Below, in pieces: positions 1 through 64,000 of a stretch of DNA of 64,000 nucleotides. Source of the stretch: Thuidium tamariscinum (Eukaryota > Streptophyta > Bryopsida > Hypnales > Thuidiaceae); assembly GCA_947034885.2 (NCBI GenBank), contig OX344751.2, positions 20,336,001 to 20,400,000 of the forward strand. The letters are read 5' to 3'. The position numbers were made by a program, and so were the translations under genes. Every line of letters starts with the position of its first letter. Position 1 is the stretch's first letter. A model generated the notes under the pieces. That model was given only the letters and a program-made list of their open reading frames with translations. It was not told the origin of the DNA and ran no database searches.

Positions 1-786
1 AAAAATTGATTGTTGGAGTGTTAATGAGATTCAAAATAAAAAGAAACTATTTGTGAAATAATTTCATCAATCATATATACATCTAATAGTTATTTAATTT
101 TAATCCCTCATGTGTCAAGCAATTTAGGTGTAGAAAAATGTATGTACTTCTAGAGTCTACACTCCCTAAAATTGAGCACCTTTAATTGGATCAAAGAATA
201 TCATTTTTCCCTAGATATTGAATTTGATTATATAAGATGTTGACAATCGAAATATGAAGGTGCAATAATTATATGAAAGCCTATAGTTGATTTTTGGTAC
301 ACTAAAAAACAATATTTTATAAGTTAATAACTCAATTATATGGTGTTCAAATAATGCATGCTAGTCATTGCTAGAGTGTAATACAATCTTCTTTTAGTTG
401 CAAAGAAGATTTAGAAAAAGAAATCTATGTTCAATACTAGCAACTATGCTTGATTGTAATTAGTGAGGATATTAGGTGCACCTACCTTAGAAGATGGAAT
501 TAGAGCTTCAATCATTTTCTCATTGATGTGGAATGGTTTCTACTAGTCTGCTATTCAACACGATGCATTGGTACTAGGACAAAATCAGGGATTTGTTTCC
601 TACCTATGCCAGTGTCGTATTTCTTGAACTAGCCACTAGCCTACTATTGGTTGAATTTCAATAAAATGTGAATATAGAAATGTTGTTTGCTACTATCTTT
701 CAAGCCAATAATTTTTTATCTTTGTAATGTACCAATTAGAAGTTATGCCACAACACATTCTACACCAAATTTTAGTTCAAAGTAAA
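1..786. other. AT-rich intergenic DNA, no gene seen
   Basis: No open frame of note and no terminal repeats that I can delimit. Base composition matches the surrounding transposon-rich DNA. Confidence 0.5.
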
Positions 787-788
787 GA

Positions 789-1110
789 TGGTGAATTTCA
801 TTAAAATGGTACAATTTCATGAAAATCTCACACATTTTGCAACTTTGTCACCTTTTAAGGATTAGATTGTGTTGTCTAAAATATATCTATGTCCTACATG
901 TTTGAAAATCTAGACCTATGCTAGATGGTTTAGATCATAAAGTTTAGAATCTATACTTGGTGTATATGTCTATAATCTATACCTTTCCTAGAATTTTGAA
1001 ATCTACAATTATACTATTTTTTATTTTATAATTTAGGATCACGGTCTAAAACATCTAAGATATTTTAAAATAAAGGCATTTGGAATATGCCATTTTAATG
1101 AAATTCACCA
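789..1110. mobile_element. MITE with 20-bp terminal inverted repeats (family G)
   Basis: The left end reads GGTGAATTTCATTAAAATGG and the right end is its exact reverse complement, giving an element of about 320 bp. The interior is AT-rich with repeated phrases built on 'aaatctagacc' and 'agaatctatac'. Similar ends and interior occur near 2150-2330, 13675-14840 and 51700-51960. No target duplication is clear, so the superfamily is not assigned. Confidence 0.65.
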
Positions 1111-1590
1111 TTAAAAGAGGCACATAAGGCAAGTCTAAAAAGTCATGTTTTTCAAGTGCAAAATATTGCATTTAGTTGTATAAAATTTTCTATAAATTTT
1201 GAAGCATGGTAATATGAAAAGCTTTGAATCATTCTCTTTTCACTAAGTGAAAATTATAATCAATTATATTTGGTGGTTTTGGAGGTGCGTTGTAAAAGAA
1301 TTTAATTTTGAAAATAAAATTTTGAGGTTCATTTCTCAATTCCATTTTCATCAACATTTAAATAAATAAATAAAAATATAGATTGAAAATTATTTATTAA
1401 AATATTTTTATTGTGATTAACACCTTTCAAATCTCCCTATAATTTATTAATACTTTAGTATTTTTCATCATGTTATATATATCCTATATTATAAAATATA
1501 TTTTACAACAATCAAAATACATTAAGTATTTTGGAGTTCTTTTACGCATATGGTGATTTTTGTTAAAATGATCAAAGATAGTTTTTGAGG
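1111..1590. other. AT-rich intergenic DNA
   Basis: Runs of A and T, no coding signal and no recognisable element. Confidence 0.4.
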
Positions 1591-1619
1591 TCTTTGGAAA
1601 ACTATCATTAGATGTTTTT

Positions 1620-1835
1620 TCAAGGATTAGAAGATTGTTTTAGGCCCGTTCCCAATGTTGGGAACAATTAGAAAAAATAAAAATAATAAAATAATAAAAA
1701 ATAATTTTTTTGAATAATTTTTTTTAAATTATAAATCTGACGTGGCAGTCTCTCGACCACATCAAATCATAGACAAGGTATAGTTCCCAACGTTCCCATA
1801 GTCAGGAACTCACAGTCTTCTAACTAGCAAAAAAA
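1620..1835. mobile_element. MITE, family I copy 1
   Basis: Starts near 'gattagaagattgttttagg' and ends near 'cagtcttctaac'. It carries the family core GGCAGTCTCTCGACCACATC at 1745-1764. The same core, diverged, sits in copies at 23975-24268, 35489-35817 and 37750-38022. Ends here are weaker than in the other copies. Confidence 0.5.
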
Positions 1836-2467
1836 CCATTTAATGGAATTCATCAATTGTTTGAACTTTGTAGGAACTTTAGGAACTTTGTTATATAAGT
1901 ACTCTTACATAGTCGAGAGATTACCATGTTAAACAAAATATTTAATTAATATTTTAATATTTTTTGAAATTTCTTTGACTTTGAGAAAATTTTCAAATTT
2001 TCAAATTTCAAATATTTCAATTTCAAATTTTTTAAATATTTTTTAAATTATTTATTATTCTCACCAATAATGGTTGGTTTATAACATTCCGAATGGGCCT
2101 AAAATAGTCTCCTAATGCCCTTAAGAAACATTTAATGCATTTTTCACTATGACGTTTTCAAAATTGACATCTAGGAAAGATATGGATTTTATTCCATCTA
2201 GGACCACTATAAATTCAAGATTTCAGGCATCTAAGATAGGTTCAAAATTTAGACCATGCAATCCAAGGTATGCTATTTTCAAACTATATGGGCTTGACTA
2301 AAATGGAATTATAGTCCATTTCAGTCCAATCTTAAAGAATACAAATTGTTTTAGTATAGAAAATTCTTGTAGCCTCTTAAAAAAGGAATTCAAAAATGTA
2401 ATCATGCATATAAAATGAATATTCTTTGAAGAGAATAATAACATTAAAAAACTAAATATATAAATTT

Positions 2468-2875
2468 TTAACCCCTAAAAGCCCATTGTCCCTTTACATG
2501 GTAGATGGAATTTAGAGTAGGAACCTATAGGTTCAATTTTTATCTTGATTTTTTGAAATTTTTTTTGAAGATAGGAAAATTGACTAGCTTGATGGTCTAA
2601 ATGTCATTGAGGTATAGAAATCTCAACCACACAATCTTGGTGTATATGTTGTAGATGACGTGAATAAAGGGGTTTATCTTATAACTCTTGTACAATTTCA
2701 CACTCAAGACCAATGTGTACACTAATGAGAAAGCTCTTCAAACATCTTTATGGTTAGATTTTGAAGAAATTTTTTTTTTGCTTCATATGGGATGTAGCTA
2801 TAAGCCTATGTTCTTTTTTCATAGGTGAAATACACTTGGAAAGACTTAGACACTTAAGAGTTAAGAGTTAAAGCA
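2468..2875. mobile_element. Partial piggyBac-like element (left end)
   Basis: TTAACCCCTAAAAGCCCATT opens the copy, and the following 200 bp resemble the element at 24562-25489 (phrases such as 'gataggaaaattgactagctt'). The right part instead resembles 4021-4342, and the right terminus is degenerate ('ttaagagttaa'). It is probably an old or recombined copy. Confidence 0.45.
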
Positions 2876-3262
2876 ACTTATAATAGAACTAAAAGATAAT
2901 GGTGTCTTGTGCCACCTTAGATAATTTGACATAGTTTGTTTTTTATCAATTTTCTACAAAGTAGGTTACCATGATTACCGCTTTCATCAACTTGGAGTGC
3001 AATTATCTCAAAATCAAAAGCAATGTTATTTTTTCTAGGCACTAATATGATAGTTTGAGCCTAGCAAACTCCATCCTTCTTTAATTGCGCCAATCCTATG
3101 TAGGCATGTTGCAAGAATTCTTAAAAAGATGCACTAGTCAAAAGAGTAAATTTTCTAAAATTCTCTTAATTTATTTTAAATAATGGTGTGCACATTAAAA
3201 CCAAACTTCCCAATTGACCATATATTATCGATTTAAAATTTCAAGTTCATTTCTATGTGGGC

Positions 3263-3559
3263 TAGGGGAGGACACTTCCCATTTTTTAATAACCTACGTG
3301 TGGTGGAATATAGGGTACATTTAAATAATCTTAGGTAAAATTTATAAAAAAATTACATATAAAATAGGGGACATTAAAAAGGCAAAGTATTTTAAAAATA
3401 AAATAGGGATGATAATATGGCTGATTTTTCCGCTTTATGGTAAAATAGGGGCTCTTTTAATGTTGCCAAGTAATGATTACAAGTAATTGATAGCCCCCCT
3501 AAAAATACCCCACCGCCGCACGTGGATCCTCCAAATATACAAGAAGTGTCCTCCCCGGG
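3263..3559. mobile_element. 297-bp TIR element with 9-bp target duplication (family H copy 1)
   Basis: The ends carry the inverted repeat GGGGAGGACACTTC. TATGTGGGC lies on both sides (3254-3262 and 3560-3568), which is a 9-bp target duplication typical of Mutator-like elements (8 bp, hAT-like, if the edge is set one base further). The copy at 14107-14403 is almost the same sequence and also 297 bp long. It has no coding capacity. Confidence 0.75.
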
Positions 3560-3639
3560 TATGTGGGCAATTAAGTTCCTTTCACCATTTAAATAAAATA
3601 AAATAAGATAGTATTGATGGTTAATTATTGAAAACTTTC

Positions 3640-4342
3640 ATTTTTCACTTTCAAAAGTAAATATTTGATCAATGAAAAGGCTTCAAAGGCATATATAAAC
3701 CATTATTGGAAGAATAAAGTTTGCCAATTTTACTTCATTTCTTAGCTTTGATCAAAGATTGCCAATTTCACTTGATTTGAGATTTAAGAAATTGTACTTA
3801 TACATTTGCTTTGAAAATGGTCCCAATGGAAAGAATAAAGTGTTTTTATGATTTTCACCATTGAAAATTTAAACATGCAAGTTTTGATTTGAAGATATTT
3901 GCAATTTCTACTTATAAAAAGAAATTGCATTTCAACAATTGCAAGGAGGATTGTGTAGTGAGTTTGATAGCTTTTCATGTAAAATTATGTTTTCTGGAAG
4001 TGCATTTCAGTATGCTAACACTCTTTGTAGTTGTTCATGTCACCTCCAATGCCAAAAAACTTCTAGTACATGCAAATTTCCAAAACATTGTGGAGAAAGG
4101 TAGCATACCAAAAATAAAAAATGTACATTCCCCTTGTTATAATCTCACAACTCCTATACAATTTTGCACTCAAATTTGGTAATTGTACATACCAATAAGC
4201 AAGCTCTTTAAATGTCTTTATGATTAGATTTTGGAAAAAAAACAAAAACAATTTACTTTGTTTGGGATAACTATAAGCCCATACTCTTTTTTCATAGTCA
4301 AAAACACTCTTGGAAAAGCTTGAATAGTTAGTGAGGGGTTAA
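3640..4342. mobile_element. Degenerate piggyBac-like element (right end)
   Basis: Ends in GAGGGGTTAAG with TTAA at 4339-4342. The last 320 bp match 2560-2875 ('gcaagctctttaaatgtc', 'ataagcccatactctttttt'). The left boundary is not visible. Short open frames here (3784-3978, 3889-4182) look like chance. Confidence 0.35.
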
Positions 4343-4540
4343 GAATCAAAAGGGGAACAAAAGAGTAAAGTAACACTCCTCTAAAACAGTTCAGCTAGTA
4401 AGCTTACTCTTCCGACCAGTGATCCCAAAACTGGCTAAATTTCCCTGAGTTGCTTCTTAATTTCTTCATGCCCTCAATGTAAATTTTTTTTAAATCTTCC
4501 AAAAATGAACATTTGGCTCAAAACCTTGAACGTTTTGAGA

Positions 4541-4982
4541 TCACTGCAAGTCTTCACTGCTGCGTAAGGTCTCCATATCGCTCTCACGACAAATTGGGTT
4601 TACTAGAAAGGTGCAGCCACCAGTGCCTGAACAAGAAAATTCTTTGAGAGCCGGTTCAGAGTTCAGACGAAATGACACTGAGAGCACTGCAAACCAGACG
4701 TGAAACCCCCGCCCGGGTACCTTAATTAGTGGCAAATTTTCTACTGTATGAAAACTGCGCATGGATCCTCCTTTAGGTTCTCTTCCCCCAACAAAGTGAT
4801 AAGTTGCCCAATTAATATTGGATTTTCTTCTGCACTAAATGCACTGATTCGCTACAGAAAATTCACCGGCGATCTGTTTGATTAACGAAGGTTTATCGCA
4901 CTGGTGGTGGAGATGCTCCTCCTGAAGAATGTTGGAGGCACTAGCGTGCAGTGGGAGTGTTTGTTAGCCAGGCTCGCCAACT
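4541..4982 (-). other. 3' flank of the deletion pseudogene
   Basis: Moderately GC-rich DNA downstream (minus strand) of the pseudogene at 4983-5225. Part of it (from 'gacgaaatgacactgagagc', 4668) matches a scrap at 38135-38215, so the flank belongs to the duplicated unit. The 73-codon minus frame at 4541-4762 has no recognisable product. Confidence 0.4.
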
Positions 4983-5228
4983 CTAAATTAAACTGGTTCC
5001 AAAGCTCCACGAACTCGGATGAGCCCCCCTCTGCATGCGTAACCAGGCCGTCACCTGAGTCACGACCACAGCTTCCTTACTGCTGCAGATGCAGTACAGG
5101 CTAGAGCGCCACAGCCCTCGGTAACATCGTCGCCGCTGGAGGAGATTTTTGTACACCCATCTCAGCAGCCATGGAAATGCAGGAATAAGCATACAAACCA
5201 CTCCACGGGCAGGCCGCACCGACAAGGA
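4983..5228 (-). pseudogene. C-terminal relic of the five-segment membrane protein family
   Basis: Minus-strand translation resembles the C-terminal 75-80 residues of the intact genes at 8678-9958 and 54607-55920. Shared pieces include the FPW-LLR stretch, the RRR-YRGLWRS block and a degenerate EFVEL near the end. The start of the match (the CPWSGLYA segment) is in another frame than the rest, so at least one frameshift is present, and the poly-residue tail differs. Everything upstream in the protein, about 360 residues, is missing. The DNA directly upstream (5230-5650) is not coding sequence but matches the promoter and 5' flank of the gene at 54607. The locus is therefore an internal-deletion pseudogene, not an independent small gene. 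Confidence 0.75.
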
Positions 5229-5650
5229 TTCTTCAAGACATTGCTAAGGAATTGAATGTCCATCCGACAACATTCTAGTAGAATCATCCATGTCATATTG
5301 GCGTGTTAATTAGCTAGTGATTGCTAAGTTGAAAGGAGGTAGAAGAAAACGATTGCTGACTATGGCCAACTTGAAAAGTGACAGAGTCTATTGGGGTAGT
5401 TCTACCAAGAACATCAATTTCTTTAGACTTGTGCGATATAGAGCGCAAAAACAAGGACAGATACAGATTTAAATTTTCGGACGTTCATTTAGAAAAGTGG
5501 CAAGCTGCCAATGCTGTGAATTCTTCTACCAGTACTGACAGCAAAAGTTGCAGTTTAACCCGTAAACCATGTCGAAAAAATTTCCTCTCCTGATGCAAAA
5601 AATGGATTTGGCCATTTGGGTATATAATGAGGTATTGGACGGTGCTAGGA
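5229..5650 (-). promoter_or_regulatory. Relic promoter/5' flank of the membrane-protein family
   Basis: Read on the minus strand, this segment aligns over about 370 bp with 54180-54530, immediately upstream of the intact plus-strand gene. Matching pieces include CATTGGCAGCTTGCCACTT, 'ttgatgttcttggtagaact' and 'gatggacattcaatt'. The junction with coding sequence is at about 5228; relative to the intact copy about 1.15 kb is deleted. A TATATA-type motif is seen near 5619-5626. Confidence 0.65.
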
Positions 5651-5877
5651 AGGTTCAGTCGGTTTGATTTTTTGGGGGGGAAATCACAGTCCATCAAGTG
5701 ATTTGTTGCCTACAAAGTCAAAGTTTTTTTCACCATGGGATCCAAATTTCATAAAATGATGTTCGCTCTGAACTTGACCAAATGATCAATTTCAAGGAAT
5801 ACGTAATATTTGTGGGTTGCCCAGGAGGTGTCAGAATCTCCAAATCCATCTGCGATTTTTGCTACTGTAAGTGCTAA

Positions 5878-6063
5878 TTAAAGTAACTGCAGTTCGTGCC
5901 TACCGCTGAACTTCGGAGCCACAGACTGCCTCTGCGCGAGCTCAAACACCTTCTTCACCTGAGGCAATAGACGACTCTCTTGATTGCTGATGTCGGTGAA
6001 GGCATTACCTACCCTTATATTTGTCTTGAGCCTTAAATTGTCAACATTGTCAAGGCATGGAAA
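5878..6063 (-). CDS. Unrecognised coding-like frame, probable exon or gene scrap
   Basis: A 61-codon open frame in a locally GC-richer patch, flanked by AT-rich DNA. It has no ATG, starts after an in-frame stop and ends at TAA. Codon choice and residue make-up look protein-like, with segments such as DNVDNLRLKTNIRVGNAFTD and LLPQVKKVFELAQRQS. I do not recognise the family. It could be one exon of a disrupted gene or a fragment carried by a transposon; no neighbouring exon was found. It lies 230 bp beyond the relic promoter of the deletion pseudogene. Confidence 0.35.
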   Translation of the reverse strand, partial: FPCLDNVDNLRLKTNIRVGNAFTDISNQESRLLPQVKKVFELAQRQSVAPKFSGRHELQLL

Positions 6064-7560
6064 TCAACCCTGACTTCCAGCAAGGCTTGTGCAGAGGAGG
6101 GGGAATATGCCACTCCCAAATCTTGGGGGCAGTTCATGACTTGGTCCCACTGCCCTACCAATGCTGCACCAAAGCTCCCACATCAACATTGATCTAAGAT
6201 TCTAGGTGCTCAAACCCCTGTTGTGGCTCAAGTTAACCCTTCACATCGCCTAAGGGGACGAAAGGTGTCCTCACATAGTTTGACAGTCTGATTCAAATTG
6301 CTATAACTTTTGCATCCAATATTCAAATTCAGTAAAACTTGTTGGAGAAGTTGCGCATTTAAGTCTAGTTTGTGTGGTAAGATTTTCAGATCAATCCAAG
6401 ACGTAAAAATATTTTGGGAGCCAATCAAAGTTCACAAGTTCATTTTGAGTTCACTAAACTGCAGTTGATGGCTGCAACTTCGGGGGTTTGTATCTCCTTC
6501 ATCAAATGTTTGTTTCAATCAAATTTGTTGAGTTATTTTTCTCTAAAAGTCTAGTTATTGTGGTCAAATTTTCATGGCAATTCAAGTTGTTTTGAATGTT
6601 AGGGAGAAATCCAAAGCTCAAAAGCCAAACATTTTTTGATTACAATGAACTTTGGCGGCTCGTTTCTTCCTCATACAATGTTTTTTTTTAATCATTTTTG
6701 TTGGAAAAGTTGCACATTTTAGTTTAGTTTGTGTGACTACAATTTCATATCAATCCAAGAAATTATGAGTGATTGAGAAGAATTTTAGAAAAAAGAGGTG
6801 CAATCATAGTTGAGTTTTTTTCACCCTTTTTTGCTACTTTTTGACATTTAAAGTCATTTTGCAAACAATTTAAAGCATTTGAATGAAAAAAAATTTCACC
6901 AATGTATTTTGGTTTTGAATCACTTAGTATTTTAAAGTTTGTTCATTTGGGTAGGTTTAGGATTTAGATTTCACGTCCAAATGTGTATTACTAGGAAAAT
7001 TTCAGCATCTTTTTCAAGACCAAATAATTATGATCTTGCAATCTATGCGGCCAAATGACTCCAAATTTGATTCATGTCATCTACAACATGCACACTACAA
7101 GATTTTATGGTTGAGATTTTCATATCTTAGTGACATTTAACTTTATAAGGCTTGAAAAGCAAAGATGCTTTTAGACCTATTTGGAGTTTAGACAATGAAA
7201 GGTTAATAAAGGTGATTCATAAGAAAAAACATTAGTTTTTGTATTCGTCAACAACTACAAACTCTTTCACAATGTAACTAAGAGAATTGGAAAATTCTGA
7301 ACAAAAGTGATCATTTTCATGGTTAATTTAATTCAGATCAAGAGAAAACAGTTAGAATTTATCAAATGCATTACAATCGTGACATATGTATGCATCTTGC
7401 TCTTTGTGTAGAAAATCAAACTACTGTAGTTTTACTTCAACGATGGACTTTCCAACTCCCCCTGCTGCTTTGCACCCGGGCTTTGCACATTGGCAAGCAA
7501 CCCTCTGAAATCAAGTTTGCATCAAAATTAAATTGCAGTCCTTCATCCACTTTTGCGCAT
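6064..7560. other. Intergenic DNA without recognised genes
   Basis: AT-rich. Around 6290-6760 there are internally repeated phrases (roughly 'gttggagaagttgcgcattt', 'agtttgtgtggtaag', 'atcaatccaag' recur at about 6340 and 6700), suggesting an old tandem duplication. No coding frame stands out. Confidence 0.4.
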
Positions 7561-7564
7561 TGGT

Positions 7565-8065
7565 AATCATTCATAGGTCACTTGTTGGCTCTGTAGATGT
7601 TTCAGGGTTACCCTTCCAAGGATGAGGTCTATGAACATGTGACCAATCCTCAAAATCCTCCATTTGCCACATGCTCCATTTGCCACTAAGGTGGGTACAC
7701 CTAAAAGTGCCACTTTTTGGTACTGTGCCTAGTAACTATCACTGGTCTAATCAAATTTTCATATAGTCTTCTTAGCAAGTGAAAGCACATTCCAATGCAC
7801 TCAAAAATGCAGTATTTGGATATAGTATGCAAAAGTTATTAAGGTTCAAAGTTTGTTTCTAAAAGCGCTCCAGCCAAAGAGGTACATAATGAAATTCAGA
7901 AATGTACAGCAACTATAGATGGCACTTTTAGGTGAGGTGCAATTTTAGGTGTACCCACCTTATATGTACAAATCATTTTTGTGAAAAAAACTGCAAAGAT
8001 TTCTGAGTGCAAATCACACAAGTGACACAAAAGTATTCAAGGGTCAGTGTCACAGACCAGTACGC
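7565..8065 (-). repeat. Repeat N, interrupted by a TA-flanked MITE
   Basis: The parts 7565-7686 and 7963-8065 align with the uninterrupted copy at 29430-29625 and, in reverse, with 56000-56160 and 56540-56610. In two of those places N lies just downstream of an intact membrane-protein gene, so it is probably part of the duplicated 3' flank rather than a free element. A second, weaker N-like block lies at about 8100-8190. Confidence 0.5.
7689..7960. mobile_element. 272-bp TA-flanked MITE (family J copy 1)
   Basis: The ends are AGGTGGGTACACCTAAAA in inverted orientation, flanked by TA on both sides (7687-7688, 7961-7962). This fits Tc1/mariner-type (Stowaway-like) insertion. Copies of 272-273 bp lie at 38226-38498 and 56255-56526. 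It is inserted in repeat N; the N copy at 29.43 kb gives the empty site. Confidence 0.75.
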
Positions 8066-8191
8066 CCTTCATTTTACATGTGGTCAAGCTGCAACAGTCC
8101 TCATTTTGTACATGGCTGCTCATTTAGCCACTATGTTTTGTTTACAAATAATCTGATAAAAAAAACTACAAAGATTTTTTAGTGTACATAA

Positions 8192-8410
8192 GGGAGAGGC
8201 ACCCAATGGCGCACCTGTACCCCAATGCCGTCCATTTCTGCAGCACACAATCATTTCAGGCTATAAATGTAGGTAGGCAGTATATGGCTTATTGCTTTTG
8301 ACCTAAAACAATAAGCAGTCTACAATCCCACTACATTTCTGTTCTAGAATGAATGACTGACTTAGAAATGGACGGCATTGGGTGCAGGTGCGCCATTGGG
8401 TGCCTCTGCC
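8192..8410. mobile_element. MITE with ~48-bp inverted ends (family K)
   Basis: The two ends (about 8192-8240 and 8363-8410) are near-perfect reverse complements, including GAGGCACCCAATGGCGCACC and CAATGCCGTCCATTTCT. The interior is also partly self-complementary. It lies in the 3' flank of the minus-strand membrane-protein gene. No clear target duplication. Confidence 0.7.
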
Positions 8411-8590
8411 GTACGTAGTGAGGAAACTCATATGCTCATTCATAGCACAACAGTATTCCAGGGGCCACAGACCCCTTACGTCCCTACCGTACTGTACAAT
8501 ACAGACTTACATACCAAGCTAGGTCTCGGAGTCGCAGTTCGCACGCATGATAATCTGGCTTCCAGATGCCATAAAGTTGCAGTCAGCTAG

Positions 8591-8677
8591 AAGAGAGTCT
8601 GAAGAAGAAAGAGAAATCTATGAGAGACGACGTTATGAAGGACGATCTGAGCTAATATCCTCATGAACAAGCCCGCG
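8591..8677 (-). other. Conserved 3' UTR block of the membrane-protein family
   Basis: Read on the minus strand from the stop codon, the sequence GTTCATG...ATAGCTCAGATC, then 'tctctcatagatttctc' and 'cttcttcagactct', is shared with the regions after the stops at 48708 and 55920. Conservation continues for about 80 bp past the stop, as expected of recent duplicates with a shared UTR. Confidence 0.6.
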
Positions 8678-9958
8678 CTAAACTGCGTGGTCATTCCCCA
8701 CAAGCTCCACAAACGCGGCCGAGTCCTCCGGTCGAGCAACGCCGTGTCGTGCTCCACGACCCCGGCGTCGCCACTGTTGCAGATACAGAACGGAGAGCCA
8801 CGGCCCGCGGTAATTTCGTCGCCGACTGCAGTGGGTTTGGTATGCCCTTCTTAGTAGCCATCGAACTGTCCTTACGATGACTTTCGAAGCATACAACCCA
8901 CTCCATGGACAGGCCGCACTCACGACGATTCCAATCACCGCTGCCGCTGGGTCCCCTTCTTCCCCAATATTAGGGTAAGTCAGAAAACCGCTGAGACAGA
9001 ATAAAATCCCTGCTTGTGCGGCAATGGGTTGCCATCTCCAGTCATCGTTCAGACCAATTTTCTCCTCAAAATCCGCTACCTTGGATGTGTGGTGTGATGA
9101 ATTCGATTCACCAGATGTGACGCTCGAAAGGTCAGCCGTAGTTTGGGAATCAGATGCTGCCTCATCCATCTCCGCTATCCAGGAAGTTATCTGATGCAAC
9201 ACAGAAGAACTCGCTACCAGAAACCATAGAGCCACATAGAGCATGCCATAATTGTAAAACGACTTGGATTGTGCCTTGTAAGGATTTTGGCGTCCGACAG
9301 CGTCGATGAGACCATTCCCGATTACTGCCAAAAGGCACAAGTGCGTCCAGTCCATTAGGACTGTCTTGCGCATATTTCGAAACCAAGATTTGCTAGCTCG
9401 TATCGTAATATCCCTTGATTCATTGAGATGCGGACGTTGTCGCCGTGTGAACCTGCAGAGGCCCATGGATAATATGACAAGAATCTCCGAGAACAAGATC
9501 AACGGGAGTGCCGATTGCAGGAGACCTCGTTTAAACAAAGTGTCTCTGAAGAACCTAATCTCGTAGAGTCTCCTTAAGTCAGTGATCTCGCAGTACATGT
9601 AATAGATACTAGTTTCATACAATCGTTCAAATAAGTGCAAACACCTCCAGAATGGCAAGCACTGGTCGATCAGGCCAAGGTCGTCATATCGTGCGGGTAT
9701 TAACTGTGGTCCGTACTCGTCATACGTGAAGTTGTCGAACATGTCTGGTGGAAAAGTACAACAATGTTCGAAACCGGGATCGTCTTCGGGCCAGTAGTAG
9801 AATTGGGATGGCAGGAAATTATCATGAAATTTCGAACACCGACCTTCTGTTTTGTACAAAGTCTTGTTCCATGCACCATATGTTGTTGTCGGATACACCA
9901 GAGTTTCATTACGTTCGGAGGCACCCCATTGGAAGTGGGCAGTGAGCAAGATGAACAT
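8678..9958 (-). CDS. Intact member A of an unrecognised five-segment membrane protein family
   Basis: Encodes 426 residues without introns. I do not recognise the family. Residues 1-14 form a short hydrophobic leader (MFILLTAHF...). Residues 15-125 are probably extracytoplasmic: they hold N-glycosylation sequons at N17, N31 and N76 and six cysteines (C41, C66, C67, C100, C106, C123), all six conserved in the copy at 54607. The motif YYWPEDDP lies at 54-61. Likely membrane segments are near 147-168, 199-221, 237-257, 311-329 and 338-359, the last including the conserved CPWSGLYASKVI. A Ser/Thr-rich loop lies at 269-293 and a basic C-terminal tail (RRR, ARHGVARPEDSAAFVEL) follows. The frame is open up to 10099, but the ATG at 9958 is preferred: the paralogue aligns from there and a TATATAAG box at 10046-10053 lies inside the extra stretch. 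A function as a surface receptor or channel would be a guess. Confidence 0.8.
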   Translation of the reverse strand: MFILLTAHFQWGASERNETLVYPTTTYGAWNKTLYKTEGRCSKFHDNFLPSQFYYWPEDDPGFEHCCTFPPDMFDNFTYDEYGPQLIPARYDDLGLIDQCLPFWRCLHLFERLYETSIYYMYCEITDLRRLYEIRFFRDTLFKRGLLQSALPLILFSEILVILSMGLCRFTRRQRPHLNESRDITIRASKSWFRNMRKTVLMDWTHLCLLAVIGNGLIDAVGRQNPYKAQSKSFYNYGMLYVALWFLVASSSVLHQITSWIAEMDEAASDSQTTADLSSVTSGESNSSHHTSKVADFEEKIGLNDDWRWQPIAAQAGILFCLSGFLTYPNIGEEGDPAAAVIGIVVSAACPWSGLYASKVIVRTVRWLLRRAYQTHCSRRRNYRGPWLSVLYLQQWRRRGRGARHGVARPEDSAAFVELVGNDHAV

Positions 9959-10045
9959 GAGCGCACCCTGACGATTCACAGAAAATGGAAGTTCATCAGA
10001 ATTCCATATATACTTTTTTCTGTAGAACATATATTTACCTGAGTG

Positions 10046-10053
10046 CTTATATA
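10046..10053 (-). promoter_or_regulatory. TATA box for gene A
   Basis: TATATAAG on the minus strand, 88 bp upstream of the ATG at 9958. A start of transcription about 30 bp downstream would give a leader of roughly 60 nt. It overlaps the extended open frame and therefore argues against translation from 10099. A CAG|GTAAAT donor-like motif at 10038-10039 and an acceptor-like CAG at 9968-9970 are also present; a 71-nt leader intron is possible but less likely. Confidence 0.55.
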
Positions 10054-10139
10054 GGTAGGCACACATGTACATAGTAATTATCGCACACCCTTCCGACACG
10101 AGCTAGCTTGTACTAGTCAGAAACGAGAAATCTAACGAT

Positions 10140-10640
10140 AACTTGTTAACAGGTCCTGGACAATCGTCGCCTCGAATTCAGAGCAACTGTAGAAGCCGAA
10201 GCGATTTGCACGAGAGACTGGTTTAGTTTACCTGCAGACAGTTCGTGCGTCTTCTCCACGTCGATGGGTGTAGCAACCCAGTAGTATGCGAGAGACGCCA
10301 GCTTCGTCCCCCTGGACCGCTCTCCATCGTGAAACTGTGCGCAACGTCGGTCAGTACATTCATCAAGCTGAACCGCAGCACGTCTGAGATACAGGAGAAT
10401 TTGCAGATGAGTTGACCGGCAAAGCAACGCCAAGTTGAAAGATTCTTCTGTGATCTGCAAGGGCTACTCTGTCAATTCGGTCCGGCTTTCCCAGTTCAAT
10501 TTCTGATGATGGACTGCATGAGCTCTTGATCAATTTGTCCCGCAACGAGGACTGTGGGCAACGATTCAAAACACTCTGAGTAACTGGCGACGTTAGTCCT
10601 GAAGGACCCTCCCCGATGCACACAAGCTGTTGTAGAGGAC
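10140..10640 (-). other. GC-richer coding-like region upstream of gene A
   Basis: Two overlapping minus frames (10146-10460, 104 codons; 10363-10623, 86 codons) lie in DNA clearly richer in GC than its surroundings. A donor-like CTGCAG|GTAAAC occurs at about 10212. No domain was recognised. It may be exons of a decayed gene, possibly the same one as the kinase-like scrap at 10751-10951, which is on the same strand just upstream. Confidence 0.3.
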
Positions 10641-10737
10641 GGGACTGACTGTATTTGTACTTACCAGGCCAGTATGTACAGTACCCAGCAGCTAAGGGTC
10701 ATGAGCCCCTGTGGGCAGCTCTGCGCCTAATCCAAGT

Positions 10738-11000
10738 AATAAGATAAAAGTCATAAAACGGGTTCAATTGTCTTGCCCTCGGTGAGCAAGTTCAATAGGA
10801 GGACGCCATGTTTCAAGATATCAGTGGACACTCCTAGCGGTGGAGAACTGGAGATTAGTCAATCTTGAGAGAATGTAGTAGATTGTGAATTCTTACCGTA
10901 TTCCTCCCTATCACCTGTCAGCCTGTCAGGATTCACATGAAAGTGCAATTGCTATAAGGTAGAAGGCTCAGAAACCGCTCATCTAAGGGCTGGTTTGCAT
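10738..11000. repeat. Duplicated block shared with 16658-16865
   Basis: About 210 bp are collinear between the two places ('gaattcttaccgtattcctcc', 'cacatgaaagtgcaattgct'). The right edge ('aggctcagaaaccgct') also recurs at 48908-48940, in the 3' flank of the truncated family member, so the block has been moved together with pieces of that unit. Confidence 0.6.
10751..10951 (-). pseudogene. Possible protein-kinase fragment, two short exons
   Basis: Exon 1 (10951-10897) ends at a GTAAGA donor and encodes ...HVNPDRLTGDREEY. A 63-nt intron ends at CTAG (10834). Exon 2 (10833-10751) then reads in frame VSTDILKHGVLLLNLLTEGK and stops at TGA. The D-I-x-K-x-G-V-L-L-L-x-L-L-T pattern resembles subdomain IX of plant receptor-like kinases (DVYSFGVLLLELLTGK in typical members). 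Nothing else of a kinase domain is visible, so this is a scrap. A second copy at 16658-16865 carries an extra base that shifts the frame. Confidence 0.45.
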
Positions 11001-11371
11001 TTTTACAGTATTTCTTTAGATGGGAAATCTAGCCCAAGTGGTTTCATATTTTTTGAAACATTATTGAATTACTTATGAATTTTCAAAGGAGATGTGTCCT
11101 AGGTCCCTATTTATGTTCCTAGGTCCTTCATATAGTGTTCACTTGCAATTCTAAAGAAAAATGGGGAAAGCAAAGACAATGATTGGCTCTTGCAATAAAG
11201 AATGCTTTTTCCTTCACTTCATTCAATGACTCGTGAGGTCAATTTAAAAACTGCACCATGTCCATTCTACAACCAGTTATAGGGGCGGTTCTTAATGCCC
11301 GAACTGTTTTCGAGCCCTCTACCTTAACACCCTTGTGAAGTTTCCCCACGTATTGACATGTAAGGAGGCCT
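11001..11371. other. AT-rich intergenic DNA
   Basis: Nothing recognised apart from a 91-codon minus frame (11239-11514) that runs into the adjacent transposon and is therefore spurious. Confidence 0.4.
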
Positions 11372-12308
11372 TTAACCCCTAAAGGACTATCACGGTTTTG
11401 GCAATGGAGGTTTTCAATCAATTCTACCACTTTGATATTTTTTTGCATACAGATGTAATTAAATTTTTTAATTTTAACTATACAAAAGTAAAGATTACTA
11501 TATCTAATATGCATGGAATTAATTGTAAAAACTTTTAACCTTTAGATCTTTAGATTATAACAATTTTTAATGATCAACTTCATAGGCAAAAAATGCAATT
11601 TTTGGAGAAAAAAATTTATAAAAAGATGAATAAATATTTTTTAACCCCCTAGAAAAATTTATTTGGAGTCCAAAGGAAACATAGTATTTTTATATTAATA
11701 AAATTGAAAAACTCAAAAACTCCCTCAAATTTGTACACATTTGCAAACATGAAGACTAGAAAGTCAAATCTAAGCAAATTGGATCCTACAGAATTCTTAA
11801 AAATTTATACATGGATAAATTTTTGAAATTTAACAACTAATGTTATATTGTTATTATTATATTGTTTGGAACATCTCAAAAAAAATTGGAATCATTTTAA
11901 TTATTTTGTATTGTTAATTACACTTGATTGAACCTTTTATTTTTAAAATAGTTAAAAACAAAAAATTGAATTTTTTTTCAAATATTTTTTGTTTGTGTGG
12001 ATTATAGAATAGAAATGTGTAAGAAAATGGGGTTTTTTCCATCTCTACTACTCTTTTCATGAAAAAACATTATTTTTGCTCCTTTTTCCTACTAGACTAC
12101 ATTCTCGACTACATTTCCTAAATGAATTTTTAACTACTTCTCACATTCAAAATGAGAAAATTGGAAAATGAAAAAAGTATATAAACTTCTTTTTCAGATA
12201 CAAGATCTTAGTTTATAAAATATTGAGATTTGTTTCACCTTTCCGAGAAATTGCCATTGAAAAGTTTGAAGAGGACACATTGTGTCCTCTTAGTCCTTTA
12301 GGGGTTAA
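11372..12308. mobile_element. piggyBac-like non-autonomous element, copy 1 (937 bp with both TTAA)
   Basis: Bounded by TTAA (11372-11375) and TTAA (12305-12308). The terminal inverted repeat is CCCCTAAAGGACTA, exact on both ends. TTAA target duplication with CCC/GGG termini is the hallmark of the piggyBac superfamily. There is no transposase frame. The internal hairpin 'gaggacacattgtgtcctc' (12271-12289) next to the right end is peculiar to this copy. Confidence 0.7.
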
Positions 12309-12770
12309 GGTACAAACACTTCTTTTAGAACCTTCCATGAATTAGTTTTGTTACTTTGAAATGACCTTCACAAGAATGCACAATAATCAATTCTTACAAA
12401 TTTACACATGGCTCCTAGGGCAATTATGGGAGTGGTTACATGTTGTGCGGGTTGCTAAGTGGAATAGATTACATTACACAAATCCAAAGGAGTCCACTTT
12501 AGGATTTTTGAAAATTGGAACAAACTTTGTTGACTTGATAATGTAGAATTTTTGTATGAAATTTTAAGGTTGGATGTTAACCATCCTAATTTGTGTGTGA
12601 AGCTCCGTTTCTAATATATGTTGTAAAAATTAGGAAGAATTATTTAATTTTAGTATCCAATTAGATAGGTACATTCAAAAAGAAACATCAATTGGTCCTA
12701 TTTTCCATCTCAATGAGACTGACTCTCTTACTTGCTACCTTGGCATTTGAAATAACTTTTGAAGCATAAG
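12309..12770. other. Intergenic DNA
   Basis: A 61-codon plus frame (12361-12546) has no recognisable features. The last 80 bp belong to an older element into which the next transposon is inserted. Confidence 0.35.
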
Positions 12771-13520
12771 GGTCATGGCAAGAAACGGTGGTACTATTTT
12801 GCTGTCACAATTGGACATATTCTCTCATTGTCTGCAATCTAGTTTGCAATAACTTTTGAAGCACTAGTCGAATGAATATGAAATTTTTATTGAAGATGTC
12901 TAACTTTATTGTTATCACATCTCTTATTTTTTAGAAATTAAAAAATAATAATATTTAAAAACTATTTTTGTTTATTTGTCACAAATTGAGGTTTAGGGGT
13001 TTTCACTACGTTATGAGGCCCTAAATTTAAATATTTGGAGTTGAAACTTTCATGGTATACTTGCATAATAAAAAACTTGTATCCACCGAAGGAAATCTAA
13101 AAATACATTATTTTAAGTCCTTCACATGACTACAAACAAAACTTCTGTTGCGCGCAATTTTTGAACATTGAAGATGGTTCTTGGATCTTTTCTTTTGTTG
13201 AAATGTCATCAATATCAACTCTTCCTAAATGGAAAAATTTTAGTTTAAAAAAAAATTCATTTCTCTATTTTCTATAAATTAAAATGTAAAATTACAATGA
13301 CAAAACTACTTCCATGAGATTTTGCACTTTTCTAGTTCACCTACTTAGAAAAAATTTCTATACTTTTCCTTCTTAGGGTAACTTCTTTTTAAAGATATAT
13401 ATACAAAATTAATTTTTTACATTTAAAAAATAATAATTTTCTAATTTTAAAGTACTCCCAAAGAAACAGGAGTATTGTGAAAAACGCTACGCTTTTTGAA
13501 CACCGTTTCTTGCAATGACC
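12771..13520. mobile_element. TIR element of family F, copy 1 (750 bp)
   Basis: The 20-bp inverted ends read GGTCATGGCAAGAAACGGTG (left) and GGTCATTGCAAGAAACGGTG (right, reverse complement). ATAAG is found at both flanks (with one base offset), a possible 5-bp target duplication. The flanks join to give a sequence collinear with 12840-12930 and 56950-57030, showing insertion into an older relative. No coding capacity. Confidence 0.6.
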
Positions 13521-13674
13521 AATAAGTCCAATAAACTTGAAATTCCTATTGAATACATTTAATTTTATGGTTATAAGATTTTTTATTTTTAGAACTTATA
13601 AAAAATTATTTTACATTCAAGAATGATTACTTTTTTGGTTGTCACACAATTTGGTTAAGGGATTTAAGGTGAAT

Positions 13675-14840
13675 TTGATTGAAATGGCACAATTTTCATA
13701 AAAATGGTGGTCATTTTTCAACTTTGGCACTTTTGACGTTTAGACCATGCATTCTAATATCTTAAAATGTCCAAGATGTTTGAAATCTACACTAGTTCTA
13801 GATGTCTAAAATCTAAACCAATCCTAGATTCCTAAATGATTTAGACCACAATCTTAAATCTAAACTAGTCCTAGATGTTTGAAATCTATACCAATTTTAG
13901 ATGTCACTTCTTTAGCTAAGATGATTTTTTTCCAGATTTTTTGGGCTTTCTACTACCAAATTGAACCCCAAAACAAATTTGACTAAAAAGAAATGGCAAA
14001 AATTCATGAAGTTTTTCTCCAAAAACTTTTAATACAAAAAAATTCTAGGATGAAATTGCCAAATTGTAGATGAAAACAAAATTAAAGGCCATATTCAGTG
14101 TTAAATCTATGGGAGGACACTTCCCGTTTTTTAATAACCTATGTGCGGCGAAAGATAGGGTACATTTAAATAATCTTGGGTAAAATTTATAAGAAATTTA
14201 TATATAAAATAGGGGATATTAAAAAGGCAAAGTGTTTTAAAAATAAAATAGAGATGATAATATGGCTGATTTTTCCGCTTTATGGTAAAATAGGGGCTCT
14301 TTTAATGTTGCCAAGTAATGATTACAAGTAATTGATAGCCCCCCTAAAAATACCCCACCACCGCACGTGGGTCCCCCAAATACACAAGAAGTGTCCTCCC
14401 CGGGTGTTAAATTGAGACAAAATGGACATTTTGAGACCTTAGTCTAATTCTTTGAGACCTCTATTCTAACAAATAAAAAATCTATGAACATATCAACTTT
14501 TAGAAATTAAAGGCTTACAAATGTACTAACATATTCACAGTCTCAATTCTCTAAAAAATTTCAATATCAAATACTTCTTATCATCTAAATCTAAAGTCAA
14601 AGATAATATGAGACTACAAATTGTCTCATTTGAATGAATATGGCCTTATTATATACATGTAATATGTGATAATTAATGTAATATTTTCTATCCAATATGT
14701 GGATGAATATTGAAATTTGGAGCACCATTATAACATTTTATATCGCTACTTGGCACTTGGATATTAAAAAATAAAAATCCCTAATTTAGATTGCTTGGTT
14801 TAAAAAATGGCATATAGAATATGGCCATGATAATAAAACT
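13675..14840. mobile_element. Family G-like element carrying an inserted family H element
   Basis: Starts with 'ggtgaatttgattgaaatggc' and ends with 'atggccatgataataaaactcaccat', diverged versions of the ends at 789-1110. The interior has the same repeated 'aaatctaaactagtcctag' phrases. The 297-bp element at 14107-14403 is inserted in it. Confidence 0.45.
14107..14403. mobile_element. 297-bp TIR element with 9-bp target duplication (family H copy 2)
   Basis: Flanked by GTGTTAAAT on both sides (14098-14106, 14404-14412). The ends share GGGAGGACACTTC inverted. The body is nearly identical to 3263-3559, differing at only a handful of positions, so the two copies moved fairly recently or are of one young burst. 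Confidence 0.8.
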
Positions 14841-16149
14841 CACCATCTTTTTATTACTTTATAAGTCCCCAAATGTAATGATGTAGAAATAAAAAATTTA
14901 TGTTTATTTGCATAGTAGGAAAGTATATGTCTACTATTTGAAGGAAATCTAAAATACATTATTTTAGGTCCTTTATATGAATGCATACAATACTCCCATT
15001 GCATACAATTTTTGAATATTGAAGATGGTTCTAAGATCATTCTTATGGTGAAATCTCATTACCATTAATTCTTCCCAAATTTCCACTTTTTATCTATTCT
15101 TGAATTGCTTTTCCTATTTTCTACAAATTAAAATGTCAAAGTACTAATTTTCATGAGATTTTGCACTTTTCTAGTTTTCCTACTTTGAAAATTTTCCTAT
15201 ATTTTTCCTTCCTAGGGTAACTTCTTCTTAAAGGTTTACATATAAAACATATTTTTCACATTTTCACATTTTATTTTAATGGTTGGGTAGAAAAAAACAT
15301 ATGTTCTAAAAAATGATATATTTAATAATTTGATTGTATACATTCAAATCTATTTAAGAACATTTGAACCATTCAATTCCAAATAATAAGGTGAAAATTA
15401 TGAGGAATTTTATGTTATAGGCATTAAAGGTAGAAGAAACATTTGAATTTTTTTTCCACTCAATTTCAAAAATTCCAAATAAGAATATAAAGAAAGGATA
15501 CCAATAGTTTATAAGAAAATTCTCACTATTGTAATTAGCATTCTTTTTTAACCTTTTGTAAAATGTATTAGTGGTTAATTTCTTCTTCCATTTGGTACCA
15601 CCTTCAAGTTTATAATTTTTTTTAAATGAATATAAATGATTTTTGGTTAAAATTTTAAAAGTATATTGTCAATAAAATATTCAGCATATTGAATAAAATG
15701 CACAAGTTACTTGGCATCTGTATTTTTTTTCTAAAAATGTTGAAAGACAAAGCTTCACCTTTTGGAAGGGATAGAAAAGTCTATATTTTGAAATTTAGGC
15801 ACATTGAACTTTCAATGAGTTAGAACATTTACTTAAAAGTTTTGGAATGATGCAATTGAATTAAGTAACCAAAAAATTTTACAGTTGGATTTTAAGAAAG
15901 TGAATATTGATGAAGACTTTGGCTTTGATTATGGTACAAGTATTTTGAAAAAACTTTGTGCCTTTCTAAATATGAAAAAGCTAAAAGGATTTCTTTTTTA
16001 AATTATGAAAAATTAACAATTAAATCACATTCATAAGAATGCATGTTAGTGAAGGCAAAACCGGCATGTGTTTTTTTGGAAATCTCATCTCAATAGAGAT
16101 GATGCAAACTGTACAGTTCAACTTGTATAAGCACAATTCCATTTTTTGT
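14841..16149. other. Transposon-derived AT-rich DNA
   Basis: 14880-15250 resembles the family F interior at 13070-13400 ('gaagatggttctaagatc', 'cacttttctagttttcctac'). The rest holds no recognisable element or gene. Confidence 0.4.
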
Positions 16150-16659
16150 GTCCGCATTTTTCTATTCAAGATTTTGTGCATGGCTACCCATTGCAATCTT
16201 GACTTTCTTTAGTGTTGAAGGCTCTTGGAAATGAACCTCAAATACACAAGATCTTGGAAGAAAAATCACATTAGAAATTCATTCCAAAAAAAATTGTAGA
16301 GTAGATTTTGAAAAGCCATAAATTGATTGGGGTTATGCATGTTAGGCCCTTTCATTTCATATTTTTTTAGTCACCAACTTCTTAGATTTGACTTGTGAAA
16401 AAGAGGATTGAAAGACTTCACATCACTTTTGCAATTTTAACACCCTCATGATCAAACATTATAATTTGTCAATCCATAATTAATTAGTAATATTGTCGTA
16501 TTTTCTTTGTCAAAATGATTTTTAACATCATGTCTAGTTTGAATTTGTATGGTTCAATTTCAAAAAACATTGCTAATGCTCATTATAGAGTTGGCTTTTT
16601 GTTCACTTCTAAGCAAATTCCTAGAAGCTGAAAAAAGGCCTTGGACATTTAGAGGTTAA
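16150..16659. mobile_element. Partial piggyBac-like element (right end), uninterrupted
   Basis: Ends in TTTAGAGGTTAA (TTAA 16656-16659), preceded by 'gaaaaaaggccttgg' as in the copy ending at 25489. 16155-16660 is collinear with 38930-39110 plus 39995-40292; there an 880-bp segment is inserted, so this is the empty-site version. Confidence 0.55.
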
Positions 16660-16865
16660 TAAGATAAAACGGGTTCAGCCAATTGTCTTGCTTTGGGTGA
16701 GCAAGCTCAAAAGGAGGATGCCATGTTTCACAAATTTCAGTGGACAACCCCCATGGTGGTGATTATTCAATCTTGAAAGAATCTAGTACATGTGAATTCT
16801 TATCATATTCCTCCCCACTTGTCAGGTTGTCGAATTCACATGAAAGTGCAATTGCTACAAGGTGC
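16658..16865 (-). pseudogene. Second, frameshifted copy of the kinase-like scrap
   Basis: Collinear with 10738-10960. On the minus strand the STEI...HG piece has one extra base compared with the first copy, so the frame is broken. It lies directly outside the big inverted repeat. Confidence 0.4.
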
Positions 16866-16982
16866 TCATTTAAGCATATAAATCGCCACAAGGAACTTAA
16901 ATTAAGTTCATGATCGATCAAAGGAGCCAACCGGGTGCAGTCACGAGGCCTAGGAGACGGAGAGAGGAGGATATTTCAGCAC

Positions 16983-18060
16983 ACCTATGGAAGTCTGTAC
17001 ATAACGTACACCTCGATTTCATAAGATCCACAGAAAGCTAGTCTGCAGTCGATTCAAGGCCCCAAACACTCTCGAGATGGAAGACTGTTTGGTTCTCTCC
17101 GTCTTCCCACAGCCGCAGAGATTCCAAAGCTGTCGTGCTGGAAGAGCCATCCTCAATTGAAAGTTTGAAAGTGAGCTCGGCGTACTTCCGTCGGAGGTTA
17201 GAGTCGACCTCGAATTCTGTAGCGTCGTACTTCGATCGCCCTCCCCACCCTTAGGATATGTTCCCACTTGCTGTTAGTGAAATTTTAGGTGCATTTACAG
17301 GGAGCAGGGATGGGACAGAATGTCCCTATTGAGCCTCTTTCGGGGGCAGGGATGGGATGCGGGCAAATCAAGGGGCTGCTCCTCACACTTCTGAGGACCC
17401 ATCAATCTACTTCCAATTTCTGTTTAAATTTGATTTTTCCAACAAAGTAGATGAGAATGCTATAGAACACAAGATTTTCAAGAAGAAAATTGAAGTATGA
17501 TGTGGGTTTTGTGCCACATGTTCACTTAAGCCTCACAACCAATCTTGGATTGGAGTGGGAGAGAAGAGAAACTCTTTATACTAGTGGAGTAGTGGTGGGT
17601 GAAACAAACCATGTGGGATATGTGATTTAGGAGAAAAAAGAGCTCCTCCATTCATGGTTGTGGAAATGGAGGAATTGTGATAAAAGTCAAATTTCAGACC
17701 TCATTTAAAAATAGTGGATTGTATTTTTTCAAAAAACTTCAAACTAAGAAAAGTTGGGGAATCAAGTGAAAATTTTACCACCAAAAATCCGTTTGAGATT
17801 TCAATACTCCACCTAAAAGTTATGGACAAATTTCAGAGGAAGTGTTCAAAAATGTCCCCAAAATGTCCTTTCCACACACACACCTCTAGAATTTGTCTAG
17901 AACTCTTACGTGAGGCTTCAAAATCTCAAGTGGATTTTTAGAGATAAATGTTACCTTGTTTCTCACACTTCTTTTAGTTCTATTTTTTTTTAAAGAAGCT
18001 ATAATGCAGTGCCCAAATGAAGTCTAAAATTCAACTTCAAGCGCAGTTCTTGTATTTCTA
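16983..18060 (+). repeat. Left arm of a 1,078-bp near-perfect inverted repeat
   Basis: Base i pairs with base 37986-i of the right arm (19926-21003) over the full length without an indel. I noticed only one mismatch, close to the inner edge (18052). The arm contains part of a captured exon (16983-17267) followed by the sequence of a transposon-like element (about 17263-18060). Confidence 0.85.
17041..17241 (-). pseudogene. Captured exon, left copy
   Basis: Exact inverted copy of 20745-20945; see that entry for the reading frame. Confidence 0.5.
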
Positions 18061-19496
18061 GTTACATCTCAAATTTTTAAGAACTTTAAATCAATATTTC
18101 ACCATTATTGAAACAACATGACAAACACAAAGTAGACACTTAAGGTTGTCTAAGCAATGTCACAAGCTATATTGAATCAATGTTGTGAATCAAAGGTATT
18201 GTGTCAATAATTTGAATATGGTGATGTAGGAATGTTGAATCAACAATTATTCAAAGGTATTGTTTCACATTTTCAATATGGTGGTGTAGAATATTGGATC
18301 AACAATTGTTGAGGGTTGAATTCTTAAAAATCATCTTCTACAAGGATTTCTCAAGACTTATAAAAAAAAGTGATCACCTCATTATGTGTTTGAAAGGGCT
18401 TGTTCAATTTTAATGGATTCATACTCTCAAGTTGAAATGTTGAAATGTTAATTCAACAATGTTGTCAAATTTTAATTCTTTTGAAGTTAAGTTGTTCTCA
18501 AAATTGTAACAAAGAGCACTTTGGGGTTTTAATGAGGGAATAATACCTTTTTATAATTCATACCTTTCAATTGATGTTGATAGTGTACATCAAAACAACA
18601 TTCAAATTTTAGAAATGTTGGTGAATATCAAACGCCAATTGTTCACCCCTTATGTATTGCAAGCACTTGATGATAGATTGATGATGATAAAAGGAACTTG
18701 TCAATATCCAAAATTCCAATTACTTGAGAATGCAAAAAGAAACTATTTCCTCTCTCAAGCTAATTAGATTGGATTTGAATATTGTATTGTGATGCAAGTA
18801 TAGATTTATTTATTTATTGGATTTGTATGAGGAGGGTATTGTACATACGATAACCCTTTTTGTTTAGTAGGACGTTAAAGCATGTCGGAGCTCTTATCAC
18901 ATAGAAGGTATCTTACAAAAAATGGAACTTCTTATGAGAAGGTATGAAATATGTATTAATTTCAAATTTTATTGTCTATTGATGATATGATGTTAAAACA
19001 ATTTAACTTTTGTTATACATTTAACCATTAGGTAAACATGGTAAAATGTTCCATTGTTGTTTCAAATAACATTAGACTAATTTTTAGTTGTGGTAACATC
19101 TTTGAAAAAGTGCACTAATGCACCAAATGTTGAAACAACAATGAAATAAGGGTGAAGCAAAATTTGAGGTGTAACCATGAATGGCTTCATTTTCTATAAA
19201 CAAAATTGAGAAGCGTTGAATATGGTACAATGTTAGTGGTGCAGTATTATCAATGTAGACCACATCTACATGTGCTATTAATAATATGTAACATTGTACA
19301 ACTTTTTTGACATTCTTACTTTGTTTGATGTTCAAATTTATGTTTAGAAAATATTCATATCAAGCTTTTAATATCTTTCATGATTAGTATTTGTCAAATC
19401 AATTAAAAAACACATGACTTTCAAGTACTTGAAAAGTACAATTTTTATTTCATTACTTGAATCAAAGTTTGTTATGATTGACAAAACTTATGCATT

Positions 19497-19533
<37 letters not shown>

Positions 19534-19925
19534 CAATGAAGAGTTGAAAATAAAAACATCACTACTTAGATTCTCATAAAGTAACTATGTGTATATATGA
19601 TTGAATATGCAATTACACATTGTTTGTATAAAGAAACTACCAAACTCTTCTAGGATTTTAGTGGAAGTCAGTAGAATACTCTAAAATCTCCAAAATGCAT
19701 CTTTTTTACACATGAATCAGTTATGAATTTTCACAATACTAAAAAATTAGTGTTCCTATAACAATATCGTACAAATTAGACATAAATTTGTAAAGACTAT
19801 CACCTTAAGAAAAGGATCACAATTGGATTCACTTACTCAAATAGAAAATTCTACACCCCTAAGATTGTACAACACTCAACACTTTTCAATTTTGTTCATA
19901 AAAAATGAAGTTGCTAATGGTTAAG
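18061..19925. other. 1,865-bp spacer between the inverted arms
   Basis: AT-rich with no gene. A diverged tandem duplication of about 85 bp lies at 18195-18310 (two units beginning 'aaggtattgt', ending 'atcaacaatt'). 19498-19534 is an (AC)n(AT)n microsatellite. 19650-19925 is shared with 39150-39375, continuous there with right-arm sequence. Confidence 0.5.
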
Positions 19926-20723
19926 TAGAAATGCAAGAACTGCGCTTGAAGTTGAATTTTAGACTTCATTTGGGCACTGCATTATAGCTTCTTTAAAAAA
20001 AAATAGAACTAAAAGAAGTGTGAGAAACAAGGTAACATTTATCTCTAAAAATCCACTTGAGATTTTGAAGCCTCACGTAAGAGTTCTAGACAAATTCTAG
20101 AGGTGTGTGTGTGGAAAGGACATTTTGGGGACATTTTTGAACACTTCCTCTGAAATTTGTCCATAACTTTTAGGTGGAGTATTGAAATCTCAAACGGATT
20201 TTTGGTGGTAAAATTTTCACTTGATTCCCCAACTTTTCTTAGCTTGAAGTTTTTTGAAAAAATACAATCCACTATTTTTAAATGAGGTCTGAAATTTGAC
20301 TTTTATCACAATTCCTCCATTTCCACAACCATGAATGGAGGAGCTCTTTTTTCTCCTAAATCACATATCCCACATGGTTTGTTTCACCCACCACTACTCC
20401 ACTAGTATAAAGAGTTTCTCTTCTCTCCCACTCCAATCCAAGATTGGTTGTGAGGCTTAAGTGAACATGTGGCACAAAACCCACATCATACTTCAATTTT
20501 CTTCTTGAAAATCTTGTGTTCTATAGCATTCTCATCTACTTTGTTGGAAAAATCAAATTTAAACAGAAATTGGAAGTAGATTGATGGGTCCTCAGAAGTG
20601 TGAGGAGCAGCCCCTTGATTTGCCCGCATCCCATCCCTGCCCCCGAAAGAGGCTCAATAGGGACATTCTGTCCCATCCCTGCTCCCTGTAAATGCACCTA
20701 AAATTTCACTAACAGCAAGTGGG
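19650..20723 (+). mobile_element. Unclassified transposon-like segment, part of the inverted repeat
   Basis: The same segment, diverged, is inserted in a piggyBac-like element at about 39110-39990. The right end ACTAACAGCAAGTG (reverse complement CACTTGCTGTTAGT) resembles the left end CACTTGCCATTAGT at 39111, suggesting weak terminal inverted repeats. The 75-codon frames at 17714-17941 and 20045-20272 lie inside but show no protein similarity that I know. Confidence 0.4.
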
Positions 20724-21003
20724 AACATATCCTAAGGGTGGGGAGGGCGATCGAAGTACGACGCTACAGAATTCGAGGTCGACTCTAACCTCCGACGGAA
20801 GTACGCCGAGCTCACTTTCAAACTTTCAATTGAGGATGGCTCTTCCAGCACGACAGCTTTGGAATCTCTGCGGCTGTGGGAAGACGGAGAGAACCAAACA
20901 GTCTTCCATCTCGAGAGTGTTTGGGGCCTTGAATCGACTGCAGACTAGCTTTCTGTGGATCTTATGAAATCGAGGTGTACGTTATGTACAGACTTCCATA
21001 GGT
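19926..21003 (-). repeat. Right arm of the 1,078-bp inverted repeat
   Basis: Reverse complement of 16983-18060. Because the diverged copy at 39150-39970 continues from spacer into right-arm sequence, the right arm is in the ancestral order and the left arm is the added inverted copy. Confidence 0.85.
20745..20948 (+). pseudogene. Captured exon-like fragment, unrecognised protein
   Basis: A 67-codon open frame in GC-rich DNA (stop TAG at 20946). The residue make-up is protein-like: EFEVDSNLRRKYAELTFKL, then EDGSSSTTALESLRLWEDGE, then VFHLESVWGLES. I do not recognise the family. The alternative 82-codon ATG frame (20719-20967) over the same DNA is less protein-like and is read as a shadow. The fragment occurs three times: inverted at 17041-17241, here, and split and permuted at 21004-21400. 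Transduplication of a host exon by a transposon is the likely history. Confidence 0.45.
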
Positions 21004-21400
21004 ACCCAAAGCTATCGTGCTGGAAGAGCCATCCTCAATTGAAAGTTTGAAAGCGAGCTCGGCATACTTCCGTCGGAGGTTAGAGTCGACCTCGAATTCT
21101 GTAGCATCGTACTTCGATCGCCCTCCCCAGTCCCCACCCTAAGTTAGCTACCCTGGACTCAAACAGGTTTAAACATATAAATTGCCATAAGGAACTTAAA
21201 TTAAGTTAATGATCGAAGGAGCCAGCCAGCTGCAGTCTCGAGGCCTTGGGGATGGAAGTCTGTACGTAACGAACACCTCGATTTCATAAGATCCACAGAA
21301 AGCTAGTCTGCAGTCGATTCAAGGCCCCAAACACTCTCGAGATGGAAGACTGTTTGGTTCTCTCCGTCTTCCCACAGCCGCAGAGATTCAGAGATTCAGA
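21004..21400 (-). pseudogene. Permuted third copy of the captured exon
   Basis: 21008-21140 matches 17127-17256, and 21155-21395 matches 16868-17126, so the two halves of the captured block are in swapped order. The break falls inside the exon at 'cagagattc|caaagct'. At 21387-21404 'agagattc' is repeated three times in tandem at the break. Divergence from the other copies is several percent, so it predates the arm duplication. Confidence 0.55.
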
Positions 21401-22157
21401 GATTCAGCGCTGGAGTGGAGCACAAGGGAAGGGAACCGGATTACCGTACACTCCCAATGCCAACCGCTCAGGAATGCACTTGCGTGGAACTTACTCTGGA
21501 AGGGAGGCATACCCAGAAATGGTAGAGAAATAGAAGGATAAGTGTGGCAAGTAGAGTTGGGGTCATTTCAAGTAAAGAATGACTCTATTTATAATGTTAT
21601 AAAGGTGGCAACCATATAAGGAAACAAGTTTTGGTACATTTTCTTTTGTTTTAACTTTTAACCCTAACAGGTATGGTAGGGGCCATATATATGGTAATAT
21701 ATTTTAATCCCTATAATTGATATGGAGTATGTACTAACTAAAATATAACAAGACATACACTAAGGTAGAACCACCTATTCTTGACTAGGACCCATGCTTA
21801 ACCTGTAGGATGTAGCTATTTCCAACCAAAGTTAGAATAGATTTCCAACAAATTAGCAATACATTCATGTCAATTGAATTTGACAAATTGTGGCTACACT
21901 TAAAATAAACAAGTAAACAAATGGCTATTGCTCACTCCAATCAATCTACATCAAATTCATAGCCTTAATAAGAAAAGATTAGTTCTCGCTAGGGTTATCA
22001 AAAAACATAAATAAGCATGGGCTCTATCTACTAGATCTATAATGATAGTTTAGAATATTCTACACTTGACATCCTCTACGTCCTTGACCTATCAAATTCA
22101 CTTTTGATGAAGATTGTTGGATTATTTGGGTGTGAAATATTCCTCACCATGAGTGTA
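21401..22157. other. Intergenic DNA
   Basis: Slightly GC-richer to 21540, then AT-rich. A 63-codon plus frame (21342-21533) begins in the captured block and is not credible. Confidence 0.35.
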
Positions 22158-23028
22158 CAGTGCCCTACAAAAAAAGTTGTTGTCTCCCATTTGGACCCTT
22201 CTGCTTTTTGGATATAATTTAAAATAAAAATTACATTTCTTGTTTTCTTCAATCAATATTTGTACCTAATACAATTCCCCTCAAGCATACCAAAATTTTG
22301 GTTTCCAAAAACCAAAACTCTATTCGTAGTGAATTTAATTTAATTTTTTTTTGTATTTTTACATGAAAAGTCACAAAAAATCATTGGAGATGAATTTTTT
22401 GAATTTGATTGTAGGGGATGTGTAGGAAACCTCCATATGCACATCTTTCCTTCAATGAGCACCTTTAAAAAATTCACAATTCCCTCTTTAAAGGTTAAAA
22501 TGGGTGTATGAATAGTATCCAAATTTTTGAAAATTAATATCTCTTATTGTTATTAGATTTTGCTAAAGTAATTGTACCATCATGCTTAAATATGCAAAAT
22601 TAGTTACTATATGAAAGGAAATAGGAAGATATAATAACAATAAGGAGATATTAATTTTCAAAAATTTAGGCACTATTCATACATCCATTCAAACCTCCAA
22701 AGAGGAAATTGTGAAATTTTTTTGAAGATGGTCATTGAAGGAAAGATGTGTGTATAGAGGTTTCCTACACATCCCCGCAACCAAATTCAAAAAATTCATC
22801 TCCAATGGTTTTTTGTGAATTTTCATGTAAAACATCAATTTTTTTTAATTCACTAAAAATAGAGTTTTGTTTTTTGGAAATTGAAAATTTGATATGCTTC
22901 AAGAGGGGAATTGTGTTAGGTACAAATATTGATTGAAGAAAACAAGAAATGTAAGCTACATTTTAAATTATACTAAAAAAGAAAAAGGGTCCAAATGGGG
23001 GGGGGATAACCTTTCTTGTAGGGCACTA
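22158..23028. mobile_element. TA-flanked foldback element (Tc1/mariner-like ends)
   Basis: Ends CAGTGCCCTACAA and TAGTGCCCTACAA (reverse complement), flanked by TA (22156-22157, 23029-23030). TA duplication with CAGTG ends fits Tc1/mariner. The arms run inward for about 400 bp (to about 22556 and from about 22628), leaving a loop of about 70 bp. Small frames at 22340-22522 and 22748-22936 are mirror images from the arms. Confidence 0.65.
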
Positions 23029-23039
23029 TAGAATCAAAA

Positions 23040-23970
23040 TAGCACCTAAACAATAGATCATGCTATTGAATGTTATGAATTGAAGACTATTCTCAATTGA
23101 TTTCTACGTATATTCTAAATTACCTTAGACTACCTTGTTTCTTCATTCTATTTTGAAAGACTCCATTCTTGAGTTGAAAATGCACATAAAAAGATTGAGT
23201 TCAAAAGAAGTTCAAAATCTTACTGAACAAGACTTTAGATAACAAGAATATTTTGTTTATTATGTTTTTTGGTAACATTGATTCTTATAACTTTCTATTG
23301 GCATTGTAAAATAATAGCAACAACCAACAACCAAAAAAATGTAGAGAGTTATCATAGTCTATTTTATATCATACATTAGAGAAATTTGGACTCTCCAAAA
23401 GGCCATTAGGGTTTGACAAGCCACTATATATCCAATACCCTATTAAGCTAGAAAAAGTACAAGATCCCTAACAAAATTGCAATTTACTTTGTATAAATAT
23501 CTTCATTGTCAACTAGAATATGTCCATTTTCTACAACTTTCCTCCAATTGAAGACAAGTGATCCTATACCAAGGCTCTGACATTTGGCTACACTATTATA
23601 CAAGTGACACTTGGTACACCACAACTATAGGAAAAAAATTTGGCCCATGCCAAATAAATTGTAATCTTGGGCCCTTTGGGCACTTCTTAGCAATCCTCTG
23701 GAGAGTCCAAATTTTTACTAATGAATAGATGGCTTCAATTGAAGAGAGCAAAATGACTTGAGTACATAGTAGTAGAAGCATCAAAAATATTGAGAGTAGT
23801 GCATGTTGTGCTACATTTTGGACAAAGTGGCTACTTTTTCATAAACAAGTAGAAATTTTAGTTGAATCAATGTCAATAGAATAAAAAATTGAAATTATAT
23901 TGACACAATATGCATTGCAACAATTATCAACATCCATCTACATGTTTAATCAATATTGATGGAAAGAAAA
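23040..23970 (-). repeat. Repeat Q, inverted copy of 62100-62610
   Basis: Segments 23090-23110, 23220-23320 and 23740-23900 match 62590, 62330-62440 and 62130-62290 in reverse, in order. AT-rich, no coding frame. Element type unknown. Confidence 0.45.
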
Positions 23971-23974
23971 GTTC

Positions 23975-24268
23975 ATTAGGAGGGATTGGAGGCCTTTACA
24001 GGGCCATTTCAAGGTCTATTCCCAAAACTGTCTAGCGAATTGTTGGTTGCTGTCAACCAGCAATTACCTAAATAGAAAAATATAAAAAATAAAGAATTGG
24101 GGTTCTGAAATATGCAAAAGTTCAAGAAAAAAATTCAAAAAATACATTAATGACATTGCAGTCGCTCGACTATGTACGATTCTTGTGATTCTATGTTCCT
24201 AGGGCAATTCCTACGTTTTCAGACTGTGGGAACTCACAATCTTCTTTAGCCCTCAAATCCTCCCTAAT
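23975..24268. mobile_element. MITE, family I copy 2
   Basis: Inverted ends ATTAGGAGGGATTGGAGGCC (left) and ATTAGGGAGGATTTGAGGGC (right, reverse complement). Core 'gcagtcgctcgactatgt' at about 24159. Length 294 bp. Confidence 0.6.
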
Positions 24269-24561
24269 GTGAAGTTATGTTGACACAATGTACTCTACAT
24301 TGCAACACTACATTGCAACAATAATGCATCAACTAAAATTTAGTATGCATTGATAACAATTATTTTTTCAATACTTATGTGATGTCATTTTAATGTAGCT
24401 TGAAAGTTGAAACAATTAATTAGTTCAAAATCATCAAAGTATTTATTGTTGTGAACCTTATCAAATCATTCAATGTATTTAGAGTATTTATTGTTGCATA
24501 TCTTATCAAATCATTCAAAGTATTTAAATTATTTATTGTTGCAATACCTTTTTAAAATGAT

Positions 24562-25489
24562 GTAACCCCTAAAGGACCATTGTCCCCTCGGGGGACAATT
24601 TGGAGTTTGGGCAGGTTCCGTAGACCTCAATTTTTAATGAATCTTTTTGAAACTTTCTCATAAGATAGGAAAACTGATTAGCTTCATGGGAATGTAATTT
24701 TTATTTCAATTGGTGACCGGGAGCAAAAGTTATACCACAAAAAGCCCAAATTTTCATTTGGCGGGCACAAATTTTTTTTTGCAAAAAGTCAAAAATTTAA
24801 AATTTTTTTTTTTTCTAAAATAATATATTTTTGCCTACATGTGAAGCTTTGATTCACTCTATTTGGACTTATAATGAGAAAGTTATGGACAATCTTGTTT
24901 TTCGGGCAATCTAAACAATTTCTTGAAAAAATAACTTATAGGATTCATTTTTGAATGCAATTTTTACAATTTTTCAAAAAAAATTGTAAGACAAGGTTAT
25001 GTTTACTTTCTAGAACAATCTCACCATTGGGATTATTGTATTTCAATCCCATCTTAGAGTTATTAACCATTTAGTTTTTCTTTCAATCTTGAACCTACAT
25101 CTATTCAACAATTTTTTAAAGAATGAAAATCAAGTGTTTTTTGTGTGAAATTTTTTTCCTAGACTCTCAACTCAATTTCTTAACACAAAAAATTATAAAT
25201 TCAAAGTCTATAGTGCAATTTTTTAATACAAATTCCAGTCAAAGTCATCTGAAATTGCAAACCACAGTTCAAAAAAACTTGTATTTTCAACTTTGAATGC
25301 TCATATCTTCCAATCTGTACGGTCAAACTTCATGAAATTTTTACCACTTGATCTTAATCAAGTTAAGTACAAGATCCTACGGTTAGATTCTTAAAAAAAA
25401 TATTTTTTGTTTTCTTGGATGAATGCAACAGAAATGGCAGTTTTGAGAGGTTTTTGACAGAAAAAAGGCCTTGGTCCTTTAGGGGTTAA
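24562..25489. mobile_element. piggyBac-like non-autonomous element, copy 2 (928 bp)
   Basis: Left end GTAACCCCTAAAGGACCA (TTAA mutated to GTAA), right end TGGTCCTTTAGGGGTTAA; the TIR of 14 bases is exact. The flanks continue collinearly with the reverse strand of 56700-56860, where a single TTAA (56780-56783) marks the unoccupied target. No transposase frame. Confidence 0.7.
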
Positions 25490-25903
25490 TAGAATTTTTT
25501 TAAAACATTACAACAATATTAATTCAGTTGGATGATTTTTTTAATATTTAAGCAATGTCAAAACAATTAGGGGGTGTGTGAGTACTTCTAACTCCACCCT
25601 TGAGCTAAAAGTTTATCACACGGGTCCTGTGTCTAATTGAGTTTTCTCTCTAATTGGGTGTTCAAAGAGAGCCTTCCAAGTAATGAAGTCTTTTAGTCAC
25701 GCCTTATAAGTATCAATTTTACTACCCGGTTCGTTGTTAATTCAATCCTTCGTGGTAGATGTTCCTAATTCTATTTTGGATCTAACTAATCTTTCCTATT
25801 CTAATCGAATTGTTAATTGAAATCGTACCTACTCCTAGCTCCAAGCATTTGGTAAAAAGAAACTTAGTAATAAAACAATGAGAATAAAAATCAAATGAGA
25901 TCG
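25490..25903. other. Intergenic DNA, possibly intron of the next feature
   Basis: Less AT-rich than the flanks. No second exon could be picked out downstream of the donor at 25909. Confidence 0.3.
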
Positions 25904-25909
25904 ACTTAC

Positions 25910-26005
25910 CTCCTCCGTGTAAATCTCCATGGTCCCGTCGTCAAACATCATCATGTGAAGGTATTCTCCCACGACTTCGCCATCAAAATCATCCCGGCTC
26001 CCCAT
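25910..26005 (-). CDS. Candidate first coding exon, 32 codons, partial gene
   Basis: ATG at 26005 (an in-frame TAG lies just upstream) opens an acidic 32-codon frame, with MGSRDDFDGEVVGEYLHMMM and then FDDGTMEIYTEE. It ends exactly at a perfect GTAAGT donor (25909-25904, phase 0). The surrounding DNA (25570-29400) is less AT-rich than the rest. The product is not recognised and no further exon was found, so it may be a truncated gene or the start of a retroelement gag region. Confidence 0.4.
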
Positions 26006-26009
26006 CTAA

Positions 26010-27230
26010 TCCATGATAATTCTCACGTTGTTGGTAATAAATTTTATCCTGGCTAAATAAATAAAACTAATTTAGTTCTAAATTAATTGCGTATTTTCCT
26101 TTTATTCCTAATTTCCCGGTAATGGAAAGTACCACAAATTAATCTAGCCTATCTAATGGGTTAGTAAATCAATTCAATGGAAATTCAATGGTTAGTTTAT
26201 TGTTAGTTTTGTTCTTTTTGGTTGATATTTGAATTTCAAGATGAAATTAATTATTTTGGCTAAGAAATTATCATCAAATCTTTTCAAATCTAATTAATTT
26301 TGAATTCTTGTTAATTCTTAAAAATTAGTTGTCAATTTGTTTTTTCCCTTTTGTCCTATTAAAATATTTTAATTGAAAAACTATCATCAAATCTTTTCAA
26401 ATCTAATTAATTTTTGAATTTGCGTTAATTCTAAAGAAATTGGTTGTCAATTTGTTTGTTTCCCTTGGGGCTTATTAGGGCTAATAAAACAAAAACCACA
26501 AAATCTAAACCTTCTAAGAATCTAATTAATAACTAACTACCAAAGAATGTAGAACATTCCTAAAGAACAAGAATAAAACTCAATAGTAGGATTCCTTTTA
26601 AATAGTTATTTAATACCAAAGGTCAATTCCTATGGAATAAAGAACCTTATTCAATAGTAATATTCCTTGGATATCAATTTTATAATGTTGATACTTTACG
26701 TTTTGCAATCCCCGAGCCTTAATCCTCCCACAAGTCTAGTTTTCTTCTTCAATTGGTTTTGTTGCAATGTTTCATGAGAGAGACGACAGCTATGGAGTTT
26801 GAGTTTTGATGTTTTGGTGAGAGATGTTGAAGCTCTAAGATTTAGATTTTTAAATAAAATCAAAGAAAGGTGGGTATGGTGCCAACTACCAACCCGTGAT
26901 TTTGTCAAAAAATCAAATTTTGTGTTTCAAAAATCTCACTTGTGTGTGTGAGTTGAAGTCCAACCTATGTTGGCTCCGATCAGTTCACTAAGGCTCCGAT
27001 CAGTCACCGAGGCTCTGGTCCGCCGGCCACGTGGCGAAACCCGGTTGGCCGGGATTCCGTCACCCCTTCTTGGCCCTCCCTTGGCCCTTCTCCGACCTGG
27101 CTTCAGTCCGGCCACTGCTGGCTCTGGTCCGCCTCCATTGGTTTGCTTTGGACCAAAACTAGTTTGGATTTGGGTTTAAGTACCTTTTGAATTTTTTTTC
27201 TAACACACCTTAACCCCAAGACTAGAATAT
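26010..27230. other. Leader-like and GC-rich DNA of unknown nature
   Basis: 26690-26900 read on the minus strand looks like a transcript leader (pyrimidine- and CA-rich). 26960-27160 is a GC-rich island. A 37-bp AT-rich phrase ('caaatcttttcaaatctaat') is repeated at about 26276 and 26388. No frame recognised. Confidence 0.3.
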
Positions 27231-27393
27231 GCGGCAATTTTTAACGGGGAGTGGGGGAAGAATCCCACTTTGTAATTGATCCTTTGAACCCCCAATTCAA
27301 GGTTTCCTAGGATTATAACTTTGGAGTATTCTAAGTTCAAAGCTTCGCCGTGAGAGTGTTGAATGGTATTTTAAGAGTTTTATTCGCAAAAAG

Positions 27394-27510
27394 AGGTACA
27401 CATGACAGTGTTTAACCGAACTTTTACTTTAAATTCTTAAAATTTTCTAGTATTTTGGGATTTTGCAACCAAAGGAGGTACACATGACAGTGTTTAAACC
27501 GAACTTTGGC
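27394..27510. repeat. Two tandem copies of an ~80-bp unit
   Basis: 'gaggtacacatgacagtgtt' occurs at 27395 and 27475, each followed by 'taa-accgaactttt'-type sequence. They lie on the transcribed side of the TATA box at 27762. Confidence 0.6.
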
Positions 27511-27761
27511 ACTCAATGCTCAAAATTTCTGTGAATTAGTGGCAAAGAAAGTGTTGAGGCCTTGCCTCTTGAGTATGTGTGACAAAGGAATAAAAATTGA
27601 AGGAGCCCTAAGCCTTCAAAACTTGAAGAACTAAACACAAAACAAGACTTAGCCAAAAATCTTTGGTCCAAGCGGTGCCCTGACCGTGTTGGTGGCACAG
27701 ATAACAGAAGAACAAAGTATCGGTGCGAGAAATGAGGGTACTAGCAACCTCGAGGGGGGCC

Positions 27762-27769
27762 CTTATATA
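27762..27769 (-). promoter_or_regulatory. Strong TATA box, possible LTR promoter
   Basis: TATATAAG on the minus strand in a GC-rich context (gggTATATAAGggccc). Downstream sequence has the look of an untranslated leader (27240-27735). The arrangement resembles a plant retrotransposon LTR, but I could not identify LTR ends, primer-binding site or gag-pol frames. Confidence 0.4.
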
Positions 27770-29429
27770 CCCGTGGTTGGGCCCCTCTCGGTAATTGCCA
27801 ATGAAAACACTTTGTTACTTTCTATCCTAAACTATTCTAATGTAATTCCAAAATAATACTTGTTTAATGGTGGAAATTTCTAAAAACATCCCCATTTGGC
27901 TAATGAAATCTTGGCCAAATCAAATCCAAGATCTTAACCCAAGATATTTTGGAATTAACCCTAATTTACGTAGATATTTTGCAAATTAACCAAAAGTCAT
28001 TTTGAAAATTGTCTTTCTTTAGCCCAAAGATGGCTTTTTATGCAAGAAAGAGATCTTGACCAAATCCAATCTTTGATTTTCCAAGAGATATTTCCAAAAT
28101 CACTCTTAATTAACCGCAATTAACGATTAAAAAGTCAAACTAAGAGTTGACCCTCTCTATCTTTTAGGGAACAACTCGAAACGGAAAACCGTTTGTGCCA
28201 TTGTCTTCAGAAGACCCCAATTAGCCTAAGAGACCCCTTACCCCTCACTCCTTGGCCGTTTGCGCGCCCAAATTGGAATTACAGTAACTCCAATTAAAAG
28301 TCAAAAATCTAACTTTTAGGATTTGCACATTTTGATGAATCTGTCAGGCCAGGGTTGTTAGGAATGTCCGTGAGAGTAAGGAATGACTTCTTATTTGCGA
28401 CAATCGGACATCATTCGCTCCTGATACGCCGGTCAACCCGCTGCCAATTTGTAAATTCCATTGAAATTCGATGTAGATGCCAGTTCTGGTAGTTGAGAAT
28501 GTCGGAATGTCTTCAAACTTGACTGGGCGCTTATTAAGCACACAAAAACCTATCCTAATTTTTAGCGGGATTTTACCGCATCATACGTAATTTCTAGGTA
28601 TTTACGAATAATTCTATGTGCAGTTGACTTCCCATGGAGTCAACATGGAATTTCGGAAAAATCCGAAATAAATTGGGTAACATCTAGGGCACTCCTAGAT
28701 TCTTAGCATAAGTTCCACGCGACCTTGCACTAGTCTAATTTTAGTAATTTGGAATTACTTTGCCCCAATTGGACAATTTAATTCCCGATGCCAGGGAATC
28801 TTGGACAATTGTTTAATTCTTGTTCGCTTCTGGCATGCTCCTACCCTTGGAACACCTTTTTGTAGTCTTCAATCTCCAATCCTCCATCTTTCATCTTGTG
28901 AAACTCCAATCCTCCAAGTCATTTGTAATTGTTTTACTTTTAAATCCAATTTGTTCCAAAATTGAATTTAAGCCTTGGTAAATCTTCTAGGCTCGTAGTA
29001 GACTCTTTTGGCTTAGTCAATATGTCATGTGCGTCCTTAAAAGGTTGATTTTGCACAGACAGACACTAGGACTGACTAACTCTTGATTCCTCATTTCTCT
29101 CGGAACTACTAAATCTTCACACAAACTTACTTTGGAGACTTAGAATGATTCAAATTCCTAGAATTAGGAATTTTCCACCTTCTAAATTGGTTTTCCACCA
29201 TTTTGGCATAGACTGACACCAAAACTCCTTCAACACTCTTTTTATGTCCTTTTCTTGTATATTTTGGCTAATTTTCGCTATTTAATTGCGAAAAATGGAC
29301 CCAGAGTCCTGAGTGCCATCTCGAGGGCTCATAGGGGGGTTGTTTTAATTTGTGATGTTTGTCCTTTCAAGAAACTCCCAAACAAATTTGCATCCAAATT
29401 ACTAACAATACTTTATTTAATTGTGAGCA
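27770..29429. other. Intergenic or LTR-like DNA without recognised genes
   Basis: More even base composition than the rest of the window. Short minus frame 28344-28541 has no features. May be the U3 part of a degenerate LTR upstream of the TATA box at 27762. Confidence 0.3.
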
Positions 29430-29625
29430 CTTAAAATCATTCAAAGGTCACTTGTTGATTTGTATATATTTAGGATTATCCTTCTAATTAAGGATGAGGC
29501 CTACAACCAAGTGACCAAACTTAAAAATCCTTTCACCATGTACATGTTCTTTTTGCCGTTGATGTACAAATAATTTTTATGAAAAAATTGCAAAGATTTC
29601 TAAGTGCACCACAACAATAATTGAA
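29430..29625 (+). repeat. Repeat N, uninterrupted copy
   Basis: Matches 7565-7686 joined to 7963-8065. It gives the empty site for the MITE at 7689-7960. It lies 1.5 kb from a scrap of membrane-protein 3' UTR (31150), in the same relative order as at gene A. Confidence 0.5.
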
Positions 29626-29867
29626 GGCCATAGATCTGCACATCCCTACTATATAGTTGACTGCTATACTATCCCTTGAAAAAATGGCTTCCCCCCTTCC
29701 TAGGTGAAAAACAACCATTGGGTTTGAAGGAGAAAAAAAAGGGAAACCTCCTCTTATGTTGTCAATTATGTTGGAAGGGGAAAAAAAAGCCAATGATCAA
29801 GTTGTCAATCATATGAAATATGGAATACAAATATAGGATATAGGATATGGAATACATACACATGAAA

Positions 29868-30053
29868 TATATATACATACATGTACATACATATACATAT
29901 ACATATACATACATATACATATACACATACATATATACATATATATACATACATATACATATACATATACACATACATATACACATACATATATATATAT
30001 ACATATACACATACACATACACATACAGATATATATATATATATATATACACA
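29868..30053. repeat. ATACAT-type microsatellite
   Basis: About 185 bp of ATAC/ATAT alternation. The open frames of repeating Tyr/Ile/Met/Val across it are artefacts. Confidence 0.9.
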
Positions 30054-30058
30054 ATGAT

Positions 30059-30282
30059 GCTAGTGTGTGAGCATGGACATGCGAACATGTGAGCTTCTAA
30101 TATGTATATAAGTAGATATATTACCACCCTTCAAGGTGTTTATAGTAAAAATACCTATAATATAGGTACCTATAGTATAAATACACTCTTAACATAGAAG
30201 GTTTCTATAGTATAAGCACCTATACTATAGGTGCGTCATCTTTAAGGCTCATAAGGTCACACTTCTATGCTCACATACTAGC
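30059..30282. mobile_element. Palindromic MITE, family L copy 1
   Basis: Ends GCTAGTGTGTGAGCAT and GCTAGTATGTGAGCAT (reverse complement). The interior has repeated 'tatagtataa' and 'cctatactataggtgc' blocks. A second copy is at 58175-58375. This copy sits exactly between two AT microsatellites. Confidence 0.65.
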
Positions 30283-30287
30283 ACCCG

Positions 30288-30302
30288 TACATATATATAC
30301 AT

Positions 30303-30340
<38 letters not shown>

Positions 30341-30419
30341 TCACATATATATATATATTCACATATATATATATATATATTCACATATATATATATATTC
30401 ACATATATATATATATATT

Positions 30420-30459
<40 letters not shown>

Positions 30460-30510
30460 CATATATATATATATATATTCACATATATATATGTATGTAT
30501 GTTTGTATAT
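30288..30510. repeat. (AT)n microsatellite with regular TTCACA interruptions
   Basis: About 220 bp of AT dinucleotides broken by 'attcacat' at intervals of roughly 20-40 bp. Confidence 0.9.
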
Positions 30511-31140
30511 ACGTACATATAAAAACATTGATTGGAAAATTTATTATCCCATATCATTTGGAAGAAGACTTGCCTAGAAGACAATATAAGTAGGGGGGTG
30601 AGGTGGAAAAATATTAAATTTGATTGCATCAGATTAATTAGATTGATTACAGAGTTGGTGGGTTTCCTCAAACCCTTCGCCCTCTTTCAGGAAATTGGGA
30701 GTCGTCTGATGTGTTTTAAAAAAAATCGCCCCCCCTTCAAGAAAAATCAATAGTTGTTGGATCAATACGAAATACAAATATAATATAGAAATATGAATAC
30801 AAAAATATATATGGTAGTTCAAATATGAATACAACATCTAGGATATGACATATTGTATGCATACGAGGTTTGGCATACAATATACATGATTTGTCCCATA
30901 TTGATTGCATTGACTCCACCCTCTCAAAATTATAAGAGGGGGTGGGGGTAGGGGTGGGGTGGGATTTTAAAATTTTAAAATTTTCTTTCTTCATGGTGCA
31001 TAGTTTTACACTATGCCTATGCACCATGAAGAGGCAGTATTTGCCTGTCACAAACTGCCCGACTATCCAACCGAAGATGGCTCACAATACACTACATACG
31101 AAGGTCTTAGCATGGCTTGCATAGCAAACTAGTTTTTGCC
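30511..31140. other. Intergenic DNA with a 15-bp-arm hairpin
   Basis: No gene. 30989-31003 and 31017-31031 are exact reverse complements (CTTCATGGTGCATAG), with a 13-nt loop. Confidence 0.5.
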
Positions 31141-31149
31141 AGAAACTTG

Positions 31150-31200
31150 TAGACAAAGTTTGAAGAAGAAAGAGAACTTTGTGAGAGACAAAGTTTAAAC
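31150..31200 (-). pseudogene. Scrap of the membrane-protein 3' UTR
   Basis: 'gaagaagaaagagaa' followed by 'gtgagagacaaagttt' matches the plus-strand view of the conserved 3' UTR of gene A (8598-8640). The coding part is gone. A PIF-like MITE follows directly. Confidence 0.4.
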
Positions 31201-31206
31201 CTCTAA

Positions 31207-31642
31207 GAGCATTCCCATGGGGACATGGCCAAAGCCTCAAACTTGGTATTTGGCCGTGTGGAGTCAAAGAATCTTCCCCATGGAACGCAAGAAGAGGCTC
31301 AAAATATGTCCGGGCCCGGCCAAAATTGAAGAAGAGACAGCCAAATGGTGAACATTGGCTGATTTGGCACAATTTTCAAGCTATGGTTCCATTAATTCTA
31401 CACAATTCTCCCCAAAAGACACATTTTTATATTCAAAAAGTGAATGGGCCCGGACTTTATTGATGGGAGGATACTTGAATTTGGGGGGAGATTCCTTGTG
31501 TTGCAATAAAATAAGAAAAAGTGCCCGGGCCGTATCTTCCCATTCTGTGTTGACCGTGGGGCTTTTTCTCCATACACGGCTTGGGGGCTCTAGATGAGGG
31601 CTGAAATGCTCACAGTGCATCCCCCAAGTGATGGGGATGCTC
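31207..31642. mobile_element. PIF/Harbinger-like MITE, 436 bp
   Basis: Ends GAGCATTCCCAT and GAGCATCCCCAT (reverse complement), flanked by TAA on both sides (31204-31206, 31643-31645). A TWA duplication with GAGCATC ends is typical of plant PIF/Harbinger-derived MITEs. The interior is GC-rich with 'gggcccgg' motifs. Confidence 0.65.
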
Positions 31643-31649
31643 TAAGTGT

Positions 31650-32253
31650 GTCAGAGACCACATTGTGTCTTCTAGATTCAATCATGGCCCTTATTCTCCA
31701 AATTTCTTGAAATATTGACCAAGTATGCAAACTACAAAATTGAAGATAAAACCACCATTGATTTTCTGTTGTTCCTCGAAAATTTTTGTGATGTCTTACT
31801 TGCTCTTGAATTGAGAGGCTACCAGACATGCTCACTTCTGTACCTTATTTAGAGAGAAATACACTTACTGCTTCCACAATGCCTGCATGTGTTCGTCCCT
31901 TTTATCCCACATCTGCAATAACTGGATACTCCACTTTGTTGCAGTTACAGTTGCTTTTGTTGGCTCTTGGAGACCACGACAGAAGTAGGTTCAAACGGTC
32001 CTTACTCTCCCTTCCCCTTGGATTCTATTGCATTGGATTATACAAGATTTTGAATTCCAGGTATTTTATGTGCAGAATTATGAAGGTGTCACACTCTAAG
32101 TTTGCAATTCTGTGCTTTTTTTTCATATTTGAAGAAGTGCCATAGTGGCAATATAAATTGTTATAGTGGTGTTCCAAATTGTAACATTCATCCACTTATT
32201 GGATGTATAGTAAGGTTTTCATCCACAATCAAGCAATTTCATCTAATATTTTT
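31650..32253. other. Intergenic DNA
   Basis: A 105-codon plus frame (31828-32145) is the longest here. Its composition is not convincing (Leu/Phe-rich, no motif), and I leave it as non-coding. Confidence 0.35.
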
Positions 32254-33204
32254 TTAACCCCTAAAGCCCTGAACAATGTTTTTTGAGATTATAAATTTTT
32301 TGGGCAACTCACTATGGATGGAGATTTTATTTTATTTCTTTGAAATTTTGATACAATGTGTGCCCGAGGAGTAGCTTTAAGGCCCAACAATTTTCATAAC
32401 TTTTGACTTCATGGTTAAAAAGTTATGGCAGGATATGTTGTTTTCTTTACTCGGCGGGCAGCCCGGGCAGCTGAAAAAACTTCTTCAAAAAAACTTTTTT
32501 TTAAAAAGTGAAATTTCAAATTGGTTCTTTAGGTTTATACAGACATGGGAAGATTTGAATCAATCCATTCCGATCAATGAGTCAAAAGTTATGAAGACTT
32601 TGAGTTTGGGGTAGTTTGCGGCCAATTACAGAATCTCTACAGTCCAAAAAAAGTTTGAAAATCTTCATTTAATTCAATTTTTCATATTTTTGGAAAAAAA
32701 TAAAAACAGAAGGTATAGATTGTTTATTACAACATTTTAACCATTGGGATTGAAAATTTTCAATTCCATGAATAAAAAGTTCACAATTTAGTATTTTGGC
32801 TCATTTTTTACTTCTTTCTACTTACTTATTTTTCCTTATATGTTGTACAATTCCAAATGGTTTGAAATGTTTCGAGAATGTAGCCAACTTGCATTGAAGT
32901 ATGAATTCAAAGAGTAACCACCATTTTGAATTTTTTTTCACACAAATGTGACCTTGTGAAGTGCAGCTGCCCGGATTTTCGCAGGGATAAAAAAACAATT
33001 TTTGTCAATTCAAATGCTTAAATCTTGCAATCTACACGGTGGAAATTTCTGAAATTTTTTTCACATGCTTACAAACCACCTTATTACCAGATCCTACGGT
33101 TACATGAGTCAAAATTGTGTTTAAAAAAAAATTGCACTTGTATTAGAAATGGCAGTTTTGGAGCATTTTTGGTGAAAACATAGTCAAAAACCTTTAGGGG
33201 TTAA
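32254..33204. mobile_element. piggyBac-like non-autonomous element, copy 3 (951 bp)
   Basis: Flanked by TTAA (32254-32257, 33201-33204); ends CCCCTAAAG and CTTTAGGGG. The interior is of a different subfamily from copies 1 and 2 and closest to copies 4 and 5 ('gaaatggcagttttggagca', 'atcctacggttacatgag'). Confidence 0.7.
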
Positions 33205-33859
33205 ATTTCAAAGTTGTCTGGCAATTTCATCTAAGTTATTTGGCATTTTTGTAGTATCTTTTAGCCAAATTATTTTTGTGGTGCAATTTGGCACTTGAAA
33301 GCCAAAATTTTTTTTTGGTGCAATTTGTTTATTTAGGGTTTAACAACCAACTTCAAATTGCCAGAGAAGTACTTTGAATGCAACAAGTAACCTAAACATT
33401 GTAGCGATAGAAGATTGGAAGGGATTCAAGAGCACTAAGTACAATGAAAGGGATTTATTAATGTAATAGAGGAGAGGGTAGAGATTGGATAGTTGAGAGC
33501 ACAACAACAATACATACTTCAAAATAGGTGAGCTAGAGAAGCAAATACATAACCATGTTGTTGCAAACCTTTATTGCTTTGAATAGATTAGCAAATTGGG
33601 TTTGTGCCTTTGTGGACTACAAATCTACCCACCCCGCTAAATTGTTAGTAACATCTTCTAATTTGTTGGTAACACCAAAGTTGTTTTGTTATTGTTTATG
33701 GTTGATGTTGGTTGTTCTAGATCAACTACTTATTTCCAATATTTACTTGAAACAATTTGAAAATTGCAACCCTAGCTTATCAAGTTTGAAACCCTAATTT
33801 AATTACCTATATACAAGAGTCTAAGTGAATGCAGAAGTACTATGGTGATCTACTCTTTG
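33205..33859. other. Intergenic DNA
   Basis: Two short frames (33340-33522 minus, 33555-33797 plus) without recognisable features. Confidence 0.35.
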
Positions 33860-34449
33860 AATTTTGACTATGGTTAAAAAATTTCAGAAATTTTCACCAG
33901 GTAAATTGCAAGATCTTAATTAGCATTTGAATTGACAAAAATCTTTTGGGGGGCCTTGCAAAAAACAAGATGGAACTTGTACTTTACTAGATTGCATTTG
34001 TATGAAAAAATGTTCAAAATAGTAGTGCTTCTTTGAATTCATTATTTAAAGCAAGCTTGCTAGATGCTTGAAAATTTTCAAATAATTTGAAATTGTGCAA
34101 CATATAGGGAAAAAAAAGTAAGGTAGAAAGAAATAGAAAATGACTCAAAATACAATTTTTTTTAAGAATTTCTTCAAACGGAATTAAAAAATACCAATCC
34201 CAATGGTGGCAATGTTGTAATAAACATTGCACATCCAATGTTTTTACTTGTTTTCAAAAATACTGAAAATTGAGTTAATTAAAAGGACTTCAAAGTTTCT
34301 TTTATAAGAAAAACCCCATAAAAGCCTGCAAACTAAAATCCCTCATAAATGCTGACTCAATAATCACAATGGATTGATTCAAAGCTTTCAATGTATATAC
34401 AAATCTAGAGGACCAATTTCAAATTTTTATTTCTTCAAAAATTGAATTT
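33860..34449 (+). mobile_element. piggyBac-like element, left part, split by a CACTA insertion
   Basis: Aligns with 58600-59290 (copy 5) and continues after the CACTA element at 37045-37250. The left terminus is lost. Confidence 0.55.
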
Positions 34450-35488
34450 TTTCACTAGAAGAAAATTGCATTTGCCACAACCGACTGAAACGCAACTATG
34501 TATCCTACGCAACTTTTTTGCAATTACAACCCTCTATATTTGCACTAAATTTAATGTTTACACCATTGTAATCGCAAATTAGTTGTAGATTGAAGTTTCA
34601 AGATGCATGTAGTTACAAAGTAGTTGCAGGTTGAAGTTTTGGGTTACAAGAATGTAACAAAATTTTTTTTGTGAGGTATTCTACATCCAAGATTCATCAC
34701 ACTTGTTAACATGGATTACTTTAGGTTTTGTAGAATTTAGTGTGTCAAACTACAGTTGCATATAATCTAAATTTGACTATAATTCAATTAGAATGCAATT
34801 AGAATGTAAGTAGAATGCAACTAGTTTGCAACTAGAATGCACTAGAATGAAACTAAAATGCAACTAAAAAATGTTTGAAATTCAACTAGAAAGAAACTAC
34901 AGTTCAAAAAAAATCACTAAACTTTAACTAGAGAACTACTAACATGTGATTAGAAAAAGACTATAATGCAACTAGAAGACGACTAAAATGCAATTAGAAA
35001 ACGACTAGAATACAACTAGAAAACAATTAGATCAAGTTTTATATCAATTGTCCCATGTCAATTGTCAAGAGTACTATTAAATTGGACGGATAAGAACCCT
35101 AACTTATAGCATCTTTAATTAATGAAGTTTAATATTACAATTGTAATATTTCTAAACTTTGTGGATTCCTCCAGCAGTACAGCTTGTAGATTTGGATGAA
35201 TGCAAGTAATATTTGTACTATTTTCCGTCACAATTTAACTGTTGATATTTTTTTGGCCATAACTTTTGTGTTTAAGCTCCAAATGACTTAAAGTTTATAG
35301 AAAAGGTATTCATGACTATTATACACTTCCCCTAATTTTTTCATAATTTTCAAAAGTAGTTTAATATTAAAATAGTACTAGTAATTCAATGTCACAAATG
35401 ATAATTTGGAGGTTTTTAGTACTATGGAGTGCCTTTTTTGAAAAGTTACATAATGAAATTTTGCAGAGTGCTTCCTGCTATAGACATA

Positions 35489-35817
35489 AGAGGATTTTGG
35501 GGCCTCTGGAAGACCGTCTCAAGGTTGTTCTTTGAAATTGTTCCCACTGCTGCAGACCATTGGTCTGAATTTTTGAATTTTGAAAAAAAAGATTAAAATT
35601 TTTTTCCCAAGAAACTTCAAAATTTATTAAAAAGCAAGAAAATGATTTTTTTTAAAATTCAAATTAATTTTTTTTAATAACTAGTTGATTAATATTTTCT
35701 GATATGGCAATTGCTCGACCACATCAGTATAGCGTTCTCAGCATTCCCAATGTGTTCTTAGCGTTTGGGAACTCACAGTTTTTTAAATTGGCCAAAAATC
35801 CTCTTATGAATACAACT
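35489..35817. mobile_element. MITE, family I copy 3
   Basis: Ends AAGAGGATTTTGGGGCC and AAGAGGATTTTTGGCC (reverse complement). Core 'ggcaattgctcgaccacatc' at 35706-35725. Confidence 0.6.
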
Positions 35818-35966
35818 TTCTAGGAGAGGGATTTTTGATTGCTTACTGCAATAAAGTTCTATATGGGCCTAAAATGAGCAATATTTCCAATGGATTTTTT
35901 AATAATAAAAAATAGAATTTTTCTTTTTGTTTCAATATTTGAAAAGGGATCTAAGTTAAGAACAAT

Positions 35967-36130
35967 TACTAGAAGAAAACTGCATTTGCCTCAACAAAAT
36001 CCACTTGATGTGTTTGTTGAGGCAATCACAAAATTTGAGTTTTTCTGTGTTCTTTAACACAGTTTTTGTGTTTACCTCAACAAACACATCAAGTGGATTT
36101 TGTTGAGGCAAACGCAGATTTCTTCTAGTG
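35967..36130. mobile_element. 164-bp CACTA foldback MITE
   Basis: Ends TACTAGAAGAAA and CACTAGAAGAAA (reverse complement), flanked by AAT (35964-35966, 36131-36133). The arms of about 80 bp are almost perfectly complementary (ATCCACTTGATGTGTTTGTT and its partner), leaving a very short loop. The ends match the large CACTA element, which could have mobilised it. Confidence 0.8.
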
Positions 36131-37044
36131 AATGGGCATTTTTAATATTAATTTTTTGAATGGTCAAAGTAATTTCCAAAAATGAATGTGAAAATATGAT
36201 TTTCTAGCATAAGTATGAACTTCTATCTTCGAGTAGGACTCCAAGATACACAATAGGACTGTATAGTCTTAGAGAAGGCCCACATTTTGTGCAATGTAGG
36301 CTTTTTTTTCTATGATCCGTCACTATAGATTGCTTTTACGACAATTTTATGATCCTTGACCTCAAATCCATGTGTCATCACAACCGTAGATTTGAAGTTC
36401 AATAGATGGTCCACATTTCTTCTTCCAAACCCCATATAATATTCACAGTACTCGTAGTGCTCATAGTACTCATAGTACAAAATTAGAAAAAATAAAAATA
36501 CAACAAATAGTACAAGTGTTTCTTACATTCATCCATTTCTACAACTCTTATAGATTTCTACAATTTGTAGAAATCTACAAATATTTAAAGTATAAGAAAT
36601 TTTAAAACTTATGAAATAAATTTTTTTTTGAACTCATGAAATCTATTTAATATCAATATTTGAATTTAATAATTAAAAAAAGATAGATATGAAATTCTAA
36701 AATTTACAATTCATTGAGATTAAATTTTTGAAAACTACAATCATGAAGATAAAAAAAATTTGAAAATCTATAAATTTACAAGTCACAAACTAGTTGCAAA
36801 GCAATTGCACACAAGTTGCACAAAAGCAAGTTCCATGTCAGAATAGTTCATCGATGAAGTTCCATGTAGGCTATCTGACAAAAAACAATATTTTTGATTT
36901 TGCAACTACATTGCAACTACTATAACTTGTCCACTGCAACTTTGGGCTCCGAATTCTCACCCAATTGCAAAATTAATGTGTAATGCAACTACAAAACTAG
37001 TTGCTAACCATAATTGCAGAAGCCCCAATTTTCTTTTAGTGTTT

Positions 37045-37250
37045 TGAGATGCTTGGGCTAGGAAAGAAACTTCATATTATACAATAATTTTTAAACCATT
37101 TAGTCAAAAATTATAAAAATTGTTGTGTCTTAAAGCTACTCCTTGACCACATGTTGTGTAAAAATTCAAAGAAAAAAGATGAGAAATCTACTCATAGTGA
37201 GCTACTCAAAAAATCTATGTTTCCAAAAAACATGCCTTAAGAGTTAAGAC
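37045..37250 (+). mobile_element. piggyBac-like element, right part after the CACTA insertion
   Basis: Continues the alignment with copy 5 (59300-59430: 'ttatacaataa', 'cacaaaaattgttg', 'ttaaagctactcctt'). The right end is degenerate ('cttgaggggctag'). Confidence 0.5.
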
Positions 37251-37746
37251 TTGAGGGGCTAGAAAATTTAGTTTTTATATATTCATTTGGTCACATTGAT
37301 TTAGTTCACTTTTATGTTGATTTGAACAATAATCTTTTCATTTAGACAACAATCAATTGAAAAGTAAACCAAATCAACGTGAACAAATCTATACAAGAGT
37401 GGAATTTTGTATAGGTGCCAATGCATCATGGGATGATTGCATGAAAGATTGACCATTTTTCAAGGTGATTTTCTAATTCTAGATGAAATTGTGGATGAAT
37501 ATTTATGTGTCATGGATGAATGTCTAAACATGAATGATTTTTTTGAACTCTTGATCCACCTACACTTCAGGATGCATGTGGCGCGTCCAACAAGGAAAAC
37601 CAAAATTGAACACTGTTTCGAGCTACCCTAGCTCAATTGACATGTAGAGAGTAGAATACCTTCTTGTACTAAGAGTGTGATTTTCTCACAAAGTCACAAG
37701 AGTACAATGCACTCCTACTGTAGGTCCTCAAAACAGTTCATGAATT
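37251..37746. other. Intergenic DNA
   Basis: A 64-codon plus frame (37437-37631) has protein-like make-up but no recognised motif and no splice context; left unassigned. Confidence 0.3.
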
Positions 37747-37749
37747 TTG

Positions 37750-38022
37750 CATTAGAAGATTTTTGAGGCCATTAGAAGACTGCGGAAACGCAGTTTCTGC
37801 CGCATGAACTGAAATCCGATGTGATTGAGAGAGTGCCATGTCATTAAATTTATTTATTTTTTAATTTTTTGGGGGATTTTTTCATATTTTAGGACCCCCA
37901 ATTTTTTAATTTTTTTTGGGTAAATGCTGGCCTGACAGAGTCCTGCAGTTAGGGAACAGTTTTGGGGAACAACCCCAAAAACGGCCCTTTGGAGACCTCA
38001 AATCCCCTCTAATGGTGTAGAA
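37750..38022. mobile_element. MITE, family I copy 4
   Basis: Ends TTAGAAGATTTTTGAGGCC and TTAGAGGGGATTTGAGGTC (reverse complement). The core is in reverse orientation ('gagagagtgccatgtca'). Confidence 0.6.
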
Positions 38023-38126
38023 CTGTACTCATAGTACTAAGGTCTCTGCATCGTTAGCTACTAATATGCATGACAATTGGTTTTGCTTCTAGACATCACA
38101 GCCTGTTAATTCCGTATTAGAGAAAT

Positions 38127-38222
38127 CTATGAGAGACGAAATGACACTGAAAGCATCACAACCATACATCAAATTAAAATCATTGCCCGTGTAGAGGCAA
38201 ACTTTGTATGATCGGAAAGTGA
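38127..38222 (-). pseudogene. Scrap of membrane-protein 3' flank
   Basis: 'agagaaatctatgagagacga' matches 8613-8633 (gene A 3' UTR in plus view), and the continuation 'aatgacactgaaagcat' matches 4670-4690 of the deletion pseudogene flank. Cut on the right by the MITE at 38226. Confidence 0.45.
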
Positions 38223-38225
38223 GTA

Positions 38226-38498
38226 AGGTAGGTACACCCAAAAGCGCCACTTATTTATACTGAGCCTAGTTCCTGCTATTAATTAGTTCAAATTTTTATG
38301 TAGTCTTGTTGGCAAGTGAAAGCATGTTCCAACGCACCAAAGAACGTAGGATTTGGATAGTGTATGCAAAAGTTATTAACAGTCAAAGTCTGTTTCTGAA
38401 AGCGCCATCTACAGTCTGTGAACATGACTGATTTCGGAAATGTATGTGCACTGTAGATGGCGCTTTTAGGAACAGGGCGCTTTTGGGTGTACCCACCT
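38226..38498. mobile_element. 273-bp TA-flanked MITE (family J copy 2)
   Basis: Ends AGGTAGGTACACCCAAAAG and AGGTGGGTACACCCAAAAG (reverse complement), flanked by TA (38224-38225, 38499-38500). Confidence 0.75.
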
Positions 38499-38526
38499 TA
38501 CACAGGGAGCTCATATTGAGTTCCCG

Positions 38527-38736
38527 GTGACTATCAGAGGGAAAGTGGCGAAGTTTCCCTCCGACATTCTCCACTGCGCCTCACTTTCCCGGTGTTTTTC
38601 ATCCACAGGTTTGGGACTAGGCTCGGTGCGGGGAATGGAGGAACTGCCAGGAGTGGCAACCCTACTATACAGCTTCTGCGAAGTTGTTCGGGCGGAAGGT
38701 AAGGTAAAACGCTCAACAGTTCAAATTGACTGTTGA
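38527..38736 (+). CDS. Coding-like frame, unrecognised
   Basis: A 69-codon plus frame in a GC-rich island, starting at a non-ATG codon and ending TGA. It contains GLGSVRGMEELPGVATLLYS and FCEVVRAEG; a donor-like AAG|GTAAGG at 38698/38699 and an acceptor-like TTTTTCATCCACAG at 38595-38608 would bracket a 90-nt exon. The minus strand is also open (38534-38743), so strand is not certain. No family recognised; probably a gene fragment. Confidence 0.35.
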   Translation: MTIRGKVAKFPSDILHCASLSRCFSSTGLGLGSVRGMEELPGVATLLYSFCEVVRAEGKVKRSTVQIDC

Positions 38737-38929
38737 GGGCCAACGGTTGGACAAAAGCTCGTAGGTCTCCTACTCTCCTTAACCAAATTTGGTGTTTGGA
38801 AACCTTGAAGTTAAATAAAACCTAACTAAGTTGCTACTTCTTTTGTAGTTTATAGATTTTTTAGATTTTTTAGAAGTCTAGTTTTAGCATCAAAAATTCA
38901 ATTTCCAAAATGATTGATTACAATTTTTG

Positions 38930-40292
38930 TATTCAAGATTTTGTGCAAAGGTGTCCATTGCACTCTTGACTTTCCATATTCTTGAAGGCTCCTGAAAATG
39001 AGCCTCAAACACATTAGATCTTAGGGAAACAATCACATTTGAAATTCATTTCAAGAAATTGTAGAACAGATTTTGAGAAGCCACAAATTGATTGAGGTCG
39101 AATTGCACTTGCCATTAGTAGATTACTCTAATTAGTAGATTACTCTAAAATCTCCAAAAATGCATTTTTTTTACACAACATATGAATAAATTATGAATTT
39201 TTACAATGCTAAGAAATTAGTGTTCCTACAACAATATTGTACAAATTAGATAGGAATTTGTAAAGACTATCACCTTAAGAAAAGGATCACAATTGGGTTC
39301 ACTTACTCAAATAGAAAATTCTACACCTTTAAGATTGTACAATTTTCAACACTTTTCAATTTTATTCATAAAAAATGAATGTGTGTGTGTGTGTGTGAGT
39401 GAGAAGGACGTTTTTGGGGTACATTTTCAAACACTTCCCCTAAAATTTGGAACATAACTTTTCGTTGGAATATTGAAATCTCAAATGGATTTTTGGAGGT
39501 AAAATTTTACTTAATTCCCCAACTTTTCTTAGTTTGAAGTTTTTTGAAAAATATAGTCTACTATGTCTAAATGAGGTCTCAAATTTGACTTTCATCACAA
39601 TTCTTGCATTTCCGCAACCATGAATGGAAGGGCTCTTTTTTCTCCTAAATCACACATTCCACATGGTCTGTTTCACCCACCACTACTCCACTAGTATAAA
39701 GAGTTTCTCTCCTCTCCCATCTCAATACAAATTTGGTTATGAGGCTCAAGTCAATGTGGCACAAAATCCACATCATTGCTTCAATTTCCTTATTGGAAAT
39801 CTTGTGCTATAGCTTTGAAAAAATCAAATTTAAATCAAAATCAGAAGTAGATTGATGGGTCCTCAAAAGGATCCCTTGAATCCTTGATTGCCGAAGATTG
39901 CCCAATAGGTACATTCTGTCTAACCACACCCCATGTAAATGCACCTAAATTTTTACTAACAACAAATGCGATTTGACCCTTGGAGTCAAGCATGTCACGC
40001 TCTTTAATCTCATATGTGACCAACTTTCTAGATTTCACATGTGAAGAGAGGATCAAAAGATTTCAAGTCACTTTTGGTGTTTCAAATCCATCATGTTCAA
40101 ACATTAAAATCATTCAATCCATAAGTGATATTGTTTGTTTGCTTTTTCCAAGTGTTCCCTACCATGACTAGTTTGAATTTGTAGGGTTATATTTTTTAAA
40201 ATTAATAAAGCATATCAAAATGTTGTTGTTTTTGTTCAATTGAAAGCAAATTCGTAGTAATTCAAAAAAGATCTTGGGCATTTAGGGGTTAA
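38930..40292. mobile_element. piggyBac-like right part with an ~880-bp insertion
   Basis: 38930-39110 and 39995-40292 are collinear with 16155-16660. Ends CATTTAGGGGTTAA (TTAA 40289-40292). The inserted piece (about 39111-39994) matches 19650-20723. Confidence 0.55.
39111..39994 (+). mobile_element. Inserted transposon-like segment, single diverged copy
   Basis: Diverged copy of 19650-20723 without the inverted arm. The ends are CACTTGCCATTAGTA and TACTAACAACAAATG (reverse complement CATTTGTTGTTAGTA), 11 of 15 matching. Target duplication unclear. A (GT)n run at 39379-39397 marks the point where the older copy has GTGTGTGTGTGG. Confidence 0.5.
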
Positions 40293-40299
40293 AGGACAT

Positions 40300-43200
40300 T
40301 ATAAGCCTTACAAGCATTTTCAAAGTCAAAATTTGAATTTTTACATACTTCTTTAACAATGTTCTAAAGGATAAGTAGTAAACTACAATTTCATTTATCT
40401 CCTTTACACTCTACTTGAATTTTCTTCAAAATTGTTTACATTGTAGTTCTTACAAAAATTTGAACATAGCATCATCAAATCTCATAGCACACCACTCATC
40501 TTTTTCTTTGAAATTTCTCTTGGTGTGAGTTCAAGTACAACAACTACAACATGATATTTGTCACTATTATTTATATTTTCTTCAAAAATTTCAAGTCCTT
40601 TTGAATGTTTGTATGAAATTATTACAATTTCAATTTGATGTTTTCATTTTTTTTCAAAATGTGATTACATCTTAGACATACAAGACTATATTTGAAATTT
40701 TTCAAAATGATGAAATGTGTGATTTGGTATTGGAATGTTATGAAGTATGCCAAAGCTCAAATATACAAAATCCTTTAAGGATTAAATATTTTTATTCTAG
40801 TATTTTATTGTGTGTGTCTGTGTGTAGAATGCTATCTCCATGTAAGTCTACATTCAAATTCAAAATTGTAGATGAAACATACTAAATAATATCCAATGTA
40901 AGTGTAGCAATGTATTTCTTTTATCTTAAAACAAAAAATGATCTCAAATTTTTGCGACAATTTCAAACTACTGTAGAAAGGTTTAATTTCTACACACAAA
41001 TTTTGAGATTTATCTTCAATTATCATTTACAAGGGAATTTATACTCTAAATGCACGCATAAATTCAAAAGACATACATTCCATTTCACTAAATCAATCAA
41101 TTGTATTAGGCATGATGTACCACATTTCAAAAACTATTAGAACCTCACACTAACAATTAATGGCTATAAATTTTGCAAGGACAGATGTCCTAATGTAATA
41201 TGAATTCAATTAGCTCTTCAAAACTACTACCTATAACATTCAATTGGTTGAATGTGTAGAATTTGATAATCTTAAAAAAATTATTTGAAAAGTAGAATAG
41301 CTTTTAGAAAATATACAACATTTCCAAAAAATTAGTGTGTTAATTTTTGAATATGAAAAACAAAAAACTAAACTTTATTTTATTGTTCTATGAATTAATC
41401 AATTCCTAAATCAAGATTGTTCTTTCATATGTTGGTTTGTTCACAATTACAATCAAGTGACACTTTAAAATTCTGAGAAAAGTAAACATTTCAAATTTTA
41501 TAATTTCAAAATCTCATAGTGAATCTTTAGACTTCTAAATTCTTTGATTTTGGTTATTTTTTATTCAAAACTTCAAATTTTCAAATGAGCACTTAAGAAT
41601 CAAAAAGTGAATGTCATACTGTTAAATTTCTACATTCCTTAATTTCAAATTTTTTAATTTCCTTTTTTGGAAAAAAATCCATGAAATAATTTGTCACTAC
41701 ATCTTCACATGTGTGACTTTCTTAGATTCAGGTCACCTCCACAGTAATGAACTAAAAATACTCAACTGTACTAATTTACAATTTACAGTGCACCAAACTA
41801 ATAACAATAGATGTATAGTATAATACAATACTGTACAATATATTTCTAGAAAAATAATCACCTCTACTTTATTTGCAAACTTCTTTTTTAATTTTAATCT
41901 TCAAACTTGAATATTGGGATCATTTTCAACCTCAATTTTTTAGGATAGTAGAGATTAACCCTTAAAATTTTCAATGACTTTCAAGATGTCTTGTATCATT
42001 TTGTAAATTGCAAAGAGTAGAAACTCACAATGTGTTGAGTCACTTTTGAAAAAAATGAACTGTAGTATCTTATAGAAAGCCAAGTCTTCATTATCTTAGC
42101 AAAGTGTGGTTTCAATTCAATTAATTCCTAGTTTACAAGATTACCTATAACATGAAAGTGAAGGCTACTTCAAGCAAAAATCCATGTTTTGGCCTCTGGG
42201 AGGTCACTCGGCAAAAAGTAGAGAAGCACGTGAGTTAAACTATAGCGTGCATTTTTTTTTGGTAGTAGGAAAAAGTTATAAATGATTTGGATGTACTTTA
42301 GCTTAAATATGATTCTTCAATCATTATTATATGTAATTAGGGTATTCATAAATGTCTTCATTTTAAATAAAGATAGATATAAACTAGTATGAATATAAAA
42401 CTACACACCCTAAAAAAAATTAAAGATGACTATAAACTCTAAACCTTCTTATAAAGGAATGAAAAATAACATGTTTTTAATCATTTAATGCTTGCAATAT
42501 TGTAGCTAGATGTAATGGATATTAGGCACTTTATTTTTAAGCACTAATTGATACCTATAATAAAAATGAGAATACAAATGGATTAGAGTAGGAATTAACT
42601 ACGCAATTGTATTTTTGATTGGAGTGGAAGCATTCTATCAAACTTAGAAAATCACTCTATGATGGAATTGGGAGATCATAGTGTGTATTTGAACTAGACT
42701 TATCATATTCAAAAATGAGATTTTTAAGGATTCATGCCTTTAGATTGAATAGAAATTGAAAAATAAAAGTAAAAAATATTCATTTTTATTTGATATCATC
42801 ACCTCCGCATTGCAACTATTTATACCAAGAATAATATAAATATTGTAAAGTTTATGAATGAGAACTTAAATAGGATTTTGGTTCAATTTTCCAAAATAAA
42901 ATAAATTGAATTATAAAGACAACGTGCAATGTTGCAATCTTTCATATTAAGAATATAGTCCCATACAATTAGTTGATGAGTGAGAATTCATGATCTTTGA
43001 GTTAAATTTTCAAAAGTAAAAGTAAAGTGATTCAACAATGTCTCCTGTTATTACCTCTTTCTTACAACCTTTCAATCAAGAAGAAATTCACGTATCATTA
43101 TTGTGAAGTATATGCTCAAGAAAAAGTGACCTCTCAATTAAATAGAAAATTTGGTCAAGTCTTAAAAATTAAAAACAAAAAACTCTGGCAATGTTCAAGG

Positions 43201-43554
43201 CAATGTTCAATGTATCACCTCTCCATTGCAACCCGAATTTCATATATATAATTATTGCAAAGTTCATGATTGAATGAAAGTAGCTTAGGAAAATGAACTT
43301 TAGTTTAAATTTTTATATGCTGAAAAGAGTTGGTATTGATTGATTAAGATTAAAACACATACATTGCTAAAACATAAACAATAAAATATAATTCAAACAA
43401 GCAAATCAAGATAAAAAAATTTGTGAACAAACTTTCAAATACAAAAAATACAACATAGTAACTTAGTTGTATTTGTAATTTTTTCCTATGTTTTCAAATA
43501 TGTTCAATACTTTTGTATTTTGTTCACTAGTAGTTTGATAGTTAGAGAACTCCA
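40300..43554. other. AT-rich intergenic DNA, 3.2 kb
   Basis: No credible gene. Opposed short frames at 40832-41140 overlap each other and are chance. No element boundary was found. Confidence 0.45.
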
Positions 43555-44631
<1,077 letters not shown>

Positions 44632-46547
44632 AATAGTTCTGTATTATGAATGGTTTCATCTAAATTTCAAAACATAAATTCTAATTCTTCATACATTTTA
44701 TGTCATTTTCATTTTGAAGAATACAATGACAATGATGACAATATGTTTACTTGACCACTACATGGTTAATACAATACATGGATGAAATTAATCCCTAAAT
44801 GTTACCAAAGCCAAAAAATATTCATTTAGTCAATGAACAATTCAACAATAAATGCACTTCCTAGTAACTACATGGTTTTCAGTCAAGTTCTTTTAGGCTT
44901 CTTTGAGAAAGTGCACAATAAATGCTAGTGAAAATTTCTAATTGAGGCAGTATTAATGCTTTTATACAAGAATTTTTGTTAAATTAAATTACCAGAGATG
45001 GTTTCTTAGTATTCTTTGATACCTCCTAGATTATTGTTTTGAATCTCAAATTTAGCTTTAAAAATGATCTTTTCTAGAATTTACATCCAACTAATGAAAT
45101 GAATCTTACCAAATCTAATTTGTATTCCAATTTGAATTTTAAAGACTTCATAAAATTCAATATTTTATTGCAATGTGAAGTTTATGAATATATTTGTAAT
45201 ATATTAGTTTACTAATTGTAGAATGACATGGAAATCTAGTTAACTTATAGAAGTTCTATACTATAATGCATATCTATGGCAAACATTTTAGAAAGTGGTA
45301 TCCTACACTTATTTTCAAGGTAACTAAGTTCTACATGTATGGAAACAAGTCTTGTAATATTTGGACCAAAAATGAGTGAGGAAATGGTCTTGCAATAGTA
45401 ATTGCTTTATTAGAAAATTTGAGAAAATTTGAGATACACAAATGATTTGTCACAAACTTGGAGCCTGAATTAAAGACCAAGTATGGTTTAGTAAGAGAAC
45501 ACACAAAAATGCACAAAATAGAAAAAACAAACAAAAAAAGTGCATGTTTATTAGGCCAAAATTCTTGCTTTCTTATTCCAAATGTCCTACATTTGAATGC
45601 ACTTGGAAGTTTTTCCTTGTCCACACCTTCTATTCAAGTTTTGGTTGAAAACATAGAAATCTTTAGAAAGTTCATGTAACTACCTCATATTGCTATTTAG
45701 CCAAATTCAATAAGTTAGTCCTTTAGTAGTTAAATTGTAAACCTCTTTTCTACCTTTCCTTAAAGGTCAACAATTCTCTTGAAAACAAAAGTATATTGAA
45801 TGGGATGCCATTTTCTTTGTCCTCAACTACCTTTAACCACACTATGAGTTTTAGCAAAAATCAAGCATTCCATCTAGTAATAAACTTCAAACTAACTATA
45901 CTATTTGAATATAGCCAATAAATAACATTACTCCAAATTGCCATTTTTATGTTTCAACAAGATGTAACCTTTACAAGCTTGGCTTATAATGTTTAAAGAC
46001 ATTTATGAACATGATTTCCATATATTGTTTGGTCATGTATAAATAATAATCAAAAGAACTATATTGATTTTATTTTGAGGTCTAGTCAAATCTTTACTAT
46101 TCAAAAATCTATCATATTCAATTATACATGCACTAAAACTTGGACCACCATCTACTTCCAAGTTGTGTTGCAATAATCAAAATAATATATGATGTCTATA
46201 TACAAACTCTTAGACAATAGACATACACATGAAAATCCCAACAAGGCTTTTAATTTGAAGAAGGGCAAGTAAAATAAGCTAGAATTTGAATTTGTACACC
46301 ATATAATGATTCAATTCTCCTCTTCTTCCAATGACATATCTTTCCAAAGTTCTAACAACACAATTTCATCATAAACTTCACCGTATGCTCTTCACATCAA
46401 AAAAATGAAACTTGAAGTACTAATATTTCCATGATATTTTCAAGACTATGCCAAATTCATTTTGACATTACAATGTGTAGAGCACTTTAAAATATTTATA
46501 GTTTGTACAAATCTAGGAATAAAAATTTCAAAATCCTCCTCTAAATT
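44632..46547. other. AT-rich intergenic DNA
   Basis: Opposed frames at 45331-45624 and 45458-45679 overlap and are not convincing. No element recognised. Confidence 0.4.
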
Positions 46548-48070
46548 CTAGGGTGCCAAAATTCCTCTTCTATAATTGGAAACCACTTTAATCCCTTGCC
46601 AACGTATGGCTGCATTATGAGTACTATCAAATGCAATGGGGAAGCCACTGTCTTCCACGTGACCAAGAAGACATGTCCATGAACATTGAATTATATTACT
46701 TCCAGTAGCCACCTTATACATACCCCGCTCCCTATTTTGCAATTCTAAGATATTTATACAAACATGACCAATATATGGTTCATCTTCATTTGTGTGAATT
46801 GTGTCTTCACTATTGTTACCATCTTGCAAGTGTTGTGGCAATATCACTTCTCTAATAACAACAATGTCCACTTTGGATGGCTCTTCTTTGTTTTGACGAC
46901 AATACATGATGTCTAAAACTTTTGGCCATGGTGGACAATATTCTACTTCTCCCAGTTGAACCAAATGCTTTCAAAGAGTTACATCTACCATTTCAAGGGC
47001 TACTATAGCATTTGTCCTTTGAGGAATAGGTTGAACCATAAACTTGTAAAGAAGTATATGAATTGGTTGACAATCATCTCCATTGAAGAAAATGGGTTTT
47101 GGAGTCAAAAGAACCATTGATAAAAAGTCTAATAGCATTGGTGTAGAAGATGATGAAGTACTTGGGATCTACAAAATGCACAACACATGTTATACTAAAA
47201 CATTCAATTTGAGAATTGAATCTAAGCAAGTTATTGAATTATTTGCCTACATGTAACATTGTCACATATCAATATAAAAAAGAATATGTCAATACAAAGG
47301 ATGGTATATTTGTTGAAGACTTAAAAATGAAAAAATTGGTATGGTAAGTAGTTAGAGCATCTCCTAGAGCCCTCCATCTTTCCCCGTTTTGTGATTTGAG
47401 ATCTGGCCAAGGAAGAGGAGATGGCCACTTGTATCCCCAACAGTGCAACTCCATAAATATACATCCAACCAATCACAAGTCACACAATTTACATTTATTA
47501 TGACAACTTGCTAATCCCAAGATAATTGTAGGAGAAGGGGCCGGCTCATGTCCCTGTAGAATTGGCTCTTTTGATAGGGCTTGGAGAAGTTTGAGCTTGA
47601 CAAACGCTAGAATTAATTATTTTTCATCCAAATTGTCGAGGAGAGGGGTCATCTGGAGGGCTGCAGGAGATGCTCTTACCTGTTGAAAGAATTTGGCTTG
47701 GAAGAACAATCTATAATGACCCCTACACTCGTGGATAAACAAATTTGTAATCTTTGCCTTATAAGTAGAGTACTGTATTTCATTGAGTGGAGTGGATTCA
47801 TGGTTGTCTTCTCTTGCTATAACATGGTCTCCTACTCTATAATGGATACCACGGAAGATAACAAATGAGATTTTTTCAATTTCATTTGAAAAATGATCTT
47901 CTATATTGTCATTCAATATGCCCTCTTTTCTCCAATATTTGCGCATATATGTTTCAACACTTGTGCTCATATGCTTCATATTTCCATTTTTCCATCCTAC
48001 CAAAATACCTTTTAATTGAATAAGCTCCTTGCACACACACTGTGGTAATGATGCATGCAATTTCTCTAAC
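46548..48070 (-). pseudogene. Broken two-exon gene, possibly transposon-derived
   Basis: Exon 1 (about 48070-47679) carries the stretch YRVGDHVIAREDNHESTPLN, then YKAKITNLFIHECRGHYRLF, and ends TTTCAACAG|GTAAGAG. The next exon starts after TTTTGTAG (acceptor about 47172) and runs to the stop at 46548, reading IPSTSSSSTPMLLDFL... then EVEYCPPWPKVLDIMYCRQN near the middle and a conserved-looking C terminus. One in-frame TGA lies at about 46971-46973 (CGA to TGA would explain it), so the copy is probably dead. The 'VGD-V' plus 'A-I---' pattern recalls BAH-like or chromo-type domains at the C termini of some large plant transposon proteins, but I do not recognise the family. The 5' part is cut off at the junction with the family member on the plus strand. 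Confidence 0.5.
47355..47675. mobile_element. PIF/Harbinger-like MITE, 321 bp, at a splice donor
   Basis: Ends GAGCATCTCCTAGAGCCCTC and GAGCATCTCCTGCAGCCCTC (reverse complement), flanked by TTA (47352-47354, 47676-47678). The right TTA is part of the GTAA of the donor on the minus strand, so the MITE starts four bases into the intron. Confidence 0.75.
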
Positions 48071-48078
48071 CTCTTCGC

Positions 48079-48708
48079 ATCGACGCTGTGGGACGCCAAA
48101 ACCCTTACCAACCACTATCCAAGTCGTTTTACAACTACGGCATGCTCTACATAGTTCTGTCGATTCTGGTAGCGTGCTCTTCTGCGTTGCATCAGATTAC
48201 TTCCTGGATGGCGGAGATAGATGAAGCAGCATATGATTCCCAAACTGCGACTGACCTTTCGAGCGTCACATCTGGTGAATCGCTGTCATCTCACCACACA
48301 TCGAAACCAGCGGAATTGGAGGAGAAAATTGGCCTGAACGATGACTGGAAATGGCAACCCATTGCCGCACAAGCAGGGATTTTATTTTGTCTCAGCAGTT
48401 TTCTGACTTACCCTAGTTTTGATCAAGCAGGGGACACAGCGGGAGCACTCATTGGAATGGTCGTGAGTGCAGCCTGTCCATGGAGTGGCTTGTATGCTTC
48501 GAAAGTCATCATCCAGACAGTTCGATGGCTGCTAAGGAGGGTTTACCAAAACCACTTCAGTCCGCGACGAAATTTTCGCGGGCTCTGGCGCTCGGTGCTG
48601 CGTCTGCAACAGTGGCTAGGCCGTGGTAGTGGAGCACGACACGGCGTTGCTCAACCGGAGGACTCGGCCGCATTTCTGGAGCTCGTGGAGAACGAGCACG
48701 CACCATAG
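48079..48708 (+). pseudogene. 5'-truncated membrane-protein family member C
   Basis: Encodes a perfect C-terminal half: it begins at the residues matching I218-D219-A220-V221 of gene A and runs unbroken to TAG (48706-48708). It contains the third membrane segment (YGMLYIVLSILVACSSALHQ), the Ser-rich loop (LSSVTSGES.SSHHTSK), the conserved LGLNDDWKWQPIAAQAG-type block (here IGLNDDWKWQPIAAQAG) and the tail. The in-frame stop TAA at 48067-48069 precedes the match and no ATG exists, so the first 217 residues and the promoter are missing. It is closer to gene A than to gene B. The open reading frame has not decayed, so truncation seems recent or a spliced fusion transcript is possible. Confidence 0.75.
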
Positions 48709-48945
48709 AACGAGTCCGTCCATGTGGAAAATAGCTGAGATCCTCCTGCAGAACTTCGTCTCTCACTGATTTAGACTCTTTCTCCTTCAGACTCTGAAAC
48801 CAGTTTGTCAGCAGGTGGAGTTGGAAAGTCTGTCAGTGCACTGAGTAATACTAGTCTAATTATCTACGACGAGAATAAGATGCTTCTGTCACTCTTCACG
48901 AAGGTGAGAGGCTCAGAAACCGCTTATTTAAGGGCCGCCTTTATC
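48709..48945 (+). other. 3' UTR/flank of truncated copy C
   Basis: GTCCATGTGGAAAATAGCTG and the following 60 bp match the 3' UTR of gene B. 'aggctcagaaaccgct' at 48908 matches 10965. Confidence 0.5.
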
Positions 48946-49626
48946 ATGTATTTTTTTGGATGGTAATATTTTTTTTCTCATTTTTCAGTGAAAGAGAAAT
49001 AAACGAGGAATCTAACACAAGTTGTTTCATAATTTTCAAATCATTTATGAATTATTTTTGAATTTTCAAACAAAATCTCGTATAAGTCCCTATTTGTGAT
49101 TTGTAGGCCTTGAAAACCCACAATCCCACACATGTTTAGATTTTTTTTACATCTGGTTTTGTTCAAAAACTAGCATTGCAACATATAAAAAGTAATAGAG
49201 ATGGTTTATAAATGCGACCCTTTGTCAAATTGAAATGAATGCTTGAATCAATTGTTATTTTAGATTTTTTAACAATTGTAATAAGGTAGTTGGACTACCA
49301 ATTCTTATTTTGAATAAAATTAGTAGACACCTATCTACTTAGTTAAGAAAGAATCCATTGTGGCTCTAAAACCATTCATTGAAGAAGTATAAACTAAATC
49401 TTATCATACTCTAATGTAATCAAGAGGCCATTTTTCTACAATCAAGTATCCATTTCACAACCTCCTATTAAACAATTAAAAATGTCTGCATTGTTTTAGA
49501 GCCCTCTCCTACAATGTCACAAATTAAAAAGGCTTGTAATGTATTCTAACAAATTTTAAATCTTTTCTCTTATCTCAAATTGAACCATGAAAATGATTTC
49601 TATAGTTCAAAATTTGTTGATGCTCT
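48946..49626. other. AT-rich intergenic DNA
   Basis: No gene or element boundary seen. Confidence 0.4.
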
Positions 49627-50110
49627 TTAACTCCTAAAGTCTCATTGTCCACTCATGAAACATAATGGATTTTGAAGTGAATCCTATAGTTTCTATTTTC
49701 ATTGTGACTTTTTAAGCTTTCTTTGAAGATACAACAATACAATAGCTTTTGGGGAACATAATTTCTATATCAATCAATGCCTAGAAGCAAAAGTTATGCC
49801 ACCCACAATTTACATTTTACAATATCAAAGCATTAACTTTTCTTAACTTTTCTAATACTTAAGAGGGAACCCACTTTTGATTACATAGGTTGTAAGATAT
49901 CAATCATATTAATAGTTTGGGGCATTCAAAAGTCATTTTTAGAATTATTTTATGATGAGAGAATTTTTTTCAAATAGAAAAGAGTAATCTAACCTTTAGG
50001 TTCTATCATAAAAAATGATTAGACTTTTTTTATTTTTTTATTTATCTTTTAGGATAGTCCTTTCAATAATGTTAATCATGAGACTTCATTATTACATTAT
50101 TCATTAATTG
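49627..50110. mobile_element. Partial piggyBac-like element (left end)
   Basis: TTAACTCCTAAAGTCTCATT opens it; the next 180 bp resemble copy 2 ('gcaaaagttatgccac'). The right end is not found before the next transposon. Confidence 0.45.
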
Positions 50111-50117
50111 ATGCCTT

Positions 50118-51152
50118 AGGGTGATTACAAGAAACACTTGTTGATTTTGTTGCATTTTCATGATATTTTTAGGAATACTTTGAAATTAGAAAAATAGTTT
50201 AAGAAAATTTATTTTTAAAATGACCAATGTATACACCTATAAGACAAAGGTAACCACCAAAGGAGATGAATAGAAAATTTCTCAAAGTAGTAGAACTAGA
50301 AAAATGTCAAATCTCAAGAAAATATATACTTTGATGTTTTAATTAGGAAAAAATATAAAAAATAAAATAAAATATTTCCTTTTGAAAAAACTTCATAGAG
50401 ATGGCCATTCAAAATGATTGCAAGAAAAACCTCACATTTTTGGCTCAAAAACATTATTTTTGGACATAATTAGTACTGGCAGTATTACGGAATCCTGATA
50501 GTACAGTGTGTCTGACATGCGCCTACAAATTTCCACCATCAATTTCAAGCACCTACACATCTAGATCGTCAATGTAATACTATGCAATACTATAGACTAC
50601 TACAATGTACTTCACAAGCTACAGGGAGCAAAAAATAGTAGAAAAAGGATTTGTGAACCTTTTATTTTTTATAATTAAAAAAAATAAAAAAAATAATTAA
50701 AAAAAATCCATTTTTCTAAACAAAATTATGCTCACATTGCAACAAAGAAATTTCTAGATTTTTTTCCCCTCTTTGTAGCATTTGTGTACATAAAGGTCAC
50801 TTTGACCCCATGTGGACAATAAACATTTTACTATTTTTATAAAAACTCACTATCAATCCTTGAAATAGTAGTAGAACTCCAACTTGTCCAATTTGTGGCT
50901 TCAAATTCGGATTTTTTAGTCAAAAATAGGATTAAAATTCCCCCAAATGGCCAAGGTAGACAACCAATTGGAGGCAATTTAAAAATAGTAAACTAATTTT
51001 GAAAAAATTAGAAAAATTACACAACATATAAAACTTTTGTGTGCACCTTCATTCAAGTTGATAGGGCAAAATATGCAAAAGTTATGAGCAAAAAACTACC
51101 TAGTAGAGGTCAAGGGGACAGAAAAAGGACAAGTGTTTCTTGCAATCACCCT
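50118..51152. mobile_element. Family F element, copy 2 (1,035 bp)
   Basis: Inverted ends AGGGTGATTACAAGAAACAC and AGGGTGATTGCAAGAAACAC. No coding capacity. The interior shares 'tctagttctactactttgag'-type sequence with other copies. Confidence 0.6.
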
Positions 51153-51959
51153 TCATCAAAAAACTCAACAAAATCATTTTTCACATGTTTCAAAATGCAA
51201 GCAGAAAGAGGCTCACTTTGTAGACTTTTACACCAAATAAAAATAAGTGTATTAAAAAATTCCTAAAGTTAGCCATTAGCTACAAGTCTACTGAAAGACC
51301 ATCTCTCCTAAATTTCAACTCCAAATTCCTTTTTTTGGATGCTAAATAGTACTAAATTCTTCCAAATTGGCAAATGTGACATTGAATTGGGGTCTATTTT
51401 TGGATAGTGAACTATTTTTAAAATTAGGAAAGAAGAATGCAAAGTGTATAATAGTGATGGGTACCATCTCTACAAATCTTGAATCAATTAAAGCCAAAAT
51501 ACAAAAGTTATGGCCAAAAAACAGATCAACAAACATGGTGTGATGCAAAATAGCATCATTATCAAATAATTAACTTTTTAAATTTTAGTAGAAGTCAAAT
51601 TACAAAGAATGTTAGGTACTGGGCATTTCAAGGAAAATGAAGCCAACAAGATGTTTATTCAAAGATGGAAAATTTATTCAAAATAATGGCTTGGCTTATT
51701 CCATATATATGGAAAATTTCATTAAAATGGCCATATTCCATGTGCCATTTTTTAGACCAAGTAGTCTGAACTAAAAGCTAATATTTAGGACAGGTATAGA
51801 TTTTTAAATGTCTAAGACGCATACAGATTTCAAGAATCGTAACTTATTTAGATTTAAGACCATGCAATCTATAACATCTTGGACAAATTTAGATTTCAAA
51901 CATCTATGATATATATAGAATTAAAAAATCTATGACAAATTTAGATTTCAGACTGCAAT
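51153..51959. other. Transposon-derived AT-rich DNA
   Basis: 51700-51960 resembles family G ('aaaatttcattaaaatggcc', repeated 'tagatttcaga' phrases). 51300-51540 resembles 52440-52640. No gene. Confidence 0.4.
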
Positions 51960-52693
51960 GGATGAATGCAAGAAACACTTGTACTATTTGTTGCATTTTA
52001 CTACAATACTCATGACCTTTTTTGGAGTACTTTAAAATTTGAAAATTAATTTGAAAAATATTTGAAAAATATGAATAATGAATACACCTCTAAGATGAAG
52101 GTTTTCACTGAAGGAAATTGATAGAAAAATTCTCTAAGTAGGAGAACTTAAAAAGCGCCAAACCTCAAGAAAATGCATACTTTCACATTTTAATTTGGGA
52201 AAAATAGTAAAAATAAGTATGTACAAAAAATAAAAAGTGTCCATGTGCAACAATTCTATGGAGATGGTCATTTACCAAAAAACCCACCAAAATAATATTT
52301 TATATGTTTCAAAATTCAAGCAGAAAGAAGCTCACTTTGTAGACTTCCACACCACACAAAAATAATTTTTTTCAAAATTCCTCACGTGGAGAGATGTAAA
52401 TCTACTAGAAGACCATCTCATCCAAATTTCATCTCAAAATCATTATAAAAAGGTACTCCTTAGTACTAAAAACCTCCAAATTGTCATTTGTGACATTTAA
52501 TCACTAGTACTATTTTAGTATTAAACTATTTTTGAAAATTATGAAAAAATTATGTAAGGTATATGATAGTCATGAATACCTTATTTAGAAATCTTGAGTC
52601 ATTTAGAGGAAAAATGCAAAAGTTATGACCAAAAAACAGATCAGCACTTAGGTTGTGACAGAAAATAGTACAAGTGTTTCTTGCATTCACTCC
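51960..52693. mobile_element. Family F element, copy 3 (734 bp)
   Basis: Ends GGATGAATGCAAGAAACACT and GGAGTGAATGCAAGAAACAC (reverse complement), AAT on both sides. The right part matches the left part of the copy at 35194. Confidence 0.6.
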
Positions 52694-52739
52694 AATATAA
52701 ACTGTAAGAAATGTCAAAATAATGGAATTTCGCAATTCG

Positions 52740-53640
52740 CCATCTCTGGAAGAATGATCGCTTACAGCCATCATGCAGACGTCAGAACCGGTCTACAGTT
52801 CCCGATCCAGTTGCACGATCCCAATGATCGACAAGGCTTCGCGATCCACTAATGAAACAGAGTACTCTTCACGACATCGGGCTTCGAATCTGACTCAGCT
52901 ATACTAGTTTCGATTCCATTCACTTGATGTGATGCCGGGACCATACCGGCCTGAAGATTTTATAAGTTACTTGATTCCCTTGGGGAAAATATCGATCCCT
53001 CCCAGTCTTTCTCATCTTTCTCCTGCAATTCCGGCATGTGGTGGCCACCATTTAATTCACTAAATGAGCTCGATCGCCAGAAGTCGTCGTCCATGCAAAT
53101 TGGGGAATACGATCGAGGCCTCCAGCAAGTACGAATTTTGCCCCCTGCTCCGAGTCGATTTCTGGGTTCACTGCAAAGCATCGGGAGTGTTCAGTACTTT
53201 CTACCTAGTAAGTTGCATTTGATCGATTCTCATATTGGAATACGTTTCAGTTCGTCTTTGAAGTGTATACGAGGATCAATTTAGAGGTCCCATTATGAAG
53301 TGGGAAGGACTGAACCTCGGAGGTTAATTGATCAAAGTTGCTTGGACGTGGCGCTGCTGTCATCCTGTTATTCCATACATCGGAATTGAAGTTGGTCAGT
53401 GAAGATTGACAGACTAGTGGCGGATGTGGCATTTCAGGTTATGGAGAGTGGCGCAGGAAGCCAAGGTGATGGCCATTCGCGTGGTTTAAGATATCCTTCC
53501 TCGAACCGGCGTTCGCTTCATCTGCAGGCAAACTTCTTGCTCTAGCTGCTGTCTTGCACAATTTCCTCTGGTTTATGCAAAATTTTCAATCCGAGCCCCC
53601 GATTACTTCTTTATTCTAATGTGTCGTGAAAGTATTAGGT
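52740..53640 (+). other. GC-richer coding-like DNA upstream of gene B
   Basis: Short plus frames with protein-like composition: 52655-52852 (tail ...HHADVRTGLQFPIQ) and 53036-53284, whose reading extends upstream without a stop to about 52970 (SLGENIDPSQSFSSFSCNSG then MWWPPFNSLNELDRQ). CAA|GTACGA near 53129 could be a donor. I recognise no domain. It may be exons of a decayed gene or a 5' part of a longer transcript leading to gene B. Confidence 0.3.
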
Positions 53641-53803
53641 TAAAGAGAGCAGACGTCAGGATGTGACAACATATAGATGTTTCTTCAAGATTGCACATTG
53701 TTAATTGTGTTGTCACTGGGAGGATCGACCATAATTATTAGTCCAATTAAGAGGCAAAATTGTCAAGGCTAAACCAAAATTCTGCTACCAAATTTCCTTT
53801 TCT

Positions 53804-54148
53804 CATCGACCGGAGATGCCGGTTTGGGCTCTTTGCCACCATGGTAGGACGAGCAACCTCGGTGGCAGCTGGACGGTCCGCGGGCTGGCTTCGTGTTCGA
53901 GCCTCCCTGAAGGCTACGTCCCGACGCTTCAAGGCGCGTCCTCGGGTTAGGCGCTCAGCCGTGAGGGGCCTCACGGCCCCTCGCTGAGCTTGCGCCTCGG
54001 GCGGGCTCTCCTTGTTGGTGTTGGGTTGTCTGGGGTGGGGTGTCTGGGTCCCTGTCAGGCCATCTGTGGCTGGCAGGTTTGTATTCTACTTCTCTTGTAA
54101 TGAAATTCCGTTTCATTTTGTGTCAAAAAAAATAAAAAAATAAAAAAT
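53804..54148 (+). mobile_element. LINE-like 3' end with A-rich tail (5'-truncated)
   Basis: A GC-rich block ends with 'gtttgtattctacttctctt', 'gtaatgaaattccgtttca' and an A-rich tail AAAAAAAATAAAAAAATAAAAA at 54125-54146, the usual look of plant L1-type retroposon ends. TTCCTTTTCTCATCGA before it and TCCCTTTTCATTGA after it could be a diverged target duplication. The 75-codon frames on both strands (53747-53987) are Arg-rich by composition only. It separates gene B's promoter from the DNA upstream. Confidence 0.45.
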
Positions 54149-54340
54149 CCCTTTTCATTGAATTGCACTCACCGTACATCTTAAGTATTAGATTACTTCC
54201 ATGTCAGAGTCTTAAACGTCAACTTCGCAATACTGGTGGAAAAATTTACTACATTGGCAGCTTGCCACTTAAATTCAAAATGGAAGTTTGAAAATTTGAG
54301 TCTGTATCTGTCTCTGTGTTAGCGCTCTAAATCGCACAAG

Positions 54341-54346
54341 TATATA
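54341..54346 (+). promoter_or_regulatory. TATA box, promoter of gene B
   Basis: TATATA about 260 bp before the ATG at 54607, in the block conserved with the relic promoter at 5229-5650. The leader would be long; an acceptor-like GATTTTACAG lies at 54588-54597, so a leader intron is possible. Confidence 0.45.
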
Positions 54347-54606
54347 GGAGTTGATGTTCTTGGTAGAACTTCCCAAACAGACTCACTTTTCAAGTTGGCC
54401 CGAGTCAGAGCTAGTTTTCTTCTACCTCCTTCCAACTTAACAATTACTAATATACTCACATTTATGACTTGGATAATTCTACGAGTACATTGTCAGATGG
54501 ACATTCAATTTCTTAACAATATCTTGTTAAAAAAAACAATCATTTACATGGTCTACAAAATTTTGATCAACTTCGTTTGCGGTGATCGATTTTACAGAGT
54601 GCTCTC

Positions 54607-55920
54607 ATGTTCGTCATAATCACGACCCACGTTCAGTGGTCTACCTCGGAGCGTAACAAGAACATCACTGTTGATTCTATTGGTCCATGGGACAAGGCTC
54701 GTTTAAAAGTACAACGCCGGTGTGTGGATTTCCATTGGGAGAATCGATCAACGTATTTTTACTATTGGCCTGAAGACGACCCGGACGCCCACTTCGACCA
54801 CTGTTGCGCGATGGATCCAGGGTTGCACAATCTTACACAATATACGTATGGCAAATACGGACCACCGTTGATTCTAAGGTTCTATTATGACCTTGGTCTG
54901 ATCGACCAGTGCTTGCCATATTGGAAATGCAATTACCTCTTTCAAACCTACTTTCATACCAACCTGTACAAGGCATCTTGTGAAATAACGGATCTACGGA
55001 ATCTGTACAAACGGAGGTTCGTGGTTCGCACTGTGCTTGAACACGGTCTTCTTGAATCTGCGATCCCTCTCATCCTGTCCTTGGAGATTCTTGTTATCTT
55101 TTTCGTCGCGCTGTACTGGTGCATATGGCGACGACCTGTTAATGGATCAAGGCCGATTGTGAAAGACGCCAGTGGAGCTTGGTTTCGACATATTCGCAAA
55201 ACACTCCTCATAGACTGGGCGCATTTGTGCCTTCTGGCAATAGTAGGCAATGGTCTAGTGGAGGCGGTGGCACGCCAAGCTGCTTACAGTTCTCAATCCA
55301 AATCGTTTTACAATTATGCCCGGCTGTACGTAGTGCTTTCGATTCTGGTTTGGTATTCCTCAGTTCTGCAGCAGGTCGCTTACGCCATAGCTGAGATGGA
55401 CATGTATTTTGAGCCAGCAGCTCAGGAAGCAAACGGAAATAATCAAGCCACTACAGAGCCAAATACAGCTCCTAGTGCGACGTTACCACCACGAAGTTTA
55501 CCTCGCCATCCATCAGTGATATCGGAATTGGAGACGACACTGGGCCTGAATGACGACTGGAAATGGCAACCCATTGCCGCACAAGCAGGGATTTTGTTTT
55601 GTCTTTGGGGTTTCCTGACGTATAGTAGCACTTCAGAAGATGAGTCGGCCGTTGGAGCAGTGTTTGGAATCATTGTGAGTGCGGCCTGTCCGTGGAGTGG
55701 TTTGTATGCTTCGAAAGTCATAGTTCACGCATTTCCATGGGTACTGAGAAGGGTGTACCAAAACCTCTTCAAGCGGCGACGAAATTACCGCGGGCTGTGG
55801 CGCTCCGTGCTGCATCTGCAACAGTGGCCAGGCTGTGGCTATGGAGCACGACATGGTGTTGCTCGACCGGAGGATTCAGCCGCATTTGTGGAGCTTGTGG
55901 AGAATGACAACGCAGTTTAG
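54607..55920 (+). CDS. Intact member B of the five-segment membrane protein family
   Basis: Encodes 437 residues in one exon and starts at the ATG aligned with that of gene A (MFVIITTHVQW...). Six cysteines (C39, C66, C67, C102, C108, C125) and the YYWPEDDP motif (53-60) match gene A. Sequons include N46 (NRS) and N75 (NLT). Probable membrane segments: about 148-173, 200-222, 239-261, 322-340 and 349-372. The loop before the fourth segment (268-303) is different in sequence and longer by about 10 residues than in gene A, while LGLNDDWKWQPIAAQAG and CPWSGLYASKVIV are conserved. The tail is basic (RRR-NYRGLWRS, ARHGVARPEDSAAFVEL). Divergence is uneven: outer domain and loop vary, core is constant. 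That fits a functional membrane protein whose exposed parts evolve fast; the role is unknown. Confidence 0.82.
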   Translation: MFVIITTHVQWSTSERNKNITVDSIGPWDKARLKVQRRCVDFHWENRSTYFYYWPEDDPDAHFDHCCAMDPGLHNLTQYTYGKYGPPLILRFYYDLGLIDQCLPYWKCNYLFQTYFHTNLYKASCEITDLRNLYKRRFVVRTVLEHGLLESAIPLILSLEILVIFFVALYWCIWRRPVNGSRPIVKDASGAWFRHIRKTLLIDWAHLCLLAIVGNGLVEAVARQAAYSSQSKSFYNYARLYVVLSILVWYSSVLQQVAYAIAEMDMYFEPAAQEANGNNQATTEPNTAPSATLPPRSLPRHPSVISELETTLGLNDDWKWQPIAAQAGILFCLWGFLTYSSTSEDESAVGAVFGIIVSAACPWSGLYASKVIVHAFPWVLRRVYQNLFKRRRNYRGLWRSVLHLQQWPGCGYGARHGVARPEDSAAFVELVENDNAV

Positions 55921-56160
55921 AGCGAGCGTGTTCATGTGGAAAATAGTTCAGATCCTCCTTTAAAACTTCGTCCCTCACAGATTTCTCCTTCTTCTTCGGA
56001 CTCTGTTTGCAAGTTTCTGGTATGTATGATACTGCACTCAGAAATCTTTGCATTTTTCATAAATATTATTCGTACATTTAGTAGCAAAAGAAGCATGTAC
56101 ACAGTGAAGGATTTTGAGGTTTGGTCACGTAGTCGTGGGCCTCATCCTTAATTGCAAGCA
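55921..56160 (+). other. 3' UTR of gene B running into repeat N
   Basis: The first 80 bp match the 3' UTRs of A and C. From about 56030 ('actcagaaatctttgca') it matches repeat N in reverse, as at gene A, so both genes share their downstream flank. Confidence 0.55.
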
Positions 56161-56254
56161 GGGTTTTTTTTCGAGGCAATTCAGCACTGTCTGGCCCCCT
56201 CCAAATATTGCCCTCTGGTAGGAGGGCACGCAAGGCTTCTTCCTCTTCATCTAA

Positions 56255-56526
56255 GGTAGGTACACCCAAAAGCGCCAGTTTTTCATACTGTGCCTAGTTT
56301 CTGTTATTATGTTGTTCAGATTTTTTTACAGTCTTGTTGGTGAGTGAAAGCATGTTCCAACACACCAAAGAACAGTGGATTTGGATACCGTATGCAAAAG
56401 TTATTAACAGTCAAAGTGTGTTTTTGAAAGCTCCATCTACAGTCTGGGTACATGACTGATTTTGAAAATGTATGCACGTTGTACAGGGTGCTTTAAGGTC
56501 AGGTGCCATTTTGGGTGTACCTACCT
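56255..56526. mobile_element. 272-bp TA-flanked MITE (family J copy 3)
   Basis: Ends AGGTAGGTACACCCAAAA (left) and AGGTAGGTACACCCAAAA (right, reverse complement), flanked by TA (56253-56254, 56527-56528). Inserted within repeat N, as is copy 1, but at a different place. Confidence 0.75.
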
Positions 56527-56528
56527 TA

Positions 56529-57097
56529 TAGTGTAAAAAAAAATGCTCATTGTAAGGGTAACCCTGGAATATCTACAGGTCCAACATGTGACTTTTGAAT
56601 GATTTTTAATGCAAACAACTGCATAAAAGATTGCAATTTTGATGCACATTATTTTGTTTTGTAGTTGCTTGAAAGTGCAAACATCACTAATTATCCTCCT
56701 TGTTGTTTTGATATTGTTTCAATGTTAAAAAAATTGTTCAACTGAATTAGTATTGTTCTAATGTTGTTTTGTTATTTTATTAAGTAAACATCATTTCAAT
56801 AAGTTATTGCAACAATGAATACTTTAAATACTTTGATGATTTTGAGCTAATTAATTGTTTCAACTTTCACAACGGCATTAGGGTGATTGCAAGGAAGACT
56901 TGTACTATTTTGGGTCACATTTGGAATGACGGAGTTCCCATTTGCTATGACTTTTGAAGCATGAACTCAATTAATTTGAAATTTTTATTAGAGATGTCAA
57001 TTTAATAGCAATCAAATCCCTTATTTTCCAGAAACTCTCAAAAAACATTTTATATTTAAATTAAAATTTGGCTAACTTGAATGTTACACTTTGCAGT
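56529..57097. other. Repeat remnants
   Basis: 56540-56610 is the rest of repeat N. 56690-56870 is the reverse of 24400-24560 plus 25495-25570 and contains the empty site of piggyBac-like copy 2. 56887 onwards starts with a family F end (AGGGTGATTGCAAGGAAGAC). Confidence 0.5.
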
Positions 57098-58029
57098 TTA
57101 ATCCCTAAAAGACTAACTTGCTAAATTTGGCAACATATTAATTTTGGACAAGTGCATAATTATAATGAGATATTTTCATATTCTAAGTTCAAATTTTAAT
57201 AGAAGGTGGGGACAAGAAATGTCTTTCATGTGTACTAAAAATAACGACATTTTGAAATATGAGTCAAAACACAAAAGTTATGCCCTAAAATGCTACTTTT
57301 TTTTAAATGAGTAGTTCTAGCAAATTGAAAAAAATCAAATTTTCTGAAAACAAAAATTTTTAATTGATTTTATTCATTTATATATACATGGAAAGCTTTG
57401 AATCATTCTATTTTGATCAATGAATCAAAAATTATGAGGCATTTTTATTTGTGGGCAACTATAGATTTTTTACTCTAAAATTAAATTTAAAGTCCTTTAT
57501 TTTATTCAATTTTCAATATTTTTTGAAAAAAATTAAATGTTAGGATATGGATTGTCTAATACAATACTGGGATTTGCATTTTTCAATTCTACAATTAAAT
57601 TCTTAAGAACTTTGTATTTTGAATCATTTGCTACTTCTTATAATTCATCCTATGTATATGTTATACAATTCTAAACAATTTGAAATTTTTTAGGCAAGTA
57701 ACCTACTAGTCTTCAACAATGAATCCAATGAGGCACAATCATTTTAGACCATTTTTCATATGATTTTTGCCTTCTAAAGTTTAGCTTCTATGTTTTCTGT
57801 AGGATGAAAAAAAATGATTTTTTAGCATTTAAACACAAATATCTTGCCATCTACATGGTAAAGAACTTTGAATTTTTTTGCACATATTCTCAAACCAATT
57901 TACTATAAGATCCTATGGTTGTAAATCTCAAAACTAAATGTTTTAAATAAAAAATTGGTATTGGAACTAGAAATGGCACTTCTTGACCATTTTTGGAATA
58001 AACATAGTCAAGGAACCTTAAAGGGTTAA
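57098..58029. mobile_element. piggyBac-like non-autonomous element, copy 4 (932 bp)
   Basis: Flanked by TTAA (57098-57101, 58026-58029). Ends TCCCTAAAAG and CTTAAAGGG, more worn than in the other copies. The interior aligns with copies 3 and 5. Inserted into a family F-type element. Confidence 0.6.
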
Positions 58030-58174
58030 GGATTTTTTGTACTAGGAAGTATCCAAAATTAATGACATAAAATTGTTGTAGTCTATTCCTACACTAGATG
58101 GGCATGTGCCAACCAAGGGAACTTTTAAAATATTATTTTATATTCTCTACATCAATGTCAATAAGGCCAACAAT

Positions 58175-58375
58175 ACTAGTGTATGAGTATGAACATGCGA
58201 GCATCTGAGCTTCTAATATGTATATAAGTAGATATACTAGGTGTTTATAGTAAAAATACTTATAATATAGGTACTTATAGTATAAATATATACTCTTATC
58301 ATAAAAGGTTTTTATAGTATAAACACCTATACTATAGGTGCATCATCTTTGAGGCTCATAAGCTCACATACTAGC
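58175..58375. mobile_element. Palindromic MITE, family L copy 2
   Basis: Matches 30059-30282 throughout, with a 20-bp deletion. Ends 'actagtgtatgagtatg' and 'gctagtatgtgagct' (reverse complement). Confidence 0.6.
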
Positions 58376-58389
58376 AACCACGTTAACAA

Positions 58390-58581
58390 GGCCCCATTGT
58401 ACACATTTGTGAACATTATAGATGGTTTCAAGATAATATTTTTTGTGGAAGTTCATTGTGATGAAGTCCTCCCAAGTTGCCAATTTCTAATTTCTTCATA
58501 AATTATCTTTTGTATTTTTCAAAAATGGAAATGCCAAAGTACCTATTTTCTTGACATTCTATACTTTTCTAGTTCTCCTAC
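58390..58581. mobile_element. Family F-type interior, split by piggyBac-like copy 5
   Basis: Continues after the insertion at 59509-59640; the joined sequence is collinear with 13150-13480, where 'cctacttagaaaa' marks the unoccupied site. Confidence 0.5.
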
Positions 58582-59508
58582 TTAACCCCTAAAGTTTTTT
58601 GACTATGTTTTCACCAAAATTGTTCCAAAATTGTCATTTCTAGGACAACTACCAAAATTTAGAAAAAACATTTTTGGAATGATGTAACCGTAGGATCTTT
58701 TAGGTAACTAGTTTGAAAAGATGTAGAAAGTTTTTTTAGGAAATTTCACTATGTAGATTGCAAGATAGTAGTGTTTGAAGTTACAAAAATCCTTTTTTTA
58801 CGATTGCAAAATTCCGAGCAGCTACACTTCAGAAGGCCATATTTGTATGAAAAAATGTTCAAAATGGTTGTTACTCTTTGGAATCATTCTTCAATTGAAG
58901 TTGGATACATGCTTGAAAATTTTCAAATCATTTGGAATTGTACAACATGTACAAAAAAATAGTAAATAGAAAGAAATAGAGAATGATTCAAAATACTAAA
59001 TTGTTAATAATTTATTTATTGAATTGAAAAATGCCAATCCCAATGGTTCAAATATTCTAATAAACAATCTACACCCACTATTTTTTTGTTTTTTCAAAAA
59101 TATTGAAAATTGAGTAAAATAAAGGACTTCAAAGTTTATTTAGAATGGAGAATCCATAACTACTTGCAAACTAAAATTCTTCATAACTTTTGACTCATTA
59201 ACCCAAATGAAATTGTTCAAAGATTTTTACATATATATAAATCTATAAAATCAATTTCAAATTTTGGTTTCTAAAAAAGTGATTTTTCTTATTTGCCCAA
59301 ACTGCCCAAGTTGAAAAACAAACAACATATTATACAATAACTTTTCAACCATGTATTCAAAAGTCACAAAAATTGTTGGGCTTAAAGATACTCCTCATCT
59401 ACACCTTCTATTAAATTTTGGTTCCCAAACATGAAATTCTCTAGTCATACATACCTATCCAAAATCGCTATGTTGCCAAAAAAGGCATGTTGGTCCTTTA
59501 GGGGTTAA
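58582..59508. mobile_element. piggyBac-like non-autonomous element, copy 5 (927 bp)
   Basis: Flanked by TTAA (58582-58585, 59505-59508). Ends CCCCTAAAG and CTTTAGGGG. In reverse orientation relative to copies 3 and 4. The frames at 58771-58969 are chance. Confidence 0.7.
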
Positions 59509-59640
59509 TAAAAAAGAATTATACTTTTCCTTCATGAGCTGTTTTTTCTCTTGAAGGTGTTTGCATTAGACATATTTTTTTAATATTTTTTAAAATTATA
59601 CTTCTAATTTTAAAGTACTGCATGTCAAAGAAAACCAAAT

Positions 59641-61290
59641 GCTACAAGAAAAAATAGAACTTTCTTGTAACTACCATTTATACAAATATTGACAAAATAA
59701 TTGTTATCAATTAATATTAAATTAATGTTGATGCATTATTGTTGCAATGTACAATACCTTCCCAAAAGTTTCACAACCTCCAATTTTGACTTCTATGAAT
59801 GTTTGTTCAAAAATTGGCCTTCTTAAACTCATTTTCAAAACTAACCTATTAAATTTATTGTTTTATGCAATTTTGATCACCACACCAAATTTAAATTTTA
59901 AGAAAATCCCATTTTTAATAAATTATTTTGTATGTTTTTCATTTTTTTATATAATAATTGATTTTAAAATGTTGGTGATGGATTTTTTAATCTTATTGTA
60001 TGAAGTATCACAGCACACATTATTTCACTTTTGAGGAAAAAACACATTACCTAGGAAAAAAAATTTCAACAAAGAATTCAATGTCAAGGTGTTGCCTTCT
60101 GAAATTTTACTAAATAGGTATTTCTAAATTATAATTATGATTTATTAATTGACCCTTGTATTATGACTACTATCGTATCTTTGAATATGATGGTACAATT
60201 GGTTTGTCCAAATTACAATTTAGAAAAATATTTTGTACAAAACTTTTGATTAGTCACACTTTGACACTGAATGCTCTATAGAATAAAAACATTTTAGGTA
60301 ATCTAATTTTTTCTTGAAAGTAAGATGTACGCATTGATGTTCTTCAAATATTTGCACAATATAATTTCAAAAATTCATCTCTAATATTTTTAATCAATTA
60401 ATATGTAGCATAAAGAAAATAACACAAAATAATTTTTTTAAATGGAATTTTTGTTTTTTGGAATTGAAATTTGGTGTGTTGATTAAAATGTCATAAAACA
60501 ATGAATTGAATAGGTTAGTTTTGAAAAAATGGGTTTAAAATAGGCAAATTTTGAAAGAAAATTCATGTAGGTCAAAATTGGGGGTTAGAAGACTTTTTAG
60601 AGGGAATAGGTAGTTACAGCCACTTTATATGGTACGTTGTTTTACAATACAATACTAACATTGTGTAACATTGCACATTCTACTATTTCTCATTATACAA
60701 AAAAAAATATAAAAACACTTATAAAAATCAAGCAAGTAAGTTGAAGAATACAAAAGACTTTAAAAAGGTAGAATAGAAAATTCCAGATTTCATTAAGTAT
60801 TTGAAATTTTAGATTTCACAAAACCCTAAGATCCTAGTTTTCCTAGCCTTTTTTTCTTGCATTTTAAGAATGGAATCACTTGATCAACTAAGAACAACCA
60901 AACACCACTAAGGGAGAAATACACATGTCCCTTTGTAGTGGACTATAGACTCACCCAATTGCATTAGTAGAGCTCCCTTAATGTGTTTGCCACATGCTTG
61001 ATTCTAATTGGCTAACGCATTTCAAGGACACATATAAATATCTAATTAGCTCACTATTGATTTTAGCAAGGTTTAGTTTTAGATGCACCAATTGCACAAT
61101 TTCAGTGGTCTAGGGAGCCAACACTTTGAAAAATTAGAGAGTTACATACAACATCCGAAAAATCTAATTTGTTTTTAATATTCATGATTTTCACTCATTA
61201 ATACTACTAAGAAAATATCATTTTTAGAAGAAGCTGCCTCCAACTATGTTGAATTCATTATTTAGACAGTTTGGGGTGCTTCCACTATAC
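59641..61290. other. AT-rich intergenic DNA
   Basis: A 95-codon plus frame (59747-60034) is Phe/Ile/Leu-rich by composition and not credible. No element recognised. Confidence 0.4.
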
Positions 61291-61294
61291 CTAT

Positions 61295-61800
61295 ACAATC
61301 AAGAAAGAGCTCACACAATCTATCAATGCTAACTATGTCTAGACGTGCTAAGTTCCTGTGTTCAGTTAGATTAAGCCATACGCTCCACTTCTAGTGGTGC
61401 CATTTTGTCAATTCCTTTCAATTCAACCTAGTCAATATAGAATTTTGTAGACAAGCTCGAACTCATGAGAACTATAAAGAAGGAACAATTCGGAAGCTTG
61501 AGCAAGTCGAAGCACAATGTACCAAAATATGGTTGCACACCCTTGCCTGAAGCCCCCACGGGTTGAGGGAAATAGAAGCTTGCGCAAGTCGAAGCACATT
61601 GAACACATCTTGTCCATTAACAGAATCACTCCACCAACTGAGAACGACCAAGAACCACCACTGTCTCATAGAATCGAGAAAGAGCTCACAATCTGTCGAT
61701 CACCCGTTGTCTACACCCGCGAAGTTTTCCCCTGTATTCAGTCAAATTAAGCCGCAGGCTGCATTCCTGGTGGTGCCCTTCCGACAATTTGTTTCAATGA
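61295..61800. repeat. Duplicated segment with one decayed copy
   Basis: 61295-61430 is a diverged copy of 61672-61800 ('gaaagagctcaca', 'tattcagtcaaattaagcc', 'ggtggtgcc'). Differences are mostly C/T and G/A, the pattern of methylcytosine deamination. 61420-61560 and 61560-61600 also share 'cgaagcaca'-type words. Frames on both strands (61432-61844) are unrecognised. Confidence 0.45.
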
Positions 61801-62100
61801 TTCAAGCTTGCGACCATACTCCCTCGGGAACCCAACAACTTTGATTTCCTAATTTTCAAATGAAACTCAGATGAAACTCAAAATGCACTCCAATTCAGAA
61901 GCAACGGAAATAGAATCGCACTTCACTTGTCTGATTGCAGCGCGTCCTGTAACAGGACCTCGAGATCGAACCTCATGAGCTTTTCCTGCTACCGATTGGC
62001 ACCAGAACGGAACTCCGATCTTCTGGAGAACAGGAGAATGATGACGACTAGGATCATAACTTTAGCTTTCTTTCCATTCAATATCTTGATGAATACTGGC
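61801..62100. other. GC-richer DNA, no recognised gene
   Basis: A 67-codon plus frame (61927-62130) contains no motif that I know. Possibly a gene scrap. Confidence 0.3.
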
Positions 62101-62610
62101 CATTGTTGCAATCCATATAGTGTAGCATAATTTCAAATTCTACTTCAGTCAACATTGATTCAACTAAAATTTCTACTTGTTTAGAAATAGTGTCCACTTT
62201 GTCCAAAATGCAACACAACATGCACATCTCTCAATATTTTGGATGCTTTTACTACCAATGTACGCAAGTCATTTTGCTCTCTTTAATTATTTGAACCCCT
62301 ATGTTATCATGTGGAATAGACCATGACAACTCACTACATTCTTTTTGTTGTCACTTGTTGCCATTATTTTGTAATGCCAATAGGAAGCTGCAAGAGTTAG
62401 TGTTACCGGAAAATAGAATTAAAAAAAAATATTCTTGTTCTCTGCATTCTAGTTCAGTAACAATTTTAAGTTTTCTAGAACTCGTTCTTCTTTTGTGCAC
62501 TAATAATTCAAGAGAAACCGAGTCTTTCGAAACATGATAAAGAAAAAGGCAATCTAAGGCAATTAAGAATATTTACAGAAATCAGTTGAGAATAGTCTTT
62601 TTGTCTCTTG
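62100..62610 (+). repeat. Repeat Q, direct copy
   Basis: Matches 23040-23970 in reverse orientation, in several blocks. Confidence 0.45.
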
Positions 62611-62993
62611 GTAACCCGGGCGAGAATTGGTATTTTCTTATTGAGGCTGTGAATTTAATGTAGAATTGATTGTAGTGAGCATTAACCTTGGAATGCACCA
62701 ACGTCCAATTTCTAAATGATGAATAGATTTGAAATTATTTAGTTTTCTGCCTCATTACTGCTTGGATGAAAATCATCCTAATTTTTAGAAATTCTTTATG
62801 AAGTTTTTGCTCTATCCAAAGGTTGGATTTGGTATTACTGAAATACATAATTTTCTAAAATGACAAATGTGGAAGTATGTCAAGTGGTTGACTTGCATTG
62901 ACTGTAGTTCAAAACCAAATCTGCAAAAATGAGGTAATAGAATTAAAGTACAAAAAGATTTTTAAAAAATCACCATATAAAGATAACCTTAGG
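62611..62993. other. AT-rich intergenic DNA
   Basis: Nothing recognised. Confidence 0.4.
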
Positions 62994-64000
62994 GTGAATC
63001 CAAGAAACACTTGTACTATTTGTTGTGTTTTGTCACACCCTAATTTTTATTTTTTATTTTAGCCATGACTTTTTGTTTTAGTTCCAAATGACTCAAAATT
63101 TATAGGGAAGCTACTCATATCTATTATATATCTATAATGAATTCTGGAGATTTTCAAGAATAATTTATTATTTTTAAATTAGCCCCGAAAATTTCTCACA
63201 ATACTCAATTTAGGGATTTTTAGCACCATTTATCTCCAAAAAAACAAATTTTGACCTAAAATTTGGAGAAGATGGTCTCTTAGCAAACTTATACCTACTG
63301 TCCAAAGTAATCCTAAAAATACTTATTTTTAAGTGTTGTAGAAGTCCACAAAGAGAGCTTCATTTTGCATTTTTTTCTAAAGGCATAAAACATTATTTTG
63401 GTGAGTTTTGTAGTCAAATCATATCACCAAAAAGTTTTTTCAAGTTTTTTATTTTTATGTATTTTTTAAAAAATAATCCTATTTTTTACAAATTAAAATG
63501 CCACAAGTTATATTTTCTTCACCAGAACTTTGGACATAGAATTTTCATAGAATTCCGGTGAAGAAAATACAACTTGTGACATTTTAATTTGTAAAAAATA
63601 GGATTATTTCTTAAGAAAATAAATAAAAATGAAAAACTCAAAAAAAAATTTGTTGATGAGATTTGACTACAAAACTCACCAAAATAATGTTTTATACCTT
63701 TGGAAAAAAATGCAAAATGAAGCCCTCTTTGTGGACTTCTACAACACTTAAAAATAAGTATTTTTAGGATTACTTTGGACAATAGGTATAAGTTTGCTAA
63801 GAGACCATCCTCACCAAATTTTAGATCAAAATTCGTTTTTCTAGATATAAATGGTGCTAAAAAACCCTAAATTGAGTACTGGGAGAAATTTTTGGGGCTA
63901 TTTAAAAATAATAAATTATTTTTGAATATCTAAAAGATTCATTATAGGTACATACTAGCTATGAGTAGCTTCCTATAAATTTTGAGTCATTTTGAGTTAA
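62994..64000. mobile_element. Family F foldback element, copy 5, cut by window edge
   Basis: Left end AGGGTGAATCCAAGAAACAC. From about 63080 the DNA is palindromic around about 63540: the left arm to 63527 and the right arm from 63553 to the window end are reverse complements with few differences, separated by about 25 bp. By symmetry the right end should lie about 85 bp beyond the window. The 87-codon minus frame (63519-63782) is an arm artefact. Confidence 0.7.

Follow-up and report, generated by a model that had tools for sequence, protein, structure and literature searches.

Short repeats of a land plant, most likely a moss, assigned to the piggyBac superfamily

Non-autonomous passengers of the piggyBac type occur in animals, among them mPok and the MITEs of corals, and TTAA is the target not only of piggyBac but also of the Kolobok and Sola3 superfamilies. 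The piggyBac element of Trichoplusia ni (PDB 6x67) and piggyBat of Myotis (PDB 9c0f) share with the elements described here the TTAA target, the CCC ends and a DDE_Tnp_1_7 domain with aligned aspartates. Unlike these two systems, the coding elements of the present genome measure 5.0-5.6 kb, reside in a land plant and in some cases carry a palindrome set 15 nt inward of the terminal TTAA; their open frames are also longer (1087 aa, 1023 aa and up to 1214 aa among those listed, compared with 578 and 594 residues for the chains of 6x67 and 9c0f). Regarding the animal MITEs, as far as the available portions of the texts on Daphnia mPok (PMC4912750) and on coral (PMC2872659) describe them, the short elements are likewise non-autonomous piggyBac-type passengers, whereas the host here is a plant and the length, about 930 bp, is uniform across unrelated interiors, a size statement that concerns the plant elements only.

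The window, i.e. the whole stretch of 64,000 nt that was analysed, contains five complete elements, and the lengths of 927-951 bp given for them in an earlier note were reproduced. Including both TTAA, these are E1 (11372-12308, forward strand, 937 bp), E2 (24562-25489, forward, 928 bp), E3 (32254-33204, forward, 951 bp), E4 (57098-58029, forward, 932 bp) and E5 (58582-59508, reverse strand and thus opposite to E3 and E4, 927 bp). The common TTAA flanks and CCC...GGG ends hold overall, except that the left TTAA of E2 reads GTAA and that E4, with the ends TTAATCCC and GGGTTAA, starts with TCCC. The end sequence that had been proposed as common to all five is present only in part: E1 carries the 16-mer TTAACCCCTAAAGGAC exactly at both ends, and the 12-mer CCCCTAAAGGAC is exact on both ends of E1 and E2 only. 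Several halves had been noticed beside the complete copies, and fragments do exist, but a probable sixth element and five fragments had been overlooked. The former, E6 (44788-45733, reverse, 946 bp), is strongly diverged (z of 3.7 and 5.1 to two other window elements in a shuffle test). The latter are two pieces of the E3/E5 family (33876-34454 and 37060-37235, both reverse), a weak piece of the E5 family (1312-1471, reverse), the left end of an E2-type element (2468-2595, forward) and an E2-type fragment (49692-49804, forward) with a TTAACTCCTAAAG end at 49627. Lone ends with two and three mismatches were located at 40277-40292 and 16644-16659, respectively (both reverse). With up to three mismatches, TTAACCCCTAAAGGAC matched 14 times in the window versus a mean of 0.66 in 100 shuffles (maximum 5, none as high as 14). 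The genome-wide search proposed in the earlier note located these ends throughout the 363-Mb host genome, with 5916 exact occurrences of TTAACCCCTAAAGGAC (3022 forward, 2894 reverse) and none of its reversed form, which served as control. A retroelement origin of the window repeats is unsupported, as a crude regular-expression scan of the window gave no reverse-transcriptase motif. Pfam yielded nothing convincing in 13 distinct open reading frames of the window (from a total of 187 with 60 aa or more), and Rfam gave no match in the window.

When the window was scanned with CCCCTAAAGG (at most one mismatch), TTAA preceded nine of the ten matches and GTAA the tenth, the left end of E2; since TTAA was absent from the pattern, it was not imposed by the search. 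That TTAA is the duplicated target, as previously suggested, is borne out by uninterrupted paralogues with a single TTAA for three insertions. Flanks of the element at locus L011 have such an empty-site paralogue at 50265-50370 (forward), with further ones at 52121-52219 and 15109-15200. The flanks of E2 have one at 56703-56842 (reverse), uninterrupted save for a 6-nt gap, and for an insertion nested inside the L070 element of E1 type one TTAA was seen in two of three uninterrupted paralogues, the third reading TTGA. A duplication longer than TTAA did not appear in the copies compared. Among further paralogues, all 68-79% identical, the full TTAA was present in none of the four for the E5 flanks and in neither of the two for the L008 flanks, and in the only one for the E4 flanks the site reads TTTAGG. 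TTAA on both sides with single-TTAA empty sites, together with a CCC start and a GGG finish (TCCC at the left end of E4), are features of the piggyBac superfamily.

The proposal of at least two internal subfamilies was upheld, with E1 standing apart from E2, E3 and E5. Homology of the E1 interior to these three is unsupported, no clear internal similarity being seen (z between 1.1 and 2.3 for the same orientation and between 1.2 and 2.2 for the opposite one; 60 first-order Markov shuffles each, E4 left aside). E2, E3, E4 and E5 are mutually 55-75% identical, with z of 12.7 and 13.4 in the two pairs tested. All lengths are nevertheless about 930 bp, although the interior of E1 is unrelated to those of E2, E3 and E5. 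Elsewhere in the genome, E2 is 96% identical to an element in locus L015, and E1, a family of its own, has relatives in loci L070, L071 (82% identity) and L072 (84%). These three loci, examined out of 27 places with E1 ends, hold passengers and none is coding; the passengers of L071 and L072 measure 905 bp and 920 bp, and that of L070 is interrupted by nested passengers.

A larger relative with DDE_Tnp_1_7, the existence of which had been put forward for checking, was found in the same genome. A first look gave 659 candidates, of which 116 were scored, all 116 above the Pfam cut-off (best 5.7e-80), and none of 14 named control genomes gave a match. The transposase-bearing elements are about 5.0-5.6 kb long, bounded by TTAA and equipped with CCC ends, and some of their genes are intact. 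Two of them, L036 and L037, measure 5096 bp from TTAA to TTAA and are 99.98% identical with different flanks; some of the long elements, being near-identical, were therefore recently mobile. The transposase contains three aspartate blocks, VDE, TDR and GVD, the aspartates of which we take to be the catalytic residues. As is characteristic of the superfamily, these blocks align with the chain of 6x67; an intact protein of 1087 aa matched piggyBat 9c0f at 1.6e-32 and piggyBac 6x67 at 7e-25. This protein has a visible CxxC-rich tail, possibly the C-terminal cysteine-rich finger of the superfamily. Regarding 20 further transposases drawn from 50 listed matches, a GGGTTAA end in the correct orientation lay 1.0-1.6 kb past the coding match in 19, compared with one for the oppositely oriented TTAACCC.

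The ends of these larger relatives were expected to be the same as those of the short elements; they are close, but not identical letter for letter on both sides. The nearest coding elements carry CCCCTAAATGACC or CCCCTTGAGGACTA at one end, differing at one position in 13 or two in 14, and one coding end is identical to CCCCTAAAGGACC at 12 of 13 positions. Among the transposase elements and E1-end loci examined, no coding element carried exact CCCCTAAAGGAC on both sides. The arrangement TTAACCCC, 11-nt spacer and subterminal palindrome is common to E1 and three transposase-bearing elements. In E1 the palindrome (12271-12289, reverse) has the 19-nt sequence GAGGACACAATGTGTCCTC, which is identical in one of the three, L068, at equal distance from TTAA; the match between E1 and L068 is confined to the terminal 38 nt (87%). 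The string TTAACCCC plus 11 nt plus GAGGACANNATGTGTCCTC occurs at 62 places in the genome (none in the reversed control), including E1 and the upstream ends of C3:25042873, C3:39569850 and C3:6459020 (the last by position). Two of the three coding elements sharing the E1 palindrome (L068 and C3:6454840) have stop codons within the transposase match. Since blastn of 15 short elements against six transposase elements gave no match, the former did not arise by simple deletion from those six; E2 to E5 are tied to coding elements solely by ends and target.

Taken together, the TTAA/CCC ends, the piggyBac transposases of the genome and the terminus and palindrome shared by E1 make it very probable that the short repeats belong, as non-autonomous members, to the piggyBac superfamily and that their host is a land plant, most likely a moss, and the piggyBac reading of the earlier note is thus supported. 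It is very improbable that a different superfamily with TTAA as target, Kolobok or Sola3, moves the short elements, with the piggyBac of this genome a coincidence: although TTAA by itself does not single out piggyBac and the coding elements found lack an exact match at both ends, the CCC termini, the coding piggyBac end close to CCCCTAAAGGACC and the terminus-spacer-palindrome arrangement speak against it. The partner search, made with DDE_Tnp_1_7, brought up no autonomous element of another superfamily with these ends. Still less probable is a contaminant or non-plant source, which would leave the finding without bearing on plants, because contig C3 carries the window together with DDE and light-harvesting (LHC) matches, contig C1 likewise carries both kinds of match, both contigs are of chromosome scale, and the E1-type element of L071 has a gene for a class III plant-type peroxidase 2.1 kb away. 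The host is photosynthetic and has a plant-type peroxidase gene, and its chromosome sizes follow a moss-like pattern. The plant MITEs Tourist and Stowaway are similarly short, AT-rich, non-coding and present in many copies, and differ in target (TWA or TA rather than TTAA), termini and transposase. That Tourist/PIF-Harbinger (3-bp TAA or TTA) or Stowaway/Tc1-mariner (2-bp TA) MITEs sit inside a conserved TTAA is hardly credible despite the suitable size and AT-richness, because the outer T, free to vary around a TA duplication, is kept in nine of ten unbiased end matches, TTAA reads symmetrically on the two sides whereas Tourist requires one triplet in one direction, and the partners found in the genome are piggyBac.

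If the short repeats are non-autonomous piggyBac elements, the coding copies would produce a transposase that binds the short elements at their terminal CCCCTAAAGGAC and subterminal sequence, excises them and reintegrates them at new TTAA sites; non-coding passengers could thereby have reached thousands of ends across the genome. A more tentative suggestion, based on the near-identical coding copies and on transposase matches of which at least 116 were scored, is that a large and recent piggyBac radiation in this moss genome supports passenger families, non-coding and assembled independently of one another, whose length is kept at about 930 bp. Were this so, uniform length and a palindrome at fixed distance would be features for which the transposase of this lineage selects.

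Mobile elements of the piggyBac kind are already known, though poorly documented in hosts such as this one. The view that piggyBac is scarce in land plants is fair, yet absolute rarity does not hold, at least by the available portions of a survey (PMC4438587), in which PiggyBac is present in all groups studied, land plants included, and of a fern paper (PMC6890710), in which PiggyBac fragments are tabulated. The finding is notable because a review of transposable elements in land plants (PMC9033089), as far as its accessible text goes, assigns cut-and-paste elements to six superfamilies and uses the word piggyBac zero times. In the accessible text of a moss genome paper (PMC10619864) the letters 'piggybac' occur twice, one occurrence being 'piggybacking', and none of the papers listed in a literature search, which lay outside most subscription journals, concerned coding piggyBac elements of mosses. 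Given a plant genome in which piggyBac copies are intact and recently duplicated and passenger ends number in the thousands, the distribution across mosses becomes directly testable, as do an origin by horizontal transfer and the silencing of piggyBac by plants. According to the accessible part of PMC10905368, insect piggyBac is employed in plants for scarless excision, and native plant piggyBac transposases might interest its users.

The five complete elements of the earlier note, which are short, non-coding and TTAA-flanked with CCC...GGG ends (E1, 11372-12308; E2, 24562-25489; E3, 32254-33204; E4, 57098-58029; E5, 58582-59508), were re-measured, and both the positions and the lengths reported there were correct. 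The 16-nt end matched 14 times in the window at up to 3 mismatches, versus 0.66 expected, and none of 100 shuffles reached 14. A scan of the window with CCCCTAAAGG, TTAA not being required, yielded 10 matches with at most 1 mismatch, nine directly preceded by TTAA and one by GTAA. Identity among E2-E5 is 55-75%. The interior of E1 had no clear relationship to E2, E3 or E5 (z 1.1 to 2.3, 60 first-order Markov shuffles), and E1 belongs to a separate family, whose relatives at two loci elsewhere in the genome (L071 and L072) are 82-84% identical. A sixth, diverged element is probable at 44788-45733 (z 3.7 and 5.1 against others); an ATTT array of about 1 kb (43556-44630, approximately 269 copies) lies directly before it. 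Recognisable copies, including fragments, cover 5831 of 64,000 bases (9.1%), a figure that omits the sixth element and isolated ends.

Within the 363.2-Mb assembly (19 contigs; the window is C3:20336001-20400000), the exact 16-mer end occurs 3022 times in forward and 2894 times in reverse orientation; the reversed 16-mer, used as a control, occurs nowhere in the genome. Among the matches listed (contig C1 up to 6.41 Mb; positions taken by hand) there are 19 convergent end pairs less than 2 kb apart, of which 17 span 915-934 bp and the remaining two 704 and 1171 bp. A length of about 930 bp is nearly constant across families without detectable internal relationship; either two founders happened to share it, or movement depends on length. 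Shorter elements (704-749 bp) with the same ends occur in L005, in L008 and as the middle element of the L070 nest (456-2130); their halves match in both orientations, so that each is a long inverted repeat, akin to one half of the E3 family.

A whole-genome search with the piggyBac transposase profile DDE_Tnp_1_7 (PF13843) produced 659 first-look candidates. All 116 that were scored lay above the cut-off (best 5.7e-80); 74 of these had no stop within the match (hand count of the listing), and 11 rows had the same open frame length, 1023 aa. The domain was not found in 14 named control genomes. Six transposase elements were retrieved, ranging from 4954 to 5615 bp; TTAACCCCTAAACGCC and TTAACCCTTAAATGACC are examples of their ends. 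Two of the six (L039, L041) have a stop inside the match. L036 and L037, each 5096 bp from TTAA to TTAA, are 99.98% identical but have different flanks, and this strongly indicates that they moved recently. L040 encodes an intact 1087-aa frame (PF13843, 7.1e-80) that matches the piggyBat and piggyBac PDB entries with three aspartate blocks aligned; among the matches listed, this transposase occurs at 99% in two other genome places.

Regarding a further 20 transposases, drawn from 50 listed rows and examined downstream, 19 had a TTAACCC end in the correct orientation, located 1.0-1.6 kb beyond the coding match (L064 had two, and L067 was the sole exception), and one had an oppositely oriented TTAACCC. 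The end of L055, TTAACCCCTAAATGACC, agrees with the passengers' CCCCTAAAGGACC at 12 of 13 positions; that of L065 is TTAACCCCTTGAGGACTA. At its upstream end the L065/L068 element carries TTAACCCC, then 11 nt, then GAGGACACAATGTGTCCTC. E1 repeats this pattern, with an identical TTAACCCC, a spacer of 11 nt and an identical 19-nt palindrome (87% identity across 38 nt), and the L055/L069 element matches it except for one base of the palindrome. Genome-wide, with spacers of 6-18 nt permitted, the arrangement was found at 62 places, all 38 nt long, so that the spacer is 11 nt in each; the reversed control pattern was not found anywhere in the genome. By position, the 62 include a third transposase element (match C3:6454840-6457560, end C3:6459020), which, like L068, has stops inside the transposase match. 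Sharing this arrangement with transposase-bearing elements links E1 to piggyBac through more than its short terminus; for E2-E5 the link consists of terminus and target only. Among the places with the arrangement, 21 (hand count) have identical TTAACCCCAAAGTGACCCTGAGGACAGAATGTGTCCTC ends and probably represent another young family of passengers; their terminus resembles those of transposase elements L057, L059, L061 and L062.

For 14 elements, the two flanks were fused through a single TTAA and matched against the DNA of the window and the retrieved loci. Seven were read base by base at the junctions; the other seven matched only at their own places, among the matches listed. The flanks of the L011 element have paralogues at window positions 50265-50370 (81%), 52121-52219 (79%) and 15109-15200 (78%), all uninterrupted with one TTAA each (graded clean). 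E2 flanks match 56703-56842 (79%) with one TTAA and a 6-nt gap beside it (graded good). At 68-79% identity, the single E4 paralogue has the junction TTTAGG, and a full TTAA was present in none of four E5 paralogues and TTAA in neither of two L008 paralogues; E1 and E3 gave no match spanning the insertion point. L070 is a nest: a 932-bp element, 96% identical to the one in L017, interrupts an element of about 745 bp at TTAA, and the latter in turn interrupts an E1-type element, also at TTAA. At the outer insertion point L071, L072 and E1 are all uninterrupted, with TTAA in the first two and TTGA in E1. The L011 element landed in a separate AT-rich repeat family (15109-15200, 50265-50370, 52121-52219, ~51150-52670); by eye, the copies of this family near 51-52.6 kb have a AAAAGTTATG-like motif in common with the elements.

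That the host is a land plant is well supported; it is probably a moss, perhaps a pleurocarpous one. The genome holds 49 chlorophyll a/b-binding family matches, and L071 contains, 2.1 kb from an E1-type element, a peroxidase gene of the plant-type class III, which matches PF00141 at 1.3e-75 and has royal palm peroxidase as its best solved relative. The best solved relatives of one chlorophyll a/b-binding protein are 9vfj, then 8htu and 7xqp, the latter two from the moss Physcomitrium; this moss signal is weak because 9vfj, a 620-residue chain, scores higher, though perhaps through repeats. The ten contigs C1-C10 measure 54.2, 47.9, 47.4, 32.5, 30.6, 29.1, 28.8, 25.7, 24.9 and 24.3 Mb. This profile, with a step down in size after the three largest, resembles that of the moss Climacium dendroides, for which the excerpted part of a table gives 51.65, 51.35, 48.51, then 4.73 (likely sex chromosome) and 34.89 downwards (PMC11503002). 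Chromosome number is 11 in three of the mosses listed and differs in others (Pohlia nutans, 22).

Elsewhere in the window, three related GC-rich open frames (8678-10102, minus; 48070-48708, plus; 54586-55920, plus; 474, 212 and 444 aa stop to stop) resemble membrane proteins by eye, and two minus-strand frames (46551-46970, 140 aa; 47620-48114, 165 aa) resemble remnants of a protein from a DNA transposon; a Pfam search of these five frames returned no match. A perfect inverted repeat (16983-18064 and 19922-21003; arms 1082 nt, 1857 nt apart) is 100% complementary, so it either arose very recently or has been homogenized by conversion. A hairpin-like repeat at 63172-63908 has 356-nt arms (89% complementary) with 25 nt between.

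Section 6 of a land-plant review names six cut-and-paste superfamilies, and no mention of piggyBac was counted in the review (PMC9033089). A 2015 survey, in its section 8, places PiggyBac in all groups studied, including land plants (PMC4438587), a table of a fern paper lists 1230 PiggyBac fragments totalling 122 kb (PMC6890710), and the abstract of a third paper states that piggyBac was isolated from plants (PMC10813416); its presence in plants is thus already on record. The literature searched yielded no account of coding, recently mobile copies from a moss. The present elements conform to the piggyBac superfamily in the features tested: they insert at TTAA and have CCC termini, and the genome holds transposase-bearing piggyBac partners, with recent duplication of such copies. 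The passengers would have been moved by the enzyme from these coding copies.
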